A stretch of DNA of 64,000 nucleotides. Origin: Pelagicoccus sp. SDUM812005. Its GTDB lineage: Bacteria; Verrucomicrobiota; Verrucomicrobiia; Opitutales; Opitutaceae. This document shows positions 1-64,000 of the stretch, one piece after another. Position 1 is the first letter of the stretch; each line of letters opens with the position of its first letter. The notes beneath the pieces are model-generated. The model saw nothing but the letters and a program-made list of their open reading frames with translations, made no database searches and was not told where the DNA came from. Where the stretch lies: the NCBI RefSeq assembly GCF_031127875.1, contig NZ_JARXIA010000001.1:248001-312000 (forward strand). The letters are read 5' to 3'. Both the position numbers and the translations under genes were made by a program.

Positions 1-1804
1 GGGGGAGGGTGAGTTGGAGACTGGTTTCTGGGGCGGTGGCTATGGGTTGCCAGGCGTCGGCGATCCAGGCTTCGACGGTGAAGGCGGCTGCGGCGCTCCA
101 GGGGGCTTGTATCTGAACTGCGGATACTTGCTTTTCGATGCCGAGATCGAGTTGGAGCCATTGGTTGGCGGTGTCGCCTTGGGAGATCCAATGGGTGCTG
201 GGGTCGCGGTCGTTGGCGTGGGCGGCTGGGTGTCCGGCTGCGGAGCTGGTGGCGCTCATGTAGGCGCCGTAGAGGCGGAGCTGGAGTTGGGCGTCGAAGA
301 GGGAGCGGGGATAGGCTTCCTGGTCCTTGAGCTCCATGAGGCCTTCGTCTTCGAAGGTAACGGTTTCTCCGGGGCTGCGGAATCCGACGAAGTAGGGGCG
401 GATGTAGTTGTGGAGCTTGCGCTGGGCGATGGACCAGAGGTCGTAGCTGGTTTGGGGAGCGGAGGCGTTGTGGACGAAGTTCCAGAAGGTGAAGTCTTGG
501 CCGCCGTTGGGGTAGGCGTTCCAGGCTCCGCCGTTGTGGGTGAAGCGGCCGCCGTTTATGTTGTCGAAGAGGTTGGCGTAGGGATGGAAGCCGTGGCAGT
601 CGATGGACTGGTCTTCGAGCATGACGCAGTTTTGGTAGACGGAGGCGGTGTTGGTCCAGCGGAAGCCGAGGGCGTGCCAGGTGGGTGTCTCGTTGACGAT
701 GTCCTTGTAGAGCACGCCGTAGCTGTCGCGTGGATACGTGGTGGTGTGGCCGGGCTTGCCGGAGAAGCGTACGTTTTCTACGGTGACGGCTAGGGCATTG
801 TCGATGACGAGTGCGACGTTCCAGGAGTCGAATTCGCAGTCGCGTATCCAACTGTTGGCGACGTCGGTGAGGTGCATGCCGCGGTAGGCGTAGTCGACGG
901 CGTGGTTGAGGTGGTGCTTGAAGTCTTGGGGGTAGGAGGCCCAGCCGCTGGAGAAGCGGATGCCTTCGACGCCGATTTCTTGCAGGGGGGCGTAGGGCCA
1001 GATTTCGGTGGTGCCGGCTCCGGCTGGGATGCCGAGCTGGACGGGGTTCTTGAAGGTGACGCGCTTGCCGTCGATGGCGGAGATGAGGTGTTCCTCGCGG
1101 ATGCGGATGCCGGATTTCCCGGTGGACCAGGCGGGATGCCATTCGAGGCCGTCGAGGCGGGCATCGATGGCTTCCTTGCTTTGGTGAAAGAGGGTGACGT
1201 ATTGGCCGACGGAGAGCTTCTTGGCGCTGTCGACGGTGAGGGTGAAGGACCCGCGGGGGATTTCGCCGGTGGGTTTGGCGAGGACGGTTTGGTCGAAGTG
1301 GCGGGGTTTGGCTCCGACGGGGCGGAAGTGGAAGCGGGGGGATTCGGGGAGCTTGGGATCGGGGTACTCGTGGGTGTAGATTTCGGTGCCGCCTTCGTCG
1401 GCTCCTTCGCCGCGCAGGACGATGTGGCCGCGGTTGATCTCGAAGGAGCGGTTGCGTTCTTCGCCGACGCCTACGACGTACTTGCCGCGAGGGAAGTGGA
1501 TGACGACGGGTTGGTCGATCGCCATGGCGGCGTCGATTGCGGCGCGGATGCCGTCGTCGTCGAATAGGTTGTCGTCGGGGATGGCTCCGTAGTCGGTGAC
1601 TTGCAGGGTGAGCCAGCCGCGGGTGTCGGGGATGGGCTGTTCGGAGAATTGGTAGCCGGCGTAGGAGTAGTTGGGCAGGAGGGCGGGCTCGCCGGTGTGC
1701 TGGCTGCGGGCGTATTCGACCCAGCTGGGGGCCTCGGTTTGGGCGGAGGCGAGAAGGGGGAAGAGCGTGAGCTGGAGGGTGAGAAGTGAAAGGGTGCGGA
1801 GCAT
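1..1804 (-). CDS. Secreted DUF4955/beta-helix protein with C-terminal F5/8-type domain (partial, 3' end beyond window)
   Basis: The reading frame is open from an ATG at 1804 to the window edge (about 601 codons, no stop reached). It opens with a signal peptide (MLRTLSLLTLQLTLFPLLASAQ). A pectate-lyase-like parallel beta-helix follows, seen in YGAIPDDNLFDDDGIRAAID, the usual 'D-G-x-x-D-D-T-xA-xxxAI' entry motif, and HFPRGKYVVG. At about residues 530–600 comes a discoidin/F5-8-type carbohydrate-binding module (HANDRDPSTHWISQG, WLQLDLG). I recognise the body as DUF4955, a family common in Verrucomicrobiota glycan loci; the exact substrate is unknown. Location is probably periplasmic or extracellular. 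The shared motif at 1888–1900 lies 84 bases upstream. Codons end overwhelmingly in C. Confidence 0.8.
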   Translation of the reverse strand, partial: MLRTLSLLTLQLTLFPLLASAQTEAPSWVEYARSQHTGEPALLPNYSYAGYQFSEQPIPDTRGWLTLQVTDYGAIPDDNLFDDDGIRAAIDAAMAIDQPVVIHFPRGKYVVGVGEERNRSFEINRGHIVLRGEGADEGGTEIYTHEYPDPKLPESPRFHFRPVGAKPRHFDQTVLAKPTGEIPRGSFTLTVDSAKKLSVGQYVTLFHQSKEAIDARLDGLEWHPAWSTGKSGIRIREEHLISAIDGKRVTFKNPVQLGIPAGAGTTEIWPYAPLQEIGVEGIRFSSGWASYPQDFKHHLNHAVDYAYRGMHLTDVANSWIRDCEFDSWNVALVIDNALAVTVENVRFSGKPGHTTTYPRDSYGVLYKDIVNETPTWHALGFRWTNTASVYQNCVMLEDQSIDCHGFHPYANLFDNINGGRFTHNGGAWNAYPNGGQDFTFWNFVHNASAPQTSYDLWSIAQRKLHNYIRPYFVGFRSPGETVTFEDEGLMELKDQEAYPRSLFDAQLQLRLYGAYMSATSSAAGHPAAHANDRDPSTHWISQGDTANQWLQLDLGIEKQVSAVQIQAPWSAAAAFTVEAWIADAWQPIATAPETSLQLTLP

Positions 1805-1887
1805 ATGGACTGGGAAGGGGATTGCTAGGATGGTTAGGGAGCTGGGATTTTCTTCGGTACTGGGGGCGGGGCCGAATCTTGTGGGGG

Positions 1888-1900
1888 GCTAATTGTAGGA
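1888..1900 (-). promoter_or_regulatory. Shared motif copy 1 (gene-direction TCCTACAATTAGC)
   Basis: The top strand reads GCTAATTGTAGGA, 84 bases upstream of the DUF4955 gene. It is the same 13-mer as at 8257–8269 and nearly the same as four other sites in front of hydrolase, LacI and TonB-receptor genes. It is either an operator or the -10 region (TACAAT) of a promoter class; I cannot tell which from sequence alone. Confidence 0.55.
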
Positions 1901-1954
1901 TAAGATAAGGGGGCTGGGATGAGGGGGGTGGGAGGATCGGGTTGTATTTTTTTT

Positions 1955-1987
1955 GGCCCGCAGATTTACGCGGATGTGCGCAGATTG
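1955..1987. repeat. GCAGATT-type intergenic repeat, copy 1
   Basis: A run of three GCAGAT/GCGGAT half-units spaced about 11 bases apart (CCGCAGATT, ACGCGGATG, GCGCAGATT). Near-identical copies lie at 2317–2348, 3814–3845 and 3938–3970. The repeat is preceded by a T tract and followed by a TTTGGGGATTGATGGGGAAG segment in three of the copies. Confidence 0.75.
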
Positions 1988-2316
1988 TTTTTTGGGGATT
2001 GATGGGGAAGTTTTTTGAGGAACCGCGTACGTTGATGATTTTTGACGGATCCTGTGAGGGTATCCTGCACTGCTGAGGAATTAACATCGCTTCGCTGGAT
2101 CCCTTCGCTGAACTCAGGGCGAAGACCCGATTCGAGAATTGATAGCTGGCTTAAGGTTGAATCTGCCTTCGCTATAGCGAAGGTCCTTCGTCGGTTTGGT
2201 TTTTGTGCCTTTTCGTGGCTATAGGATACTTCGGTTTGGACGGGGTGAGCATTGCTCCGATGAGCATGGAGGCTCTTGGGGGAAGAGTGGTGGATTGGGT
2301 TGTGTTTTTTTGGGGG

Positions 2317-2348
2317 GGCCGCAGATCTCCGCAGATGTGCTCAGATTG
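2317..2348. repeat. GCAGATT-type intergenic repeat, copy 2
   Basis: CCGCAGATCTCCGCAGATG followed by TGCTCAGATTGG; same arrangement of three units as copy 1, inside the left long direct repeat. Confidence 0.7.
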
Positions 2349-2435
2349 GTTTTGGGGGATTGATGGGGAAGTGGGGGGATTGAGAATTAGAGGATGGAGA
2401 GAGTGGTGAATTGGTAGGATCTTGCATTGCGGTCG

Positions 2436-2488
2436 CGGGCTTCCGCCTTCGCTGAAGCTACTGCGGACGGGGAAGCTCCGCGCTACGG
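2436..2488. repeat. Imperfect palindromic REP-like element, copy 1
   Basis: GGGCTTCCGCCTTCGCTGAAG followed within a few bases by GCGGACGGGGAAGCTCCGC. The core CTTCGCTGAAG is nearly self-complementary, and TGCGGA/CTCCGC can pair. Related elements lie at 4058–4110, 4113–4150, 31836–31892 and 39453–39503. Confidence 0.55.
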
Positions 2489-2512
2489 GGGATGCCTTCG
2501 TTATGGGGGGAT

Positions 2513-3700
2513 TTAGTTGGTTTGGCGCTGGGGGCTTTGCCAGGCGGGGCCGACTTCGGGGGGGCGGAGGTTGTGGTGGTCGGGTGGGGTGGCGAGTGTG
2601 GTGTTGTTTTGGATACGGTAGTCTTGGGGCAGGAGGGTACGGCCTCGCTCGTTGTAGCCGCCTTTTTCTTGGATGAGGGGAGCTTGGCAGTCGTAGAATT
2701 GGTTGCCTTGGACAAGAACGCGGTGGGCGGGGAAGTAGCCGTTGAGGGGGGAGTCGGGGATGCCTGCGTAGAGAACGATGATGCCGCCGGTGTAGCCGGT
2801 GAGGCTGTGGAAGGTGTTGTTTCGGATGGTGTGGCCGGAGTCGATGACGCGGACGCCGCCGGTATCCGGTTTATGGTTACCGATGAAGGTGTTGTTTTCA
2901 ACGAGGCTATCGGTGCCGTGGCGGAGGGTGAGGGTGCCGGCTGACTCGTAGAAGAGGTTGCCGCGGATGACGTTGTTGCAGGTTTTGCTGGAGATGATTT
3001 CGGTTTCGCCGTCGCAGCGTTCAAAGAGGTTGTTTTCGACGAGGCAGGAGCCGAGGCTGCGGGAGTCTTGGCTTTGGCCGATTTGGATGCACTCGTAGCC
3101 GTTGCCGTCGCCCTTGGGGCGGTCGAGGAAGTGGTTGTGGTCGATGCGGTGTTGGGCGTCGGGAGTTAGCATGCGAACCTGGACGGTGACGCCGCTGTGG
3201 GCTTGGTTGCGGAAGCGATTGTGGTCGACGCGGTTGTGGGTGCCGTAGAGGCGGACCCATGCGTAGCGGCGAGCGGGGTCGGAGGGGTTGCAGGAGTCGA
3301 AGACGCTGTGGCGCAGGCGGCTGTGGTGGGCGTAGTCGCTGTCGCTGGTGCGGAAGGAGACGAGGGCTTCGGTGTCGGCGGGAGGCTCGGCGTGGGAGAA
3401 GACGAGGTGGGAGAGAATGATGTGTTCTCCGGAGAGGGCGATGCGGGAGCGGCCGGTGATGCGGGTGTTGCCGTTGGTATCGCCGGTGAGGGTGATGGGG
3501 GCGTCGGCCGTGCCGTTGAGGGTGAGCTTGAGGTCTAGGTCGGCCCATTCGCCGGGGGCGAGCTGGATGGTGTCGCCGGGCTGGGCGGCTTGGAGATGGG
3601 ATTTGAGCTCTGGCAGATCGCGGGCGAGGCGGGTGGCGGAGAAGAGTGATACGTGCAGGGCGAAGAGTGAAAGGGGGGCGAGTAGGTGGATGCGTTTCAT
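2513..3700 (-). CDS. Polysaccharide lyase family 6 (alginate lyase / chondroitinase B-like)
   Basis: A 395-residue secreted protein with an N-terminal signal peptide (ending near SLFSA) and one right-handed beta-helix. The PL6 active-site pattern is complete. E203 (GYECIQIG), E232 and E234 (DGETEIISSK) match the calcium ligands; K239 and R260 (TLTLRHG) match the catalytic pair. The K-to-R spacing of 21 and the E-E-K spacing of 2 and 5 are what is known for chondroitinase B and the alginate lyase AlyGC. It would cleave an acidic polysaccharide by beta-elimination; alginate or a glycosaminoglycan cannot be distinguished here. The length fits a single-domain PL6 without the second beta-helix of AlyGC. 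The gene sits between two copies of a ~240-base direct repeat. A weak form of the shared motif (CCATTCGTAGAA) is at 3783–3794. Confidence 0.88.
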   Translation of the reverse strand: MKRIHLLAPLSLFALHVSLFSATRLARDLPELKSHLQAAQPGDTIQLAPGEWADLDLKLTLNGTADAPITLTGDTNGNTRITGRSRIALSGEHIILSHLVFSHAEPPADTEALVSFRTSDSDYAHHSRLRHSVFDSCNPSDPARRYAWVRLYGTHNRVDHNRFRNQAHSGVTVQVRMLTPDAQHRIDHNHFLDRPKGDGNGYECIQIGQSQDSRSLGSCLVENNLFERCDGETEIISSKTCNNVIRGNLFYESAGTLTLRHGTDSLVENNTFIGNHKPDTGGVRVIDSGHTIRNNTFHSLTGYTGGIIVLYAGIPDSPLNGYFPAHRVLVQGNQFYDCQAPLIQEKGGYNERGRTLLPQDYRIQNNTTLATPPDHHNLRPPEVGPAWQSPQRQTN

Positions 3701-3813
3701 GGGAGGGGTGGTTGGGTGATAGGTGGTGTGTTGTGGGTGGTGTGTTGTGGGTGGTGGGCTGTGGGTGGTGGGCTGTGACTGTTCTACGAATGGTACTTAT
3801 GAGGGATTGTTTT

Positions 3814-3845
3814 GCCCGCAGATTTTCGCAGATGGGCGCAGATTG
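3814..3845. repeat. GCAGATT-type intergenic repeat, copy 3
   Basis: GCCCGCAGATTTTCGCAGATG then GGCGCAGATTG. Lies just outside the right long direct repeat, 60 bases before the next copy begins its own flank. Confidence 0.7.
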
Positions 3846-3873
3846 TTTTTCTTAGGGGGGGATGCAGGGAGGG

Positions 3874-4110
3874 CATTGCTCTGATGAGCAAGGAGGCGTT
3901 TTGGGGGATGAGGGGTGGATTGGGTTGTGTTTTTTTTGGCCCGCAGATTTACGCGGATGTGCGCAGATTGGTTTTTGGGATTGATGGGGAAGTGGGGGGA
4001 TTTGAGAATTAGAGGATGGAGAGAGTGGTGAATTGGTAGGATCTTGCATTGCGGTCGCGGGCTTCCGCCTTCGCTGAAGCTTCTGCGGACGGGAAAGCTC
4101 CGCGCTACGG
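3874..4110. repeat. Long direct repeat, right copy (flanks PL6 gene)
   Basis: Same-orientation partner of 2250–2488; contains GCAGATT repeat copy 4 (3938–3970) and a REP-like element (4058–4110). With the left copy it frames a segment of about 1.6 kb that carries only the PL6 gene and its promoter. Confidence 0.8.
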
Positions 4111-4258
4111 GTTTGTCTTCGCCTAGGCTACTGCTGACTTGCCTGCGGGCTTGGATGTTTCGTGTTGCGGAGATGATTGGGGATGTGTGTGGGGGCTTGA
4201 ATGGGGAAAGGGGGCTGTTTTTTGCAGATGAAAGGGTGGTTTGTGCGTTCTTCGAACG

Positions 4259-5218
4259 ATGCACGTAGGAAAAAGGAGGAGTTGGCAGCTGTCGGAGTCG
4301 GAGGCGATCTCGGAGGGCGATTACTGGAACCGACGGAAATTTTTGAAGGCGGTGGGCTTGGGCACTGGCTCGTTGGCGGGGATTCCGAATTTGATCGGCG
4401 CCACGGCGGGGTTTCCTACGACGCGGAATCCGAAGTATTCGGGAGAGGGCTTGGATGTCACTGACTACGATCTGGTTTCTGGATACAACAACTTCTACGA
4501 GTTTTCTTATGACAAGGATGGTCCGGCGAAGCTTGCGAACAAGGGCTGGAAAACGGAACCTTGGACGTTGGAAGTCGGCGGCTTGGTGGACAACCCTTTG
4601 AAGCTGGATGTCAACGATCTGATCAAGCGAGTAGGGGGCATCGAGCAGCGGGTGTATCGTTTTCGATGCGTGGAGGCCTGGTCGATGGTGATTCCGTGGG
4701 ACGGCTTCCAGCTGAGCAAGCTCTTGCAGTTGGCGAGTCCGAAAAGCGGCGCGAAGTTCGTGAAGTTTACGACGTTCTTCGATCCGAAGGTGGCTCCCGG
4801 GCAGCGGGGCGGGTCGATCGATTGGCCTTATGTGGAGGCCCTCACTTTGGCGGAGGCAATGAACGAGCTGACCTTGCTCGCCACGGGGATCTTCGGAAAG
4901 CCGATGCCGAATCAAAACGGGGCCCCGATTCGTTTGGTGGTGCCATGGAAGTACGGTTTTAAGAGCATCAAGTCGATCGTACGTATCGACCTTGTCGATA
5001 CGAAGCCGGTCAATACGTGGCAGGCTTTGCAGCCGAGCGAGTATGGGTTTTACGCTAACGTGAATCCGAAGGTAGACCATCCGCGTTGGTCGCAGGGGAG
5101 CGAACGCGTGATTGGGGGCGGGTTTTTCAGCGGACGTAAGGACACGCTGATGTTCAATGGATACGAAGAGCAGGTAGCGGGGCTCTACGACGGCTTGGAC
5201 CTTCGCCGCAATTACTAG
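4259..5218 (+). CDS. msrP: Methionine sulfoxide reductase catalytic subunit (MsrP/YedY), Tat-exported
   Basis: A 319-residue molybdopterin oxidoreductase of the sulfite-oxidase fold that repairs oxidised methionines of periplasmic proteins. The twin-arginine signal NRRKFLKAVG is at residues 24–33, and the invariant molybdenum-ligand cysteine is C137 in RFRCVEAWSM. WKYGFKSIKSI and the C-terminal GLYDGLDLRRNY are also family landmarks. I use the ATG at 4259 because it gives the normal short leader before the Tat motif; a TTG at 4241 would add six residues. No clear ribosome site precedes either. It is followed five bases after its stop by msrQ, the usual operon. Confidence 0.93.
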   Translation: MHVGKRRSWQLSESEAISEGDYWNRRKFLKAVGLGTGSLAGIPNLIGATAGFPTTRNPKYSGEGLDVTDYDLVSGYNNFYEFSYDKDGPAKLANKGWKTEPWTLEVGGLVDNPLKLDVNDLIKRVGGIEQRVYRFRCVEAWSMVIPWDGFQLSKLLQLASPKSGAKFVKFTTFFDPKVAPGQRGGSIDWPYVEALTLAEAMNELTLLATGIFGKPMPNQNGAPIRLVVPWKYGFKSIKSIVRIDLVDTKPVNTWQALQPSEYGFYANVNPKVDHPRWSQGSERVIGGGFFSGRKDTLMFNGYEEQVAGLYDGLDLRRNY

Positions 5219-5223
5219 TTGGA

Positions 5224-5841
5224 ATGTCGCGGATTTCTGGCTTTTGGCGCAGTCCGTGGCTGCTTTATGCGGCCTTGTGCAGCCCGTTGGTACTGGCGGG
5301 CGCTGCGGTGCTGCGGCAGGAGATTGGCTACTTGGCGGATCCCGCGAAGTACTTGCTGGAATTTCTTGGCAAGGCGGCGGTGGTGCTGCTGGTGGTCACC
5401 TTATGCATTACTCCGGTGCGCCAGCTGTTTCCGAAGTGGGAACTGTCGAAGGCGTTGGTTTTTCGGCGGCGTCAGATCGGGGTGAGCGTATTCGTTTACG
5501 CGCTACTGCACTTCGCGCTCTATCTGCCGTACGTGGGCGGGTGGCAGGGGGTTGTCGAGGAGTGGAGCAAGCTGTTTATTTTGTCGGGTTTGCTCGCGCT
5601 TGCGTTGCTGTTGGTCTTGGCGGGGACGAGCAACAACTTCTCTGTTAAGCGAATGGGGGGCAAGCGTTGGAAGCGGTTGCACAAGTTGACTTACTTGGTG
5701 GTCGCTCTGGTGATCTACCACCAGTTCGCTCAAGAGAAAACGGGTTATCGGGAGACGTTGTTGTATTTCTGGCCCTTGTTTTTGCTGGAGGGCATTCGTT
5801 TGTTCCGTTGGGCGAAAGCGGGCGTGACGCGGCCCGCTTGA
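5224..5841 (+). CDS. msrQ: Heme b membrane subunit MsrQ of the sulfoxide reductase
   Basis: A 205-residue integral membrane protein of the ferric-reductase-like family with about six hydrophobic helices. Candidate heme ligands are the histidines in LLHFALYLPY, KRLHKLTYLV and VIYHQFAQE. It passes electrons from quinol (or flavin, as known for E. coli) to MsrP. The gene starts five bases after msrP ends, so the two are surely one operon. It ends 18 bases before the end of the convergent GH3 gene, with no strong terminator hairpin between. Confidence 0.92.
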   Translation: MSRISGFWRSPWLLYAALCSPLVLAGAAVLRQEIGYLADPAKYLLEFLGKAAVVLLVVTLCITPVRQLFPKWELSKALVFRRRQIGVSVFVYALLHFALYLPYVGGWQGVVEEWSKLFILSGLLALALLLVLAGTSNNFSVKRMGGKRWKRLHKLTYLVVALVIYHQFAQEKTGYRETLLYFWPLFLLEGIRLFRWAKAGVTRPA

Positions 5842-5858
5842 GGCCGAAGGGGGCGGGG

Positions 5859-8087
5859 CTAGACGACTTGGAAGCGTTGTTCCAGGAAGGTCTCGGAGGA
5901 GCTGCCGACTTGGACTACGAAATCGCCGTTTTCGACTTTCCGTACGTTGTCGGCCCCGGTGCAGGCTAGCATCTCGGGAGCGATCGCGAAGCTGATGGTC
6001 TGGCTTTCGCCGGGTTCGAGATAGATTTTGCGGAAGGCTTTCAGCTCTTTGGCAGGGCGGACTACGGTGCCGATGGGATCCTGGATATAGAGTTGGACGA
6101 CTTCCTTGCCGGGGCGGTCTCCTGTATTGGAGATCTTGATACTGGCCGAAAGGGAGTCGCCGTTTGCCACTTGTTTTGCGGAGAGCTGGAGGTCTTGGTA
6201 GTGGAAGGTGGTGTAGCTGAGCCCGAAGCCGAAGGGGTAGAGGGGCCCGTTTTCCATGAACATGTAGCCTTTCTTGAAGTTGATCTTCTTTTGGCTGTAG
6301 TGGAAGGGGAGCTGGCCGATGGTGCGGGGCACGGTGACGGGGAGCTTGCCGGAGGGGACGGAGTGGCCGAAGAGGGTCATGGCGATGGCTGTGTCGCCCT
6401 GCTCGCCGGGATCCCAGGCGTCGAGGATGGCGTCGGCTTCGGCTGCCAGTTCGTTGATGGCGAGGGTGCGGCGGTGCTTGAGGGCGACGATGACGGGTTT
6501 TCCGAGGGCTTTGAGGCGACGGAAGAGCTCGACTTGGGAGCCGAGCAGGTCGATGGAGGCGCGGTCGCCGATGGCGAAGTCGAAGAAGGCTTCCTTGGCG
6601 GTAAACTCGTCGCCGCCCACGAAGAGAACGGTGGCGTCCGCGGAGGCGGCGGCTTGCACGGCTTTTTCGAGGCCGGGGGCGCACTGTTCGGGGGTGAGCA
6701 GGTCGGGGTAGTTGATGTCGCCGTTGGTGAGGGAGAAGCCTTTTTCGGCTACGAACGCTATGGAGTCGCCGGCGACCTCTTGGAATTGGGCTAGGGTGTT
6801 GGGTTTGAGGAGGGGGCCGACGAGGGCGATTTTGGGCGTGGCGCGGGGATCGAGCGGGAGGGTCTTGTTTTCGTTCTTGAGCAGGATGAGGGAGTCGAGC
6901 TCGGACTCGAGGGCGAGCTGGAGGGCGCTGGGGCTGCGGCTGATGGCGCGGGCTTGTTCTTCGGAAGCGTAGGGATTTTCGAAGAGGCCGAGAATGAACT
7001 TGGCTCGCAGGACGTTGCCGGCGGCCTGGTCGATGAGGGGGATGAGGGACGTGTCTTTGGCGGCGAGTTGGGGGAGGCGGACGTAGCAGTCTTCGTTGTA
7101 GAGGTCTACGTTCATGCCGGCCTTGAGTCCGAGCAGGGCGGCTTCGTCCTCGTTTTCGGCGACGGCCATGAAGTAGAAGAGGCGTCCGATATCGTTGGCG
7201 TCGGAGACGGTGTATCCATTAAATCCCCACTGGTCGCGGAGAATGTCGGTAAGGAGCTGTTTGTTGGCGTGGCAGGCGACGCCGTTGAGGTCGCCGTGTG
7301 AGGCCATGATGCCGAGGGTCTTGGCCCGTTGGACGGCGGCTTGGAAAGGGGGGAGGATTTGGTCGGCGAGGTCTCGCTCGGAGATTTGCACGGAGGCGAA
7401 GTTGCGTCCGCCTTCCACTTGTCCGTAGCCGGCGAAGTGCTTGGTGACGGCCCCGATGTGGGTGGAGGCGAGGCCGTGGTAGTCGCCTTGCACGCCGGTG
7501 ACGGCGGCGACGACCATCTCGGAGACGAGGTGGGTGTCTTCGCCGAAGGTTTCGCTCATGCGGCCGAAGCGGGGGTCGCGGATGAGGTCGGCCTCGGGCG
7601 AGTGGCACATGTGCATGCCGCGAGCGCGGGCCTCGCGACCGACTTGGTCCCAGACGCGGCGCACGAGTTCGGGGTTCCAGCTGGCGGCCATGTTGATGGG
7701 GCGGCTGAAGTCGGTGGTACCGGCGGCGTCGACCCCGTTGTAGGATTCGGTGACGAAGAGGGCGGGAATTCCGTGGCGGCTGTTTTCGACGAGGTACTTT
7801 TGTAGGAGGTTGTTGATGCGGGCGGCGTCCTGGGGGGAGTCGTGTTCGCCCGGGTTCTTGATCCCGGCGATGCCGTGCTTGACCTGTTCCTTGAAGTGGT
7901 CGCTGAGGACGAGCTGTCCGTCTTCGTCGAGGCTGACGCCGAGGTTGGCGTGCACGATGCGCATCTGGGCGACCTTTTCCTCGAGGCTCATGCGGGAGAG
8001 GAGGTCGCGCACCTTGGATTCGATGCGGTCGGCGCTGGCGGGACCGAGTGGCGATTTGCGGGAACGTTCTGTGGCTTCTGTGTGCAT
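5859..8087 (-). CDS. Glycoside hydrolase family 3 (beta-glucosidase/xylosidase type)
   Basis: 742 residues with the three-part GH3 architecture: N-terminal barrel (about 25–370), GH3_C domain (about 390–610) and a C-terminal fibronectin-like domain (about 650–735). The nucleophile is D296 in GYTVSDANDI, and the substrate-binding KHFAGYG (K216, H217) is present. The acid/base candidate lies in the GH3_C part (VGGDEFTAKEAFF). No signal peptide is evident, so it may be cytoplasmic or exported by another route. The specificity (glucose or xylose) cannot be read off. It is divergent from the LacI gene at 8382 and shares the spacer that holds motif copy 2. Confidence 0.92.
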   Translation of the reverse strand: MHTEATERSRKSPLGPASADRIESKVRDLLSRMSLEEKVAQMRIVHANLGVSLDEDGQLVLSDHFKEQVKHGIAGIKNPGEHDSPQDAARINNLLQKYLVENSRHGIPALFVTESYNGVDAAGTTDFSRPINMAASWNPELVRRVWDQVGREARARGMHMCHSPEADLIRDPRFGRMSETFGEDTHLVSEMVVAAVTGVQGDYHGLASTHIGAVTKHFAGYGQVEGGRNFASVQISERDLADQILPPFQAAVQRAKTLGIMASHGDLNGVACHANKQLLTDILRDQWGFNGYTVSDANDIGRLFYFMAVAENEDEAALLGLKAGMNVDLYNEDCYVRLPQLAAKDTSLIPLIDQAAGNVLRAKFILGLFENPYASEEQARAISRSPSALQLALESELDSLILLKNENKTLPLDPRATPKIALVGPLLKPNTLAQFQEVAGDSIAFVAEKGFSLTNGDINYPDLLTPEQCAPGLEKAVQAAASADATVLFVGGDEFTAKEAFFDFAIGDRASIDLLGSQVELFRRLKALGKPVIVALKHRRTLAINELAAEADAILDAWDPGEQGDTAIAMTLFGHSVPSGKLPVTVPRTIGQLPFHYSQKKINFKKGYMFMENGPLYPFGFGLSYTTFHYQDLQLSAKQVANGDSLSASIKISNTGDRPGKEVVQLYIQDPIGTVVRPAKELKAFRKIYLEPGESQTISFAIAPEMLACTGADNVRKVENGDFVVQVGSSSETFLEQRFQVV

Positions 8088-8256
8088 AGGAGAGTAGGGA
8101 GGAGAGCCTGCGGCCTTGCGGGTCGGGGAGGAGCAGGGGGTAGGAGAATCTTGCGGAATGGAGGAGCCGACAAAGCAGGCCCGGGACTAACAGTAGGATT
8201 GCCCGGCGCTGGCAGGCGCGGGAGCTGGCTGGGGTAGGCTGGAGCCGCGAAGGAAA

Positions 8257-8269
8257 GCTAATTGTAGGA
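8257..8269 (-). promoter_or_regulatory. Shared motif copy 2 (gene-direction TCCTACAATTAGC)
   Basis: GCTAATTGTAGGA on the top strand, identical to copy 1, in the 294-base spacer between the divergent GH3 (start 8087) and LacI (start 8382) genes. This is a classic place for an operator that controls both directions. Confidence 0.6.
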
Positions 8270-8381
8270 TTTGCGCTATGGGTCTTGCGGAGGGGGGACG
8301 GCCTTGCGTAGTTTTGGGGTATCGGTCCTGAACCCAGGCCGTGGCCCGGCCGCAATTGGCGGGGCGGATAGGATGCCCCTT

Positions 8382-9461
8382 ATGAACTCCAAGAACAGCA
8401 AAGCGACGCTCGGGAAGAGACGCGTAACGATCCGCGATATCGCGGAAGAGGTGGGCCTGCATTTCACCACAGTGGCGAGGGCCTTGAAGGATTCGGATTT
8501 GGTCAAGCGGGAGACGGCGCAGCGGGTGAAGGCGGCAGCGGAGCGCCTCGGCTACCAGGCGGATCCGTTCGTGTCGGCGTTTTGCAGCTATCGCAGCAGC
8601 CACTTGAAGCAGGGTTACCGCGGGAACCTGAGTTGGATAAACGGGTTTCATTCGCCCGACTACTTCGAGTCCGAGGCGACGGGCTACTACAAGGAGTGCT
8701 ACGAGGGGGCGAAGGAGCGTTGCCGGGAGCTCGGGTTCAAGCTGGTGCCGTTTTGGTACGGGGAGCCGGGCATGTCGGCCAAGCGGGCCTCGCAGATCAT
8801 CCATAGCCGTGGGGAGGCCGGTTTGATCGTGGCCCCGATGCCTCCGAGTATCGATAAGTTGGATATGCGCTGGGATTCGTTTTGCTCGGTGCGGATTGGG
8901 TACTCGATACCGGACGTTCCTTTGACGAATGTGGTTTCGGATCACTTCGGCAACATGAAGCTGCTTTGCTCCCAGCTGGAGTCGCTCGGTTTTTCGAGGA
9001 TTGGCTTTGCGTGCAAGGAGTGGATCGACAAGCGGGTGGAGCACAAGTGGTCGGGAGCGTTCCAGCTGCGGCGCTACAGCGCCGAGCGCGAGCGTTACCT
9101 GCCGATGTTTTTGAGCGAGAACGAGGACGATTTCCATGCGTTCGAATCGTGGATACGGCTGAATCGGCCGGAGGTTTTGATTATCGGCGGGGTGACCTCC
9201 TATCCCGAGTTTCTCGAGCGCATGCGTATGCGGGTGCCGGAGGATATCCAGCTTGTATCCGTTTCCTTGGAACACGACCATGCGGGCTTTTACGCTGGCA
9301 TCGACCAGGAGGCGAAGGTGGTCGGCGCGGTGGCGGTGGATCAGCTCGCTGGCATCGTGCGGCGTTCCCACGTGGGGTTGGAGAGCGCTCCGAAGACGAT
9401 TATGACTAGCGGGTTTTGGAGAGGCGGAAGGAGCTGCGATCCAGCTTTGCTTGCCAAATGA
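8382..9461 (+). CDS. LacI-family transcriptional regulator (paralogue of the one at 24254–25360)
   Basis: 359 residues. The helix-turn-helix is VTIRDIAEEVGLHFTTVARA, which departs from the common 'VSxxTVSRVLN' by having HFTTVARALKDS. The periplasmic-binding-protein-like effector domain runs from about residue 70. It shares long blocks with the second LacI protein, such as GEPGMSAKRAS, FCSVRIGYSIP, DHFGNMK and RIGFAC, so the two are paralogues. An ATG at 8373 is three codons upstream; I prefer 8382 because AGGA lies at a workable distance. Divergent from the GH3 gene and just upstream of the rhamnosidase, so it likely controls this block. Confidence 0.88.
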   Translation: MNSKNSKATLGKRRVTIRDIAEEVGLHFTTVARALKDSDLVKRETAQRVKAAAERLGYQADPFVSAFCSYRSSHLKQGYRGNLSWINGFHSPDYFESEATGYYKECYEGAKERCRELGFKLVPFWYGEPGMSAKRASQIIHSRGEAGLIVAPMPPSIDKLDMRWDSFCSVRIGYSIPDVPLTNVVSDHFGNMKLLCSQLESLGFSRIGFACKEWIDKRVEHKWSGAFQLRRYSAERERYLPMFLSENEDDFHAFESWIRLNRPEVLIIGGVTSYPEFLERMRMRVPEDIQLVSVSLEHDHAGFYAGIDQEAKVVGAVAVDQLAGIVRRSHVGLESAPKTIMTSGFWRGGRSCDPALLAK

Positions 9462-9480
9462 TGCCGATCTTGTTCTTTGC

Positions 9481-9493
9481 TCCTACAATGATG
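9481..9493 (+). promoter_or_regulatory. Shared motif copy 3 (TCCTACAATGATG)
   Basis: Reads TCCTACAATGATG towards the rhamnosidase gene, 94 bases before its ATG at 9588. Matches copies 1 and 2 at 10 of 13 positions. Confidence 0.5.
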
Positions 9494-9587
9494 GAAAGGC
9501 GGAACGTTGAAGTCGTTTCGTCCTGAATCTTTCCTTTTGAACCTTCCAGCGGCCTGTTTTGGCGGGCTCTGGGCTCTCTACTCGAAA

Positions 9588-11750
9588 ATGAAATTGTCCC
9601 CCTTGTTATTCCTGGTCATGTCGCTGCCTTTTATCTCTAGCCTGCTCGGAGCGACCCAAGCTCCGTTTGAACTGCGGTGCGAGCTGCTGAAAGGGGAGCG
9701 CTTGGCGCGGGTGGTCGATCCGACTCCGAACTTTTCTTGGGTGGTGCCGGTTACGGCCGAGGGCGGTCGCCAGAGCGCTTATCAAGTCCAAGTGGCTCGG
9801 GCCGGATCCGGATTCGAGGGAGGGGCGGACTTGCTCTGGGATACGGGCGAACGCGCCTCTGCGGCGTCGTTGGGAATCGAATACGCGGGCGAGCCGCTAG
9901 CGGCGTCGGAGACTTACGAGTGGCGCGTTCGCGTGGGCGTGGAAGGGAGCGAGCTCGGCCATTGGTCGCAGCCGCAGCGCTTCACTATGGCAGCGAAGCT
10001 GGAGGATGCGCCTTCGGCCCATCCGACGGTGGCGACGCCGGTTGCTCCGCATTCGGTGGTGGAGCTGGAGCCCGGGCGCTATTTGTTGGACTTCGGCAAG
10101 GTCGCTTTCGGCTATCTGGAGCTCGACTTGGTCGCTTCGGCTGCCGGGACGCTGACCGTCCACTTTGGCGAACGAGGCAGCGAGGCCGGGGTGATGCGGG
10201 AGCTTCCCCAGCGCTCGAGCGTGCGCTACTATTCAGTGCCTTTGGAAGTGAGCGAGGGCAATGGCGTCTATGGCGTGCATCCGCCGCGCGACGCCCGCAA
10301 TACTAAGCCGGTTGCCATCGCAATTCCTGGGCGTTTCGGGACGATCGCTCCGTTTCGATACGTCGAGATCGAGACGAACGGGATCGAGCTAAGCAAGCTG
10401 GAGGCGAACCAGCTGGCTATCCATTATCCATGGGATGAATACGCGTCGTTTTTCCGTTCTTCGAACGAGGACCTCAATGCGTTGTGGGACCTGTGCAAAT
10501 ATAGCATGAAGGCGACCAGCTTTGCGGGCATTTATGTGGATGGCGATCGGGAGCGCATTCCCTACGAAGCCGATTCCTATATTAACATGCTTTCCCACTA
10601 CGCGGTCGACAGCGAGTATTCGCTAGGGCGCTACACGCATGAGTACCTGATGGATTTCGAAACCTGGCCGACGGAGTGGAAGCAGCATTCCGTGATGATG
10701 GCTGGCATGGACTTTATGTATACGGGAGATATCTCGTCGATCCGCCGGATCTACGAGCGTCTGAAGCAAGAGAAGACCTTGGAGGAACGAGCTCGCGAGG
10801 ACGGGCTGTTGGTGGGCTATCCTTACGAGCAGCACAACCAGCGCCCCGGCAGGTCGGCGGATATCGTGGATTGGCCTCCCGGTGAGCGCGACGGCTACGT
10901 CTTTACGGAGATCAATACGGTGGTGAACGCGTTTCACTATTTGAACCTTTTGCAGATGGCGGAGATGGCCAAGGCGCTGGGCAAGGAAGCTGCGGCCCGC
11001 GACTACGAAGCGCGGGCGGAGCGATTCTATGCGCGTTTCAACGAGGTTCTTTTCGATGAAGAGACGGGGCTTTACGTGGATGGGGAAGGGACGGAGCACT
11101 CCGCCTTTCACGCGAACTTGTTTCCCTTGGCTTTCGGTCTGGTGCCGGAGCAGCATTACGAGAGCGTAGCGGACTATATCGTATCGAAGGATTTGGCCTG
11201 TAGCGTTTACGCGGCCCAGTATTTGCTCGAGGCGCTTTACGAAGGCGGGCGCGAGGACGCGGCCTTGCGGTTGATGACGATGAAGGGAACTCGCAGCTGG
11301 CAGAACATGTTGGAGGTAGGGTCCACGATCACCTTGGAAGCCTGGGACGACTCCTTTAAGCCGAATCAGGATTGGAACCACGCATGGGGAGCGGCCCCGG
11401 GGAACGCGATTGCCCGCTTCATGCTTGGCGTGCGTCCGATCACGCCCGGCTTCGAGCGGATGACGGTTGCGCCGCGGCCCGGTTCGCTGGAATTCGTGGA
11501 AGGGCGCGTGCCGACGATTCGCGGCGCCGTTGAGGTATCGGTAAAGCAAATACGCGGAGAGTCGATGTCGGTGGATCTGAAGATTCCCGGCAATACGGAG
11601 CCGACGGTTTCGCTGAAAGTGCCGGAAGGCGAGCAGCTGAAAGCGGTGACGGTGAACGGCGCCGCGGCCGATTACGAGGAGCGGGGCGGCATCGTGCGCA
11701 TTCCCGGGATCGGCAGCGGAAGCTACCGGATCGTGCTGTCGTATCGCTAG
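9588..11750 (+). CDS. Alpha-L-rhamnosidase, GH78 family
   Basis: 720 residues with a signal peptide (MKLSPLLFLVMSLPFISSLLG). The N-terminal beta-sandwich (ELRCELL, ARVVDPTPNFSWVV) is typical of bacterial alpha-rhamnosidases, then comes an (alpha/alpha)6 barrel with the catalytic-acid loop YVDGDRERIPYEADSY. The candidate general base is the glutamate in STITLEAWDD near the C-terminal third, and a C-terminal beta-sandwich closes the protein. It would release terminal rhamnose from pectic or other rhamnosides in the periplasm. I start at the ATG at 9588 because it gives a clean signal peptide; a longer frame from TTG 9507 adds a non-signal stretch. Next gene is the NCS1 permease. Confidence 0.85.
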   Translation: MKLSPLLFLVMSLPFISSLLGATQAPFELRCELLKGERLARVVDPTPNFSWVVPVTAEGGRQSAYQVQVARAGSGFEGGADLLWDTGERASAASLGIEYAGEPLAASETYEWRVRVGVEGSELGHWSQPQRFTMAAKLEDAPSAHPTVATPVAPHSVVELEPGRYLLDFGKVAFGYLELDLVASAAGTLTVHFGERGSEAGVMRELPQRSSVRYYSVPLEVSEGNGVYGVHPPRDARNTKPVAIAIPGRFGTIAPFRYVEIETNGIELSKLEANQLAIHYPWDEYASFFRSSNEDLNALWDLCKYSMKATSFAGIYVDGDRERIPYEADSYINMLSHYAVDSEYSLGRYTHEYLMDFETWPTEWKQHSVMMAGMDFMYTGDISSIRRIYERLKQEKTLEERAREDGLLVGYPYEQHNQRPGRSADIVDWPPGERDGYVFTEINTVVNAFHYLNLLQMAEMAKALGKEAAARDYEARAERFYARFNEVLFDEETGLYVDGEGTEHSAFHANLFPLAFGLVPEQHYESVADYIVSKDLACSVYAAQYLLEALYEGGREDAALRLMTMKGTRSWQNMLEVGSTITLEAWDDSFKPNQDWNHAWGAAPGNAIARFMLGVRPITPGFERMTVAPRPGSLEFVEGRVPTIRGAVEVSVKQIRGESMSVDLKIPGNTEPTVSLKVPEGEQLKAVTVNGAAADYEERGGIVRIPGIGSGSYRIVLSYR

Positions 11751-11911
11751 GCCGGGCCGGGTGGGATCTGACTGTTTGGCGAATCTTTTGTAGCAATGCG
11801 TCCCAGCGGCGCGTTTAATACAGTTAGAATTGCTTGTTCAGTGATTGTTTTTCAAGAAGCTGTCACCTTTCCCTTTCGATCCCTAACCCCAAAAAGCCTC
11901 TGGCCTTGCCT

Positions 11912-13312
11912 ATGTACTCAGCCGATTCCTCCAATGCGGTCGACGCCTCGAACGACGACTCCTCCGTAAACGAATACGAGCGTCAGCCCGTCCCCAAGAA
12001 GGCCCACAAAGGGGCTGGCAAGTTTTGGGGCATGTATGCGGGCGAGCATGCGGCCGGCACGGAGTTTATGATCGGCCCGCTTTTTCTTCTCAATGGGGTG
12101 ACCTTGCAAAACGTATTTCTGGGCCTGCTCTTGGGCAACCTGCTGGCGGTGCTGAGCTGGCGCTACGTCTGCGCTCCGATCGCGACGAAGGCTCGGCTGA
12201 CGCTCTATTTCCAGTTGGAGAAGATCGCGGGCGGCGGCTTGGTCAAAGTCTACAATTTGGCGAACGGGGTCCTGTTTTGTTTCCTGGCGGGAGCGATGAT
12301 TACGGTTTCCGCGACTGCGGTGGGGATCCCGTTCAATATGGAGATGCCAGCCATGGCGGACGTTTATCCCAACAGCGCCCTTTTCGTGGTGGTGGCGTTG
12401 GGAGTCGGCGGCTTGATCGCCCTGGTGGCTACGCTCGGCTACGACATGGTAGCGAAGTTCGCCAATATCGCTTCGCCTTGGATGGTGCTGGTGTTCGTGG
12501 CTTGCGGCTTGGTGGCTTTCAAGCAGCTGGACGTTTCCAGCTGGGAAGAGTTGAACGGGCTTTGGAGCGGCTCGATCGCCTTTGCCCAGGAAGGAAGGGC
12601 GGAGTCGACCATGGGATTTTGGAGCGTGGTTTTCTTCAGCTGGCTGTGTAACGCGGCCATGCATATGGGGATGGCGGACCTTTCCGTTTTCCGTTTCGCC
12701 AAGAAGCAGAGTTACGGTTGGGCGACCTCGGCCGGGATGTACGTCGGCCACTACGTGGCATGGATCGCGGCCGCCTTCATGTTGGCCGCGCAAATCAAGC
12801 TGACGCAGAACGCGGAGCCGCTGGCAGGTCCCATGGCCGAGCGCGTGACCGGGCTGGCGGGAATTATTTGCGTGATCGTGGCAGGCTGGACCACGGCGAA
12901 TCCGACCATCTATCGGGCGGGCTTGGCGTTTCAGGCGATGCTGCCCTTCATTTCGCGTCGGGCGGCGACTTTGGCGGCGGGCGGCTTGGCGACCTTGGCC
13001 GGCCTGTTTCCGGCGCTGGCCTTTAAGCTGCTCGATTTCGTGGGGCTGTACGGAATGATCCTCGCTCCGATCGGGGCGATCATATTCTTCAATTGGCATT
13101 TCCGCAGCAAAGGGGACGCGGTCGAGCTGCATGAGCGCGCCTTCAAGGGCTCGTTCAACTTCGCGGTGCTGTTCGCTTGGCTGCTGCCGATCGCAATCGC
13201 GCTTTATTACATTCTCGGGAAAGGCGTTTCGCCTTGGTTCCTCACGATCCCGTGCTGGTTGGCTTGCGGAGGTCTCTATATGCTGTTCAGCATGAAGTCT
13301 CGGAGAGCCTAA
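11912..13312 (+). CDS. NCS1-family permease (purine/cytosine/hydantoin transporter fold)
   Basis: 466 residues with about 12 hydrophobic segments. Family landmarks are GKFWGMYAGEHAAGTEFMIG at the N-terminus and GWTTANPTIYRAGLAFQ in the second half, comparable with the WTTADN-type motif of CodB. Known NCS1 members carry nucleobases, allantoin or hydantoins. In this glycan block the cargo could be a sugar breakdown product, but that is only inference from position. The ATG at 11912 gives the protein a short charged N-terminus; the frame upstream lacks family similarity. It is followed after 34 bases by a tiny membrane protein gene, so the two are probably co-transcribed. Confidence 0.82.
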   Translation: MYSADSSNAVDASNDDSSVNEYERQPVPKKAHKGAGKFWGMYAGEHAAGTEFMIGPLFLLNGVTLQNVFLGLLLGNLLAVLSWRYVCAPIATKARLTLYFQLEKIAGGGLVKVYNLANGVLFCFLAGAMITVSATAVGIPFNMEMPAMADVYPNSALFVVVALGVGGLIALVATLGYDMVAKFANIASPWMVLVFVACGLVAFKQLDVSSWEELNGLWSGSIAFAQEGRAESTMGFWSVVFFSWLCNAAMHMGMADLSVFRFAKKQSYGWATSAGMYVGHYVAWIAAAFMLAAQIKLTQNAEPLAGPMAERVTGLAGIICVIVAGWTTANPTIYRAGLAFQAMLPFISRRAATLAAGGLATLAGLFPALAFKLLDFVGLYGMILAPIGAIIFFNWHFRSKGDAVELHERAFKGSFNFAVLFAWLLPIAIALYYILGKGVSPWFLTIPCWLACGGLYMLFSMKSRRA

Positions 13313-13346
13313 AATTCTGACGTTCTAACCTTAATCGCATTCGAAA

Positions 13347-13529
13347 ATGATTACTGTATTTAAAATCCTAGGACGTATCGGTCTTTTGCTTACCATTCTT
13401 CCCGCGGTCCTTTTCTATTTGGACACCATCGAGCTCGATAGCGTCAAGCTCTACATGACGATCGGCATGGTCGCTTGGTTCGTCGGCTCGATTATGGCCA
13501 GTCGCGTGCTGCCAGCGGTCGAGGACTGA
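13347..13529 (+). CDS. Small two-helix membrane protein between two transporters
   Basis: 60 residues with an amphipathic start, helix one (GLLLTILPAVLFYL), a short acidic hinge (DTIELDSVK) and helix two (MTIGMVAWFVGSIMA). I do not recognise a named family. It sits 34 bases after the NCS1 gene and about 100 bases before the SSS symporter. Small membrane partners encoded just before SSS-family symporters are a known theme (YjcH with ActP, YhdT with PanF), so it may be a transporter companion. Codon use and the lack of any competing frame support a real gene. Confidence 0.7.
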   Translation: MITVFKILGRIGLLLTILPAVLFYLDTIELDSVKLYMTIGMVAWFVGSIMASRVLPAVED

Positions 13530-13555
13530 CTTTAGCCCGCATTTCATTCTCTCCG

Positions 13556-13579
13556 GACGGGCAGCAAGGTTTGCCCGTC
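13556..13579 (+). terminator. Hairpin after the small membrane protein gene
   Basis: GACGGGCA pairs with TGCCCGTC across an 8-base loop, followed by TCGCTTTCC, a poor T tract. It could be a weak terminator or attenuate read-through into the symporter gene. Confidence 0.4.
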
Positions 13580-13632
13580 TCGCTTTCCTAGCTCCGTGCC
13601 GAGCTGGTTTCGCTCTCGCTTGTTCTCCCCCC

Positions 13633-15267
13633 ATGAATATATTTCCCTTAGATCTCTCAATCGTTTTAAGCTATTTCGTATTTATCTTTTGGATAACGGT
13701 ACGAATCGGTCGCGGAGTGAAGGACTCCAACGACTATTTCCTAGCCGGGCGCTCGATGCGTTGGCCGATGATCGGGGCCTCCCTGTTCGCCACTAATATC
13801 TCGGCGGAGCAATTCGTGGGGCAGGCGGGCTTGGCGATGGCGATGGGAGTTGCGGTAGCGAACTATCAGATGGCGGGAGTGTTCGGCTTTGTATTGATGG
13901 GAGTCATTTTTCTGCCGATCTACATTCGGCTAGGGATCGTGACGACGCCGCAGTTCCTGAACGTGCGCTACGGGAAGGAGTCGTACCGCTTCGTATCGGT
14001 GTTCCAAATACTGTTTCTGGCGATCAATGCGGTTCCGGTTTCGCTTTATGCGGGAGGACGGGTGATGCAGGACCTGTTTGGCTGGGAGAGCCTGTTGCCG
14101 GGGGTGTTGATCCTAGCGGTGACGACAGGACTGTACGCGATCCTCGGCGGATTGCGAGCGGTGGTGATCACGGACTTTATCCAAATGTTTATTCTTTTGG
14201 CCGGTGGCATCATGGTCTTGCTGTTCGGCCTGCATGCGGTTGGCGGTTGGGAAGTCTTCCTGCAGAAGGTGGAGGCGTACCGGGCCAGCGAAGGCGTGGA
14301 ACTGCTCTCGATGGTACGACCGGCAGATGACCCGCAGATCCCTTGGACGGCGGTCGTATTTGGGCTTTCGATACATGCGCTCTACTATTGCTCGGTCAAC
14401 CATGCGGTGGTGCAGCGAGCGATGGCGGCCAAGAGCATTCATCAAGCCCGTATGGGCGGATTGTTCGCGGCCTTGCTGAAGTGTACGACGATCTTTCTGA
14501 TCGTGATGCCGGGCGTGGTGGGGATTATGCTTTTGAAGGATGGTTTCTTCGAGGTGCCGCCCGAGTCTCCGGACCAGCTTTATTCGTCGATGATTCGGTC
14601 CTTGCTGCCAGTGGGGATGGTAGGGCTGACCTTGGCGGGCTTGGTGGCGGCTCTCATGAGTTCGGTGGATTCCTTTCTCTGTTCGGCTTCTAGCTTGATC
14701 ACGCTGGACTGGTACAAGCCGATGCGGCCGAACGCGAGCGAGCGCGAGATCGTGGTGGCGGGACGAATCGCTGGCGTGGTCTTGATCGTGTCCGCGGTTT
14801 TCTGGGCCTTGTGGATCATCCCGAACTTCAAGTTCCTCTTCGACTACCTTGCCAAGTTTGCCTCCTATTCGGTGGGCGGGGTGCTGGCCTGCTTCTTGGG
14901 CGGGTTGCTGTCGCCGATCCCGAATCGGGTAGGCGGTTTCGTGACGCTGTTGTTCGGTACGACGGCAGGCGTGCTGATGTGGCTGTCGGTGGACAATGCT
15001 TGGGTGAGCGGAATTGTGGATACGCTAGGCTTCGAGTTCATGCAGATGAACTTCCTGCATGCTGGCTTCTTCCTGACGGTGGCGAGTTTTATCGTTTTGT
15101 TCGGGGTCTCGCTCCTGACTCGAGGCGAAGGCCGATCGGGCTACGATGCGGCTCGAAGGACGGTGCTGCTCGATATGGAAGCGACGCCGGGCGAGAATCG
15201 TCAGTTCGCGATCTGGATCGGCGTGGTGGCTGTCCTGTCGGTAGCGATCTATTGGTTCTTTTGGTGA
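13633..15267 (+). CDS. Sodium:solute symporter (SSS family)
   Basis: 544 residues with about 14 hydrophobic segments. Family landmarks are SNDYFLAGRSMRWPMIGASL followed by ATNISAEQFVGQAG, the sodium-site region known from SGLT/vSGLT-type sugar symporters, GGLRAVVITDFIQ, and ALMSSVDSFLCSASSLITLD. It most likely imports a monosaccharide released by the neighbouring hydrolases, though the cargo is not readable. The start codon directly follows a pyrimidine tract (CTTGTTCTCCCCCC) and has no Shine-Dalgarno. It converges on the GH43-like gene; GCCGAAAA (15270) and TTTTCGGC (15307) in the 68-base spacer could form a long stem. Confidence 0.88.
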   Translation: MNIFPLDLSIVLSYFVFIFWITVRIGRGVKDSNDYFLAGRSMRWPMIGASLFATNISAEQFVGQAGLAMAMGVAVANYQMAGVFGFVLMGVIFLPIYIRLGIVTTPQFLNVRYGKESYRFVSVFQILFLAINAVPVSLYAGGRVMQDLFGWESLLPGVLILAVTTGLYAILGGLRAVVITDFIQMFILLAGGIMVLLFGLHAVGGWEVFLQKVEAYRASEGVELLSMVRPADDPQIPWTAVVFGLSIHALYYCSVNHAVVQRAMAAKSIHQARMGGLFAALLKCTTIFLIVMPGVVGIMLLKDGFFEVPPESPDQLYSSMIRSLLPVGMVGLTLAGLVAALMSSVDSFLCSASSLITLDWYKPMRPNASEREIVVAGRIAGVVLIVSAVFWALWIIPNFKFLFDYLAKFASYSVGGVLACFLGGLLSPIPNRVGGFVTLLFGTTAGVLMWLSVDNAWVSGIVDTLGFEFMQMNFLHAGFFLTVASFIVLFGVSLLTRGEGRSGYDAARRTVLLDMEATPGENRQFAIWIGVVAVLSVAIYWFFW

Positions 15268-15335
15268 AAGCCGAAAAGCGGCTGCGGGCTTGGGTAGCTT
15301 CGCTGTTTTCGGCGGCCTGCCTCTCCAGGTAGAGC

Positions 15336-16637
15336 CTAGGCGTCTGTTAGGGTGATGCTGTCGAGTTGCAGGCTGGGGTCGATGGGGCCGTGGAAGCTCA
15401 AGCGTAAGCCTGCTTCGGAGTCGAAGGAGGCGATGGGGTAACGGATCTCCGGTGCGCTGACGGGGATTGTGTCCCCGGGGTGGCTCTTGCCGTTGGAGAT
15501 TTGGAGGGTTTGAGTTTGGCTAACTCTGTTGAACCGCAGCGTTGCCACAACGGATGCTGACTGCAGGCCGGTAATGTTGGGAAAGTGCAGGGAGGCGTCG
15601 GCTTGCAGGGCCCGAATGGAAAAGCTTCCGTCTGGGTTCTCCACTTTTTGGATACCGGAGGCTTCGCTGTAGTTGGCGGGGCAGATCGCCTTGGCGGCGG
15701 AGTAGCGTCCGACGGCGTCGGCGCTGATCTCGATGGGGGCGATTTCGCCGTTTGCCCGGTAGTGGACGTAGCTAATCCAGGATCCGCGGTAGTAGCGGTT
15801 TCCCGAAAAGCTCATGTCGCAGTACATGAAGTAGCTTTGGCCCTTCCAGTCGCAGAAGGACCCGTGGCGGCCCTGCTGGGGACCGTGGGGCCAAGTCCTT
15901 TCCCGAAAGGATGGGGCCATATTCGATTCGTCGACGAGGCAGCCTTTGTATTGGTAGGGGCCATACAGGTATTTGGAAACAGCGTAGAAGCAGCCCCAGG
16001 AAAGGTAGAAAGTATCGCCGCGCTGGTGGAGGAAGGGCTTGTCGTCGGTTTTGCCGCTTCCGTAGGGACCGGCGGGATCGCGAATTTCGATTTTGCGTGG
16101 GGTTTCGGCGAGCCCGCTCATGTCGTCGGCCACGCGAGCGATATAGTAGTCCCAAACGCCGAAGACGATATAGACAGTGCCGTCCTCCAGTTGCAGAAAG
16201 CCGGGGTCGTAGACGTGGGTATCCGCAGCGTCGCCCTTGATCCAAGGGCCTCCCACGGGGTCGCTCCAGGGGCCAGTGGGAGTGGGGGCGGAGACAAGCC
16301 CGATTTCGTGCAGCCCGGTTCGTTGGTCGACGACGGAGAAGCACCAATAGTAGGTGCCGTCCTTGCAAATCGCATCGCCTGCCCAGCAGCCATCGAAGGG
16401 CTTTCCGATATGGGTATGGGTGGGGGAGAGGGTGGTTTCGTACTGCCAGTTGAGAAGGTCTTCGGAGCTCCACAATTGCCAGTCGGGCATGACGAAACGG
16501 GTGTTTGTGGGGGCGTGGTCGTGGGAGGCGTAGAGGTAGGCCTTGTTGTTAAAGATACGTAGTTGCGGATCGGTTACGCCGTGGGCTTGCAAGGCGTCGA
16601 TGGAGATCGGAGCGGAGGGGAGCGGGGGAACTGTCAT
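15336..16637 (-). CDS. GH43-like five-bladed propeller glycosidase
   Basis: 433 residues: a five-bladed beta-propeller (about 1–310) then a beta-sandwich tail. Propeller blade motifs are clear: VTDPQLRIFNNKAYLYASHD (D23, candidate base), WAGDAICKDGTYYWCFSV, HVYDPGFLQLEDGTVYIVF (D144, candidate pKa modulator) and PFLHQRGDTFYLSWG. GH43 enzymes normally carry a glutamate acid just before the last of these; here the local sequence is KTDDKPF (196–202), so the acid is changed or displaced. Likely an arabinosidase/xylosidase-type enzyme if active. No signal peptide is seen. I choose the ATG at 16637 over 16748 because the family begins here and the shared motif lies 54 bases upstream. Confidence 0.72.
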   Translation of the reverse strand: MTVPPLPSAPISIDALQAHGVTDPQLRIFNNKAYLYASHDHAPTNTRFVMPDWQLWSSEDLLNWQYETTLSPTHTHIGKPFDGCWAGDAICKDGTYYWCFSVVDQRTGLHEIGLVSAPTPTGPWSDPVGGPWIKGDAADTHVYDPGFLQLEDGTVYIVFGVWDYYIARVADDMSGLAETPRKIEIRDPAGPYGSGKTDDKPFLHQRGDTFYLSWGCFYAVSKYLYGPYQYKGCLVDESNMAPSFRERTWPHGPQQGRHGSFCDWKGQSYFMYCDMSFSGNRYYRGSWISYVHYRANGEIAPIEISADAVGRYSAAKAICPANYSEASGIQKVENPDGSFSIRALQADASLHFPNITGLQSASVVATLRFNRVSQTQTLQISNGKSHPGDTIPVSAPEIRYPIASFDSEAGLRLSFHGPIDPSLQLDSITLTDA

Positions 16638-16690
16638 GCTTGCTCGGAACGATGGGATCAGTTGGCCGGAGGGGCGAGCTTCGCGATCGG

Positions 16691-16703
16691 CATAATTGTA
16701 GGA
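16691..16703 (-). promoter_or_regulatory. Shared motif copy 4 (gene-direction TCCTACAATTATG)
   Basis: The top strand reads CATAATTGTAGGA, 54 bases upstream of the GH43-like gene; 11 of 13 positions match copies 1 and 2. Confidence 0.5.
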
Positions 16704-16830
16704 GGTCGCTGCTTCGTCATTCGCACATGCCTTTGCGGTTTCCTGCATGGCTACTACTGTTATGAAAATGGTATGCTAGGGCCTGTCTCGTTTTTGTCTA
16801 TAACGGTGCCTGCCCCAACCCCGCTTTCAA

Positions 16831-18951
16831 CTGAAAGAATTTCGTCGTAGCCTAACTGTCGCCTCGTTCGCCTTGCTCGTCTGCGTAGCAGGTCGTCCTT
16901 TGTGGGGCGATGTCCTGGAGTTATCTTTCGAGGAAAGGATCGATCCGATCATGGACTTTTATTGCTACGATTGCCATGGATACGGGGAAAAGAAAGGAGG
17001 GCTGACTTTGGACTCCTTTGGCGAAGGCGAGGAGATCGAGAACCACGAGCTTTGGGGGAAGGTTCTTAAGCGGGTGCGGTTCGGGTTGATGCCGCCTCAC
17101 GGCGAGGATCAGCTGGAGGCCGAAGAGCTAAAGACGATAATCGATTGGATAAAGTCGGAGGCGTTCGAGATCGATCCGGAAGCGTTGGATCCGGGGGCGG
17201 TGGTTTTGCGTCGACTCAATCGGAACGAGTACCGCAATTCCGTTAGGGACCTGATTGGGGTCGAAGTGGATACGGATGCGCTATTCCCGCCGGACGACTC
17301 GGGAGAGGGCTTCGACAATATCGGTTCGGTGCTGACCATTTCGCCGATGCTCTTGGAGAAGTATCTCGACGTGGCGCAGCTGGCGGTCGAGGAACTGATG
17401 GGAAATTTGGATACGTGGGAAGGGTCAGGGAGCTACCTAGGCCGCTACCAGGGCTTGGCTGATCTTTTTGCTGGGGAGACGGGCTCGGACTTGGAATCGG
17501 AGAGGACGCTTCTGGAGGACTTCGTGAGCTACATGGGACCACGTGTTTTTCGGAGGCCTTTGGAGGCTTCCTCCAAGCGGAGGTTGACGGAGTTGGGGCA
17601 CAGCGTTTTGGAGGTACCGGGAAAAGGGGCGATCGATGGAGCGAGTCAGGTCTTGGTGGCGATGCTGGCTTCGCCGCGCTTTATCTTTCGCTACGAAGGC
17701 ATGGAGGAGTTGCAGCCAGGGGAGCGCTATCCGTTGGTGGACGAGTGGAGCTTGGCTTCTCGCTTGTCGTACTTCCTTTGGTCTTCGATGCCGGACGAAA
17801 CCTTGTTAGCGCTCGCCGCGTCCGGTCGCCTGCGTGAGAATTTGGATACGCAGGTTGGGCGTTTGTTGGAGGACGAGCGATCGGATGCGTTCGTAAGGAA
17901 CTTCGCCGGTCAATGGTTGCATGCTCGGGATATCGAACTGGTGGCGATCAATGCCTTTGACCTGTTTCTGAGGGAGAATCCTGTACCGGAGGTGGTGGAG
18001 AACCGTCGCGTGCTGCATCGGCTCGCGGGCGTGCCGGCCAGCGAGCGAACGGAGGAGGAACAGGCCCAGTTTCAACATGCGGTCGATATCGTGACCAATG
18101 CCTTTGCTCAGCCTCGCCCTAAGCTTTCCAGTTCCATGCGTCGAGCCATGCGCGAGGAGACGGAGTTGCTATTTGAATACATCCTGCGCGAAGAGAGGAA
18201 CGTCCTGGATTTGATCGATAGCAACTATGCCTTCCTGAACGAAGAGCTCGCGGAGCATTATGGAATCGAGGGCGTGGAAGGCGAGGAGATGCGACGTGTC
18301 GCGTTGCCCGCGGACAGTCCTAGAGGCGGGGTGCTGACGCAGGGGACGATCCTAGCTGTGACTTCGAATCCCACGCGGACCTCGCCGGTGAAACGAGGCG
18401 TATTCATTTTAGACAATATATTAGGGACTCCACCATCTCCACCGCCGCCGAACATTTCGTCGTTGGAAGACGTGGCGGATGCGGACGAACTCAGTAAGAT
18501 GTCGCTGCGCGAAACCTTGGCAATCCATCGCGAGAAACCGCTTTGCAGTTCCTGCCACAACCAGATGGATCCCTTGGGCTTGGCTTTGGAGAACTTCAAT
18601 GCGATGGGGCGTTGGCGGGATTCCGAACTGGGGCAAGAGATCGATGCGAGCGGGACTCTGATATCCGGGGAATCCTTCGAGACGATTCAGGAGTTGAAGC
18701 GAATCCTGCGAAGCCAACACAGCTACGAGTTTTTCCACTGTTTGAGCGAAAAGCTTCTGACCTTCGCCTTGGGGCGCGAGTTGGAGTATTACGATACGGA
18801 GACGGTGGATCGGCTGGTCGAGGTTTTGCAGGAGAAGGACGGGAGTTTGCAGGCATTGATTCGCGCCACGATCGATTCGGTTCCCTTTCAGCGAGGTCGC
18901 GGCGAATCGGATGCTTTCGAAACTGAGCAAATGGCGAACACACAACATTAA
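16831..18951 (+). CDS. DUF1592-type (PSCyt1/PSD) secreted cytochrome-like protein
   Basis: About 706 residues. Domain order is a c-type heme site CYDCHG (C45, C48, H49; DUF1587/PSCyt1 region), LRRLNRNEYRNSVRDLIGV with FPPDDSGEGFDNIG (DUF1587), then the DUF1595, DUF1592 and DUF1588 regions (IFRYEGMEEL, LSYFLWSSMPDE, GVLTQGTILAVTSNPTRTSP). A second CxxCH (CSSCHNQMDPLGLALENF) and DUF1585 come last. The frame reads back to a CTG at 16831 that yields a convincing signal peptide (LKEFRRSLTVASFALLVCVAG); the next usual start, TTG 16873, would cut it in half, so a CTG start is likely but unproven. The function of this Planctomycetes/Verrucomicrobia family is unknown. It forms an operon with the DUF1552 gene seven bases on. 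Confidence 0.85.
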   Translation: MKEFRRSLTVASFALLVCVAGRPLWGDVLELSFEERIDPIMDFYCYDCHGYGEKKGGLTLDSFGEGEEIENHELWGKVLKRVRFGLMPPHGEDQLEAEELKTIIDWIKSEAFEIDPEALDPGAVVLRRLNRNEYRNSVRDLIGVEVDTDALFPPDDSGEGFDNIGSVLTISPMLLEKYLDVAQLAVEELMGNLDTWEGSGSYLGRYQGLADLFAGETGSDLESERTLLEDFVSYMGPRVFRRPLEASSKRRLTELGHSVLEVPGKGAIDGASQVLVAMLASPRFIFRYEGMEELQPGERYPLVDEWSLASRLSYFLWSSMPDETLLALAASGRLRENLDTQVGRLLEDERSDAFVRNFAGQWLHARDIELVAINAFDLFLRENPVPEVVENRRVLHRLAGVPASERTEEEQAQFQHAVDIVTNAFAQPRPKLSSSMRRAMREETELLFEYILREERNVLDLIDSNYAFLNEELAEHYGIEGVEGEEMRRVALPADSPRGGVLTQGTILAVTSNPTRTSPVKRGVFILDNILGTPPSPPPPNISSLEDVADADELSKMSLRETLAIHREKPLCSSCHNQMDPLGLALENFNAMGRWRDSELGQEIDASGTLISGESFETIQELKRILRSQHSYEFFHCLSEKLLTFALGRELEYYDTETVDRLVEVLQEKDGSLQALIRATIDSVPFQRGRGESDAFETEQMANTQH

Positions 18952-18957
18952 GCGCTT

Positions 18958-20358
18958 ATGAAACAAGGGGGAGAAAGAGGAATGGATATGGGATTTCAAC
19001 GGGATGTCGCCTTGGGGAGGCGTCGCTTCCTCAAGGGAGTGGGGGCTTGCGTGGCGCTGCCGTTGTTGGAGTCATTGATGCCGCGGAGCTTAGTGGCGAA
19101 GACGGCCGCGCAGGGCTTGGCCCAGACGGCGACGGGCGCGCCTTTGCGGCTCGGTTTCGTCTATTTCCCGAACGGAGCGATTCCTGCAAAGTGGTGGCCG
19201 ACTGGAGACGAGCGGCGTTTCGAACTAAACGATACGATGAAGCCCTTGGAGCGCTTTCGCGATCGTATCCAAATTCTGGGAGGATTGGATCATGCCAACG
19301 CCAATCCAGGCGACGACGGAGGCGGGGATCACGCTCGGGCCAACGGGGTTTTTCTTACTGGGGTGCGTATCAATAAGAGCCCTACGGACATCCGGGCTGG
19401 GATCTCTATCGATCAGGAGGTGGCTCGGCGAGTCGGGAGCTTGACGCGTTATCCGTCGCTGGAGTTGACTTGCGATCGTTCTCGTCCGAGCGGGCTGTGC
19501 GATTCCGGCTACTCCTGCGCTTACCAGTACAATGTTTCCTGGAAGTCCGCTACGGTGCCTATGGCTCCGGAATCGAATCCTCGCAAGGCCTTCGAGAGGT
19601 TGTTCGGAGAAGGGCCGCACGGGGAACGTAGCTTCAACGCAAAGCAGCGAATGATGAATCGGCGTTCGGTATTGGACTGCTTGCTGGGGGATGTGGCGGA
19701 CTTGCAGCCGCGGCTCGGGGTCAGAGACCGCGAAAAGCTGGACCAGTATTTAACGGGACTGCGAGAGGTTGAGCAACGTATCGAAAAAATGGAACGGCAC
19801 GGCATGGCGCCTGACCCCGATGTGGAATCTCCCTCGGGCATTCCCAGCGCCCATAGCTCGCACATCGACATGATGTACGATGTGTTGGCCTTGGCGTTCC
19901 AGACGGATTCGACGCGGGTTGCTACGATGATGATGGCTCACGACGGAGATAATCGTTCCCATGAGGAGATCGGAATCAACGAAGGGCACCATAACCTGTC
20001 GCATCACTTGTTGGATAAGGAAAAGATCGAAAAGGTGGCCCGTATCGATCGCTGGTACGTGGAGCGCTACGCTTCGTTTCTAGAGAAGTTAGACAGTATC
20101 CAAGATGTGGATGGGAATAGCTTGCTGCACAATACGATGATCGTCTACGGCAGCGGCAATGCGGACGGAAATCACCATAGCCACGACAATTTGCCGATCG
20201 TGCTTTCCGGAGGGCAAGGCGCAGGGGTAGAGGGTAACCGCTATGCTAACTACGGGGCGCAGCCGACCACGAACCTGTTTCTCAGCCTCGCGGACAAGCT
20301 GGGGGTAGATGATTTGCCGCGCTTTGGCGATTCGACAGGGCGTTTGCGGGGGATCTGA
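18958..20358 (+). CDS. DUF1552 family protein, Tat-exported
   Basis: 466 residues. A twin-arginine signal (GRRRFLKGVGACVALPLLES) is at about 20–40, then the DUF1552 body with GFVYFPNGAIPAKWWPTG, the GGLDHANANPGDDGGGDHAR histidine/aspartate cluster and YGSGNADGNHHSHDNLPIVL. The body resembles the alkaline-phosphatase/sulfatase-like fold of the related DUF1501 proteins, so a metal site is plausible. It almost always pairs with DUF1592 proteins, as here. The biochemical role is not established. Confidence 0.88.
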   Translation: MKQGGERGMDMGFQRDVALGRRRFLKGVGACVALPLLESLMPRSLVAKTAAQGLAQTATGAPLRLGFVYFPNGAIPAKWWPTGDERRFELNDTMKPLERFRDRIQILGGLDHANANPGDDGGGDHARANGVFLTGVRINKSPTDIRAGISIDQEVARRVGSLTRYPSLELTCDRSRPSGLCDSGYSCAYQYNVSWKSATVPMAPESNPRKAFERLFGEGPHGERSFNAKQRMMNRRSVLDCLLGDVADLQPRLGVRDREKLDQYLTGLREVEQRIEKMERHGMAPDPDVESPSGIPSAHSSHIDMMYDVLALAFQTDSTRVATMMMAHDGDNRSHEEIGINEGHHNLSHHLLDKEKIEKVARIDRWYVERYASFLEKLDSIQDVDGNSLLHNTMIVYGSGNADGNHHSHDNLPIVLSGGQGAGVEGNRYANYGAQPTTNLFLSLADKLGVDDLPRFGDSTGRLRGI

Positions 20359-20550
20359 GCGCGGGGGAAGGTTCAGCGGGTGAAGGCTTTTGCGGGGGGG
20401 CATGGGTGGGGTTCTATTTTTTTGATGGGGACGTTGCGGCGGGCCCGGCGGTCCCGCCCTACCTGGGGTTATGAGGTATTAGGGAAGCGGATACGAAAAA
20501 GGAGCAAGCGGGGGGCTTGCTCCTTTGTTTAAGTGGGTGGCCTTAGCGTT
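20359..20550. other. Convergent spacer with inverted repeat
   Basis: Between the DUF1552 and TonB-receptor stop codons. Holds an inverted repeat GGCGGG…CCCGCC at 20438–20458 (GGCGGGCCCGGCGGTCCCGC), which resembles a short interspersed palindromic element, and the terminator described separately. Confidence 0.5.
20497..20527 (-). terminator. Rho-independent terminator of the 20.5-kb TonB receptor (also works forward)
   Basis: AAAGGAGCAAGC and GCTTGCTCCTTT form a perfect 12-base-pair stem around a GGGGG loop. Read on the minus strand it ends in TTTTT. It lies 24 bases beyond the receptor stop codon and faces both convergent genes. Confidence 0.85.
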
Positions 20551-23500
20551 TTAGAACTGGAGGCTGTTGGTGAGGGACCAGGTTCGGGGCGCTTTCTGGG
20601 ACCATTGCACGACTTCGCCGGTGTAGGAATCGATGCTGATGGGGATGTAGGCGCGGTCGTCGAAGAGGTTCTTGACGTTGAGCTGGAGTCGCCAATCGAC
20701 ATTGCGTTGGCCGATCTTGAGCTTGCGGCGGTAGGTGAGCCAGCCGTCGATATCGAGGATGCTGTCGCCGTTGATGGGCTTGCTTGCATCCGGAACGCGG
20801 ATACCGCTTGGGTTCTCCGGATTTTCCTTGCCGAGGTAGCCGATGGCGGCGGCGGAGCGCCAGCGAGCTCCGGTGCCGACGCTGAAGCCTTTGAGGCGGC
20901 CTTCGTTGAACTTGTAGCGGGAGATGAAGTTGACGCGCCATTTGCGGGTGCGGGGAGTGGCGATGCCTTGCTCTTCGGTTGCGAGGGCGACGCGGGCGTA
21001 TCCATTTCCGTGATTCAGGAGGCTGTAGCCGAGCGAATCGCTGCGGTTGACGGCCCATGCGTCGCGTGGGGTGGTGGGGCTCCAGTCCGGGTTGTCGTTG
21101 GAGGGATCGGAGAAGGGGTGCGGGGCGCCTTCTTCGCGTTCACCGTAGTAGTCGCTGTCGAGGGGGCTGCGTGGGAGGTTCATGTACTTTTCGTAGATGT
21201 CCTTGCGGCGTTCGAAGAACTCGAGGAAGCCTGGCAGGGTCTTCTCGTTGACGGCTTTGGCTTTGCCGACGGTGAGGCGCATGTCCCAGTTGGTGGTGGG
21301 GCGGGCGAAGATTTCCATTTCCATGCCTTCGGAGCGGTAGTCGCGGGTGACGCGGAGGAATTCGCTGAACTCGGTGGACTCCGGCTGGTAGTCGTCGATG
21401 GAGAGGCCGAGCGTATTTTCCGCCCAGGCGCGGCGGGCGCTGACGTCGATGAGCGTGCCGTCTTCTTCGACGAGGGGATCGACGCCTAGCTCGCCGGGAG
21501 CGAGGGCTTCCCACCAGTCTTCGATCATGCGTTCGGTGGTGCCGACGATGGTGTTTTTGACTCGCAGGTAGTTCCAGTCGTTTTCGAGGTCACCGGTGGC
21601 GGACTGTTCGAACCAGTTGACGCGGGCGGAGAGCTTGCCCTCCATGAGGTTGAGCATGAAGCCGAACTCTTCGCCTTGGCCGTCGGAGGCGGGGAGGGGA
21701 TTGTTGTCGAAGTCGTGGTACTGGCCTTGCGGATCGAAGCTGCTGGACTTGCTGTAGAGGAGCGAGAGCCATTCGTTGGCATGGTAGACGACGCCGATGG
21801 TTTCGGTGTCTCCGTCCTGGGTGACGAGCGGGGTGGAGGCGATGGGCTCGAGCAGGATCTCGAGGGTGTCGGGGTCGCGGTTCACTTCGGCGTAAGGAAG
21901 GTCTTGGGAGCGGTAGAGGGTTTCCCGGTCGTTGCGAAAGCCGAAGGTGGTGACGAGCTTGTCGTTGAGGAAGCGGCTTTGCAGCACGGCCATTTGTCCG
22001 GTGAGCTCGCGGATATTGGCGGATGGGATGCCGTCGGAGCGGAAGCCGCCGACCTCGAAGGTGTCGGCTACGTGGTACTTGGGCGGATAGTTAATGCTGT
22101 TGGGACCGGAGGCGGGGTCGCCGGGTAGGTCGAGGTAGTAGCGGTTGGAGACGTTGTTGCGTGTTTCCTGAATGGATACAGGATTGTCGCCTCCGCGGCC
22201 GTACTTGAAGTCGAGGTCGTAGTGGGCGCGGAGCTTGCGTTGGAACTGGTAGATTTCGTCCTCCTGGTAGAGGAAGGCGATGTCGTGGCGTCCGAAGAGC
22301 TGGTTGCGTTCGCGCAGGTCGAGGCTGTAGGAGGCGGTGAAGCGCAGGTTGTCCTGCTCGATGTCTTCGTCGAAGCCGATGAGGTGTCCTTCCACGTAGT
22401 AGCGGCCGACGTTGGGATTTTTGATGTAGACGTATTCACCATCTGGATTCCGGAGGGTGTCGCGGTGGTCGTAGGAGCCGTCGGAGCGGCGACGGTTTTC
22501 GACGACTTCGGATCCGAAGGCGTAGGTGGGGTCGCCGTCTTCGTCCTTGAGGGTGCGGTTGAGCTGCCAGACGGCGAGGTAGTAGTTGGGGTCGGCCTTG
22601 AGCTGGGACGAGTTGACGCGTAGCGGATCGACGAAGTAGCGGTCCCATTCCTCGTGGTTGAAGGCGGCTTCGATGAAGAAGTTTTCGTTGATTTTCTGCT
22701 CCCAGACGAAGGAGTAGTTTTCTCCTTGGTACTCGGTGCTGGAGGCGAAGCCGTGGATGTTGAAGCTCGGGTCGACGAGGGTGTCGCCGGGGCCGAAGGT
22801 TTCGGTGTCGGCGTTGCGGTCGAAGTTTCCGACGGAGGAGGCTTGTCCGCGGTTGATGAGCCACTGGGTGCCTTGGGAGGCGTACCATTGGCGGGTGGCG
22901 GGATCTTCGATGGCGTTCCAGGCGGCGGGGTCGAGCTCGATTTGTCCGTGCAGGTAGGCCTTGGCGCTGCCGTTGTAGAAGCCTCCGTTGTCGCGGTCGA
23001 TTCCGAGCTGGTGCTGTTCGTCTTCTGAGAGGGCCCAGAGTTTCTTGGCCTGGCCGTCGAAGGTGGCTTCGTCGGTCCAGGTGTTGCCGTTGTCGTAGGA
23101 GATGCGGTCGTTGATGTGGTCGTAGACGGGGCGTCCGGCTTCGATCCAGGCGGAGACTTCGTCGCGCACGAGCTGGCTGCGGGCCTTGGAGCGGTCGTTG
23201 CGCATGGCTTCGTAGTTGGCCCGGAGGGCGGTGCCCTCGAAGGGACGGTAGGTGATGGCTCCGTAGCGGCGGCGCTCGTGGTCGCGCTCGGGGTCCTTCC
23301 AGGTTTCGATGTCCTGGTCGAGGCTGGCGAAGCGGACGGCGAGCTTGTTCTCGAAGAGGACCTTGTTGATGTCGGTGGTGAGGCGGCGTCCGTTTTCGGA
23401 GTCGAAGCGGAGGGAGAGTCCGAGCTTGTCCTGGCCTACCATGGCTCGCTTGAGGGAGGTGTTCATCAGGCCGGCCGGGGAGCCGACTCCGTAGAGGATG

Positions 23501-23970
23501 GAGTTGGGGCCGCGCGACACGGTGAAGCGCTCGGAGTTGTAGGTGTCGCCGCGGAACTTGCTGGCGAAGAAGCCGCGGGTCTCGCTGGTGGCCATGAGGC
23601 CGCGCACGCGGCTTTGGTTGGTGGTGGAGACGGAGGCTCCTTCGGAATCGTCGGGAGCGTACTCGTTTTCGTTTTCGACGTTTACGGAGTAGAGGTAGGC
23701 TTCCTGGATATTGGTGGCGTCGATGTCCTTGAGGAACTCGGCGGTGAAGACGGATATGGGCGAGGCTACGTCGTTGAGGCTGGAGTTGAGGCGGGTGCCG
23801 GAGAGGGTGTTAGTGGCACGGTAGCTGTTGTTGTCGTTGGCTTCCACGACGAAGGGGGAGATCTCGAAGACGTCCCCTTCCGGCTGGTCCGCGGTCTGGG
23901 CCCCGAGGGGAGCGGCGATGAGGAAGGCAGCGGTGCAGAGCGATGCGGCGCTTGTTCTTTGGTGGGTCAT
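20551..23970 (-). CDS. TonB-dependent outer-membrane receptor
   Basis: 1139 residues, within the normal range for verrucomicrobial receptors. It has a signal peptide (ending near PLGAQ), a TonB-box-like stretch (DVFEISPFVVEANDNNSYRA) and a plug domain (about 60–230; GTRLNSSLNDVASPISVFTA, VSRGPNSILYGVGSPAGLMN). A 22-strand barrel ends in the C-terminal phenylalanine (SLTNSLQF) typical of outer-membrane proteins. It imports an oligosaccharide or other large nutrient; no SusD partner is nearby. Upstream (24188–24205) lies an 18-base palindrome, and the LacI gene is transcribed towards it from 25360. Confidence 0.93.
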   Translation of the reverse strand: MTHQRTSAASLCTAAFLIAAPLGAQTADQPEGDVFEISPFVVEANDNNSYRATNTLSGTRLNSSLNDVASPISVFTAEFLKDIDATNIQEAYLYSVNVENENEYAPDDSEGASVSTTNQSRVRGLMATSETRGFFASKFRGDTYNSERFTVSRGPNSILYGVGSPAGLMNTSLKRAMVGQDKLGLSLRFDSENGRRLTTDINKVLFENKLAVRFASLDQDIETWKDPERDHERRRYGAITYRPFEGTALRANYEAMRNDRSKARSQLVRDEVSAWIEAGRPVYDHINDRISYDNGNTWTDEATFDGQAKKLWALSEDEQHQLGIDRDNGGFYNGSAKAYLHGQIELDPAAWNAIEDPATRQWYASQGTQWLINRGQASSVGNFDRNADTETFGPGDTLVDPSFNIHGFASSTEYQGENYSFVWEQKINENFFIEAAFNHEEWDRYFVDPLRVNSSQLKADPNYYLAVWQLNRTLKDEDGDPTYAFGSEVVENRRRSDGSYDHRDTLRNPDGEYVYIKNPNVGRYYVEGHLIGFDEDIEQDNLRFTASYSLDLRERNQLFGRHDIAFLYQEDEIYQFQRKLRAHYDLDFKYGRGGDNPVSIQETRNNVSNRYYLDLPGDPASGPNSINYPPKYHVADTFEVGGFRSDGIPSANIRELTGQMAVLQSRFLNDKLVTTFGFRNDRETLYRSQDLPYAEVNRDPDTLEILLEPIASTPLVTQDGDTETIGVVYHANEWLSLLYSKSSSFDPQGQYHDFDNNPLPASDGQGEEFGFMLNLMEGKLSARVNWFEQSATGDLENDWNYLRVKNTIVGTTERMIEDWWEALAPGELGVDPLVEEDGTLIDVSARRAWAENTLGLSIDDYQPESTEFSEFLRVTRDYRSEGMEMEIFARPTTNWDMRLTVGKAKAVNEKTLPGFLEFFERRKDIYEKYMNLPRSPLDSDYYGEREEGAPHPFSDPSNDNPDWSPTTPRDAWAVNRSDSLGYSLLNHGNGYARVALATEEQGIATPRTRKWRVNFISRYKFNEGRLKGFSVGTGARWRSAAAIGYLGKENPENPSGIRVPDASKPINGDSILDIDGWLTYRRKLKIGQRNVDWRLQLNVKNLFDDRAYIPISIDSYTGEVVQWSQKAPRTWSLTNSLQF

Positions 23971-24187
23971 AGTTTGACTGGTGGGGGTTGGGGGTTGTTG
24001 ACTGCCTGCGTTGGAGCATGGCGGTCCCTTGGTGGAGGGGCCGTGGGCGTGGCGTCAGGCGGTTGGGGTAGGCGAGCTGGGAGGGACAGCAGGCGCGACC
24101 TCAGCCGAGGCTTGAGGGGTCGCGCTGGCGCTCGCCGGTTGATGCCACGAATACAGCAGGAGCGGCTGGACGTAACCACCCAACAAC

Positions 24188-24205
24188 TTTCATACCTGTA
24201 TGAAA
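24188..24205. promoter_or_regulatory. 18-base palindrome, candidate operator of the TonB receptor
   Basis: TTTCATACCTGTATGAAA has perfect 8-base arms around CT. It lies 218 bases upstream of the receptor start and 49 bases after the end of the LacI gene. Its size and symmetry fit a dimeric regulator's binding site. It is too short and lacks a T tract for a good terminator, though a hairpin is possible. Confidence 0.5.
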
Positions 24206-24253
24206 AGGGAGCAGGGCTGGGGCTGCGGGGGTGCGGTGGGAGGCCGGAATGGG

Positions 24254-25360
24254 CTAGGCCGAAGCGGGAATGGCGGGCAGGGGCGGCTGGGCTCTTCCGT
24301 TGTAGGATTCTCCATCCTGCCATTCGCCGCTTACCAGTACGGTTTTAGGATGGGTTTCGATGCCTGCCTTGTAGCGGTGGATGGAGCCGACCAGGTGGTC
24401 GATGGAGACTTTGCCTACGGTGACGCCGCTTTGGGAGATTCCGGATAGGCCTTTTGCCAGCCCATCGGTGTGGATGGATACGAGTTGGACCTCTGCGGGC
24501 ACGGCGATGCCTGCCTCGTTGAGGAAATTGTAGTAGTTCCGCGCCCCGCCGGAGATGATGACTTCGGGGCGGTTCTGGTGGTACCAGTCCGTGAAGGCTT
24601 GGGGAGAGCCGTGCATTTCGGGGTCGAGGAAGGCGGGGACGCGGTTGGCTTCCTCTTCTCGGCTTTGCATGGCGAAGAAGGAGCCGGACCAGTGGCGGTT
24701 GACGCGGTCGTCGAGGTCGGCGGGACAGGCGAAGCCGATGCGACGGAAGCCATGGGAGCGCAGGCGCTCGTAGACCATTCTCATATTGGAGAAGTGGTCG
24801 GTGACGATCGTAGTTAAATTCGTATTACGAATGGAGTAGCCGATCCGCACGGAGCAAAATTTGTCCCATACGAGATTCAGTTCGTCCAGGCCGTGGGGCA
24901 TGGGGCCGACGATGACACCGGCGACGTTTCTGCTTTCGAGGATATTGGAGGCACGGCCGGCGGTCATGCCCGGCTCGCTCATCCAGAAAGGTTCGATGCG
25001 GTAGCCGAGGTCTTCGCTTCGGAGGCAGGCGCCTCGGTAGCAGTCCCCGTAGAAGCCGGTGCGGTTGGAAAAGTAGTGCCGGTCGTCGAAGCAGTTGATC
25101 CAGGCGAGGGTGCCTTGGTAAACGGGTTGTCGTTTCGAGGAACGGTAGGCGGAGAGGGCGGACAGCATGGGGTCGACCCGGTAGCCGAGCTTCTTGGCGG
25201 CAGCGGCCACGCGTTCCCTAGTTTCGGCCTTCACGCGGGGAGAGTCGCGCAGGGCTTCCGCCACGGTGGTGAAGTGCAAGCCGACTTCTTTGGCGATGTC
25301 GCGCACGGTGGGCCGGCGTTTGGCGGGAGGCAAGGGATGGCTTTTGTGGGGTAGGGACAT
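24254..25360 (-). CDS. LacI-family transcriptional regulator (second paralogue)
   Basis: 368 residues. The helix-turn-helix is PTVRDIAKEVGLHFTTVAEA, with the same unusual HFTTV recognition helix as the regulator at 8382. The effector domain shares SEPGMTAGRASNIL, FCSVRIGYSIR, DHFSNMRM and RIGFACPADLDDRV. The close similarity of recognition helices suggests overlapping operators. It sits between two TonB receptors, upstream of one and divergent from the other. Motif copies 5 (25441) and 6 (25604) lie in the divergent spacer. Confidence 0.9.
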   Translation of the reverse strand: MSLPHKSHPLPPAKRRPTVRDIAKEVGLHFTTVAEALRDSPRVKAETRERVAAAAKKLGYRVDPMLSALSAYRSSKRQPVYQGTLAWINCFDDRHYFSNRTGFYGDCYRGACLRSEDLGYRIEPFWMSEPGMTAGRASNILESRNVAGVIVGPMPHGLDELNLVWDKFCSVRIGYSIRNTNLTTIVTDHFSNMRMVYERLRSHGFRRIGFACPADLDDRVNRHWSGSFFAMQSREEEANRVPAFLDPEMHGSPQAFTDWYHQNRPEVIISGGARNYYNFLNEAGIAVPAEVQLVSIHTDGLAKGLSGISQSGVTVGKVSIDHLVGSIHRYKAGIETHPKTVLVSGEWQDGESYNGRAQPPLPAIPASA

Positions 25361-25440
25361 CGCGGGGTGGGGGTGGAGTTTGCAGGGGTGCCTTCTCCAA
25401 GGTAGGCGAGGAAACCGCTAAAAGGCGGCGCGGCGTTTAT

Positions 25441-25453
25441 GCTAATTGTAGTA
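25441..25453 (-). promoter_or_regulatory. Shared motif copy 5 (gene-direction TACTACAATTAGC)
   Basis: GCTAATTGTAGTA on the top strand, 81 bases upstream of the second LacI gene; 12 of 13 positions match copies 1 and 2. Confidence 0.55.
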
Positions 25454-25603
25454 GGGGAAGCGGAGTCGCCGCGGAGGGCCTCGGCTTGTTCGTCCGTTGC
25501 AGCTTTGTGGGGAAGGCGGGCAGGGTGGGGGCGAGGAGCGGGTGGGGGGTTGGTGGTAAGGGCTGGGGGAGATTGGTAGATTTGCATCTCTGTTTGTACT
25601 AAA

Positions 25604-25616
25604 TAATACAATTAGC
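25604..25616 (+). promoter_or_regulatory. Shared motif copy 6 (TAATACAATTAGC)
   Basis: Reads TAATACAATTAGC towards the TonB receptor at 25839, in the same gene-relative orientation as the other copies; 11 of 13 match. Confidence 0.5.
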
Positions 25617-25838
25617 AGGTGGGGTGGTTTGAGGAAATGAGGCCGAGCGGGATGCTGGGGATTCTCTTCCCCAACGTACGAATTCATCGAGACGTACTGA
25701 TATTCCCCCCAGATCGCGTGCTGCGTTATCCCTTCGGAACAAGCCTTTCCCATAAGGAGAGGCGTTTTCACTGAAAGTGAGAAGCCTCCGTTTCGTGGCG
25801 CCGCGTTTATTAAAACAAATAACGTACAAACCTAGATT

Positions 25839-28800
25839 ATGACCACCAAACGCAAGCAAACTAGCAAGTTGCTCGGCCTGTCTCTTCTCGCTTCCTTGAG
25901 CCCTGTTGCATCGTATGCGCAGGACGCAGAAGGGGATGAAGACATCTTCGAGCTTTCGCCCTTCACTGTAGACGCCTCGCAGGACGAAGGGTATCGCGCT
26001 ACCGCCACCACGGCAGGTAGCCGATTGAACACGGAACTGAAAGATGTATCCGCTTCGGTTTCGGTCCTTACCCAGGACTTTATGGACGACCTAGGAGCGA
26101 GGGACTTGCTCGGAGCTCTCGAAATGGTGGCCGGCGCCGAAACCGTTGAAATGACGGACACCACTAGCGACGGCTTGCGGCAGGGTTATACCGGTGGGGA
26201 CTTTGACGACCGTAATGCCGGCGAAGGTTCGGTTCGCGTTCGCGGCTTGGGCAACGCTTCCAAGGCCATGAACTATATGCCCGTCATCATGGGCGTAGAC
26301 CGCTACAATGTGGATCGCGCCGAATTTTTGCGGGGACCGAATTCTATCCTGTTTGGCTTGGGGCAACCGGCGGGCATGATCAATTCCTCGACGAAGCGGG
26401 CGAATCTGAATCGTGATATAAACAAGGTCGACGTCATCCTCGACAACTTTGGCACCTTCCAAGTGAATATGGACCTCGGTCGGGTATTGGTGGAGGACAA
26501 GCTCGCGGTCCGCATGGCAGCGAAATCGGCGGACAACGGCTATATGTTTAACCACGCCGACCAGAACGATAATCGCTTCTATCTAACGGCGACTTACAAG
26601 CCGTTTGAAAATACGAAGCTCACCGGTAGCTACGAAGATATACATATCGACGGCCGCACTCCGACCTACCGTCCGCTTCAGGATAATGTTTCTGGCTGGT
26701 TGGATCTATATAACCAATATGGCCCCGGAATGACGGAGGAAGAGCTCGCCGAGAATTTCTATTGGGACCCGTCGCGCAAGGCTCGCGCTCGAACTACGAG
26801 TGGGATCATCGAAGGACAGAATATCCAGATTCGCGACGACATGGACGGTCGCGACCACGGGCTCTACATCGCCTTCGATGGCTCTGACTGGACGACGCCG
26901 ATTGACGACAAGGCTCTGAACTGGAGCTCTGCGACTATCACTGGTGGTCGACCTGCTACTGCTGACCGTGTTTGGTTCATGCGTTCCTCGAGCCCGCTCG
27001 AGAATCGCACCGGTTTCACCGATCCGCAGGTGGATAGCGAAGAGATCTTTCCTTATATGGATTATGATATTGGTTCGCTTCCCGGTAGCTATCGTAAGGA
27101 TCATGATACGAAGGCTTACTTCGAGTTGGAGCAGAAGATCACCGATGACCTTTATTTTTCAGCTGCTTACATGAAGGAGGATTTCCAGCGCGATCAGAAC
27201 TTCCCGATCCTCTCGCAGACGCGTCAACTTTCGCTTGATATAAACACGCACACCATCGATGGAGAGGAGAATCCAAACTTCCTGCGCCCGTTCATCTTTG
27301 GACGCAACTTGGGTCAAAGCCAGGACAAGGCGAACGAGACCTCTCAGTTTCAGATGAACTACGACTTCGACTTTGCGGAAGTTTCGGATCGACTGTCTTT
27401 CCTCGGCTCGCACCGTTTGACAGGGCTTTATACGGAAGGCACTGAGGATAGCCTCGCCTGGCGCTGGCAGTACCAACCGGTGGGGGCCTACGGTTCTCCC
27501 TTCGAAGTCGGAAGCAGCGCCGATGAGACGATGAACTATGCCAATTCGGCTTTGCGCTGGCACCAGATGTGGTACATCGGCGATGCTGTGCAAATGGGAG
27601 ATACCGGCTTAAACATCACCGGGCTTCCGGATAATATAGCTCCCGACAAGGAACCGGCTTCCTACATGTATTGGGATACTGTGACCAAGAGTTTTGTCAC
27701 GGACGATTCCGGTATCGAGTTGGGTCGCGTTAACATTACCGGCGGACGCGGTTATACGACGACCAAGCGCGACGGGTTGGGCGTATCGCTGCAGAGCTTC
27801 TTCTGGGACCGTAAAATCGTATCCACGCTAGGATGGCGTACCGATACGGTAGAAAACCTCACCTGGAATCGCATAGATGACGATCTCACCCAGCCTGAAG
27901 GGGTTTATGGATACAGCCGCGATCACTACACTGATTACGATACCTTTGAAATCAGCGCCGATACCATGACGTACGGTGCGGTTTACCATGTGACGCCGTG
28001 GTTGCGCTTGTTCGGAAACTTCTCTGAAAACTTCGCGCTCACGCAGCAGCGATTCGCTCCGCACTACGATCCGATCCCACCGCAAAGCGGCGAGACGGAA
28101 GACTTCGGGATTGGACTTCGTTTGATGGAAGACAAGCTTCACATCAAAGCGACTGCCTTCAAGACCTCTCAGCTCTACGCCGACAGCCGCGGCGGGGCGG
28201 CAACTGCGAGCCTCCGCATCGAGCCATTCGAAAGACGTTTGCGCGAAGCGCTGTTTGCAGCGGATATTGTAGCCCAGCGCAACATGGACATGGCGGCTGC
28301 CGCAGAGGCCGAGGTTCCTTACGTGGAGCCTGACGAGTGGGTCAATCCGAACAACAACGCGTTTGCCTCCGAATGGTACACCTACGGTCCTGACGGAGAG
28401 ATCACGACCGAAGAATACGAGCGTCCGGACAATCCCGCTGAAACGGAAAAGTCGATCGCCAAGGGCTACGAGTTGGAAGTTACCTTTAATCCGAATCGCA
28501 ACTGGAGGTTCGCAGGCAGCGTAAGCCAGCTCGAGTCAACGGCCAGCGAGTTGGGTGGAGGTGTCCGAGAGTTTTTCGAACTTCGCGCTCCGTTCTATAA
28601 GAAGTGGTTCGATATGGGACTGGAAAAGGACGGCGAGTTTGCGGACGTCGCTTATCCCGAGGTTGAAAACGAGGAGCTGCTCAGCGACGATTTGATCGAC
28701 GAGGTGGTAGGGCCTTACCTCGAAGGCATCGCCCGCGATGGAGAGCCCGTGTTCGGACTTGCTGAATACACCGCGAAGCTGACCGCGAACTACAAGTTCC

Positions 28801-29159
28801 TCGAAGGCCGCATGAAAGGGTTTTCCGTAGGAGGCAATTTCACTTGGGAAAGCGGCAAGGCGATCGGCGCGCTGCAAAAGGTCGTTGATATCGACATCGC
28901 AGGACTTTCCGGATTGCAAACGCTGGTCAGCGACCCGGACAATCGCCTCATCGGCGACGACATTCTCACCGGCAGCTTCATGATGAACTACCGCAAGAAG
29001 ATCTTTGACGACAAGGTCGATTGGAGGATTCAGCTGAATGCCCGCCGGGCGATCGGCGAACACGGGCTGCGAGTGATCCGCGTCAATCCGGACAGCACGC
29101 CCGTCTATGGTATCGCGAATCCAACTACGTACCAGTTGTCCAATTCGTTCAGCTTCTAA
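25839..29159 (+). CDS. TonB-dependent outer-membrane receptor
   Basis: 1106 residues. It has a signal peptide (SLLASLSPVASYAQ), a TonB-box-like segment (DIFELSPFTVDASQDEGYRA), a plug (about 55–240; AGSRLNTELKDVSASVSVLTQ, LRGPNSILFGLGQPAGMINS) and a barrel ending LSNSFSF. The N-terminal pattern is the one shared by the Opitutales receptor expansion. Substrate not readable. A strong terminator follows at 29196. Its codon use is richer in C- and T-ending codons than the minus-strand receptor at 20551. Confidence 0.93.
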   Translation: MTTKRKQTSKLLGLSLLASLSPVASYAQDAEGDEDIFELSPFTVDASQDEGYRATATTAGSRLNTELKDVSASVSVLTQDFMDDLGARDLLGALEMVAGAETVEMTDTTSDGLRQGYTGGDFDDRNAGEGSVRVRGLGNASKAMNYMPVIMGVDRYNVDRAEFLRGPNSILFGLGQPAGMINSSTKRANLNRDINKVDVILDNFGTFQVNMDLGRVLVEDKLAVRMAAKSADNGYMFNHADQNDNRFYLTATYKPFENTKLTGSYEDIHIDGRTPTYRPLQDNVSGWLDLYNQYGPGMTEEELAENFYWDPSRKARARTTSGIIEGQNIQIRDDMDGRDHGLYIAFDGSDWTTPIDDKALNWSSATITGGRPATADRVWFMRSSSPLENRTGFTDPQVDSEEIFPYMDYDIGSLPGSYRKDHDTKAYFELEQKITDDLYFSAAYMKEDFQRDQNFPILSQTRQLSLDINTHTIDGEENPNFLRPFIFGRNLGQSQDKANETSQFQMNYDFDFAEVSDRLSFLGSHRLTGLYTEGTEDSLAWRWQYQPVGAYGSPFEVGSSADETMNYANSALRWHQMWYIGDAVQMGDTGLNITGLPDNIAPDKEPASYMYWDTVTKSFVTDDSGIELGRVNITGGRGYTTTKRDGLGVSLQSFFWDRKIVSTLGWRTDTVENLTWNRIDDDLTQPEGVYGYSRDHYTDYDTFEISADTMTYGAVYHVTPWLRLFGNFSENFALTQQRFAPHYDPIPPQSGETEDFGIGLRLMEDKLHIKATAFKTSQLYADSRGGAATASLRIEPFERRLREALFAADIVAQRNMDMAAAAEAEVPYVEPDEWVNPNNNAFASEWYTYGPDGEITTEEYERPDNPAETEKSIAKGYELEVTFNPNRNWRFAGSVSQLESTASELGGGVREFFELRAPFYKKWFDMGLEKDGEFADVAYPEVENEELLSDDLIDEVVGPYLEGIARDGEPVFGLAEYTAKLTANYKFLEGRMKGFSVGGNFTWESGKAIGALQKVVDIDIAGLSGLQTLVSDPDNRLIGDDILTGSFMMNYRKKIFDDKVDWRIQLNARRAIGEHGLRVIRVNPDSTPVYGIANPTTYQLSNSFSF

Positions 29160-29195
29160 AGGCAGCTTGGCTGCCTAGCGATTTGATTCGTTGTC

Positions 29196-29229
29196 AGGCC
29201 TCGTCGCTCCGTGCGGCGAGGCCTTTTTT
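29196..29229 (+). terminator. Rho-independent terminator after TonB receptor
   Basis: AGGCCTCGTCGC pairs with GCGGCGAGGCCT (one G·T pair) around TCCGT, followed by TTTTTT. Confidence 0.88.
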
Positions 29230-29272
29230 CGAGGTGCGGCGAGGCGGCTGGAATCTATGTATTGCCCTGCGA

Positions 29273-30748
29273 TTAGCTGAGCGGTTCGCTGCCGATGCGT
29301 TGTGATTGGATTTCAATGACATCTTCTTCGGCAGGCGCGGGCGCTTCGAGCGGATAGGAGAAGCTGAAGTGGAGCTCGTTTTCGCCGGGGCGGTCGATGT
29401 CGATGTGGCCGCCGAGCTTGCGAGCGTGGACGCCAGCCTTGTCGATGCAGGCTGGATCGCTGAAGACGATGTCGCCTTCGCAAGCGATATCGAAAACCAG
29501 GTGCTCGGTGGTGAGCTCGACGCCGAGGGTGATTTCCCCTTCGTCCACGGAGTTGACGGCGGCTTGCGTTAGGGCCCGCATGAGGGCGAGCAGGGTGTCG
29601 TCTTCGATCTCGATGCCGAGCTCGGTATCGACTGTGTAGGAAAGGTGGGCATCGGGAGCGAGCGGGGAGAAGTGATCGATAATGGAGCCGAGCACGTTTT
29701 CGATGGAGTGCGGGCTTTCCGGTTGTTCGGCGCTTTCCAGGCGAGCGGGGGAGCGGACTGGCTCGGGCATGGCGAGGCCGATTTGGCGGGGCGAAGCGTC
29801 GAATTCGGAATCGAGCTCGTCCTCGTCGCAGGGCGTTTGGCCTTCGCTTGCGATCGCGTTAATGGCTTCGTTGCTGCGGGCTTGCTTGCTCTGTGGAGGG
29901 AGGGGATCGCTGGCCAGTTCGAGGACTTGGGTGTCGAGGATGCCTTGCAGGGTGGCGAGCTGCTTTTCGGTTTGGAGGTGGATTTGCTCGATTTGGGCGG
30001 CGATTTGGGTGAGCGGGGTTTCGCTGCAGTTGTTGCGGAGTCCGGCGGAGATTTCGTTTATGACGGATGCGGGGCCCTTGAGCTGGTGCACGAAGCTCGG
30101 CAGCCAGATGGATTTCAGCGAGGCGGCGGAAACGGCCTTTTGCATTTGGGAGTAGATCTCCTCGGCCCGCTTTTCGACTTCGGCGCCGATCTTGGACTTG
30201 CGCTCGTTTTCGAGGGTGAGCTCGAGGGCGACCTTGGAGGCGTTGAGGGTTTCGCAGCGCAGACGCAGCTCGGAGGCGGCCTTTTCGGCGCTGGCCTTGG
30301 CGGAGCCGAGCGATTCGATCTTGGCTTCGGCGGCTTCCAGCTTGGACTTCAGTTGTTCCAGGTCTGCCTCCAGTTCCTCGGCGACTTGCTGGGCTTCCTT
30401 GGTCTTGAGGTTGTTGGTCTCGATGGCGTGCTTGATGACGTCCTCTTCCTTGGTGTTGCTCTTGGTCTTGAAGGCGAAGCCTTGCTCGCAGTGGGAGGCG
30501 TTGGTGGCGAGCTTTTGGAAGGGGGCGGCGATTTTCCTGACGGACAGGACGTAGGCGAGTCCGTGGGCGGCGGCGGCGGTGGCAGCGACGGGCAGCCAAA
30601 GGCCTAGTTGTCCGGCGAGGCCCAGCTGGGCGGAAAGCGATTCGCGGAAGGCAGCCAGAGAAGGCAGGGCCATGAACGCGATGGAGCAAACCGTGGCGGC
30701 GCTTGCGATGGCGGTATGAACGGTGAGGGTCGACTTTAGGTTTTTCAT
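29273..30748 (-). CDS. Membrane-anchored histidine-kinase-like protein, probably catalytically dead
   Basis: 491 residues from the ATG at 30748. Two hydrophobic helices are at about 10–35 and 50–70, then a HAMP-like stretch. A long coiled coil (about 95–205) is rich in Glu, Lys and Ala. A DHp-like segment has an H-box form FVHQLKGPASVINE (H221), and a C-terminal region is shaped like a HATPase domain (LLALMRALTQAAVNSVDEGE; ARKLGGHIDIDRP). The N-box lacks the usual N-x-x-x-N-A-x-K/R-F/Y and the G-boxes are absent, so ATP binding is doubtful. It may be a scaffold or a sensor acting through protein contact. Neighbours are unrelated housekeeping genes. Divergent from the exonuclease gene. Confidence 0.6.
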   Translation of the reverse strand: MKNLKSTLTVHTAIASAATVCSIAFMALPSLAAFRESLSAQLGLAGQLGLWLPVAATAAAAHGLAYVLSVRKIAAPFQKLATNASHCEQGFAFKTKSNTKEEDVIKHAIETNNLKTKEAQQVAEELEADLEQLKSKLEAAEAKIESLGSAKASAEKAASELRLRCETLNASKVALELTLENERKSKIGAEVEKRAEEIYSQMQKAVSAASLKSIWLPSFVHQLKGPASVINEISAGLRNNCSETPLTQIAAQIEQIHLQTEKQLATLQGILDTQVLELASDPLPPQSKQARSNEAINAIASEGQTPCDEDELDSEFDASPRQIGLAMPEPVRSPARLESAEQPESPHSIENVLGSIIDHFSPLAPDAHLSYTVDTELGIEIEDDTLLALMRALTQAAVNSVDEGEITLGVELTTEHLVFDIACEGDIVFSDPACIDKAGVHARKLGGHIDIDRPGENELHFSFSYPLEAPAPAEEDVIEIQSQRIGSEPLS

Positions 30749-30915
30749 AGCAGGATGGGCTTTGCCGGCGGGCGGCAATCTCCTTCTACATCGGCAAAAC
30801 GGGCCGTTTCTGGATTTTCCGGGATCGATTCCTGGTGGGGGCGAGGAACGGCGCTGCCTAAGCGGTTGATCTTCTTTGGGTTTGATTCAGGGGAGTGAGT
30901 CGCTTTGGTTGCGTC

Positions 30916-31806
30916 ATGGCGAAATACCTCCTGATCGATGGCTTCAATATGGCGTTCCGCGCCTTCTATGCGGTGAAGGAACTGCGTCGCTCCGACGGCT
31001 TTCCTACGAACGCCTTGTACGGTTGGGTTCGTTCCATGTGGAAGCTGCTCGACGACCAGAAGGCGGATCACGTGACGGTGTTTTTCGATCTGGGCGGGGC
31101 TCAGGAAAAGCTGGTGCTCCTGCCGGAGTACAAGGCGAACCGGGGCGAGACGCCGGAGGAGTTCGAGCAGCAGATCCCGATCATCAAGCAGCTGACGCGG
31201 GCGATGGGTTTTGGCTTGGTGGAGCTCGACGGGGTGGAGTCGGACGACTTGCTGGCGGCCTACGCTACTCGCTTGGTGGCCAAGGAGCCGGACGCGTTGG
31301 TGCAGATCGTGAGCGCCGACAAGGACTTTGCCCAGTCGGTTACGGAGCGTATCCACCTTTTGCTGCCGCCGCCGACCGCGAATCCGCGCCTTGGCTGGAG
31401 GGAGCTCGATCCGGCGGGAGTCGAGGAGAAGTGGGGCCTGCCGCCGGAAAAGATGGTGGATTACCTAAGCTTGATCGGCGACACCTCGGACAACATTCCT
31501 GGCGTGCCCGGGTGCGGTCCCAAGACGGCGGTGAAGTGGTTAACTGAATACGGCGATATTGACGGGGTGCTTGCGAATGCGGCCGAGATCAAGCCGCCGC
31601 GCTTTCGCGAGCTGTTGCCGACCTTGAAGGATCGGATGGATCTCAACCGGAAGATCATCGGCTTCAACCTGACTCACCACGACGGCGAGGAGCTGGATAC
31701 CGGCTCGCTCGACGTGGAGGCCCTTTGCAAGATCCTCGAGGAGATGGAGATGAAGAGCCACCACGCGGAAGCCTTGAAGCGCTATTCGCAGGGAGAGCTT
31801 TTTTAG
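30916..31806 (+). CDS. 5'-3' exonuclease (PolA N-terminal/ExoIX-like)
   Basis: 296 residues, a free-standing FEN-type nuclease. Metal-site acidic residues are seen in LLIDGFNMAFRAF, LDGVESDDLLAAYA, VSADKDFAQ and GDTSDNIPGVPGCGPKTA; the last is the helix-hairpin-helix H3TH loop. The length equals the exonuclease domain of DNA polymerase I, with no polymerase attached. It would process flaps or RNA primers. I start at the ATG at 30916 (MAKYLLIDG), eight codons inside the longer frame. Confidence 0.88.
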   Translation: MAKYLLIDGFNMAFRAFYAVKELRRSDGFPTNALYGWVRSMWKLLDDQKADHVTVFFDLGGAQEKLVLLPEYKANRGETPEEFEQQIPIIKQLTRAMGFGLVELDGVESDDLLAAYATRLVAKEPDALVQIVSADKDFAQSVTERIHLLLPPPTANPRLGWRELDPAGVEEKWGLPPEKMVDYLSLIGDTSDNIPGVPGCGPKTAVKWLTEYGDIDGVLANAAEIKPPRFRELLPTLKDRMDLNRKIIGFNLTHHDGEELDTGSLDVEALCKILEEMEMKSHHAEALKRYSQGELF

Positions 31807-31835
31807 GACGCTACTGGGTCCGGGGTCTCCCAGGG

Positions 31836-31892
31836 CGCTGGCTTCCGCCTTTGCCTAGGCTATAGCGGACGTGAAAGCTCAGCGCTGTGGGG
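31836..31892. repeat. REP-like element overlapping the end of the anti-sigma gene
   Basis: GCTTCCGCCTTTGCCTAGGC followed by TATAGCGGACGTGAAAGCTC, AGCGCTGTGG. Same order of blocks as the elements near 2436, 4058 and 39453 (CTTCGC core, GCGGACG, AAGCTC, GCGCT). The stop codon of the convergent anti-sigma gene lies inside it. Confidence 0.5.
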
Positions 31893-32652
31893 GGGCGTCT
31901 CCCGGAGCGTAGCTGGCTAGGAACTGGGACATTTCGTCGACGGTGGCCTTGGCGGTGAGCACGAAGAGGTAGTCTTGGTCCTTCCACTTGCTGACCGTCC
32001 AGCCGTTTTCCTGGCTGGCGTATCCAATCTTTTCCGACGCCTCGAATTCGGGAAAGTCGTTTTCCATGCCGATGAAGAGGTGGTAGACGGTATCGGTGTT
32101 GAAGCACATGAGGGCGACGCGTTCCTGCGACCAGTTGAGCGGGCGGCATCCGACGCCTTCGAGGGCGAGCAGCTTGGGCGGGAGTTGGGCTGGGAGCTCG
32201 AAGCCGTTGTCCAGCAGCCAGGTCTGAAGCTTGCTGGTGTCGCGGTCGAAGTAGGAGAGGCGCGGCCCGTCGACGGAGTAGTTAAAGGCGCGCTGGGCGA
32301 GAGGGCCGGTGTAGTCGTCGCTGCGGTCGATTCCGTATTCGAAAAACAGGTACGAGCAAAGCATGAAGACGGCCGCGATGGAGAGCCATTTGCGGGCCCG
32401 GGCGAAGCGGAGGCGCTTGCGTTGCTTGTCGGCCATGGTGACTTTCAGGGCTGAGTGCAGGTCTGCCGGCACCTCGAAGCGGCGCAGGGAGGCGCTGAGG
32501 GCTTGGTCGGCCTGCTTTTGGGCGTTCCACCAGCTGGCGAGTTCGGCGTCGGTGGCGGCGAGGCGTTGGGCGGCGGCGAAGCGCTCGTCGTCGGCAGGTT
32601 CGTTGCCGAGCGTGTAGCTGCTGAGAATGAGTTTTGCTTCCTGCTTATCCAT
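31879..32652 (-). CDS. Anti-sigma factor-like membrane protein
   Basis: 257 residues. A cytoplasmic N-terminal part (about 1–85; LSSYTLGNEPADDERFAAAQRL is the ASD-like start) comes first. One transmembrane helix follows at about 88–108 (WLSIAAVFMLCSYLFFEYG), then a periplasmic domain. No zinc HxxxCxxC motif. It overlaps the preceding ECF sigma gene by eight bases, the standard layout for an ECF/anti-sigma pair, and its C-terminus is encoded by the REP-like element. The signal it senses is unknown. Confidence 0.75.
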   Translation of the reverse strand: MDKQEAKLILSSYTLGNEPADDERFAAAQRLAATDAELASWWNAQKQADQALSASLRRFEVPADLHSALKVTMADKQRKRLRFARARKWLSIAAVFMLCSYLFFEYGIDRSDDYTGPLAQRAFNYSVDGPRLSYFDRDTSKLQTWLLDNGFELPAQLPPKLLALEGVGCRPLNWSQERVALMCFNTDTVYHLFIGMENDFPEFEASEKIGYASQENGWTVSKWKDQDYLFVLTAKATVDEMSQFLASYAPGDAPPQR

Positions 32653-33187
32653 GCGAGGACTTTCGTTTTTCGTCGGTGAAGGAGACGACGGTTGCTGTTG
32701 CTTTGGGCTGGGTGAGTTGGGCGCGGAGCATTTCCTTTCCGCGGGCGAGTCGGGACATCACGGTGCCGATGGGAATTTCGAGGATGGCGGCGATTTCCTT
32801 GTAGGAGTAGGATTCGAGGTAGTAGAGGGAGACGACTTGGCGGTAGCCGTCCTTGAGTTCGAGCAGGCATTCCATGACGTCGCGGGCTTCGCTGGCCTTC
32901 ACTTGGTCGCTTGGCTCGTGGTCGACCTTTTCGGCGGGGGCGTTGTCTTCCCAGGAGTCGAAGCGGGAGCCGCGTTTGGCGATCCTGAGGAACTCGCGGT
33001 AGAGGGTGGTGTAGAGCCAGGACTTGATGGCGGCGGTGGAGCGAATGGAGGAGCGCTTTTTGGCGAGGCGCAGGAAGGCTTCTTGGGTGAGGTCCCATGC
33101 GTCGTCGCTGGAGCGGGTCAGGCTCATGGCGAATCGGTAGAGGTTTTGGTAGTGGTCGTCGACGACCGTCTGGAGTTCTGGCGGCAT
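32645..33187 (-). CDS. ECF-family RNA polymerase sigma factor
   Basis: 180 residues with region 2 (YQNLYRFAMSLTRSSDDAWDLTQEAFLRL, including the core-binding DAWDLTQEAF) and region 4 (LLELKDGYRQVVSLYYLESYSYKEIAAILEIPIGTVMSRLARGKEML). Linker residues 90–120 are variable. The spacing and the Y-SYKEIA-x-x-LEIPIGTVMSRL helix-turn-helix are typical. Paired with the membrane anti-sigma gene that overlaps it. Divergent from the flavoprotein at 33349. Confidence 0.93.
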   Translation of the reverse strand: MPPELQTVVDDHYQNLYRFAMSLTRSSDDAWDLTQEAFLRLAKKRSSIRSTAAIKSWLYTTLYREFLRIAKRGSRFDSWEDNAPAEKVDHEPSDQVKASEARDVMECLLELKDGYRQVVSLYYLESYSYKEIAAILEIPIGTVMSRLARGKEMLRAQLTQPKATATVVSFTDEKRKSSHG

Positions 33188-33348
33188 GGTTCTGTGCGTT
33201 GTCGCGGGGCGTTTGGCCCATCGGACGGCTAAGAGCGGGAGTCAGCTTGGTTTATTCCCAAAAAAAGGCGAGCGGGCAGGCATCTTTGCGGAACGGGGCT
33301 TTTTATTCGATTGAATAGGGAAAGGCTGCTGCTATCAGGCTTTTGCAA

Positions 33349-34938
<1,590 letters not shown>

Positions 34939-34957
34939 GAGCGCTTGAAGAACGGAT

Positions 34958-35692
34958 ATGGACTACGCGGCAATAGCGAAGCGCTTGCGGTGGGCGAGGG
35001 GAGTAAAGCTTCTCGCCTGCGATGCGAACGGCTTGCTGGCGGTGGAAAAGCCGGCGGGAGTTCTCTCGCATCCGAACAAGAAGGGCGAGGAAGGGAAGGC
35101 TCTATTGGCTGCTCGCTACGACGAGAAGCGGCAAGCGTATGAAATTTTGGATACGGAAGGAGAAGACTCCGTGTCGGTGTACTTGTTGAATCGGCTCGAT
35201 TCCGCGACTTCGGGGATCGTGCTGCTCTCGCTGGCGGAAGAGACGGCTGGGGCAGTCTTGAAGGCCTTCGAGTCGAAGGCGGTGAAGAAGACTTACCAAG
35301 CGCTGGTATTCGGAGCGCCTCGCGGCGGACCTCCGCTGTGGCGGGACCGGATCAGCGTCAAGAAGGCCCAAGGCGGGCTGAGGGCGTCGGTCGGGGGCGG
35401 CTTGAGCGCCGAGACGAAGTTGGTGAAGGTTGAGCCCTTGGGCGGGATGCCGCCGATGGCTCGCTTGACCCTAATGCCGATTACGGGTCGCACCCATCAG
35501 CTGCGGATCCAAACCTCGAAACGCTTCGTACCGATCGTGGGCGACCGTACCTATGGCGACTTCCAGAAGAACAAGCTCGCGGCCAAGCGCGGCCTGAAGC
35601 GGCTCTGCCTGCATTGCGTGGCCACCGAGCTCGAGTATCGCTTGGGGGAGCGGAGCTTCCGCTTCAAGGCCGCCTCGAAGGCACCTTTTTAA
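34958..35692 (+). CDS. RluA/RsuA-type RNA pseudouridine synthase
   Basis: 244 residues. The catalytic aspartate is in the motif LNRLDSATSGIVLLS, and other core blocks are LLAVEKPAGVLSHP, KTYQALVFG and LTPITGRTHQLRI-like (LMPITGRTHQLRIQTSKRF) with VGDRTYGD. No S4 domain. It would isomerise uridines in rRNA or tRNA; which target is not readable. Probable operon with the flavoprotein. Another start downstream is possible but the N-terminus looks usual. Confidence 0.9.
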   Translation: MDYAAIAKRLRWARGVKLLACDANGLLAVEKPAGVLSHPNKKGEEGKALLAARYDEKRQAYEILDTEGEDSVSVYLLNRLDSATSGIVLLSLAEETAGAVLKAFESKAVKKTYQALVFGAPRGGPPLWRDRISVKKAQGGLRASVGGGLSAETKLVKVEPLGGMPPMARLTLMPITGRTHQLRIQTSKRFVPIVGDRTYGDFQKNKLAAKRGLKRLCLHCVATELEYRLGERSFRFKAASKAPF

Positions 35693-35743
35693 GGCTCTGG
35701 GGGCACGGCTCCAGATGGCTGGGGGCTTGGGCGCAAATTAGCG

Positions 35744-35755
35744 CAACACGTGTTG
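35744..35755. promoter_or_regulatory. CAACACGTGTTG palindrome (candidate LacI operator)
   Basis: Perfect 12-base palindrome with central CG, 311 bases upstream of the TonB receptor start; the strongest of three related sites in this spacer. Confidence 0.5.
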
Positions 35756-36025
35756 AATCGCGTAGGGTTTGTCGGTTTCAGAGGAGTTTGATTTAACGAC
35801 ATACCGACCTGCGGTAAGTCCAGTTGCCTCGGATAAGGCGGGAGTTTAGGCCCATCGAATATGTTTAGAAAGCAAACAAACACCCACGTGTTAGGGGTGT
35901 AACGAGTGTAGATATCGTCGTAAATAAAAACGAGTTGACACAGGTTTAGCGATTTACCAGAACCGTAATCCTACCTCGCCGATACCCTGCGCCCAGCTAT
36001 GGGCACTTTTTTTACCCCCAGTAGC

Positions 36026-36037
36026 AAACACGTGTAG
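36026..36037. promoter_or_regulatory. AAACACGTGTAG site near the TonB receptor start
   Basis: Preceded by GTAGC; 29 bases before the ATG. Location close to the start suits a repressor operator. A related AAACACGAGTG is at 47642, upstream of the uxaE-like gene. Confidence 0.45.
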
Positions 36038-36066
36038 GGTTTGGCACCTCAAAAGATCACAAACCT

Positions 36067-39000
36067 ATGATGTCCTACCAAGAACCTACCCTACGCGCGG
36101 CCTTGAGCCGCGCTTCGCGTGCGGCGTTTCGCTACGTCCCGTTTTTCCTGTTGTCGTTCGCAATGATTGCGACCGGCTTTGCGCAATCGACTGGCTCCAT
36201 CCGGGGCAAGGTTAAGAACGCAACTACTGGCAAGCTCGTCTACAACGCGGTCGTAACGATCGAGGAGACCGGGCGCGAAACCAAGACTGACGAATACGGC
36301 GTTTACCGTTTTTCCAATGTCCCTAACGGTGAGTACACGGTCTCTGCGGACTACGTGGGCATGCGGGGCAAGTCGGTGTCTGTGACCGTTGATTCTGGCG
36401 TTAGCTCAAGCGGCGACATCCTCCTGGTCTCCCGTCGTGCGGCGGAAGCTGTCGACGAGGAGGAAATCTTCGAATTGGCCGCTTTCGAGGTCGACGGCAG
36501 CGAGAACTACGATGCGAATGCGATGGCTCTCAACGAGCAGCGCCGTTCAGACAATCTCGTAGTCGTGCAGGACGCGGATGCATTTGGCGAAATTGCGGAA
36601 GGCAATATTGGAGAGTATCTCAAGAATCTCCCCGGCGTATCTGTTGAGTACGTCGCGGCCGACGTACGCTCCATCAAGCTGCGCGGCATGAGCTCTGCAT
36701 ACACTCAGGTCACTGTAGACGGTTCGCAGATGGCGAGCGCTGGTTCCGGCAATGCGATTCGTCGGTTCGAGCTCGAGCAGGTTTCCCTAGCGAACGTGGA
36801 CCAGCTGCAAGTTTTCAAGCTGCCGCTACCAGATATGTCTGCGAACTCCATTGGCGGTTCGGTAAATTTGGTGAGTAAGAACGCTTTCGCGATGGGCAAG
36901 ACGTTCAGTTACAAGGCGTCGTTGAACGTTAACTCTGATTACTCTATCACTGGTAAGTCGCCAGGTTGGCCGAGCGATGTGGAACGCTCCAAGACTCTGC
37001 CGAACTTCGAGTTGAGTTACTCGGATGTTTTCATGGATGATCGTCTCGGTCTGGCCTTGACTTACAAGCAGTCGAACATGGCCAATCCTCAAAAGCGATT
37101 CCGCTGGAGAGATTGGCAGGAAAAGCCTGACGGTGGTAACGGCGATGTTGACGATATCTACTACACTCGTTTGCAGTTACAGGACGGTCCTAAGAAGACT
37201 TCTCGCGAGTCGTTCTCTGCCAACCTCGACTACAAGGTTAACGACAACACGATGTTCAGCCTCAAGGGGCAATTGAACTTCTACGATTCCACCTTTGTTA
37301 ACCGTAATACTGACTGGGGTCTCGGAGACATCACTCAAGATGATATAGACGCCGGTGATTTCCCTGCGTACACGGGTGCTCCGACGGGTGAAGTTAGCGA
37401 CCTCTCGTATGCGTTTGGTGAATCGAACCGTATCTCCCACGGAGCCTCTTATCGTGGTAAGTTCGGTAACACGTATCACATCGATGCGAACGTGAAACAG
37501 CACCTTGGCGAGTGGACGATCGATTACGGCGCAAGCGTATCGGAAGCCACCAATCACTACCGCACTGCCGATCGCGGGTTCATGATATACGAACTAGCTG
37601 AGCGAATCGACAACGAGTACGTTGAATTCGACATGACAGAAGGGCCGCTTGCGGCTTGGAACGACTTCACGGTTTTCGGTTCCGACATGAATCCTCTTCC
37701 AAATCGTGGTCGTATCTACGAGCAGACTGAGCTTCGTCGTCTTTGGGACCAACCGAAGGACTCGGTCGATGTCATCTCTGGTTTCCGTGCCAACGCCAAA
37801 CGTAACTTCACCTTTGGTGAGAACCAAGGCTTCTTCAAGTTCGGTGTTCGTACTTCACGTCAGCACCGCGAAGCGGCTGAATTCAGGCTCCGCTACGAGT
37901 ACAACGGCTACAACGAGGACGGTCAGCAGCTTTGGATGGACCAGTTCGTAGACGGCGTGTTCAAGGATCAGGTAATTGATTTTGGATACGAAGGCTTCGA
38001 TTGGCCGAGCGGCAGCAAGCTCTACGATTACTTCAATGCGAATCGGGATCAGTTCGATTTCGAGGAAAGCACCGCGGTCAACCATACGATCTCTCGTTAT
38101 TACGAGTTTGATGAAGACATCAACGCCGCTTACGCGATGGCTAAGTTCGAGTTCCTGGACAACAGATTGTCTGTCTTGACAGGTGTACGCTACGAGGAAA
38201 CCAGCGCCAGCGGTTTGATGCCGGTGCGTGGTAGCGCCAACAACTACGTCAATTCAAGGACGGACTACTACTACGAAAGGACCCAAGCGTCCGATAGCTA
38301 CGATAGCTTCCACCCAAGCTTGCACATCAAGTACGACGTGAACGACAAGCTCTTGCTCCGTCTCAGCTACGCCAACACCATTGGCCGCGCTGACTTCGGT
38401 TCCATGTTCGGTGTAACTGAATTCAGTGCGCCGCAGTATGACAATGGCTTGGATCCTTCCGACCCCGGCTATGAGTTGAACGATCCGAATACTACCATGG
38501 GGCGCGTATCGGTAAGAAATCCTGGCCTGCTTCCTCGCGAATCAGACAACATCGATGTCACTGCAGAGTACTACTACGACGAAACTGGATTTTTCGGAAT
38601 GTCTTTCTTCCAGAACGATATGACGAACTTCATCCAGACTCAAACACGTGAGTTGACTGCTGATGACCTCACCACTTGGGGGCTGCCAGACTTCGTATAT
38701 GGACGCACCCCTGTCACTCAGGCTGACATCGACAACTATGGTTTGGATCCAGAGGATCTAAACGGAGGGTTCGACTATGAAATCAGCGTTCCGACGAACG
38801 TCGCCTCGGCAAAGATCCAAGGTATGGAGATCAACTGGAGGCAGGATCTCGACATGTTTGGAGACTTCTTCAAGGGGTCCAGCATCTACGCCAATGGTAC
38901 CTTCCTTTCGACCGACGCCGAAGTGGGGGATGCTTCTCCATACGCCAACGACTTGCCTGACTTCATCAAGCAAACGTACAACTATGGCTACCTTTTCGAG

Positions 39001-39312
39001 CGTGGGCCATGGGACTTCAAGCTTCGTTGGAATATTCAGGGGCCAGAGATTGCGGGTTCACGCGTGTTCGAGGTCAATGGGGCTGAGCAGAGAGCAGGTC
39101 TTTACCGTTTGGAGCGCACCTCTATCGACGCTGACTTCGCCTACAAGATCAACGACCGGATGTCGTTTTTCGCGAATGCTCGCAACATCAACAATGCCGC
39201 GTTCCGCCGTGGCTACCGTATTGAGAATGCGGCCGGCTCTTTGCAGACTGTGCTAGAAATTGAAGAGCGTTTTGGTATCCAGTATCTATTCGGCGTGAAG
39301 GGCAAGTTCTAG
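36067..39312 (+). CDS. TonB-dependent receptor with N-terminal carboxypeptidase-D-like domain
   Basis: 1081 residues. The signal peptide includes FLLSFAMIATGFAQ. It is followed by a carboxypeptidase-regulatory-like beta-sandwich (about 40–125; STGSIRGKVKNATTGKLVYN and YRFSNVPNGEYTVSADYVGM). Next come a TonB-box-like EEIFELAAFEVDGS and a plug (about 150–280; NIGEYLKNLPGVSVEYV, VRSIKLRGMSSAYTQVTVDG), then a barrel ending FGVKGKF. It differs from the other two receptors, which lack the N-terminal sandwich. It would import pectic oligosaccharides by context (GH105, GH28 and TRAP genes follow). Codons are more C- and T-ending than upstream genes. Confidence 0.92.
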   Translation: MMSYQEPTLRAALSRASRAAFRYVPFFLLSFAMIATGFAQSTGSIRGKVKNATTGKLVYNAVVTIEETGRETKTDEYGVYRFSNVPNGEYTVSADYVGMRGKSVSVTVDSGVSSSGDILLVSRRAAEAVDEEEIFELAAFEVDGSENYDANAMALNEQRRSDNLVVVQDADAFGEIAEGNIGEYLKNLPGVSVEYVAADVRSIKLRGMSSAYTQVTVDGSQMASAGSGNAIRRFELEQVSLANVDQLQVFKLPLPDMSANSIGGSVNLVSKNAFAMGKTFSYKASLNVNSDYSITGKSPGWPSDVERSKTLPNFELSYSDVFMDDRLGLALTYKQSNMANPQKRFRWRDWQEKPDGGNGDVDDIYYTRLQLQDGPKKTSRESFSANLDYKVNDNTMFSLKGQLNFYDSTFVNRNTDWGLGDITQDDIDAGDFPAYTGAPTGEVSDLSYAFGESNRISHGASYRGKFGNTYHIDANVKQHLGEWTIDYGASVSEATNHYRTADRGFMIYELAERIDNEYVEFDMTEGPLAAWNDFTVFGSDMNPLPNRGRIYEQTELRRLWDQPKDSVDVISGFRANAKRNFTFGENQGFFKFGVRTSRQHREAAEFRLRYEYNGYNEDGQQLWMDQFVDGVFKDQVIDFGYEGFDWPSGSKLYDYFNANRDQFDFEESTAVNHTISRYYEFDEDINAAYAMAKFEFLDNRLSVLTGVRYEETSASGLMPVRGSANNYVNSRTDYYYERTQASDSYDSFHPSLHIKYDVNDKLLLRLSYANTIGRADFGSMFGVTEFSAPQYDNGLDPSDPGYELNDPNTTMGRVSVRNPGLLPRESDNIDVTAEYYYDETGFFGMSFFQNDMTNFIQTQTRELTADDLTTWGLPDFVYGRTPVTQADIDNYGLDPEDLNGGFDYEISVPTNVASAKIQGMEINWRQDLDMFGDFFKGSSIYANGTFLSTDAEVGDASPYANDLPDFIKQTYNYGYLFERGPWDFKLRWNIQGPEIAGSRVFEVNGAEQRAGLYRLERTSIDADFAYKINDRMSFFANARNINNAAFRRGYRIENAAGSLQTVLEIEERFGIQYLFGVKGKF

Positions 39313-39371
39313 TCCCAGGTCTCTATCCCAAAATAGTTTATAGATAATATAATACGAGATTAGTAGTTTGC

Positions 39372-39401
39372 GCGGGAGAGGGGATTCCCTCTCCCGCTTT
39401 T
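39372..39401 (+). terminator. Rho-independent terminator after the TonB receptor
   Basis: GCGGGAGAGGG and CCCTCTCCCGC pair perfectly around GATT, followed by TTTT. Confidence 0.88.
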
Positions 39402-39452
39402 CTCTCGCTGTAGTAATAATTTAAATACGAGTCGTTTATTTCGTTCGAATTG

Positions 39453-39503
39453 TCGGGTTGGCGTTCGCCTTAGCTGACGCTGTTGGGAAGAGCCCCAACC
39501 CTA
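39453..39503. repeat. REP-like intergenic element
   Basis: CGGGTTGGCGTTCGCCTTAG, then CTGACGCTGTTGGGAAGAGC and CCCAACCCTAC. GGGTTGG (39455) pairs with CCAACCC (39495), and GTTGGG with CCCAAC. Block order matches the elements near 2436, 4058 and 31836. Confidence 0.5.
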
Positions 39504-39672
39504 CATTTTGACTTTAGGATAGTGGTTACATCGGGACGTAATTTTGGAGAACGATTTGCGGATTCTAGGATCTGCGAGGATTATTAAGGATCCTTCCGGC
39601 GCTCCGGGGGGCGTGCCGGTTGGATCCGTTCTCCCTTTCTCCCTTTGCTAATCACTATCCTCCTTTTTTTAT

Positions 39673-42087
39673 ATGAAGCTAGCAATCGCACTTACCGCTG
39701 GACTGGGAATGGCCTTCGTGGGCTGTTCGAAGCATGAACCCTTGGCTCGGATCGAGGTCGAGAATGCGACCGAGTCGGTCCGCGTGGACGAGGTGGTTCA
39801 CTTGCGCTTGGTCGATCTCGGCTTGGCCTTGGGCGATCCTGCGGCGGAGGGGATCGAGGCCTTTGCGGGCAAGGAGCCGGTGCCTGCCCAGTCTTGGGAT
39901 CGCAGCGGGGATGGCGTGGCGGATACCGTGAGCCTGCTGCTCGATTTTCAGCCCGTCGAGCGTAAGGCCGTGCGACTGGAGCTCGCTGGGGCGAAGCCTG
40001 CCGTTTTCAAGCAGCGGACGCAGGCGGAGATCTCCCGTAAAACGGGGGGAGAGTGGCAAGGGCGCGAGTACATCGGCGGCCGCTTCGAAAATGTGCAGTC
40101 GCTGGAAACGCCGCCGGAGCACACGGATCACTCTTGGTTCCTCCGCTACGAGGGGCCCGGTTGGGAAAGCGACAAGGTCGGGTACCGCTTTTATCTTGAT
40201 TGGAGAAATGGCTTCGACGTTTTCGGCAAGTTGACGGATGAGCTGGCGCTGCAGGACGTGGGGCAGGACGGGTTTGATTCCTACCGCGAGCCGGCGGAGT
40301 GGGGCATGGATATCTTGAAGGTCGGATCGTCGCTGGGAGCAGGGGGCTTTGGGCTCTGGGTCGACGGCCAGGCCGAGCGAATTTCCAAGACGGATAAGCT
40401 AAGCTGCCAGATTTTGGAGAATGGCCCGGTGCTGAGCCAATTTCGGGCGACCTACCATGGTTGGGAAGGCAGCGGTCAGCCGGAGATGGATCTCGTAGCG
40501 GATTTGTCGATACATGCGGGCAGTCGCCTGACGTGGGTTCGTCTGCGTCCTTCCGAGGAAGCGGGAAAGCTCTGCGCGGGGCTGGTGAAGCATGAAGGAA
40601 CGGAATTGATCAAAGGGGAGACGGATATCACGGGCGAAGCTTTCACCTACCTTGCGACTTGGGGTAAGCAGGCTTTGGATGGCAGCGATCTGGGCATGGC
40701 AATTCTGTTGCGCAAGAAGGACCTCGATCGTTTTGCGGAAGACGAGTTCAACGACCTCGCGGTTTTTAGGCAACGGGTGAAGGGAGTGGAGTACGCTTTT
40801 CTGGCCGCATGGTCGCAGGAGCCGAACGGCATCAAGTCGAAGGACGAGTTTGTGGCTTACTTGGAGGAGACGGTAACGAAGCTTACGATTCCCTCTCGAG
40901 TCGACGTGTATTCAAGCTTGGATACGGCAGAGAAGTCCGGTCCGCTCGATGCGGAAAAGGCGCTCTACTGGACAAAGCGAATGGGAGATTCTATTCTGCA
41001 GCGACGCGGGGCGACCTTGGCGCACGGCGAATACGATCCGGAGGCGGAGCGCTATGCGAAGTGGAGCTACACTACGGGCTTGATTTCCAAGGCGGTGCAC
41101 GACCTTGGCGAAGCGACGGGACAGCAGAGTTATTTGGACTGGGCGGAGTCGGTGATTTCTTCCTATGTGCAAGAGGATGGAACGGTGGCGACCTATTCTT
41201 ACGATAGCTTCAATATCGACCAGATCAACTCCGGGAAGATGTTGCTGGAGCTTCACGCCGCTACCGGCGAAGAGCGTTACCGGATCGCGGCGGCCCACTT
41301 GCGTCGGCAGCTTGCGGAGCATCCCCGCACCAAGAACGGAGCCTTCTGGCACAAGAAGCGCTATCCGTGGCAAGTTTGGTTGGACGGCGTGTATATGGGA
41401 ATTCCCTTTATGGTCGGCTACGAGCAAGCGTACAACGATTCGAAGCATGTGGCCGAGGCGGTTCATGAGTTTATCGTATGCGAAAATGAACTACGCGATC
41501 CGGAGACGGGCTTGTATTGGCATGCTTGGGACGAGTCGCGCCAGCAGGTTTGGGCGGATCCGCAGACGGGGCGTTCCGAATATTTCTGGGGGCGCGGGCT
41601 GGGTTGGTTCGCCATGGCCTTGGTGGATACGCTGGAGATGTTGCCTGAGGAGTCGCCGGAGGCGTCGGACTTGAGGCGCATACTGAATGACTTGGCGGAG
41701 GCTTTGGTGAAGGTACAGGATCCCCAGAAGGGCGTCTGGTACCAGATCCTCGACCGTCCGGAGGCACCTGGCAATTATCCGGAATCCTCGGCGAGCAGCA
41801 TGTTTACGTACATGTTGGCCAAGGGCGTTAACCATGGCTGGCTCGGCGCGAAGTACGGGACGGCGGCGGAGAAGGCTTTTGCGGGGATGCTCGAGGAGTT
41901 TGTCCGCGTGCATGCGGACGGGACAACGAGCTTGAGCCATATCTGTCGCGTGGCGGGCTTGGGCTTTGGCCGCGACGGAAGCTACGAATATTATATGAGC
42001 GAGCCGGTAGTGGAGAACGATCCGAAAGGGATCGGGCCTTTCTTGATGGCCGGTTTGCAAGTTACGACATTGTTGGAGACTAAGTAA
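39673..42087 (+). CDS. DUF4861–GH105 fusion lipoprotein (unsaturated rhamnogalacturonyl hydrolase type)
   Basis: 804 residues with an N-terminal lipoprotein signal (MAFVGC, C18). The first ~400 residues match the DUF4861 family (WFLRYEGPGWESDKVGYRFY, EWGMDILKVGSSLGAGGFGL). Residues about 420–800 are a GH88/GH105-type (alpha/alpha)6 barrel. Its catalytic aspartate is D571 in WLDGVYMGIPFMVGYEQAY, and there is a GRSEYFWGRGLGWFAMALVD block. GH105 enzymes hydrolyse the unsaturated galacturonyl unit left by pectate or rhamnogalacturonan lyases and yield 5-keto-4-deoxyuronate. The two parts usually occur as separate proteins or in neighbouring genes. It precedes the GH28 gene by three bases, so they form one operon. 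Confidence 0.87.
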   Translation: MKLAIALTAGLGMAFVGCSKHEPLARIEVENATESVRVDEVVHLRLVDLGLALGDPAAEGIEAFAGKEPVPAQSWDRSGDGVADTVSLLLDFQPVERKAVRLELAGAKPAVFKQRTQAEISRKTGGEWQGREYIGGRFENVQSLETPPEHTDHSWFLRYEGPGWESDKVGYRFYLDWRNGFDVFGKLTDELALQDVGQDGFDSYREPAEWGMDILKVGSSLGAGGFGLWVDGQAERISKTDKLSCQILENGPVLSQFRATYHGWEGSGQPEMDLVADLSIHAGSRLTWVRLRPSEEAGKLCAGLVKHEGTELIKGETDITGEAFTYLATWGKQALDGSDLGMAILLRKKDLDRFAEDEFNDLAVFRQRVKGVEYAFLAAWSQEPNGIKSKDEFVAYLEETVTKLTIPSRVDVYSSLDTAEKSGPLDAEKALYWTKRMGDSILQRRGATLAHGEYDPEAERYAKWSYTTGLISKAVHDLGEATGQQSYLDWAESVISSYVQEDGTVATYSYDSFNIDQINSGKMLLELHAATGEERYRIAAAHLRRQLAEHPRTKNGAFWHKKRYPWQVWLDGVYMGIPFMVGYEQAYNDSKHVAEAVHEFIVCENELRDPETGLYWHAWDESRQQVWADPQTGRSEYFWGRGLGWFAMALVDTLEMLPEESPEASDLRRILNDLAEALVKVQDPQKGVWYQILDRPEAPGNYPESSASSMFTYMLAKGVNHGWLGAKYGTAAEKAFAGMLEEFVRVHADGTTSLSHICRVAGLGFGRDGSYEYYMSEPVVENDPKGIGPFLMAGLQVTTLLETK

Positions 42088-42090
42088 ATT

Positions 42091-43524
42091 ATGAGAGGAT
42101 TAAGAATTGATCGGTTGATTGCGGGTTCTGTTTTGGCTTTCGCGGCGCTGGGCTGCTCGGCCAAGGAAAGCGGGCAGGCGAAGCCTGTATCGCAGGACGA
42201 GGCGTACGAGTGGTTGGTGGCGGAGGAGATCCTGGAGCGTATCCAGGCTCCGACGTTTGCGGATCGGGATTTCGACATTCGCAAGTACGGCGCCAAGGAA
42301 GGGGTCGAGGGCGGGGCTGGCGATGCCATTGCCAAGGCGATTGCCGCCTGCAACGCGGCGGGCGGGGGCAGGGTGCTGGTGCCAGCTGGAACCTACCATA
42401 CGGGGCCGATCCATCTGCTGAGCAACGTGAACCTGCATTTGGCGGAAGGGGCGACCTTGAAGTTCAGCACCAATTTCTCGGACTATTTGCCGGCGGTTTT
42501 CACGCGTTGGGAAGGGGTCGAGCTCTACAATTACTCGCCGCTGGTTTACGCCTTTGAGCAGAGGAACGTGGCGATCACGGGCAAGGGAACCCTCGACGGG
42601 CAAGCGACGCTCGAGAACTGGCTCGGCTGGAATATCAAGTCGGCCCCCGGTGGCTCCAAGCAGATCCCGGCCCGCAACCGCCTGTTCGACTACGGTCGGG
42701 ATCACGTGCCGGTAGAGCAGCGCGTGTTTGGCGAGGGCGATTTCCTGCGTCCTAACTTTATCCAGCCCTATCGCTGCGAAAACGTGCTGATCGAGGGGGT
42801 GACGGTGATCAACTCGCCCATGTGGGAGATTCATCCGGTGCTCTGTCGCAACGTGACGGTGCGCGGCGTGACGGTGGTGAGCCATGGCTCCAACAACGAC
42901 GGCTGCAATCCCGAGAGCAGCAAGGACGTGCTGATCGAGGACTGCCATTTCGATACGGGCGACGACTGTATCGCCATCAAGTCGGGGCGCAACAACGACG
43001 GGCGCCGCGTCAACGTGCCTTCGGAGAACATTGTAATTCGCAATTGCAAGATGGTCGACGGGCATGGCGGAGTGGTCATCGGCAGCGAGATTTCCGGCGG
43101 CGTTCGCAACGTATTCGTGGAAAACTGCGAGATGAGCAGCCCGAACCTCGATCGCGCCTTGCGCATCAAGACCAATTCCATCCGTGGCGGCTTGATCGAG
43201 AACATCTTCGTGCGCGACGTGGAAGTGGGCGTGGTCAAGGACTCCGTCATCAAGGTGAACTTCGTCTACGAGGAAGGGGACGCGGGCGACTTTGCCCCAG
43301 TGGTGCGCAACGTGATCGTGCGCCGTCTGATCAGCCGCAAGAGCAAGTACGCCCTCTACTTTAAGGGCTACGAACATACCCCGATTACGGGCGTGCATTT
43401 GATCGACTGCCAATTCGAGGGGGTGGAGAAGCCGAGCGTGCTGCAGTACGTCAAGGGGCTGCGCTTGGACAACGTGCTCATGAACACTGGCGCCAAGACG
43501 GATATCTGGGGCAATCCGCTCTGA
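42091..43524 (+). CDS. Polygalacturonase-type GH28 lipoprotein
   Basis: 477 residues with a lipoprotein signal ending in AALGC (C22). It is a right-handed beta-helix, and all four GH28 motifs are present: NNDG (268–271, the D of NTD), GDD (290–292), GHG (324–326) and RIK (358–360). It therefore likely hydrolyses alpha-1,4-galacturonosyl bonds; exo- or rhamnogalacturonan variants are possible. The frame begins three bases after the GH105 fusion stop, and a terminator follows at 43543. It would work in the periplasm or on the cell surface with the GH105 partner. Confidence 0.92.
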   Translation: MRGLRIDRLIAGSVLAFAALGCSAKESGQAKPVSQDEAYEWLVAEEILERIQAPTFADRDFDIRKYGAKEGVEGGAGDAIAKAIAACNAAGGGRVLVPAGTYHTGPIHLLSNVNLHLAEGATLKFSTNFSDYLPAVFTRWEGVELYNYSPLVYAFEQRNVAITGKGTLDGQATLENWLGWNIKSAPGGSKQIPARNRLFDYGRDHVPVEQRVFGEGDFLRPNFIQPYRCENVLIEGVTVINSPMWEIHPVLCRNVTVRGVTVVSHGSNNDGCNPESSKDVLIEDCHFDTGDDCIAIKSGRNNDGRRVNVPSENIVIRNCKMVDGHGGVVIGSEISGGVRNVFVENCEMSSPNLDRALRIKTNSIRGGLIENIFVRDVEVGVVKDSVIKVNFVYEEGDAGDFAPVVRNVIVRRLISRKSKYALYFKGYEHTPITGVHLIDCQFEGVEKPSVLQYVKGLRLDNVLMNTGAKTDIWGNPL

Positions 43525-43542
43525 TTTTTCCGCGAGGAAGGT

Positions 43543-43575
43543 GGCTGCCTGTGACGTGTCACTGGCAGCCTTTTT
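43543..43575 (+). terminator. Rho-independent terminator after GH28
   Basis: GGCTGCC-T-GTGAC pairs with GTCAC-T-GGCAGCC around GT, ending in TTTTT. Confidence 0.85.
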
Positions 43576-43694
43576 GTTTAGACAAGAGAAATGCGTTGCT
43601 TCCTAACTCCTGTGTGATTTTCTCCGTTCCACCCAAGCCCGTTTCCTCGAACGAAACGGACCGTAGAAACCCTTTCCCCTGATAAAACCTCATT

Positions 43695-44714
43695 ATGGAT
43701 AGTAAATCCCTCTCCTTCCTCGCTGTTGGGCTCCTGTTGGGAGTCCTTGCAAGCAGTGTGGTCTTTTCCTTCTTCTCCTCCAATCGGGGAGAGTCGCAGG
43801 CCAGCGGCCGCGTGCTGAAGCTCGCCCATGGACTGGACACGACGCATCCGGTCCATCTCGGGATGGAGCACATGAAGCAGCGGCTGGAAGAGCTCTCCGG
43901 CGGTCGCATGACCATCGACATTTACCCCAGCGGCGTTTTGGGTTCGGAGGTCCAGTGCATCGAGCAGCTGCAGGGCGGAGTGCTGGCCATGACGAAGACT
44001 TCGACCGCGGCCATGGAGAACTTCATTCCGGAGCTAGGCGTGTTCGGCGTGCCCTACCTTTTCAACGACCACGAGAGCTACTGGAACGTATTGGACGGGG
44101 AGATCGGGCACGAGCTATTGAGCGTGGGCGACTCGCTCGGCTTGCGCGGCCTTTGTTACTACGATTCCGGCAGCCGCAACTTTTACAGCACCAAGAAGCC
44201 GATCCGCAGCCCGAAGGATTTGGTGGGGATGAAGATTCGCGTGCAGAACAGCCGCATGGCGATCGCCATGATCGAGGCCATGGGCGGTTCGCCTACGCCG
44301 ATCGCTTGGGGCGAGCTTTATTCGGCTTTGGCCCAGGGCGTGGTCGACGGAGCGGAGAACAATCCGCCAAGCTTCGACTCCAGTCGGCACTTCGAGGTGA
44401 GCAAGTACTACACTCCCGATGCCCACACGCGGGTGCCGGATTTGCTGATGATCAGCTTCAAGGTTTGGAATTCGCTTAGCCCGCAGGAGCAGGAGTGGCT
44501 GCAGGCGGCGGCGGAAGAGTCGTCCGTCTACCAACGCGAACTCTGGGCCCAGAAGACCGTCGAGTCCCTGGAGAAGGTGAAGGCGGCCGGAGTGACGGTG
44601 GTCGAATGCGATCCCGCGGAATTCCAAGCGGCTTGCGCTCCGATCGCGGCTACCTTGAAGGGAACGCCAGTGGAGCCTTGGCTCAACAAAATCAAAGCCG
44701 CCCAAGCACAATGA
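43695..44714 (+). CDS. dctP: TRAP transporter solute-binding protein (DctP family)
   Basis: 339 residues with an N-terminal signal or membrane anchor (FLAVGLLLGVLASSVVFSFF) then the DctP fold. It shows KLAHGLDTTHPVHLGMEHMK, GVFGVPYLFNDHESYW, the carboxylate-binding arginine region MKIRVQNSRMA and WGELYSALAQGVVDGAENNP. TRAP binding proteins take acidic sugars and carboxylates; with UxaC and the UxaE-like gene next door the cargo is very likely a hexuronate. It overlaps dctQ by four bases (ATGA). The start has no Shine-Dalgarno. Confidence 0.92.
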   Translation: MDSKSLSFLAVGLLLGVLASSVVFSFFSSNRGESQASGRVLKLAHGLDTTHPVHLGMEHMKQRLEELSGGRMTIDIYPSGVLGSEVQCIEQLQGGVLAMTKTSTAAMENFIPELGVFGVPYLFNDHESYWNVLDGEIGHELLSVGDSLGLRGLCYYDSGSRNFYSTKKPIRSPKDLVGMKIRVQNSRMAIAMIEAMGGSPTPIAWGELYSALAQGVVDGAENNPPSFDSSRHFEVSKYYTPDAHTRVPDLLMISFKVWNSLSPQEQEWLQAAAEESSVYQRELWAQKTVESLEKVKAAGVTVVECDPAEFQAACAPIAATLKGTPVEPWLNKIKAAQAQ

Positions 44715-45247
44715 GCGAATCCAAGAATCAACTACTGCAGCGAGCCATCGCGGTTCGCCAAGAGCTGACCAAGGTATTGCAATGGGTGGTCATCATCCTG
44801 ATGACGCTGCTCGTTTTCGATGTGCTTTGGGGAGTCGTTTCCCGTTACGCCCTCGGGCAGCAAGCTAAGTGGAGCGAGGAGCTCGCCCGCTTGCTCCTGG
44901 TTTGGGTTTCCCTTTTCGGGGCCAGCGTGGCCTTTGGCATGAAGGCCCACCTCGGTTTGGACTATTTCGCAGGCAAGCTGCACCCGTCGGCCGGCCGCTT
45001 GAATGCTATCGTCGGGGCGCTGATCACTTTGGTCTTTGCTATTCTGGTCTTCGGAGTGGGAGGCTGGGCTTTGGTGCAGAAGACCATGGACTCTGGCCAG
45101 ACCATGGTGGCCTTGCCCATCGCCAAGTGGTGGGAGTACGCGGCGCTGCCGGTGAGCGGCGTTTTCATGGTGATCTTCCTGCTCGAGCAGTTGGTGGAAG
45201 CCTGCCTCGCTCCAGTCGCAGCTGAAGACGGAAAGGAGGCCGCGTAA
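44711..45247 (+). CDS. dctQ: TRAP transporter small membrane subunit (DctQ family)
   Basis: 178 residues with four hydrophobic helices. Typical DctQ sequence is WGVVSRYALGQQAKWSEELARLLLVWVSLFGASVAFGMKAHLGLDYF. The start ATG at 44711 overlaps the dctP stop (ATGA), the clear sign of translational coupling; a longer frame beginning at 44495 runs through the dctP gene and is rejected. Its stop overlaps the dctM start (TAATG). Confidence 0.93.
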   Translation: MSESKNQLLQRAIAVRQELTKVLQWVVIILMTLLVFDVLWGVVSRYALGQQAKWSEELARLLLVWVSLFGASVAFGMKAHLGLDYFAGKLHPSAGRLNAIVGALITLVFAILVFGVGGWALVQKTMDSGQTMVALPIAKWWEYAALPVSGVFMVIFLLEQLVEACLAPVAAEDGKEAA

Positions 45248-46536
45248 TGATCGAAGTCATCCTTATCCTCGTATCCGTTTTTACGGTACTGCTTTTCATG
45301 AACGTGCCGATCGCGGTGGCGATCGCCTTGGCCTCCATGCTGGCTATGCTGGCGGACGGGCATGATCCCAGTTTGATGGTCGCTTCCAAGATGGCCAACG
45401 GGATCGATAGTTTCGCCCTGCTGGCGATTCCCTTTTTCATTCTGTCCGGCCTCCTGATGGGGAAGGGGGGGATGGCCCGTCGGTTGATGGATTTCGCGGC
45501 GGCCTTGATGGGCCGTTTTCCCGGCGGTCTTGGTTATGTGAATACGTTTACCTGCATGCTGTTCGGATCCATCTCTGGATCGGCTGCAGCGGCGGTCACT
45601 TCGATCGGCGGCTTCATGCTGCCCGAGATGAAGCAGAAGGGCTACAACAACGAATTCAGCGTCGCGATCACGACCACGGCTGCGACCACTGGCCTGCTGA
45701 TCCCGCCGAGCAACATCATGATCGTCTACGCGGTAGCCTCCGGGTCCGTATCGATCGCGGCCATGTTCATGGCGGGCTTGCTGCCGGGGATCCTGGTCGG
45801 CCTGTTGCTGATGGTGGTTTGCTACATCGTGGCGACCAAGAACAAGCTGAAGGCCGGGGAGCGATCCAGCGTCGCTCAGATTCTAGTTTCCTGTAAGCGG
45901 GCGATCTTGAGCATGTTGCTGCTGGTGATCGTCATCGGCGGGATTTTGGGCGGAGTATTCACGGCTACGGAGGCTTCGGCGATCGCGGTTGCTTATTCCT
46001 TCCTGCTGTCGGTGGTCGTCTACCGGGAGGTGAAGCTGGCGGATTTGCCGGACATCTTGCTGCAGGCCGGCGTCACTACGGCGGTCATCATGCTCTTGAT
46101 CGGGGCGAGCGCGGGCATGTCTTGGATCATGACGATTGCTAACATTCCGCAAACGGTGTCGGCGGCCCTACTGGGCATTTCGGACAATCCCTTGATGATC
46201 ATGCTCATGATCAACCTGCTGTTGCTGTTCGTGGGAACGTTCATGGACATGACGCCGGCGGTGTTGATTTTCACGCCGATCTTCCTGCCCATCGCTCGCC
46301 AGCTCGGCATCGACGACGTGCAGTTTGGGATCATCATGATCGCGAACCTTTGCATCGGCCTTTGCACGCCGCCGGTGGGAACCTGCTTGTTCCTCGGCTG
46401 CGGCGTGGGCAAGACGACCATCGCGAAGGTGACGCCTTACATGATTCCCTTCTTCATCGCCATGTTCATCGGGCTAATGTTGATCACTTACGTGCCGCAG
46501 CTCTCTATGTGGTTGCCTAATCTTTTGGATCTATAG
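45247..46536 (+). CDS. dctM: TRAP transporter large membrane subunit (DctM family)
   Basis: 429 residues with about 12 helices. Family motifs are AIPFFILSGLLMGKGGMARRL, FGSISGSAAAAVTSIGGFMLPEM, TGLLIPPSNIMIVYAVASG, GVFTATEASAIAVAYSF and CIGLCTPPVGTCLF. A strong AAAGGAGG stands seven bases before the start, unusual in this window where most starts lack one. Ion-driven uptake of the bound solute. Confidence 0.95.
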   Translation: MIEVILILVSVFTVLLFMNVPIAVAIALASMLAMLADGHDPSLMVASKMANGIDSFALLAIPFFILSGLLMGKGGMARRLMDFAAALMGRFPGGLGYVNTFTCMLFGSISGSAAAAVTSIGGFMLPEMKQKGYNNEFSVAITTTAATTGLLIPPSNIMIVYAVASGSVSIAAMFMAGLLPGILVGLLLMVVCYIVATKNKLKAGERSSVAQILVSCKRAILSMLLLVIVIGGILGGVFTATEASAIAVAYSFLLSVVVYREVKLADLPDILLQAGVTTAVIMLLIGASAGMSWIMTIANIPQTVSAALLGISDNPLMIMLMINLLLLFVGTFMDMTPAVLIFTPIFLPIARQLGIDDVQFGIIMIANLCIGLCTPPVGTCLFLGCGVGKTTIAKVTPYMIPFFIAMFIGLMLITYVPQLSMWLPNLLDL

Positions 46537-46547
46537 TTTTTTCGAGA

Positions 46548-47591
46548 ATGCCTACTCCCAACGAGGAAGAAAACAACATCCGTTCCGTCGGCGACTTCGC
46601 CAAGTACCTCGGCCTGTCGCGCTGGACGGTGTCGCGCATTCTCAACGGGCATTCCGGGGTGCACGAGGACACGCGCGAGCGGGTCATGTCTGAGATGCAT
46701 CGCCTCGGCTTCCAGCCCAACATGATGGCTCGCAGCCTGAAGGGGGCGAAGACGGGCTTGATCGGGGTCTGCTTCCAGGAGATCGAGTCTCCCATCTTGG
46801 CCCGCAAGATTTCCTCCTTGCAGGAAAGCCTGCGCTCGCGGGGCTTGCGGGCGGTGATGGAGATCACTTCGGGCATTCCCGAGGCGGAGCGGGACATTAT
46901 CAACCATTTCTTTTCGCTCCGGGTGGACGGAGTCATCCTGATCGGTTCCGCCTTGTCGCAGGACGATCCCATCTTGGCGCGGCTCGCTCGCGAGTCGGTT
47001 CCAGTGGTGACGGTCGATTCCTTGCGGGACATTCCGCTGCCGCGGGTGGACTTGGACCGTTCCGCGGCGATGGGGCTGACCTTGCGTCACTTGCAGCAGC
47101 GGGGGCACGACAGCTTCGCCTTACTCGGCCTCGAGAGCGATCCCATCTATGGAGCGCGGCGTATCGACGGCTTGAAGGAGGCTGCCCAGAAGTCCGGCAT
47201 GGATTGGGAGAAGTCCTTCCTCTCGCTCAAGATCGAAGGCCGTCGGGTCTGGTCCTACGAGTACGGCTACGACCTGGCCCAAAGCCTATTGCAGCTCGAG
47301 TCGCCGCCGCGGGCCATCATCGCTCTGAACGACCGGGTGGCGATCGGCGCCATGAAGGCCATTCGCGAGTGGGGCTACGCGATTCCGACGGATTTCGCGG
47401 TGGTTGGATTCGACAACCTGGAGATTGGGCAATGGTGCGAGCCAACGCTAACAACTGTTGGCCAAAACGTGGCCGAAATCATCGAAAAGTCGGTGGGCTT
47501 GATCGAAAAGCTGATCGATAGCGGCAAGGCGCCGGAGGAAAACCCGGTCGTGATGGTCCAGCCGAAGCTGATCGTTAGGGCGTCCAGCTAG
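46548..47591 (+). CDS. LacI-family regulator of the uronate block
   Basis: 347 residues. The helix-turn-helix is canonical: SVGDFAKYLGLSRWTVSRILNGHSGVHEDTRERV. The sugar-binding domain starts at about residue 60 (GLIGVCFQEIESPILARK) and contains PRAIIALNDRVAIGAMKAIREWGYAIP and DFAVVGFDNLEI. It belongs to the common LacI branch and is unlike the two HFTTV-type regulators. It starts 11 bases after dctM, so it is probably in the TRAP operon. Candidate operators are the AACACG(T/A)G sites at 35744, 36026 and 47642. Confidence 0.92.
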   Translation: MPTPNEEENNIRSVGDFAKYLGLSRWTVSRILNGHSGVHEDTRERVMSEMHRLGFQPNMMARSLKGAKTGLIGVCFQEIESPILARKISSLQESLRSRGLRAVMEITSGIPEAERDIINHFFSLRVDGVILIGSALSQDDPILARLARESVPVVTVDSLRDIPLPRVDLDRSAAMGLTLRHLQQRGHDSFALLGLESDPIYGARRIDGLKEAAQKSGMDWEKSFLSLKIEGRRVWSYEYGYDLAQSLLQLESPPRAIIALNDRVAIGAMKAIREWGYAIPTDFAVVGFDNLEIGQWCEPTLTTVGQNVAEIIEKSVGLIEKLIDSGKAPEENPVVMVQPKLIVRASS

Positions 47592-47641
47592 GAAATTTTC
47601 TTGCAGAAACAGATTTAACGCAATAACTGATAATTATAAAC

Positions 47642-47653
47642 AAACACGAGTGA
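47642..47653. promoter_or_regulatory. AAACACGAGTGA site upstream of the uxaE-like gene
   Basis: Preceded by TAAACAA, in an AT-rich stretch. It lies 50 bases after the LacI stop and 94 bases before the uxaE-like start. It shares AAACACG with the sites before the 36-kb TonB receptor. Confidence 0.4.
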
Positions 47654-47746
47654 GATTTGGTTTGATCTTAGAGTCGAAGCTCATTCTTTAGGAGGCGACA
47701 AGTGGCAGGGGGGCGATGAATTCGCCTTTGCTCCACCGACAATACG

Positions 47747-49627
47747 ATGAAACCTATCAATGACTTTCTTCTCCGGAACGAGCTGCGCTTGGCGGACAAC
47801 CCCTGCGTGAGCCCCGACTTCTGTCTCGACTGGGACGCCCTGGCGGCGGCGATTTCCTCCGGCGAATCGCTGGTCGAGCACAGCAAGAGCCACTTTTCCA
47901 CCGCCCAAGGCGAATGGACGCTGGTGGAGTCGGCGACGGGAGACCATGCGTGGAAGCTGCACGCGGACAGCGACGGCGATTGCGGCCTGGAGCCGAAGGT
48001 GGCGCACGAGGGGGCGATCTATTTCCCTGCGAGTTTCGAGAACCTGATCCGCATCAAGAACCTCGCTCAGGAGCATGACGAGGATTGTACGATTTTCCCG
48101 ACCGCCCGTGGCTCGATCTCGCGCAGCACCTTGGGGATCGGTGCTCGCTTCACGACCTTGCATTGGCCCGGCGTCGACTGGGCCATGGCTAATCTAGGCA
48201 TTGGCGTAACGGCCAACCAGAACTCCATTCCCCGCGAGCTCGTTTTCGACGTGGACGCGATGCTGGCCGATACGCTGGACACGGTTCCTTTTCCCTTCAT
48301 CGGAGCCAATGTTCCGGAAGGGCATCAGGGGCAGTCGGTGGAAGGCATGAGCCATGGCTGCGTGATGGCGAAGCTTAAGACAGGTTTCCATGGGAATGGC
48401 TTGCCTTGGAGTTTCAATGCCGACCACCAGCCGATCGGCGGCAAGTTTGACGTGCGGGAAGACCGTTTGGTCGAGGGCTGCCTCTTCGCTTCCTACATCA
48501 CTTTCGACCTTTCGCCCGAGCTGGCGATCACGGAGGTTCCGGAAGGCTTTGAGGAAAAGAAGGTTTATGTGGAAGCGAATATCGACGCCGCTTTGGTGGA
48601 GACCGTTGCCAAGCGTGTCGCGGACTGCGGACTGACGGTAGACGAAGGCGAACTGTATTCGCTGCTCTGTTACGTCTGGCCGTCGATGTTGAAGATGAAG
48701 ACGCGCGACGAAAAGTACGCAGCGGCCCGCGCGGCGGCGTTCACCACGCAAGTCGGCCGCGAATACCTGCGCGAGCTCTCCATCGACGAGCTGCCCGGCT
48801 TGACCACTCCGGAAACGACGGCGGTCATGCTGTCGCTTTGCGAGGCGATGGGCATGCCGGTCAATTTCGTGGCGCCGGCCTTCGGTTTCCAGAAGAACAT
48901 GCCGTATCCAGATAATGGTAAGCTCCGCGAGCTCATCGAGCGGCAGTGGCAGGTGTGCAAGGAATTTGGCGTGAGTATCGGCTTCCACTCCGGCTCCGGA
49001 AAGTCCTCCGAAAACTACCAGGTGATGGGGGAGGTGACCGGCGGCAATCTCGAGATCAAGACCAGCGGTCGCTATACCTACGAGATGGGCGTGGCCCTCT
49101 CGAGCTCGCAAGACGAGGGCGACCAAGCCCTTTGGCGGGACTGGTACCAGTTCACGGTAGACCTTGCGGTTTCGGGCGCCTTTAGCGATTCCGAGTCGGA
49201 ACGTTCCATGGCTCGGGAATTCATTCGGGCGACCTTGAGCTTCGAAAAGCTCGATACGGATGTATTCGCTTCCCCGGAAGACTGTCGCGCGGCATTGGAA
49301 GGGCTGACGCCGCACGCGGATCATATGCACTGGTTTGAATACAATTTCCTCTACGTCCTCGCTGCCAACGGCAGCGCCGAGAAGAGCGCCTTGGGCGACC
49401 ACTCGCCAGCCGGCTACAAGCAGCGGGCCCGTTTCTACTCGATCAGCGCGGAAGGTCGTCTGGCCTTCGCCCGCCGCGTGGCGTTGTATATCATTGGCCT
49501 GGCCAAGGACACCGGATTGGTGAGCGAGGAAACCTACAGTGAGGCAAACGAGCGCCTTGCCTCATACACGAATTTCGATTCCTTCGTCTCTGACATCGAG
49601 AATGTCGCAGGCGTCTCGAAGCGCTAA
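47747..49627 (+). CDS. Tagaturonate epimerase-like protein (UxaE family)
   Basis: 626 residues, longer than the ~480-residue Thermotoga UxaE. It shares the latter's signature regions: a TIFPTARGSISRSTLGIGAR stretch near residue 115, GVSIGFHSGSGKSSENYQVM, the following TGGNLEIKTSGRYTYEMGVAL, and a C-terminal NFLYVLAANGSAEKS that resembles the conserved 'THVTYGSVL' region. UxaE interconverts D-tagaturonate and D-fructuronate and so joins the galacturonate and glucuronate branches. I infer that role from this similarity plus the neighbouring uxaC, LacI, SDR and KDG kinase genes; the relationship is remote. The extra ~140 residues are unassigned. Confidence 0.62.
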   Translation: MKPINDFLLRNELRLADNPCVSPDFCLDWDALAAAISSGESLVEHSKSHFSTAQGEWTLVESATGDHAWKLHADSDGDCGLEPKVAHEGAIYFPASFENLIRIKNLAQEHDEDCTIFPTARGSISRSTLGIGARFTTLHWPGVDWAMANLGIGVTANQNSIPRELVFDVDAMLADTLDTVPFPFIGANVPEGHQGQSVEGMSHGCVMAKLKTGFHGNGLPWSFNADHQPIGGKFDVREDRLVEGCLFASYITFDLSPELAITEVPEGFEEKKVYVEANIDAALVETVAKRVADCGLTVDEGELYSLLCYVWPSMLKMKTRDEKYAAARAAAFTTQVGREYLRELSIDELPGLTTPETTAVMLSLCEAMGMPVNFVAPAFGFQKNMPYPDNGKLRELIERQWQVCKEFGVSIGFHSGSGKSSENYQVMGEVTGGNLEIKTSGRYTYEMGVALSSSQDEGDQALWRDWYQFTVDLAVSGAFSDSESERSMAREFIRATLSFEKLDTDVFASPEDCRAALEGLTPHADHMHWFEYNFLYVLAANGSAEKSALGDHSPAGYKQRARFYSISAEGRLAFARRVALYIIGLAKDTGLVSEETYSEANERLASYTNFDSFVSDIENVAGVSKR

Positions 49628-49673
49628 CGCTAACGATCGATCTCCCCCCAACCATTCTTATTATTATCCGATC

Positions 49674-50657
49674 ATGACACGTATCCTTCTTACAACTACA
49701 TCCTTTCAGGATATTCCAGGTCCGCATCACAAGATGCTCGAGGATTCCCGATTCGAAATCATCCGTGAACGCGGACCTCTCAGCGAAGCTCGCATGCTCG
49801 AGTTGGTGGGAGATATCGACGGCATGATTTGCGGCGACGACGCGATCACCGCTGCGGTAATCGACAAGGCCCGTCCGCGTTTGAAGATCATTTCCAAGTA
49901 CGGCATCGGCTTGGACAAGATCGACGTTGCCCATACCGAAAAGGTTGGCCTGCCGCTGACCTTTTGCCCGGGCGTAAACCACACGACGGTGGCCGAGCAC
50001 ACCTTCGCTTTGATGCTCTCCTTGTTCCGTCATCTGGTCGAGGAGGCCAATTATACCCGTAGCGGAAACTGGAAGCGTCTTTCCGGCCACGAGATCATGG
50101 GCAAGACCATCGGCATCGTAGGTCTCGGTCGCATCGGCCGCGAGGTGGCGATCCGAGCCAAGGCCTTTGGCCTGCGGGTGATCGGCTACGATATCTACTG
50201 GCCCGAAGAGTTCGCCCAGGAGCAGGGGATCGAGCGTTTCGACAGCATTGCGGACGTCTTCAAGGAGGCGGAAATCCTCAGCCTGCACACCAACCTTTCT
50301 CCTGAAACGGAAAACATGGTTTGCGCGGAAAGCATCGCGACCATGAAGAAGGGCGTCGTCATCATCAACTGCGCCCGCGGCGAGTTGGTAAACTCTCCCG
50401 ACATGGCGGCTGCTCTGGAGTCTGGCCAGGTAGGCGGATACGGGGCGGATGTATTGGAAGTCGAGCCCCCGCCGGCGGACCACGTTTTGCTGAAGGCGCC
50501 GAATTGCGTGATCACTCCGCACATCGGTTCCCGTACGCACGAGTCGGTCCAGCGCCAGGCTGGCATGGCCACTCGCAACTTGCTCAACTTCTTCAACAAC
50601 ATGCCGGCGGAAGCCCAAGCCAACAAGGCGCCTTGGCCGCCCAAGGGCCGCCGCTAG
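49674..50657 (+). CDS. D-isomer-specific 2-hydroxyacid dehydrogenase (phosphoglycerate dehydrogenase-like)
   Basis: 327 residues. The Rossmann site is GKTIGIVGLGRIGREVAIRA, and the catalytic set is R in INCARGELVN, E in LEVEPP and H in TPHIGSRTHE. Substrate not readable; enzymes in this branch reduce or oxidise 2-hydroxyacids (glycerate, phosphoglycerate and others). In this block it may act on a uronate-derived keto-acid, but that is inference. The start is the ATG at 49674; the upstream frame runs through the uxaE-like gene. It starts 47 bases after uxaE, apparently within the same transcript. Confidence 0.88.
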   Translation: MTRILLTTTSFQDIPGPHHKMLEDSRFEIIRERGPLSEARMLELVGDIDGMICGDDAITAAVIDKARPRLKIISKYGIGLDKIDVAHTEKVGLPLTFCPGVNHTTVAEHTFALMLSLFRHLVEEANYTRSGNWKRLSGHEIMGKTIGIVGLGRIGREVAIRAKAFGLRVIGYDIYWPEEFAQEQGIERFDSIADVFKEAEILSLHTNLSPETENMVCAESIATMKKGVVIINCARGELVNSPDMAAALESGQVGGYGADVLEVEPPPADHVLLKAPNCVITPHIGSRTHESVQRQAGMATRNLLNFFNNMPAEAQANKAPWPPKGRR

Positions 50658-50690
50658 TCGCCTGCGAATCAGCTTTTATCAACTCCCCCT

Positions 50691-51788
50691 ATGAGCGAAC
50701 TATTTAAAGTCGTACCCGAGGCGACCCATAACGCCCTCGTCGAAGCCGCGTACAAGCATCGCGGATACAACCAGGAAGAGGCAGCCTACGCGGCCAAGTT
50801 CTCCGCCTACGCATCGACGCACGGCATCCGCACGCACAACGCCTTGAAGGCCTTGCACCTGGACCATCTTTTCGGATCCGGTTCCCAGGGCTGCGTGCCG
50901 GACGCGAAGATCGAAAAGTTGGATACGCGTTTCGAGGCGAGCCAGACTTGGAACGCGAACCGCAAGCTCGGCCAGGCAACTGCCTACGAGGCTTTGGAAA
51001 CTTGTATCGAGCTCGCCGACAAGTACGGTATCGGCCAAGTTTCCGTGGACAACGCCTTCCACTACCTCTGGGGCGGTGGATACGTGATGGAAGCGGCCAA
51101 GCGCGGCTACATTGCCTACACGAATTGCACGGCGGCCCTTGCGGAGGTGGTTCCCTTCATGGGTAAGTACCCGACGCTTGGCACCAACCCGCACAGCTGG
51201 GGCTTCCCGACGACCGATGCGGTCGGTTTCCCGATCGTGATCGACTGGGCCACTTCCGTTATCGCCATGGGCCGCGTGCAGCAGATCGCTCGCGAAGGCG
51301 GCACCTTGCCCCCCAACGCGGCGGTCGACAAGGACGGCAATCCGACGACCGACCCGAAGACGGCGGCAGCCCTTATTCCTTTCGGGGCCCACAAGGGATA
51401 CGGCTTGAGCCTTATCAACGAAATCGTGGGCGGCTTCATCGGCGGTTCCTTGCCGACGGTTCGCAACCGCTCCTGGGAAATCGAGGACGAGAAGCACACC
51501 GCCTGCTTCTATTTCCAGGTCATCCATCCGGATGCCATGAGCGCTGGGGCGTTCGCCAAGGGCCGCAACCAGGCGGCCAACGTGAAGGCGGTTATCGACG
51601 ACATTCTGGGCCACGGAAACGAAAATTGTCTGCTCCCCGGACAAATCGAAGCCGGCGCCGCTGCGAAGACGGAAGCGAACGGTGGTTTGCTGTTCTCAAT
51701 CGCCGAAATTGAGGCGTTTAATGAACTTGCTGTTGAGTGCGGGCTTGAACCTTGGGATCCTGAAAGCTTTCAGACCGCTAAGTCTTAA
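50691..51788 (+). CDS. Malate/L-lactate dehydrogenase (Ldh2) family oxidoreductase
   Basis: 365 residues of the YbiC/YiaK/ComC fold. Landmarks are the N-terminal ASTHGIRTHN with active-site histidine, SVDNAFHYLWGGGYVMEAA, NCTAALAEVVPFMGKYPTLGTNP, IDWATSVIAMGRV and GAHKGYGLSLINEIVGGFIGG. Family members reduce keto-acids such as 2,3-diketo-L-gulonate, malate or ureidoglycolate derivatives with NAD(P)H. Likely a uronate side-step or keto-acid recycling; substrate unknown. Follows the 2-hydroxyacid dehydrogenase after 33 bases with a pyrimidine-rich, Shine-Dalgarno-less leader. Confidence 0.88.
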   Translation: MSELFKVVPEATHNALVEAAYKHRGYNQEEAAYAAKFSAYASTHGIRTHNALKALHLDHLFGSGSQGCVPDAKIEKLDTRFEASQTWNANRKLGQATAYEALETCIELADKYGIGQVSVDNAFHYLWGGGYVMEAAKRGYIAYTNCTAALAEVVPFMGKYPTLGTNPHSWGFPTTDAVGFPIVIDWATSVIAMGRVQQIAREGGTLPPNAAVDKDGNPTTDPKTAAALIPFGAHKGYGLSLINEIVGGFIGGSLPTVRNRSWEIEDEKHTACFYFQVIHPDAMSAGAFAKGRNQAANVKAVIDDILGHGNENCLLPGQIEAGAAAKTEANGGLLFSIAEIEAFNELAVECGLEPWDPESFQTAKS

Positions 51789-51806
51789 CCTCTTTAGAAA
51801 CTAAAA

Positions 51807-52904
51807 ATGAGTATCGAAATCAAATCCGCTGATTCTTGCAAATATGACATCGTTTCCCTCGGCGAAGTCATGCTCCGTCTCGACCCGGGCGAAGGCCGCG
51901 TGCGCACCGCTCGCAGCTTCCGTGCTTGGGAAGGTGGAGGTGAGTACAATGTCGCTCGTGGCATGCGCAAGTGCTTCGGCCTACGCGCTGGCGTGGTGAC
52001 GGCGTTTGCCGACAACGAAGTCGGTCACTTGATCGAAGACTTCATCATGCAAGGGGGCGTCGATACGTCCTGGATCCAGTGGAAGCCTTACGACGGCCTG
52101 GGTCGCGAAGTGCGCAATGGACTCAACTTCACGGAACGCGGTTTCGGTATCCGCGGCGCGGTAGGCGTACCCGACCGTGGATTGACGGCTGCGAGCCAGA
52201 TGAAGGTCGGCGACGTCGACTGGGAAAAGCTATTCGGCGAGGACGGCGTACGTTGGTTCCACACCGGCGGCATTTTCGCAGCTCTTTCCGACACGACTCC
52301 TGAGTTCGTGATCGAGGCGGTCAAGGCTGCCAAGAAGCACGGCACCATCGTTTCCTACGACTTGAACTACCGTCCTTCGCTCTGGAAGAGCATCGGCGGC
52401 CACGCCAAGTGCCAGGAAGTGAATCGCGAAATCGCCAAGTACGTGGACGTGATGATCGGCAACGAAGAAGACTTCACCGCTTGCCTCGGCTTCGAGGTGG
52501 AAGGCGTGGACGAAAACATCTCCAAGATCGAAATCGGCGCCTTCAAGTCGATGATCGAGCGTGCCGTTTCCGAGTTCCCGAACTTCCAGGCCACGGCGAC
52601 CACGCTGCGCGCGGTCAAGACGGCTACCGTTAACGACTGGGGCGCGATCTGCTGGCACGCGGGCGAGTTCCACGAGTCCAAGCAGTACCCAGAGCTCGAG
52701 ATCATGGACCGAGTCGGCGGCGGCGACAGCTTCGCTTCCGGTTTGATCTATGGTTTCCTCACCACGGGCGATCCTGCCAAGGCGGTCAACTACGGCGCGG
52801 CTCACGGCGCGCTTGCGATGACGACTCCAGGCGACACTTCCATGGTGACCGTCAAGGAAGTCGAAAAGGTCATGGGCGGCGGCGGCGCGCGCGTCGTTCG
52901 CTAA
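51807..52904 (+). CDS. kdgK: PfkB-family sugar kinase, probable 2-keto-3-deoxygluconate kinase
   Basis: 365 residues, rather long for KDG kinase (about 310–340). It has the PfkB fold with [36 protein letters not shown] near the start and the ATP-binding/catalytic [18 protein letters not shown] (GAGD-type aspartate). [13 protein letters not shown] and [13 protein letters not shown] are typical of KdgK. It phosphorylates KDG to KDPG, the step that joins the uronate pathway to central metabolism. Other PfkB sugar kinases cannot be excluded; the surrounding uxaC, uxaE and SDR genes favour KdgK. A hairpin terminator follows. Confidence 0.78.
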
Positions 52905-52922
52905 CGTATAACATATTTGAAT

Positions 52923-52951
52923 ACGCGGGGCGGATTCGCCCCGCGTTCTAT
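52923..52951 (+). terminator. Hairpin terminator between kdgK and the SDR gene
   Basis: ACGCGGGGCG and CGCCCCGCGT pair perfectly around GATT, followed by TCTATTTTT. Within the uronate block it may reduce, not abolish, transcription into the next genes. Confidence 0.8.
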
Positions 52952-52960
52952 TTTTCCCTT

Positions 52961-53743
52961 ATGAGCAGTTTTCTAGAATCCCTTTTCAATTTGAACGGTA
53001 AGGTCGCGGTCGTTATCGGCGGCACGGGCGAGCTTTGCGGAGCGATGGCGGAAGGCCTCGCTAAAGCGGGCACGACGACGGTATTGGTTGGCCGCAGCCG
53101 CGAGAAGGCCGAGGCCCGGATCGCCAAGATCGAAGCCGCTGGCGGCTCCGCGTACTTCGAGACGGCGGACCTCGCGTGCAAGCAGTCCATCTCCGATATG
53201 TTGGCTCGCGTCGTGGAAAAGTCCGGCGCGGTGGATATTCTGGTAAACGGTGCCGGAGCGAACTCTCCGACTCCCTTCCTCGAGATTCCAGAAGACGAGT
53301 ACGACCGCCTTTTCGAGATCAACACCAAGGCGGTCTTCCTCGCTTGCCAAGTGTTCGGCAAGTACTTCCTCGATCGAGGGCAGGGCGGCTCGATCATCAA
53401 CGTCGGCTCCATGTCCGGCTTGATCCCGCTTTCTCGCGTGTTCACCTACTCGGCGACCAAGGCGGCGGTTCATAACCTTTCCAAGAATCTCGCTCGCGAA
53501 TGGGCGCCGCAGAAGATCCGCGTCAATACCATCGTTCCCGGATTCTTCCCGGCGGAGCAAAACAAGAAGGTGCTCACCGAAGAGCGCGTCGCCCAGATCA
53601 TGGGCCATACGCCGATGAAGCGTTTCGGCGAGGCCAAGGAGTTGGTCGGAGCGACTCTCCTGCTGGCGTCCGACACGGCGGGTTCATTTGTAACAGGGAC
53701 CGAGATTGTGGTCGATGGCGGCTATGCTGCTATGACGATCTAG
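52961..53743 (+). CDS. SDR-family oxidoreductase (fructuronate/mannonate or KduD-like)
   Basis: 260 residues, classical short-chain dehydrogenase. It has the cofactor site [24 protein letters not shown], the catalytic S150, Y163 and K167 (YSATKAAV), and [18 protein letters not shown] proteins in uronate clusters act as D-mannonate oxidoreductase or 2-dehydro-3-deoxy-D-gluconate dehydrogenase (KduD). Context with uxaC and the uxaE-like epimerase favours fructuronate to mannonate, but KduD cannot be excluded. It starts right after a TTTTTCCCTT stretch with no Shine-Dalgarno. Confidence 0.85.
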
Positions 53744-53773
53744 GTCGCTAACCCCTGTTTTCCCCTCTCTCCT

Positions 53774-55177
53774 ATGTCATTTATCCACGACGATTTCCTC
53801 CTGCAGACTGACGCGGCTCGCGAGCTGTACCACAACTACGCGAAGGACGAGCCGATCTACGACTACCACTGCCACCTGCCGCCGCAAGACGTGGCGAACA
53901 ACCGCCGCTTCTCGGACCTGGCCGAGATCTGGCTGGAAGGCGACCACTACAAGTGGCGTGCCATGCGCAGCAATGGGGTGAGCGAAGCGTACTGCACCGG
54001 AGAAGCGGATCCTTACGACAAGTTCCTAGCCTGGTGCCGTACCGTGCCGCACACCTTGCGCAATCCCTTGTATCATTGGAGCCACCTTGAGTTGAAGCGC
54101 TACTTCGATATCGATGTGCTGATCAGCGAGGACACGGCCAAGGAAATCTGGGACGCGGCCAATGAGAAGCTCAAGAGCGACGATCTCAGTGCCCATGGGA
54201 TCTTGAAGAACTTCAAGGTCAAGGTGGTAGGCACGACCGACGATCCGACCGATGACCTTGCCAACCACGCGGCCATTCGTGACCAGGGATTGGATACGAA
54301 AGTGGTGCCGACCTTCCGTCCGGACAAGGCCTTGAACGTCGACCGAGCCGAGGCTTTCAACGCTTGGGTGGACAAGCTGGCGGGTGTGGTGGGAAGCGAT
54401 ATTTCCAGCCTGGCGGATCTCTTGGCGGCATTGAAGGCGCGGCATAGCTTCTTCCACGAGATGGGCGGTCGCCTGTCGGACCATGGCTTGGAGCGGTGCT
54501 ACTTCGCGGAAACCAGCGAGCAGGAAGTGTCGGCCATCTTCGACAAGGCCCGTTCCGGTTCGAACGCAACGGAAGCGGAAAAGGAAGCGTTTGCCTTTTA
54601 CGTGATGCGCGAAGTGGGTCGTTGGAATGCGGAGCGCGGTTGGACGATGCAGCTGCACGTGGGAGCGATCCGCAATAACAACTCACGCATGTTCCGTAGT
54701 CTGGGGCCGGATACCGGATTCGATTCCATTGGCGACTTCCCGCAAGTGCGCAGCATGAGCCGCTTCCTCGACAGCTTGGATACGACCGGGCAATTGCCGA
54801 AAACGGTGATCTACAATCTGAATTGGTCGGACAACTACGCGATGGCGACCATGCTGGGCAACTTTCAGGACGGCACTGTAGCGGGCAAGATCCAGCTCGG
54901 CAGCGGTTGGTGGTTCCTTGACCAGAAGGAGGGCATGATCGCTCAGATGAACGCGCTTTCGAACCTTGGGTTGCTTTCGCGTTTCGTGGGCATGCTGACG
55001 GATTCGCGTTCCTTCCTCTCGTATCCTCGCCACGAATACTTCCGTCGCATCCTTTGCGACCTGCTGGGACAAGACATGGTCAGCGGCGAGATTCCGCACG
55101 ATATGGATCTAGTCGGCGGTATGGTGAAGAACATTTGCTTCGGCAATGCGAACGAATACTTCGGCGTCTTGAAGTAA
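53774..55177 (+). CDS. uxaC: Glucuronate/galacturonate isomerase
   Basis: 467 residues, normal length. The metal-dependent amidohydrolase-like barrel opens with YDYHCHLPPQDVANNRRFSD and GDHYKWRAMRSNGV, followed by FKVKVVGTTDDPTDDLANH, the MQLHVGAIRNNN strand and GSGWWFLDQKEGM. It converts D-galacturonate to tagaturonate and D-glucuronate to fructuronate, the first step of the block. It ends the uronate gene series and is followed by a strong terminator. Confidence 0.95.
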   Translation: MSFIHDDFLLQTDAARELYHNYAKDEPIYDYHCHLPPQDVANNRRFSDLAEIWLEGDHYKWRAMRSNGVSEAYCTGEADPYDKFLAWCRTVPHTLRNPLYHWSHLELKRYFDIDVLISEDTAKEIWDAANEKLKSDDLSAHGILKNFKVKVVGTTDDPTDDLANHAAIRDQGLDTKVVPTFRPDKALNVDRAEAFNAWVDKLAGVVGSDISSLADLLAALKARHSFFHEMGGRLSDHGLERCYFAETSEQEVSAIFDKARSGSNATEAEKEAFAFYVMREVGRWNAERGWTMQLHVGAIRNNNSRMFRSLGPDTGFDSIGDFPQVRSMSRFLDSLDTTGQLPKTVIYNLNWSDNYAMATMLGNFQDGTVAGKIQLGSGWWFLDQKEGMIAQMNALSNLGLLSRFVGMLTDSRSFLSYPRHEYFRRILCDLLGQDMVSGEIPHDMDLVGGMVKNICFGNANEYFGVLK

Positions 55178-55202
55178 GCGGCGGCTCGTTCTATAACTTT
55201 TG

Positions 55203-55241
55203 GCCGAAACGGAGCGCGGAGCGCCGTTTCGGCTTTTTTTT
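55203..55241 (+). terminator. Rho-independent terminator after uxaC
   Basis: GCCGAAACGG pairs with CCGTTTCGGC around AGCGCGGAGCG, followed by TTTTTTTT. Confidence 0.92.
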
Positions 55242-55379
55242 GGTTTCGAGCCAAGGGCGATGCCATCGGCGTTGGACACGCTGTATTTCACTCGAGGAAA
55301 TGCCTGAAGAGGCTTGAGAATCGGAGGATTGTGAATGAGCGTGAGGGCATTAGTCCGCTGTCCATTCCTTAATCCTTAA

Positions 55380-58300
55380 ATGCCTGTACGACGAATCCAA
55401 CGCCGGATCTACAGCAAGCTCGCGGTGACCCTTGTCGTCGTGTCGGCGGGGTATTGCGGGGCCTTTTTTTGGCTGGTGGGTTCGCTGCAGGAGGAGGAGC
55501 TGAGTTTGCTCCCGCCTGCGATGGGACGCTACGCCGCCTTTTTCGTTTTGGGGCTGATCTTGTTAGGCGGCGCCGCGGCTTACCTTTTCCGACCGCAAGG
55601 GCGTTTGATCCAAGCTCTGGAGCTAATGGAGAAAGGGGAAGCGGGGGACTCTGAGGGTGTCTCGTCGGACGACGAGCTGATCGCCGTCGTGGAACGGCAA
55701 CGCCAGGAGCTGAAGTTTCGCAGCGACGAATTGCGCAGCTTGCTGGATGCCTTGCCGGCCTACATTTGGTTCAAGGATGACCGGAACAACATCGTTCGCG
55801 TGAACAAGGCGGCGGCGGAATCGACGGGATTGTCGATCGAAGAGCTGGAAGGCAAGGCGGTGAAGGATGTGTTTCCCGATGAGGCTGACGCCTATTTTGA
55901 GGACGACAGGGCCGTGATCGAAAGCGGGGTTCCCAAGCTCGGCTACATCGAGACTTATACGCCGGAGAAAGGGAAGGCTCGGACTATTCGGACGGATAAG
56001 ATTCCGTATGTCGATACGGACGGGAAGGTGACGGGGGTCGTGGCCTTGGTGACGGATATTAGCGAGTTGGTAGACCTGCAGGAGGAGCGGCAGGCCAGCG
56101 AGCGCTTGATTCGGCGGCTGGTGGAGATCGGGAATTGGGAGTCGAGCGACGTGTACGAGCGGATCGCGGCGGCCTTGAAGGATACCTGCGAAACCTTAGG
56201 GATGAAGACGGGGGTTCTGTCGGAGATTTCTGGAGACAGCTATTCGGTAAGGGAAGTGTACGACGAGAGGGGGCTGCTCTCGGTGGGAGATTGCTTCAAG
56301 CTGAGCGAGGTTTATTGCAATATCCTGATGAAGGCGGGGCGGAGTATCGCATCGAACCACGTGGGCGAATCTGAGTGGGCGGAGATGGATTGCTACAAGA
56401 CGCTTGGCTTGGAGAGTTATATCGCGTCGCCGATCCGAATGGGCGGTGAGATTACGGGTACGATTAACTTCAGCGCTCCGGAGGCGCGGGCGAAGCCGTT
56501 TACGGCCTTCGAGATCGATGCGGTGCGGCTGCTTTCCAATTGGATCGAGGGGCTTTTGCGGCAGGAGGAAATCGTCGCCCAGCTCAATCGCCAAAAGGCT
56601 GAGTTGCGCTTGATTTTGGATACGACGCCGAGCCAGATTTGGTTTAAGGACAGCGAGAATCGTATCTTGCGAGCGAACCGAGCGGCGGCGTCGTACCTAG
56701 GGAAGACAGTCGAGGAGGTTGAAGGAAAGACTGCTGGCGAGCTGATGCCAGAGGAATCGGCTCGCTCCTGGGAGGAAGAGCGAGAGGTGCTGGAGAGCGG
56801 CGAGCCTTTGCTGGGGCGGGTACGTTCGAAGGTGGCGGAGAGCGGGCAGAGAGTGTGGCACCGCTACGATAGGTTGCCCTACGAATTGGAGAACAGCCAG
56901 CGAGGCGTGATCGTGGTAGTCAGCGAGATTACGGAACTGGTGGAGAGCCAGAACGCGGCTCGGGAGGCGGACGAGCGATTTCGCGTTGCGGTCGAAGAGG
57001 CTCCGATGGGGATGCTGCTAGTCGATTCCGGTTTGAGGGTGATCTTGGTTAACCGGGAAGCTGAAAGGATTTTTGGATACGAGCGGAAGACGCTTCTCTG
57101 GCGATCTGTGGATCGGCTTTTGGGCGGTCGGGTGGTGACCGCTTTGGAGTGTTTGTTCGACGCGGACGGGAAGGTCGAGGAACAGGTTCGCCTCGGCGCG
57201 GACGGGGAGTTGCAGATCAGCCGGAATGACGAGTCCACCTTGCCGGTCGAGGTTATGCTCAGTCCGTATTCATTATCCGAAGACAGCTATGCCATGGTAT
57301 CGGTTCTGGATATCTCAGAACGGGTCGAGTCCCAGAAGGCGTTGCAGGACAGCGAGGAACGTTTTCAGCTGGCGGCCGAGGGGGCCAGCGTCGGGATCTG
57401 GGATTGGTTCGACGTGGATGGGGTGGAGGCCTGGTGGTCGCCGCGATTCTACGAACTGATCGGCTATGATCCGGGCGAATTGGAGCCGACTTTGGAGACC
57501 TTCAAGGGCTTGCTCCACCCGACCGACCGGGAGAGCGCCTTCGCCGCAGTGGAGAAGAGCTTCCAGGATGGGACGCCCTTTGCGGCTGACTATCGGCTGC
57601 GTTGCAAGAACGGGGAGTACCGCTGGTTTCTAGGGAGCGGAATGGTTTCGTTCGACGCGAAGGGCGTGCCGCGGCGCATGACCGGCACCATTCAGGATAT
57701 CAACGACAGAAAGGAGGCCGAGGAGGAACTTTCCAAAGTGGTTACGGATTTGAAGCGGGCGAACGAGGAGCTGTCCGATTTCGCTTTTCTCAGTTCCCAC
57801 GATTTGCAGGAGCCGTTGCGGACGATCTCCAGCTTCCTTCTTTTGCTGAAGGAAAGGTACGGGCAAGAGCTCGACGCAGACGCCAACGAGTACATGGATT
57901 TTACCCTGGTGGCGGCGAAGCGTTTGCAGAACATGATCCGCAGTTTGCTGAATTATTGCAGGCTGGATGCTCGGGAGCGGGTCGAGTCGCTGTTCAGCTT
58001 GCAGGAGGCGCTTGAAATGGCCTTGGGCGATCTGGCGAAGCGAATCGAGGAAAGGGGAGCGGAGATTGAGGTGAGCGAGCGCTTGGGCGAGGTGTACGGC
58101 GATATCGATCAGGTGTCGCTGGTATTCCAAAACTTGATCGGAAATGCCCTCAAGTTCAACCGGAGCGGCAAGCCGAAGGTCCAGGTGGGCTGCCGCAGGG
58201 TTTCGTCGGCGGAAATCGCTCGGGAAGGGCTGGAGGCCTGTGACTATACGGTAGTATCGGTAAAGGACAATGGGATCGGCATCCGGGAAAAGTATCAAAA

Positions 58301-58478
58301 GAAGATTTTTTCGATCTTTCAGAAGCTGCATCCAAGCGGTGAATACGAGGGGAGCGGGATCGGTTTGAGCATGGTGCAGAAGATCATGCAGCGGCATAAC
58401 GGCTTCGTTTGGCTCGAGTCCGAAGAGGGGAAGGGAGCTTGCTTCTACCTGGCCTTTCCTATTCGCTCTCGTGACTAG
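55380..58478 (+). CDS. Multi-PAS/GAF sensor histidine kinase with HDLQEPLR-type H-box
   Basis: 1032 residues. Two membrane helices lie at about 12–32 and 50–70. Then come PAS domains (about 115–240, 400–525, 535–650 and 655–785) with a GAF domain (about 245–395), a DHp helix with [17 protein letters not shown] (phospho-accepting H), and a HATPase domain. The last has an N-box ([10 protein letters not shown]) and G-boxes ([15 protein letters not shown]). The HDLQEPLR form is that of phytochrome-like kinases, but the GAF lacks a recognisable chromophore cysteine motif. There is no receiver. The response regulator 84 bases downstream is the obvious partner. Confidence 0.92.
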
Positions 58479-58561
58479 CTTTTTTACAGAGTTTGGCTTA
58501 TTGTGCCCAAGATTGTCACCCAGACTTGACTAGAAGATCCATAGAGGAGAAACAGCGAATT

Positions 58562-59014
58562 ATGACTGAAAAGGGACGTCCCATCGAAATGCTTCTTGTT
58601 GAAGACAATGAGGCCGATATTCGATTAACCCAAATCGCTCTGCAGCAGGCGAAATTGGAAAATCGACTTCATGTGGTCCGGGACGGCGAGCAGGCCCTGG
58701 CGTTTCTGAAGCGGGAGGGCGAGTACGCGGACGCGGTTCGCCCGGATTTGCTGTTGCTGGACTTGAACCTGCCGAAGGTGAGCGGGGCTGAGGTGCTGAA
58801 GGAAATCCGCGAGAATCCTCAGCTGAAGACCTTGCCGGTGGTGATCTTGACGACTTCCGATGCGGACAAGGACATCTACGAAAGCTACGAGCTGCATGCG
58901 AATTGCTACATTACCAAGCCGGTGGACTTGAGGAAGTTCATGGGCGTGGTGGAGATGATCGAGGACTTTTGGTCCCGAGTGGCGAACTTGCCTTCCGGGC
59001 CTCCCAAGGACTAG
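58562..59014 (+). CDS. Rcp1-like single-domain response regulator
   Basis: 150 residues forming only a receiver. It has the acidic pair ([13 protein letters not shown]), the phosphorylatable D ([14 protein letters not shown]), T in LTTSDADKD and K in [11 protein letters not shown]. The [20 protein letters not shown] pattern is that of the Rcp1 family, the partners of phytochrome-type kinases. There is no DNA-binding output domain. Start is the ATG at 58562, with a purine-rich GAGGAG twelve bases before. Adjacent to the PAS/GAF kinase and closed by a terminator. Confidence 0.92.
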
Positions 59015-59047
59015 GCCTGAGGAGACAGTTCACGGGTTGGGAAGCAG

Positions 59048-59077
59048 GAGGGATGGGCGGCAGCCGATCCCTCTTTT
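59048..59077 (+). terminator. Rho-independent terminator after the receiver gene
   Basis: GAGGGAT pairs with ATCCCTC across GGGCGGCAGCCG, followed by TTTT. Confidence 0.75.
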
Positions 59078-59175
59078 AGTTCTACCCCAAACAGTATTAA
59101 ATCGCCCTTAACCGGCGCCCGACGGCCCAGAGGCAGGGGGCGCATCGAAGAGCTTCCGCCTGAGGGTGGAGGCGC

Positions 59176-60030
59176 TTAGAGGGAAGCGATTTCGGCCCGT
59201 ACAGCTGCGGCTTCGCTGGCGCGGCCGAGCTTGTCCAGGATCTTGGCTTTCAGCTCGTAGGTTTCCGGCAGCTTGCGGCCCACCCAAGGGCGGCTGATGG
59301 CGATCTCGGACCATTCGAGGGCGAGCTCGAGCTCGAGGTCGTTGGCGAGCAGGTAGTTGGCGGCGTCCATGATGTTTTGGTAGCGAAAGCCGTGGGCGTT
59401 GCGCATTTGCTGCTTGAGGGAGGCGAGGACGATGGCGTCGGTGTCGACCGAAATCTTGATAGGGATGCTTTTCTTTTCCCAATCGAGGGAGAGCACGGCG
59501 CTGGACTTTGTGATATCGGAAAAGCTGTAGCTGAGTTGCTCCTGGTGGGGGCGGGGCTGCGATTTCACTTTCACCCGTAGAGCGTCCTTAGCGGGGTCGT
59601 AGAAGTAGCTGCCCCAGGACTGGTAGTCTTTGGAGAAGATAACCGTTACGTCTCCGGATGCTTCCACGATGAGGTGGAGTCCGTAGCTTCCGGCGGGGAT
59701 CGCTTTTCCCTCCACCTTGGCGTCGTGTTCGAAGGTGACTACGGTGTTTTCGTTGGCTCCGGCTCGCCAGGGGGCTGCCTCGTCTTCGCCGGTCCAGCCT
59801 AGGTTGGTGAGTCCGTAGGGGACGAGCTCGCCCCAGATGGGGCGACCGTTTACGCTAGGACGGCTGTAGCTGACTGAAATCTCGGTGATGCCCACGGTTT
59901 GCGTAACCGAAGCGGCGGGGCTGGCCTGGGGAAGGATAGCCATTTGGGCAAACGCGGTCGAGGCGCTGAGGGCGGCGAGGCAAGACAGCAAAAGGGTGCC
60001 GAGGAGGCGCGAAGTAGGGATTCGAATCAT
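59176..60030 (-). CDS. Secreted DUF2911-domain protein
   Basis: 284 residues with a signal peptide (LLSCLAALSASTAFAQ). The DUF2911 beta-sandwich (about 35–180; ISVSYSRPSVNGRPIWGELVPYG, WRAGANENTVVTFEHD and IPAGSYGLHLI) is followed by a helical tail with repeat-like segments (about 210–284). Function unknown; often found in Bacteroidota and Verrucomicrobiota. No operon partner is obvious; it converges on the receiver-gene end. Confidence 0.85.
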   Translation of the reverse strand: MIRIPTSRLLGTLLLSCLAALSASTAFAQMAILPQASPAASVTQTVGITEISVSYSRPSVNGRPIWGELVPYGLTNLGWTGEDEAAPWRAGANENTVVTFEHDAKVEGKAIPAGSYGLHLIVEASGDVTVIFSKDYQSWGSYFYDPAKDALRVKVKSQPRPHQEQLSYSFSDITKSSAVLSLDWEKKSIPIKISVDTDAIVLASLKQQMRNAHGFRYQNIMDAANYLLANDLELELALEWSEIAISRPWVGRKLPETYELKAKILDKLGRASEAAAVRAEIASL

Positions 60031-60185
60031 AGATTGCGAGGCGTTTGGGTTAGAAAGGGTAGGGTCTAGGGAACGAACGAGTGAAATACCCTAAGTTTTG
60101 CAAAAAATCCTTCCAGATTTAAAGGCAGGTTTGCTGCGCCTTTGAGCCGTTGGCTGTAGTGGGAAACGACTTACACAGAAAGGTC

Positions 60186-63100
60186 CTAAACGGCTTCGTT
60201 TTCCCGCTTGTAGTTGCGAATGGCGTCTTGAACTTCCTTGACTGCAAGTTGGACTGCGGGAAAGCAGCTTTCGGCGGCTTGCAGGCGATTTTCCAGACAG
60301 TGCTCTTCCATCTTTTGCGAGATGGAGGAAAGGCGGGAGGCTCCCATCTCAGCGGCGCTGCCGCGGATACGGTGGGCGTAGAAGCGCACGTCCTCCTCGG
60401 TGTCGGCGAACTGGAGGGCTCTGCCGAGGAGATGCAGGTTGTCTTCGATGCTCTCGTCGAAAATCTCCAGCATTTCGATGATGGCGGAATGGTTTCCTCG
60501 GTAGACCTTGCGGATCTTATCCATGTCGAGGGGCAAGGTTTTCTGGCCTGTAGGTTTAGGGGCAGCTTGTCGACCTTTGACGCTCCAGGACTCGAGCATG
60601 CGGGCGAGGTCCCTCGGGTCGACGGGTTTGGCCATGTAGTCGTTCATACCGGCGCTTTCGCATTTTTCGCGATCTCCGGTCATGGCGTTGGCGGTGAGGG
60701 CGATAATGGGGGCTTCGACGTTTAAGGGACCGGACTCGCCGGCTCGGATGCGTTTGGTCGTTTCGTAGCCGTCCATTTCGGGCATCATACAGTCCATGAA
60801 GATCAGGTCGTAGCGGTCGCTTTGGGTTTTTTCCAATGCTTCGGTGCCGCTGGCGGCGGTGTCGGGTTTGATGCCGTGCCGTTGCGTCATCATTTTGGAG
60901 GCGATGAGGCGGTTGGTGAAATTGTCGTCTACGATTAAGATGCGGAGGTGGGCGTAGCTCTTGTTTTCGCTGCTCTCCTTGCCGCGTGGGGTCTTGCACG
61001 AGGGAGAGGCGTCGAGAGCTTCGAGGAGTTTGCGAGGGCTGAGCGGCTTGCTGAGGCGCTTATGGGCTTGCTGCGCATGAGCCTCGGTGAGGTCTGCTCC
61101 GACTCCGTTGATTTCGATCAGGGAGTAATTTTCTGCCAGATCGATTGCGGGCTGGATTGTCTCCCAGCTCGTTTCCTTCCTGTTGCCCCATTGGGTGTCC
61201 AGGATTACAAAGTCGAAACGGGGGAGTTGCGCATCTCCTCCGCTCCAGGTGAAGGTTTCGAGCCCCCAGTGCTTGAGATGGATTTCGGCTGTCTGCTTGG
61301 TATGCGAATCGGGCGCGACCAGGAGAACGTTTTTCCCCTTCAGGGAGGCTTTATCGAATCTACTTTTCGCGATAGGTCCGGATCTTGGTATCTCGAATGA
61401 AAAGGTGGAACCCGATCCGATTTGGCTTTCTACGGAAATGCTTCCTCCCATTAATTCGACGAGTTTTTTGCAGATGGACAAGCCTAGGCCCGTGCCGCCA
61501 AACTTGCGGGTGGTGCTCGCGTTCTCTTGCGTAAAGCTGCTGAAGATTTCCTGAGCGTTTTCCTGCTTTAGACCGACACCTGTATCCGTAACCGAGATAC
61601 GGTAGGAGTGGCTTGTCATCTCTAAAGCAACCGCGACGAAGCCATGTTCGGTGAACTTGATGGCGTTTCCTATCAGGTTTGAGACGATTTGCCTGATGCG
61701 TACCGGGTCGCCCGTAAGTTTATGCTGGATACCGGGCGCGCAGTGGATCGCGAGGTCGATTTGCTTGTTGTGGGCCGTGGTGGCATGGAGGTCGCAAACG
61801 CTTTCGATGAGTTGCATGCCATCGAACTCGATGGATTCCAATTCCATCTTTCCGGCTTCGATCTTGGAGAAGTCTAGGATGTCGTTGATTAGGACTAGCA
61901 GGTCGTCGGCACTGTTCTTAGCGGTTTGCAGCAATTCGACCTTATCGCTGGGCAAGTCTTCTTCCAGGAGGTGAAGAACGCCGATGAGCCCGTTCATGGG
62001 GGTACGAATTTCGTGGCTCATGGTCGCGAGGAACTGAGCCTTGGCCCTAGCAGCCTTCTCCGCATCGAACTTCGCTTTCTGGGCGAGTTGCAAGGCGTGC
62101 TCTATTTCCGAGTTTTTCTTGAGCATGTTGAACTCGGCTTCCTTCAGCGCTGTAATGTCAGTACGGATACTGACGTAGCGCTCGATCTCGCCTTTTTCGT
62201 TCTTGAAAGCGGCGATGGTCGTGTTGCCCCAGTAGAAGTTCCCGTCTTTGGTTCGGTTTCGAATCTCGCCGTGCCAGTAGCCCCTTTTGTCGACCTGGCG
62301 GTACATGTGCTTCCAAAATTCGACGGGGTGTAGCCTGCTGTTGAGTATCCTGTGGTCTTGTCCGATCAGCTCGTCCTGGGAGTAACCGCTGATTTCGCAG
62401 AATGCCCTGTTGGCGTAGGTTATTCGTCCGCGGACATCGGTTTCGCTGACGATGGCGTGGTGATCGAGCGTGTCCTTCTGGAAGAGGAGGTCGCGGGTGA
62501 GCTCGGCGGCCTTGCGGTTTTGCTCGATGATCGTTTGGAAGGTGTTTTCGAGGTGCCGGGCCAGTTGTCCGATTTCGTTGTCGGGCAGGTCGGGGGTGCG
62601 GAACGGCTGGCCGTCTCCGAAGTGGGAGTCGAGGCCGTTGGCGATGGACTGCAGCGGTTGCAGAACCTTTCGCTTAAGGAGGATAAAGACGCATACGAGA
62701 AGGACGAGGACGCTTGCTGATGCCGCTGCGGTATTGAGATAGACGAGCGTGGCGCCCAGAGGCTGGCCTGCTCCGTGGTCGAGGGAGATGAGGACGCGGC
62801 CGTAGACGGTGGATAGGCTTTCCGATTCCCAGCGGCTTAGGTCGACTTGGTCGCAGAAGGTGAGAGTCTGGGATTGGGAGTCCTCATAGAATACTCCGGG
62901 GGAAAGATCGAGTATGGCTTGGTCGAGGGGGTGCCGTGTTAGTGTTTTGAAAGTGGATACGCTTTTGCCAATGGCAACGAGGTTGGTGGATGCCACTAGA
63001 GTCCCTTGGGGATCTTTTACGATGTGGATGGAGTGGATATTGGAGTGTCCGCCGAGGGAGGTTACGAAGCGGTTCAATTGGTGCAGGTCCGGAACGGTCT

Positions 63101-63305
63101 GGACCGCGTAGGTGATGGCGTGGGCGATGGAGCGGGCCTCGTTCTTTTGTAGCTCGAGGGACCGTTGGTTGCTCGTGTAGGTGGCGACAGCGACAATGCC
63201 TGCGAAAAGCAGGAGGGCAGTCGCGAACACGGGCACGAGAATGCTTCTTCCTAAAGAGGAAGCGTTGCCTTGGGTAATCGCTTGGCCTTTGGGTAGTTTG
63301 ATCAT
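60186..63305 (-). CDS. Hybrid histidine kinase with sensor region, HAMP, PAS, receiver and HPt
   Basis: 1039 residues from the ATG at 63305. Two membrane helices lie at about 18–40 and 205–227 around a ~165-residue periplasmic segment. These are followed by HAMP, PAS (about 280–400; ITYANRAFCEISGYS), HisKA (FLATMSHEIRTPMNG) and HATPase (NLIGNAIKF; DTGVGL; GGTGLGLSI). A first receiver-like stretch is degenerate (LLVAPDS, FVILDTQWG). The second receiver is intact (LIVDDN, FMDCMMPEMDG, LTAN, MAKP). The HPt has AHRIRGSAAEMGA. A phosphorelay output must exist elsewhere. The start is set by the four-base overlap with the binding-protein gene. Confidence 0.93.
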   Translation of the reverse strand: MIKLPKGQAITQGNASSLGRSILVPVFATALLLFAGIVAVATYTSNQRSLELQKNEARSIAHAITYAVQTVPDLHQLNRFVTSLGGHSNIHSIHIVKDPQGTLVASTNLVAIGKSVSTFKTLTRHPLDQAILDLSPGVFYEDSQSQTLTFCDQVDLSRWESESLSTVYGRVLISLDHGAGQPLGATLVYLNTAAASASVLVLLVCVFILLKRKVLQPLQSIANGLDSHFGDGQPFRTPDLPDNEIGQLARHLENTFQTIIEQNRKAAELTRDLLFQKDTLDHHAIVSETDVRGRITYANRAFCEISGYSQDELIGQDHRILNSRLHPVEFWKHMYRQVDKRGYWHGEIRNRTKDGNFYWGNTTIAAFKNEKGEIERYVSIRTDITALKEAEFNMLKKNSEIEHALQLAQKAKFDAEKAARAKAQFLATMSHEIRTPMNGLIGVLHLLEEDLPSDKVELLQTAKNSADDLLVLINDILDFSKIEAGKMELESIEFDGMQLIESVCDLHATTAHNKQIDLAIHCAPGIQHKLTGDPVRIRQIVSNLIGNAIKFTEHGFVAVALEMTSHSYRISVTDTGVGLKQENAQEIFSSFTQENASTTRKFGGTGLGLSICKKLVELMGGSISVESQIGSGSTFSFEIPRSGPIAKSRFDKASLKGKNVLLVAPDSHTKQTAEIHLKHWGLETFTWSGGDAQLPRFDFVILDTQWGNRKETSWETIQPAIDLAENYSLIEINGVGADLTEAHAQQAHKRLSKPLSPRKLLEALDASPSCKTPRGKESSENKSYAHLRILIVDDNFTNRLIASKMMTQRHGIKPDTAASGTEALEKTQSDRYDLIFMDCMMPEMDGYETTKRIRAGESGPLNVEAPIIALTANAMTGDREKCESAGMNDYMAKPVDPRDLARMLESWSVKGRQAAPKPTGQKTLPLDMDKIRKVYRGNHSAIIEMLEIFDESIEDNLHLLGRALQFADTEEDVRFYAHRIRGSAAEMGASRLSSISQKMEEHCLENRLQAAESCFPAVQLAVKEVQDAIRNYKRENEAV

Positions 63306-64000
63306 CGGGAGCCAAGGTACAAGGTACGTGAGAAGGTACCTTGGAACCGAGGGACCTTTTGGCTTTGGCCAGTTTCGTGCAGGATCGCGTCGCATCTTTC
63401 CAGCGCTTTGCTCAGCAGCGCTTCGCCTTCGAAGAATTTGGCCTGGTCTTCCTGGTAGGTGAGCTGGAGGTCGTTTTCTAGGATACTCTTGAATTCATTG
63501 GGAGAAATTCCTTCGCGCTCGGCCATGATGGCGTAGGCCACGGCTTCGTTGTCGCGCGCCCAAGCCTGGGCTTCGTAAATAGCGGAGATAATCGCTCGAA
63601 CCGCGTCTTCGTTCCTCGCGATGAGATCGGCGTCAAAGGCGAGCACGTCGAGCACTTCGTTGGGGATTTCTGCGGAGGTGAATATCGTGCGGGCACCTTT
63701 TAGCTCTGAAATGGAAAGGGAATGGGGCGGATAGGTGATAGCGACATCGATTTCCCCGTTCTCCATCTGGCGCTTCAAGGAAAGCTGGTCGCTCTTTACG
63801 GGGACCACGTCTCTGAGCGAAAGGGACGCTTGCTCAAGCAGTCGAGCCAAGATGAAGACCCCTAGGGATTCCGCTTCTAGCCCGATTCTTGCGCCAGCGA
63901 GCTGGTCCGAGCTCCGGATTCCTTCTCGAGCGATGACCACGTCGCCGCCCGCTGAATAGTCCAGGACGAGGGCGATTTGGGGATTGCGGTCGGAATTGTC
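63302..64000 (-). CDS. NMT1/THI5-like periplasmic binding protein (partial, 5' end beyond window)
   Basis: At least 232 residues read to the edge with no start seen. The GTG at 63940 is an internal valine codon: VLDYSAGGDVVIAREGIRS is a typical continuous substrate-binding-protein sequence (the '-lDxSxGaDai-' motif). GARIGLEAESLG and DVAITYPPHSLSISELKG are also NMT1-like. The stop overlaps the hybrid-kinase ATG by four bases (ATGA), so the pair is translationally coupled. No permease or ATPase is visible. It may serve as the sensing partner of the kinase. Confidence 0.85.
   Translation of the reverse strand, partial: DNSDRNPQIALVLDYSAGGDVVIAREGIRSSDQLAGARIGLEAESLGVFILARLLEQASLSLRDVVPVKSDQLSLKRQMENGEIDVAITYPPHSLSISELKGARTIFTSAEIPNEVLDVLAFDADLIARNEDAVRAIISAIYEAQAWARDNEAVAYAIMAEREGISPNEFKSILENDLQLTYQEDQAKFFEGEALLSKALERCDAILHETGQSQKVPRFQGTFSRTLYLGSR

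Follow-up and report, generated by a model that had tools for sequence, protein, structure and literature searches.

LacI proteins are mostly repressors. According to excerpts of Camas, Alm and Poyatos 2010 (PMC2978694), the operators of local regulons of the LacI/GalR family stand in front of the gene for the regulator itself and of neighboring genes, and a recognition code ties residues of the helix to dyad positions 4 to 6. In that code, residue 22 is tied to dyad position 6, with Arg going with G; a central CG step is usual for these operators, and the excerpts name rare exceptions. The locus described here resembles these systems in the placement of its candidate operators and in how helix residues appear to relate to the dyad. 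It differs from that set, which in the same excerpts consists of TVSR proteins with mostly palindromic, CG-centered sites, in having a HFTTVAR or HFTTVAE helix, a CTA core, a CWRT center and an outer base that is unequal between the two halves. A second parallel is a simulation of a duplicated lac repressor-operator pair (PMC1464816, likewise represented by excerpts), in which the paralogous LacI proteins form heterodimers that fit non-palindromic operators; there this was a passing stage in a computation, whereas here a lopsided operator is preserved in several species. AraQ and MalR1 of bifidobacteria (PMC6882875, in excerpt) are also two LacI-type proteins regulating the same carbohydrate pathway, although in another phylum and with other genes. 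Within the open-licence literature, at the level of titles and abstract openings, there was no description of the present regulon or of a natural LacI heterodimer.

The window, by which we mean the whole 64,000-nucleotide stretch of DNA analyzed, lies in a genome of 6.65 Mb in 118 contigs (G000 below). Its first 30 kb encode GH3, GH78, GH43-like and PL6-like (Chondroitinas_B) proteins, a sodium symporter, PSD and HXXSHH proteins, two TonB receptors and two LacI proteins. The features on which the analysis rests are as follows.

1888..1900, minus strand: candidate operator TCCTACAATTAGC, exact, before the DUF4955/BT3328-like gene
8186..8198, minus strand: candidate operator B, TCCTACTGTTAGT, a second copy before GH3, with TCCTAC.GTTAG in four genomes
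8257..8269, minus strand: candidate operator A, TCCTACAATTAGC, exact, between GH3 and LacI-1
8271..9461, plus strand: LacI-1 frame, HFTTVAR, Arg at residue 22, Pfam LacI 36.9 bits; the true start is probably an ATG near 8374-8383
11816..11828, plus strand: candidate operator TAATACAGTTAGA, before a 492-residue frame; the orthologous site in G007 is TCATACAGTTAGA (L094, 9790, minus strand)
16691..16703, minus strand: candidate operator TCCTACAATTATG, before the GH43-like gene, which probably starts at ATG 16637; a GH43 site is also found in G007 and G003
16752..16764, plus strand: operator-like TACTACTGTTATG, pointing toward the PSD gene
24188..24205, no strand assigned: perfect palindrome TTTCATACCTGTATGAAA, before the second TonB receptor gene (20551-23970, minus strand) and beside LacI-2
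24254..25360, minus strand: LacI-2, HFTTVAE, Glu at residue 22, Pfam LacI 39.5 and Peripla_BP_3 30.2 bits
25441..25453, minus strand: candidate operator TACTACAATTAGC, one mismatch, before LacI-2
25604..25616, plus strand: candidate operator TAATACAATTAGC, before a TonB receptor gene (25839-29159, plus strand); the G007 orthologue has TACTACAATTAGC

Scanning both strands of the window for the 13-mer with at most two mismatches returned six matches; 100 shuffled versions averaged 0.70 and never exceeded 3. Those at 1888 and 8257 (both minus) are exact, that at 25441 (minus) has one mismatch, and those at 16691 (minus), 25604 (plus) and 10078 (minus) have two; the last lies inside the GH78 gene and was excluded as a site, as was a match inside a symporter frame (L098, 1751). 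A first-pass annotation of this DNA had listed six sites sharing the motif. Five of them reappeared in our scan, only two with the exact 13-mer, and the sixth, before GH78 at 9481, fell away with three mismatches (TCCTACAATGATG) and without the TACNNTTA core. A weaker copy that it had placed near 3783, before PL6, was absent even at up to three mismatches. The same annotation had overlooked the sites at 8186 (minus), 11816 (plus) and 16752 (plus) and the palindrome at 24188-24205.

Across the entire genome, the 13-mer with up to two mismatches occurred at 60 places and the reversed pattern at 79, which is no enrichment and makes weak matches uninformative by themselves. The genome-wide motif search that had been suggested, carried out here by mismatch count, therefore gave no excess at this stringency, but the best matches and their clustering do carry signal. 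With a widened pattern, TMMTACWRTTAK, devised after the sites were known and the relatives viewed, matches and reversed-control matches numbered 16 and 6 in G000, 15 and 9 in Pelagicoccus mobilis KCTC 13126 (G003), 13 and 2 in G007, and 10 and 10, i.e., no excess, in the Opitutaceae MAG IP29b_bin.74 (G019). By our own count, 12 of the 16 matches in G000 fall in three regulon clusters (the window cluster, C53 and C24). One of the four outside them, C31:141405, lies within a long frame. The pattern TCCTACWRTTAG, also devised with the sites in hand, gave summed totals (our own sums) of 20 matches versus 7 for the reversed control in the four genomes with LacI-1, and of 15 versus 61 in the other 53 of the 57 relatives. 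The TACNNTTA core, again defined after the fact, occurs 32 times in 30 regulon intergenic regions (9271 bp) picked with prior knowledge of the sites, where 3.5 copies were expected and at most 10 seen in 200 shuffles, a density of about ninefold expectation. In these same regions, six decoy cores gave 0 to 2 copies each. The 9500 bp preceding 25 other LacI genes in this genome contain the core three times.

Comparison with relatives, whose regulon gene maps were drawn mechanically, showed that the block is retained. All 13 bases of the site between GH3 and LacI-1 are identical in four genomes with diverged flanks, so that the proposed comparison of upstream regions of orthologous LacI genes came out in favor of a conserved site. 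Two motif copies precede each of the GH3 orthologues in G007, G003 and G019, and copies also precede GH43, TonB, symporter, sulfatase, 492-residue and orf587 genes in some of these three. In upstream alignments, the block was kept and the flanks had diverged for GH3 (four genomes), the symporter (three) and TonB (two), and the symporter site accompanies its gene on different contigs, C24 (G000), C167 (G003) and C11 (G019). An origin by chance, or by common descent alone of a short sequence, draws on the flat genome-wide scan at two mismatches; retention of the motif while its flanks diverged, its ninefold density and the presence of sites before the same genes on different contigs speak against this explanation and leave it scarcely credible. 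The spacing of the two GH3 sites ranges from 63 to 71 bp in the four genomes with no fixed helical phase, and DNA looping between them was rejected. Pfam gave no match for the gene at 1-1804 in the given frame, and its score with the BT3328 hyaluronan lyase model, 193/1100 bits, is below cutoff; the likeness of its product to the G007 DUF4955 protein was judged by eye only.

Which protein might bind these sites? The two HFTTV LacI paralogues of the first-pass annotation were confirmed by translation and by Pfam, but the helix is not very unusual, with the DNA pattern present in 49 of 252 family genomes. Both proteins score above the cutoff of 27 bits for the LacI-type helix-turn-helix (PF00356); for the periplasmic-binding-like domain PF13377 (cutoff 26.5), LacI-2 is above and LacI-1, at 21.9 bits, below. 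LacI-2, the one of the two compared with solved structures, matched LacI, PurR and CcpA. Counting LacI-2 itself, the genome holds 31 matches to this protein. A third HFTTV paralogue, LacI-3, is 56% identical to LacI-2 and lies on C53, where one motif copy precedes its gene and another a divergent sulfatase gene. The LacI-1/LacI-2 clade was found in 4 of the 252 family genomes, the same four that have clustered sites, and in all four the LacI-1-type protein is accompanied by Glu-type proteins. Among 372 genomes of the order, the only further member was a lone Glu-type protein in G412 (93% complete), in which there was no LacI-1 at E 1e-65. In a tree of 21 of the 22 sequences (the G143 sequence was left out), support was 100/100 for the clade and for the LacI-1 group and 86/88 for the Glu group. 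LacI-1, LacI-2, LacI-3 and their relatives have a site upstream of their own gene; it is absent at the E-type gene of G007:C31 (350 bp searched) and at the G412 LacI gene. A different regulator, such as the PAS-AraC protein encoded beside the symporter sites at G000:C24, would suit an asymmetric, oriented site of the kind AraC proteins bind, and its gene is adjacent in G000 and G002. However, the site-bearing genomes G007 and G019 have no close homologue (>50% identity; best matches 33%), and close homologues are present in genomes without site clusters. On this distribution PAS-AraC was rejected as the binder, and we consider it very improbable that another regulator is responsible.

A line of evidence independent of the window comes from LacI genes at large. 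The pattern CTANNNNTAG was present upstream (350 bp) of 19 of 66 Thr18 LacI genes outside the clade, where shuffles predicted 3.0, compared with 1 of 24 LacI genes lacking Thr18, where 1.4 were expected (Fisher P = 0.019); within the clade it preceded 5 of 10. Several of the Thr18-type sites are near-perfect palindromes, e.g., GTTCTACCTGTAGGAAC. The split by Thr18 ties CTA half-sites to this residue and, in turn, the motif to LacI proteins, which suggests a recognition-code step for many LacI proteins of this group. We rejected the idea that CTANNNNTAG is special to HFTTV or HFTT proteins, since HVTT and HPTT proteins have it too and its frequency did not differ (6 of 22 HFTT regions versus 11 of 43 for other LacI). 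Only CTACNNGTAG distinguished the HFTT proteins (4 of 22 versus 0 of 43; P = 0.011). In the HFTTV listing of 66 rows, in which at least two loci are present twice and one frame is not LacI, CTANNNNTAG was compared with shuffles only and occurred in 12 of the 56 rows that lie outside the clade, with about 2.5 expected; over all 66 rows, eight decoys gave 0 to 3 and one gave 9.

On the basis of orthologous conservation, the coincidence of the clade with clustered sites and the Thr18 LacI genes with CTANNNNTAG, the motif is very probably the operator through which the HFTTV LacI clade (LacI-1, LacI-2 and LacI-3) controls a regulon, and the earlier suggestion of a common operator of one regulon is well supported. 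The predicted operator would be an imperfect LacI-type dyad, roughly AATCCTACW|RTTAGCA, with the half-site core CTA common to both sides. Besides the genes of the regulators themselves and the DUF4955 lyase-like gene, the regulon would comprise those for TonB receptors, sodium symporters, glycoside hydrolases and sulfatases. It seems rather likely that the LacI proteins repress these genes and are released by a polysaccharide fragment, with activation as the alternative. For a polysaccharide degrader of the Pelagicoccus group, this would provide a predicted LacI regulon with its operator and would place TonB receptors, symporters, sulfatases and hydrolases from several contigs under named regulators.

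As its second option, the first-pass annotation had considered one promoter class, perhaps activator dependent, with the motif supplying the -10 element (TACAAT). Such an element would account for sites that mostly face the gene from 53-222 bp before its start, and for a hexamer whose T, A and final T are invariant. The annotation's observation that no -35 is conserved was borne out over 32 sites, with the best TTGACA-like sequence 15-19 bp upstream averaging 3.31 mismatches against 3.24 in shuffles. The missing -35, the TACTGT and TACAGT variants of the hexamer, the conserved flanks on both of its sides, the reversed copy upstream of the G007 DUF4955 gene and the recurrence of the CTA dyad before LacI genes of other genera all count against the promoter reading, and we regard it as improbable. 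At the proximal GH3 and symporter sites, a TTTG block follows after 12 bp; it was tried as a -35 with an upstream activator site and rejected: TTG stands at this place in 3.75 of 17 over all 17 groups, several other trinucleotides do as well, and the G412 symporter site has no such block.

The fixed orientation itself is real at most sites and broken at the G007 DUF4955 gene. Because any site between divergent genes points to some gene, only same-direction gene pairs are informative on this matter. In these contexts, six gene groups have the site pointing toward the gene (DUF4955 in G000, the 492-residue gene, GH43 in G003, the symporter in G412, and the sulfatase and orf587 in G007) and one, DUF4955 in G007, has it pointing away. 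An operator alone does not explain this bias, for which there is only a partial explanation, and overlap with a -10 box as its cause is disfavored because the -35 is missing. Site L100 13698 (minus) faces away from the Glu-type LacI gene closest to it.

Over 33 sites in 17 gene groups, with the dyad axis between columns 7 and 8, positions 3 to 5 are equal in both halves (A, T, C), giving CTA...TAG. The center is CWRT at 32 of 33 or more sites, and the family's usual central CG step is absent. The halves differ further out: at position 6 the left has C and the right mostly G, and at position 2 the left has C and the right A. Position 6 belongs to flanks that were not used to choose the core. 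Over 32 sites, one of them probably a chance match, the left half has C at 25, A at 6 and G at 1, and the right half G at 16, A at 7, C at 6 and T at 3; the C/G contrast between the halves (25 C and 1 G on the left, 6 C and 16 G on the right) has a Fisher P of 4.6e-7. Residue 22, which by an offset counted by hand corresponds to Glu35 of LacI-2 when aligned with the lac repressor, is Arg in LacI-1 in 4 of 4 genomes and Glu in 7 of 7 paralogues. The Arg-G rule in the excerpts of PMC2978694 thus makes the right half a fit for LacI-1. The left-half C agrees with C/C palindromes on the Glu side. The window palindrome TTTCATACCTGTATGAAA is one of these, and in G007 a C/C palindrome, TCATACTTGTATGA, precedes a related TonB gene (38% identity over 287 residues) beside a Glu-type LacI. 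Each is the sole TCMTACNNGTAKGA match in its own genome; G003, G019 and G412 have no match.

These observations can be read in two ways. A LacI-1 (Arg22):Glu22-type heterodimer may bind the asymmetric operator, with the Glu-type protein alone binding palindromes, a reading of the sequences that we favor but put forward only tentatively. One of the Glu22 proteins, LacI-2 or LacI-3, would then recognize the left half; LacI-1 would recognize the right half and would work solely together with its Glu22 paralogues, the pair reading a lopsided operator that several species have retained; Glu-type homodimers would read palindromes such as that at 24188-24205, presumed to be a Glu/Glu operator. The right-half G at just 16 of 32 sites, exceptions among Met proteins and the occurrence of TCMTACNNGTAKGA in same-genus genomes without the clade (one match in three of five) weigh against the heterodimer. 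Alternatively, and with a probability that we place close to even, there are homodimers only: LacI-1 and the Glu-type proteins would each bind the same asymmetric operator with one half tolerated as weaker, and the orientation would be maintained through overlap with promoter elements. This is the simplest reading for a LacI family; it agrees with the lower conservation of the right half and with the asymmetric center at sites of two presumably homodimeric LacI proteins, one in G020 and the other in G143. It is harder to reconcile with the systematic outer-position difference in a clade with two residue-22 types, with a Glu-type palindrome that exists while an Arg-type palindrome is not enriched, and with a LacI-1 seen only alongside Glu-type proteins (4 of 4). 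If the heterodimer were true, each operator would be served by two effector domains, the response could depend on two different sugars, and the system would be a lasting natural case of the stage that, in the excerpts of PMC1464816, is transient in simulated LacI duplication.

The symmetric Arg/Arg (G/G) operator GCTAANNTTAGC was rejected, with control matches exceeding matches in all ten genomes; it has 2 to 6 copies in the four LacI-1 genomes and 0 to 6 in the six others, and the copy upstream of an MCP gene in G007:C8 probably arose by chance. Asymmetry at position 2 is also seen at the single-LacI sites of G020 and G143 and is for that reason uninformative about heterodimers. Met at residue 22 goes with T at position 6 in HPTTISM proteins and with C in the HFTTVSM protein of G020, so that residue 22 alone gives no clean rule. 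The G412 symporter site, TTATACAATTAGGA, has C on its right half.

Sites resembling TCTAACNNTAGA were found upstream of LacI genes whose recognition helices carry the residues HVTT or HPTT (extracted loci L034, L070, L072-L076, L080, L082, and L085). These sites lie ∼80 to 155 bp before the helix codons, and some of the genes have two of them with a spacing of 22 to 25 bp. They make up a second putative operator class of the group. For proteins with HFTTVGL and HFTTVAL helices, TTCTACNNGTAGAA-like palindromes were observed upstream of their own genes (L186, L191, L199, L207, L232, and L234).

The window contains a further LacI-type frame in a separate gene group:

46548-47591, LacI-type frame, helix of the common TVSR type (SRWTVSRILNG)

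The motif match list revealed no copy near this frame at ≤3 mismatches.

On contig C24 of the window's own genome, TCCTACTGTTGG (L143, position 8503) is a third, weaker copy of the motif, located in the intergenic region between the symporter and PAS-AraC genes. In another genome, G002, where a pattern search found no HFTTV LacI genes, TCCTACAATTAGGA occurs directly after a PAS-AraC gene (contig C71; L152, position 8138). This occurrence may be due either to chance or to a different binder.

Between the PL6 and DUF4955-like genes, window positions 1950-2470 hold two similar stretches. One is of the GCAGATTTACGCGGATGTGCGCAGATTG type and the other of the GCAGATCTCCGCAGATGTGCTCAGATTGG type, and a copy of GGGGATTGATGGGGAAG comes after each. 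The region also contains CCTTCGCTATAGCGAAGG, which is perfectly palindromic, at 2166; these stretches and the palindrome are repeat-like.
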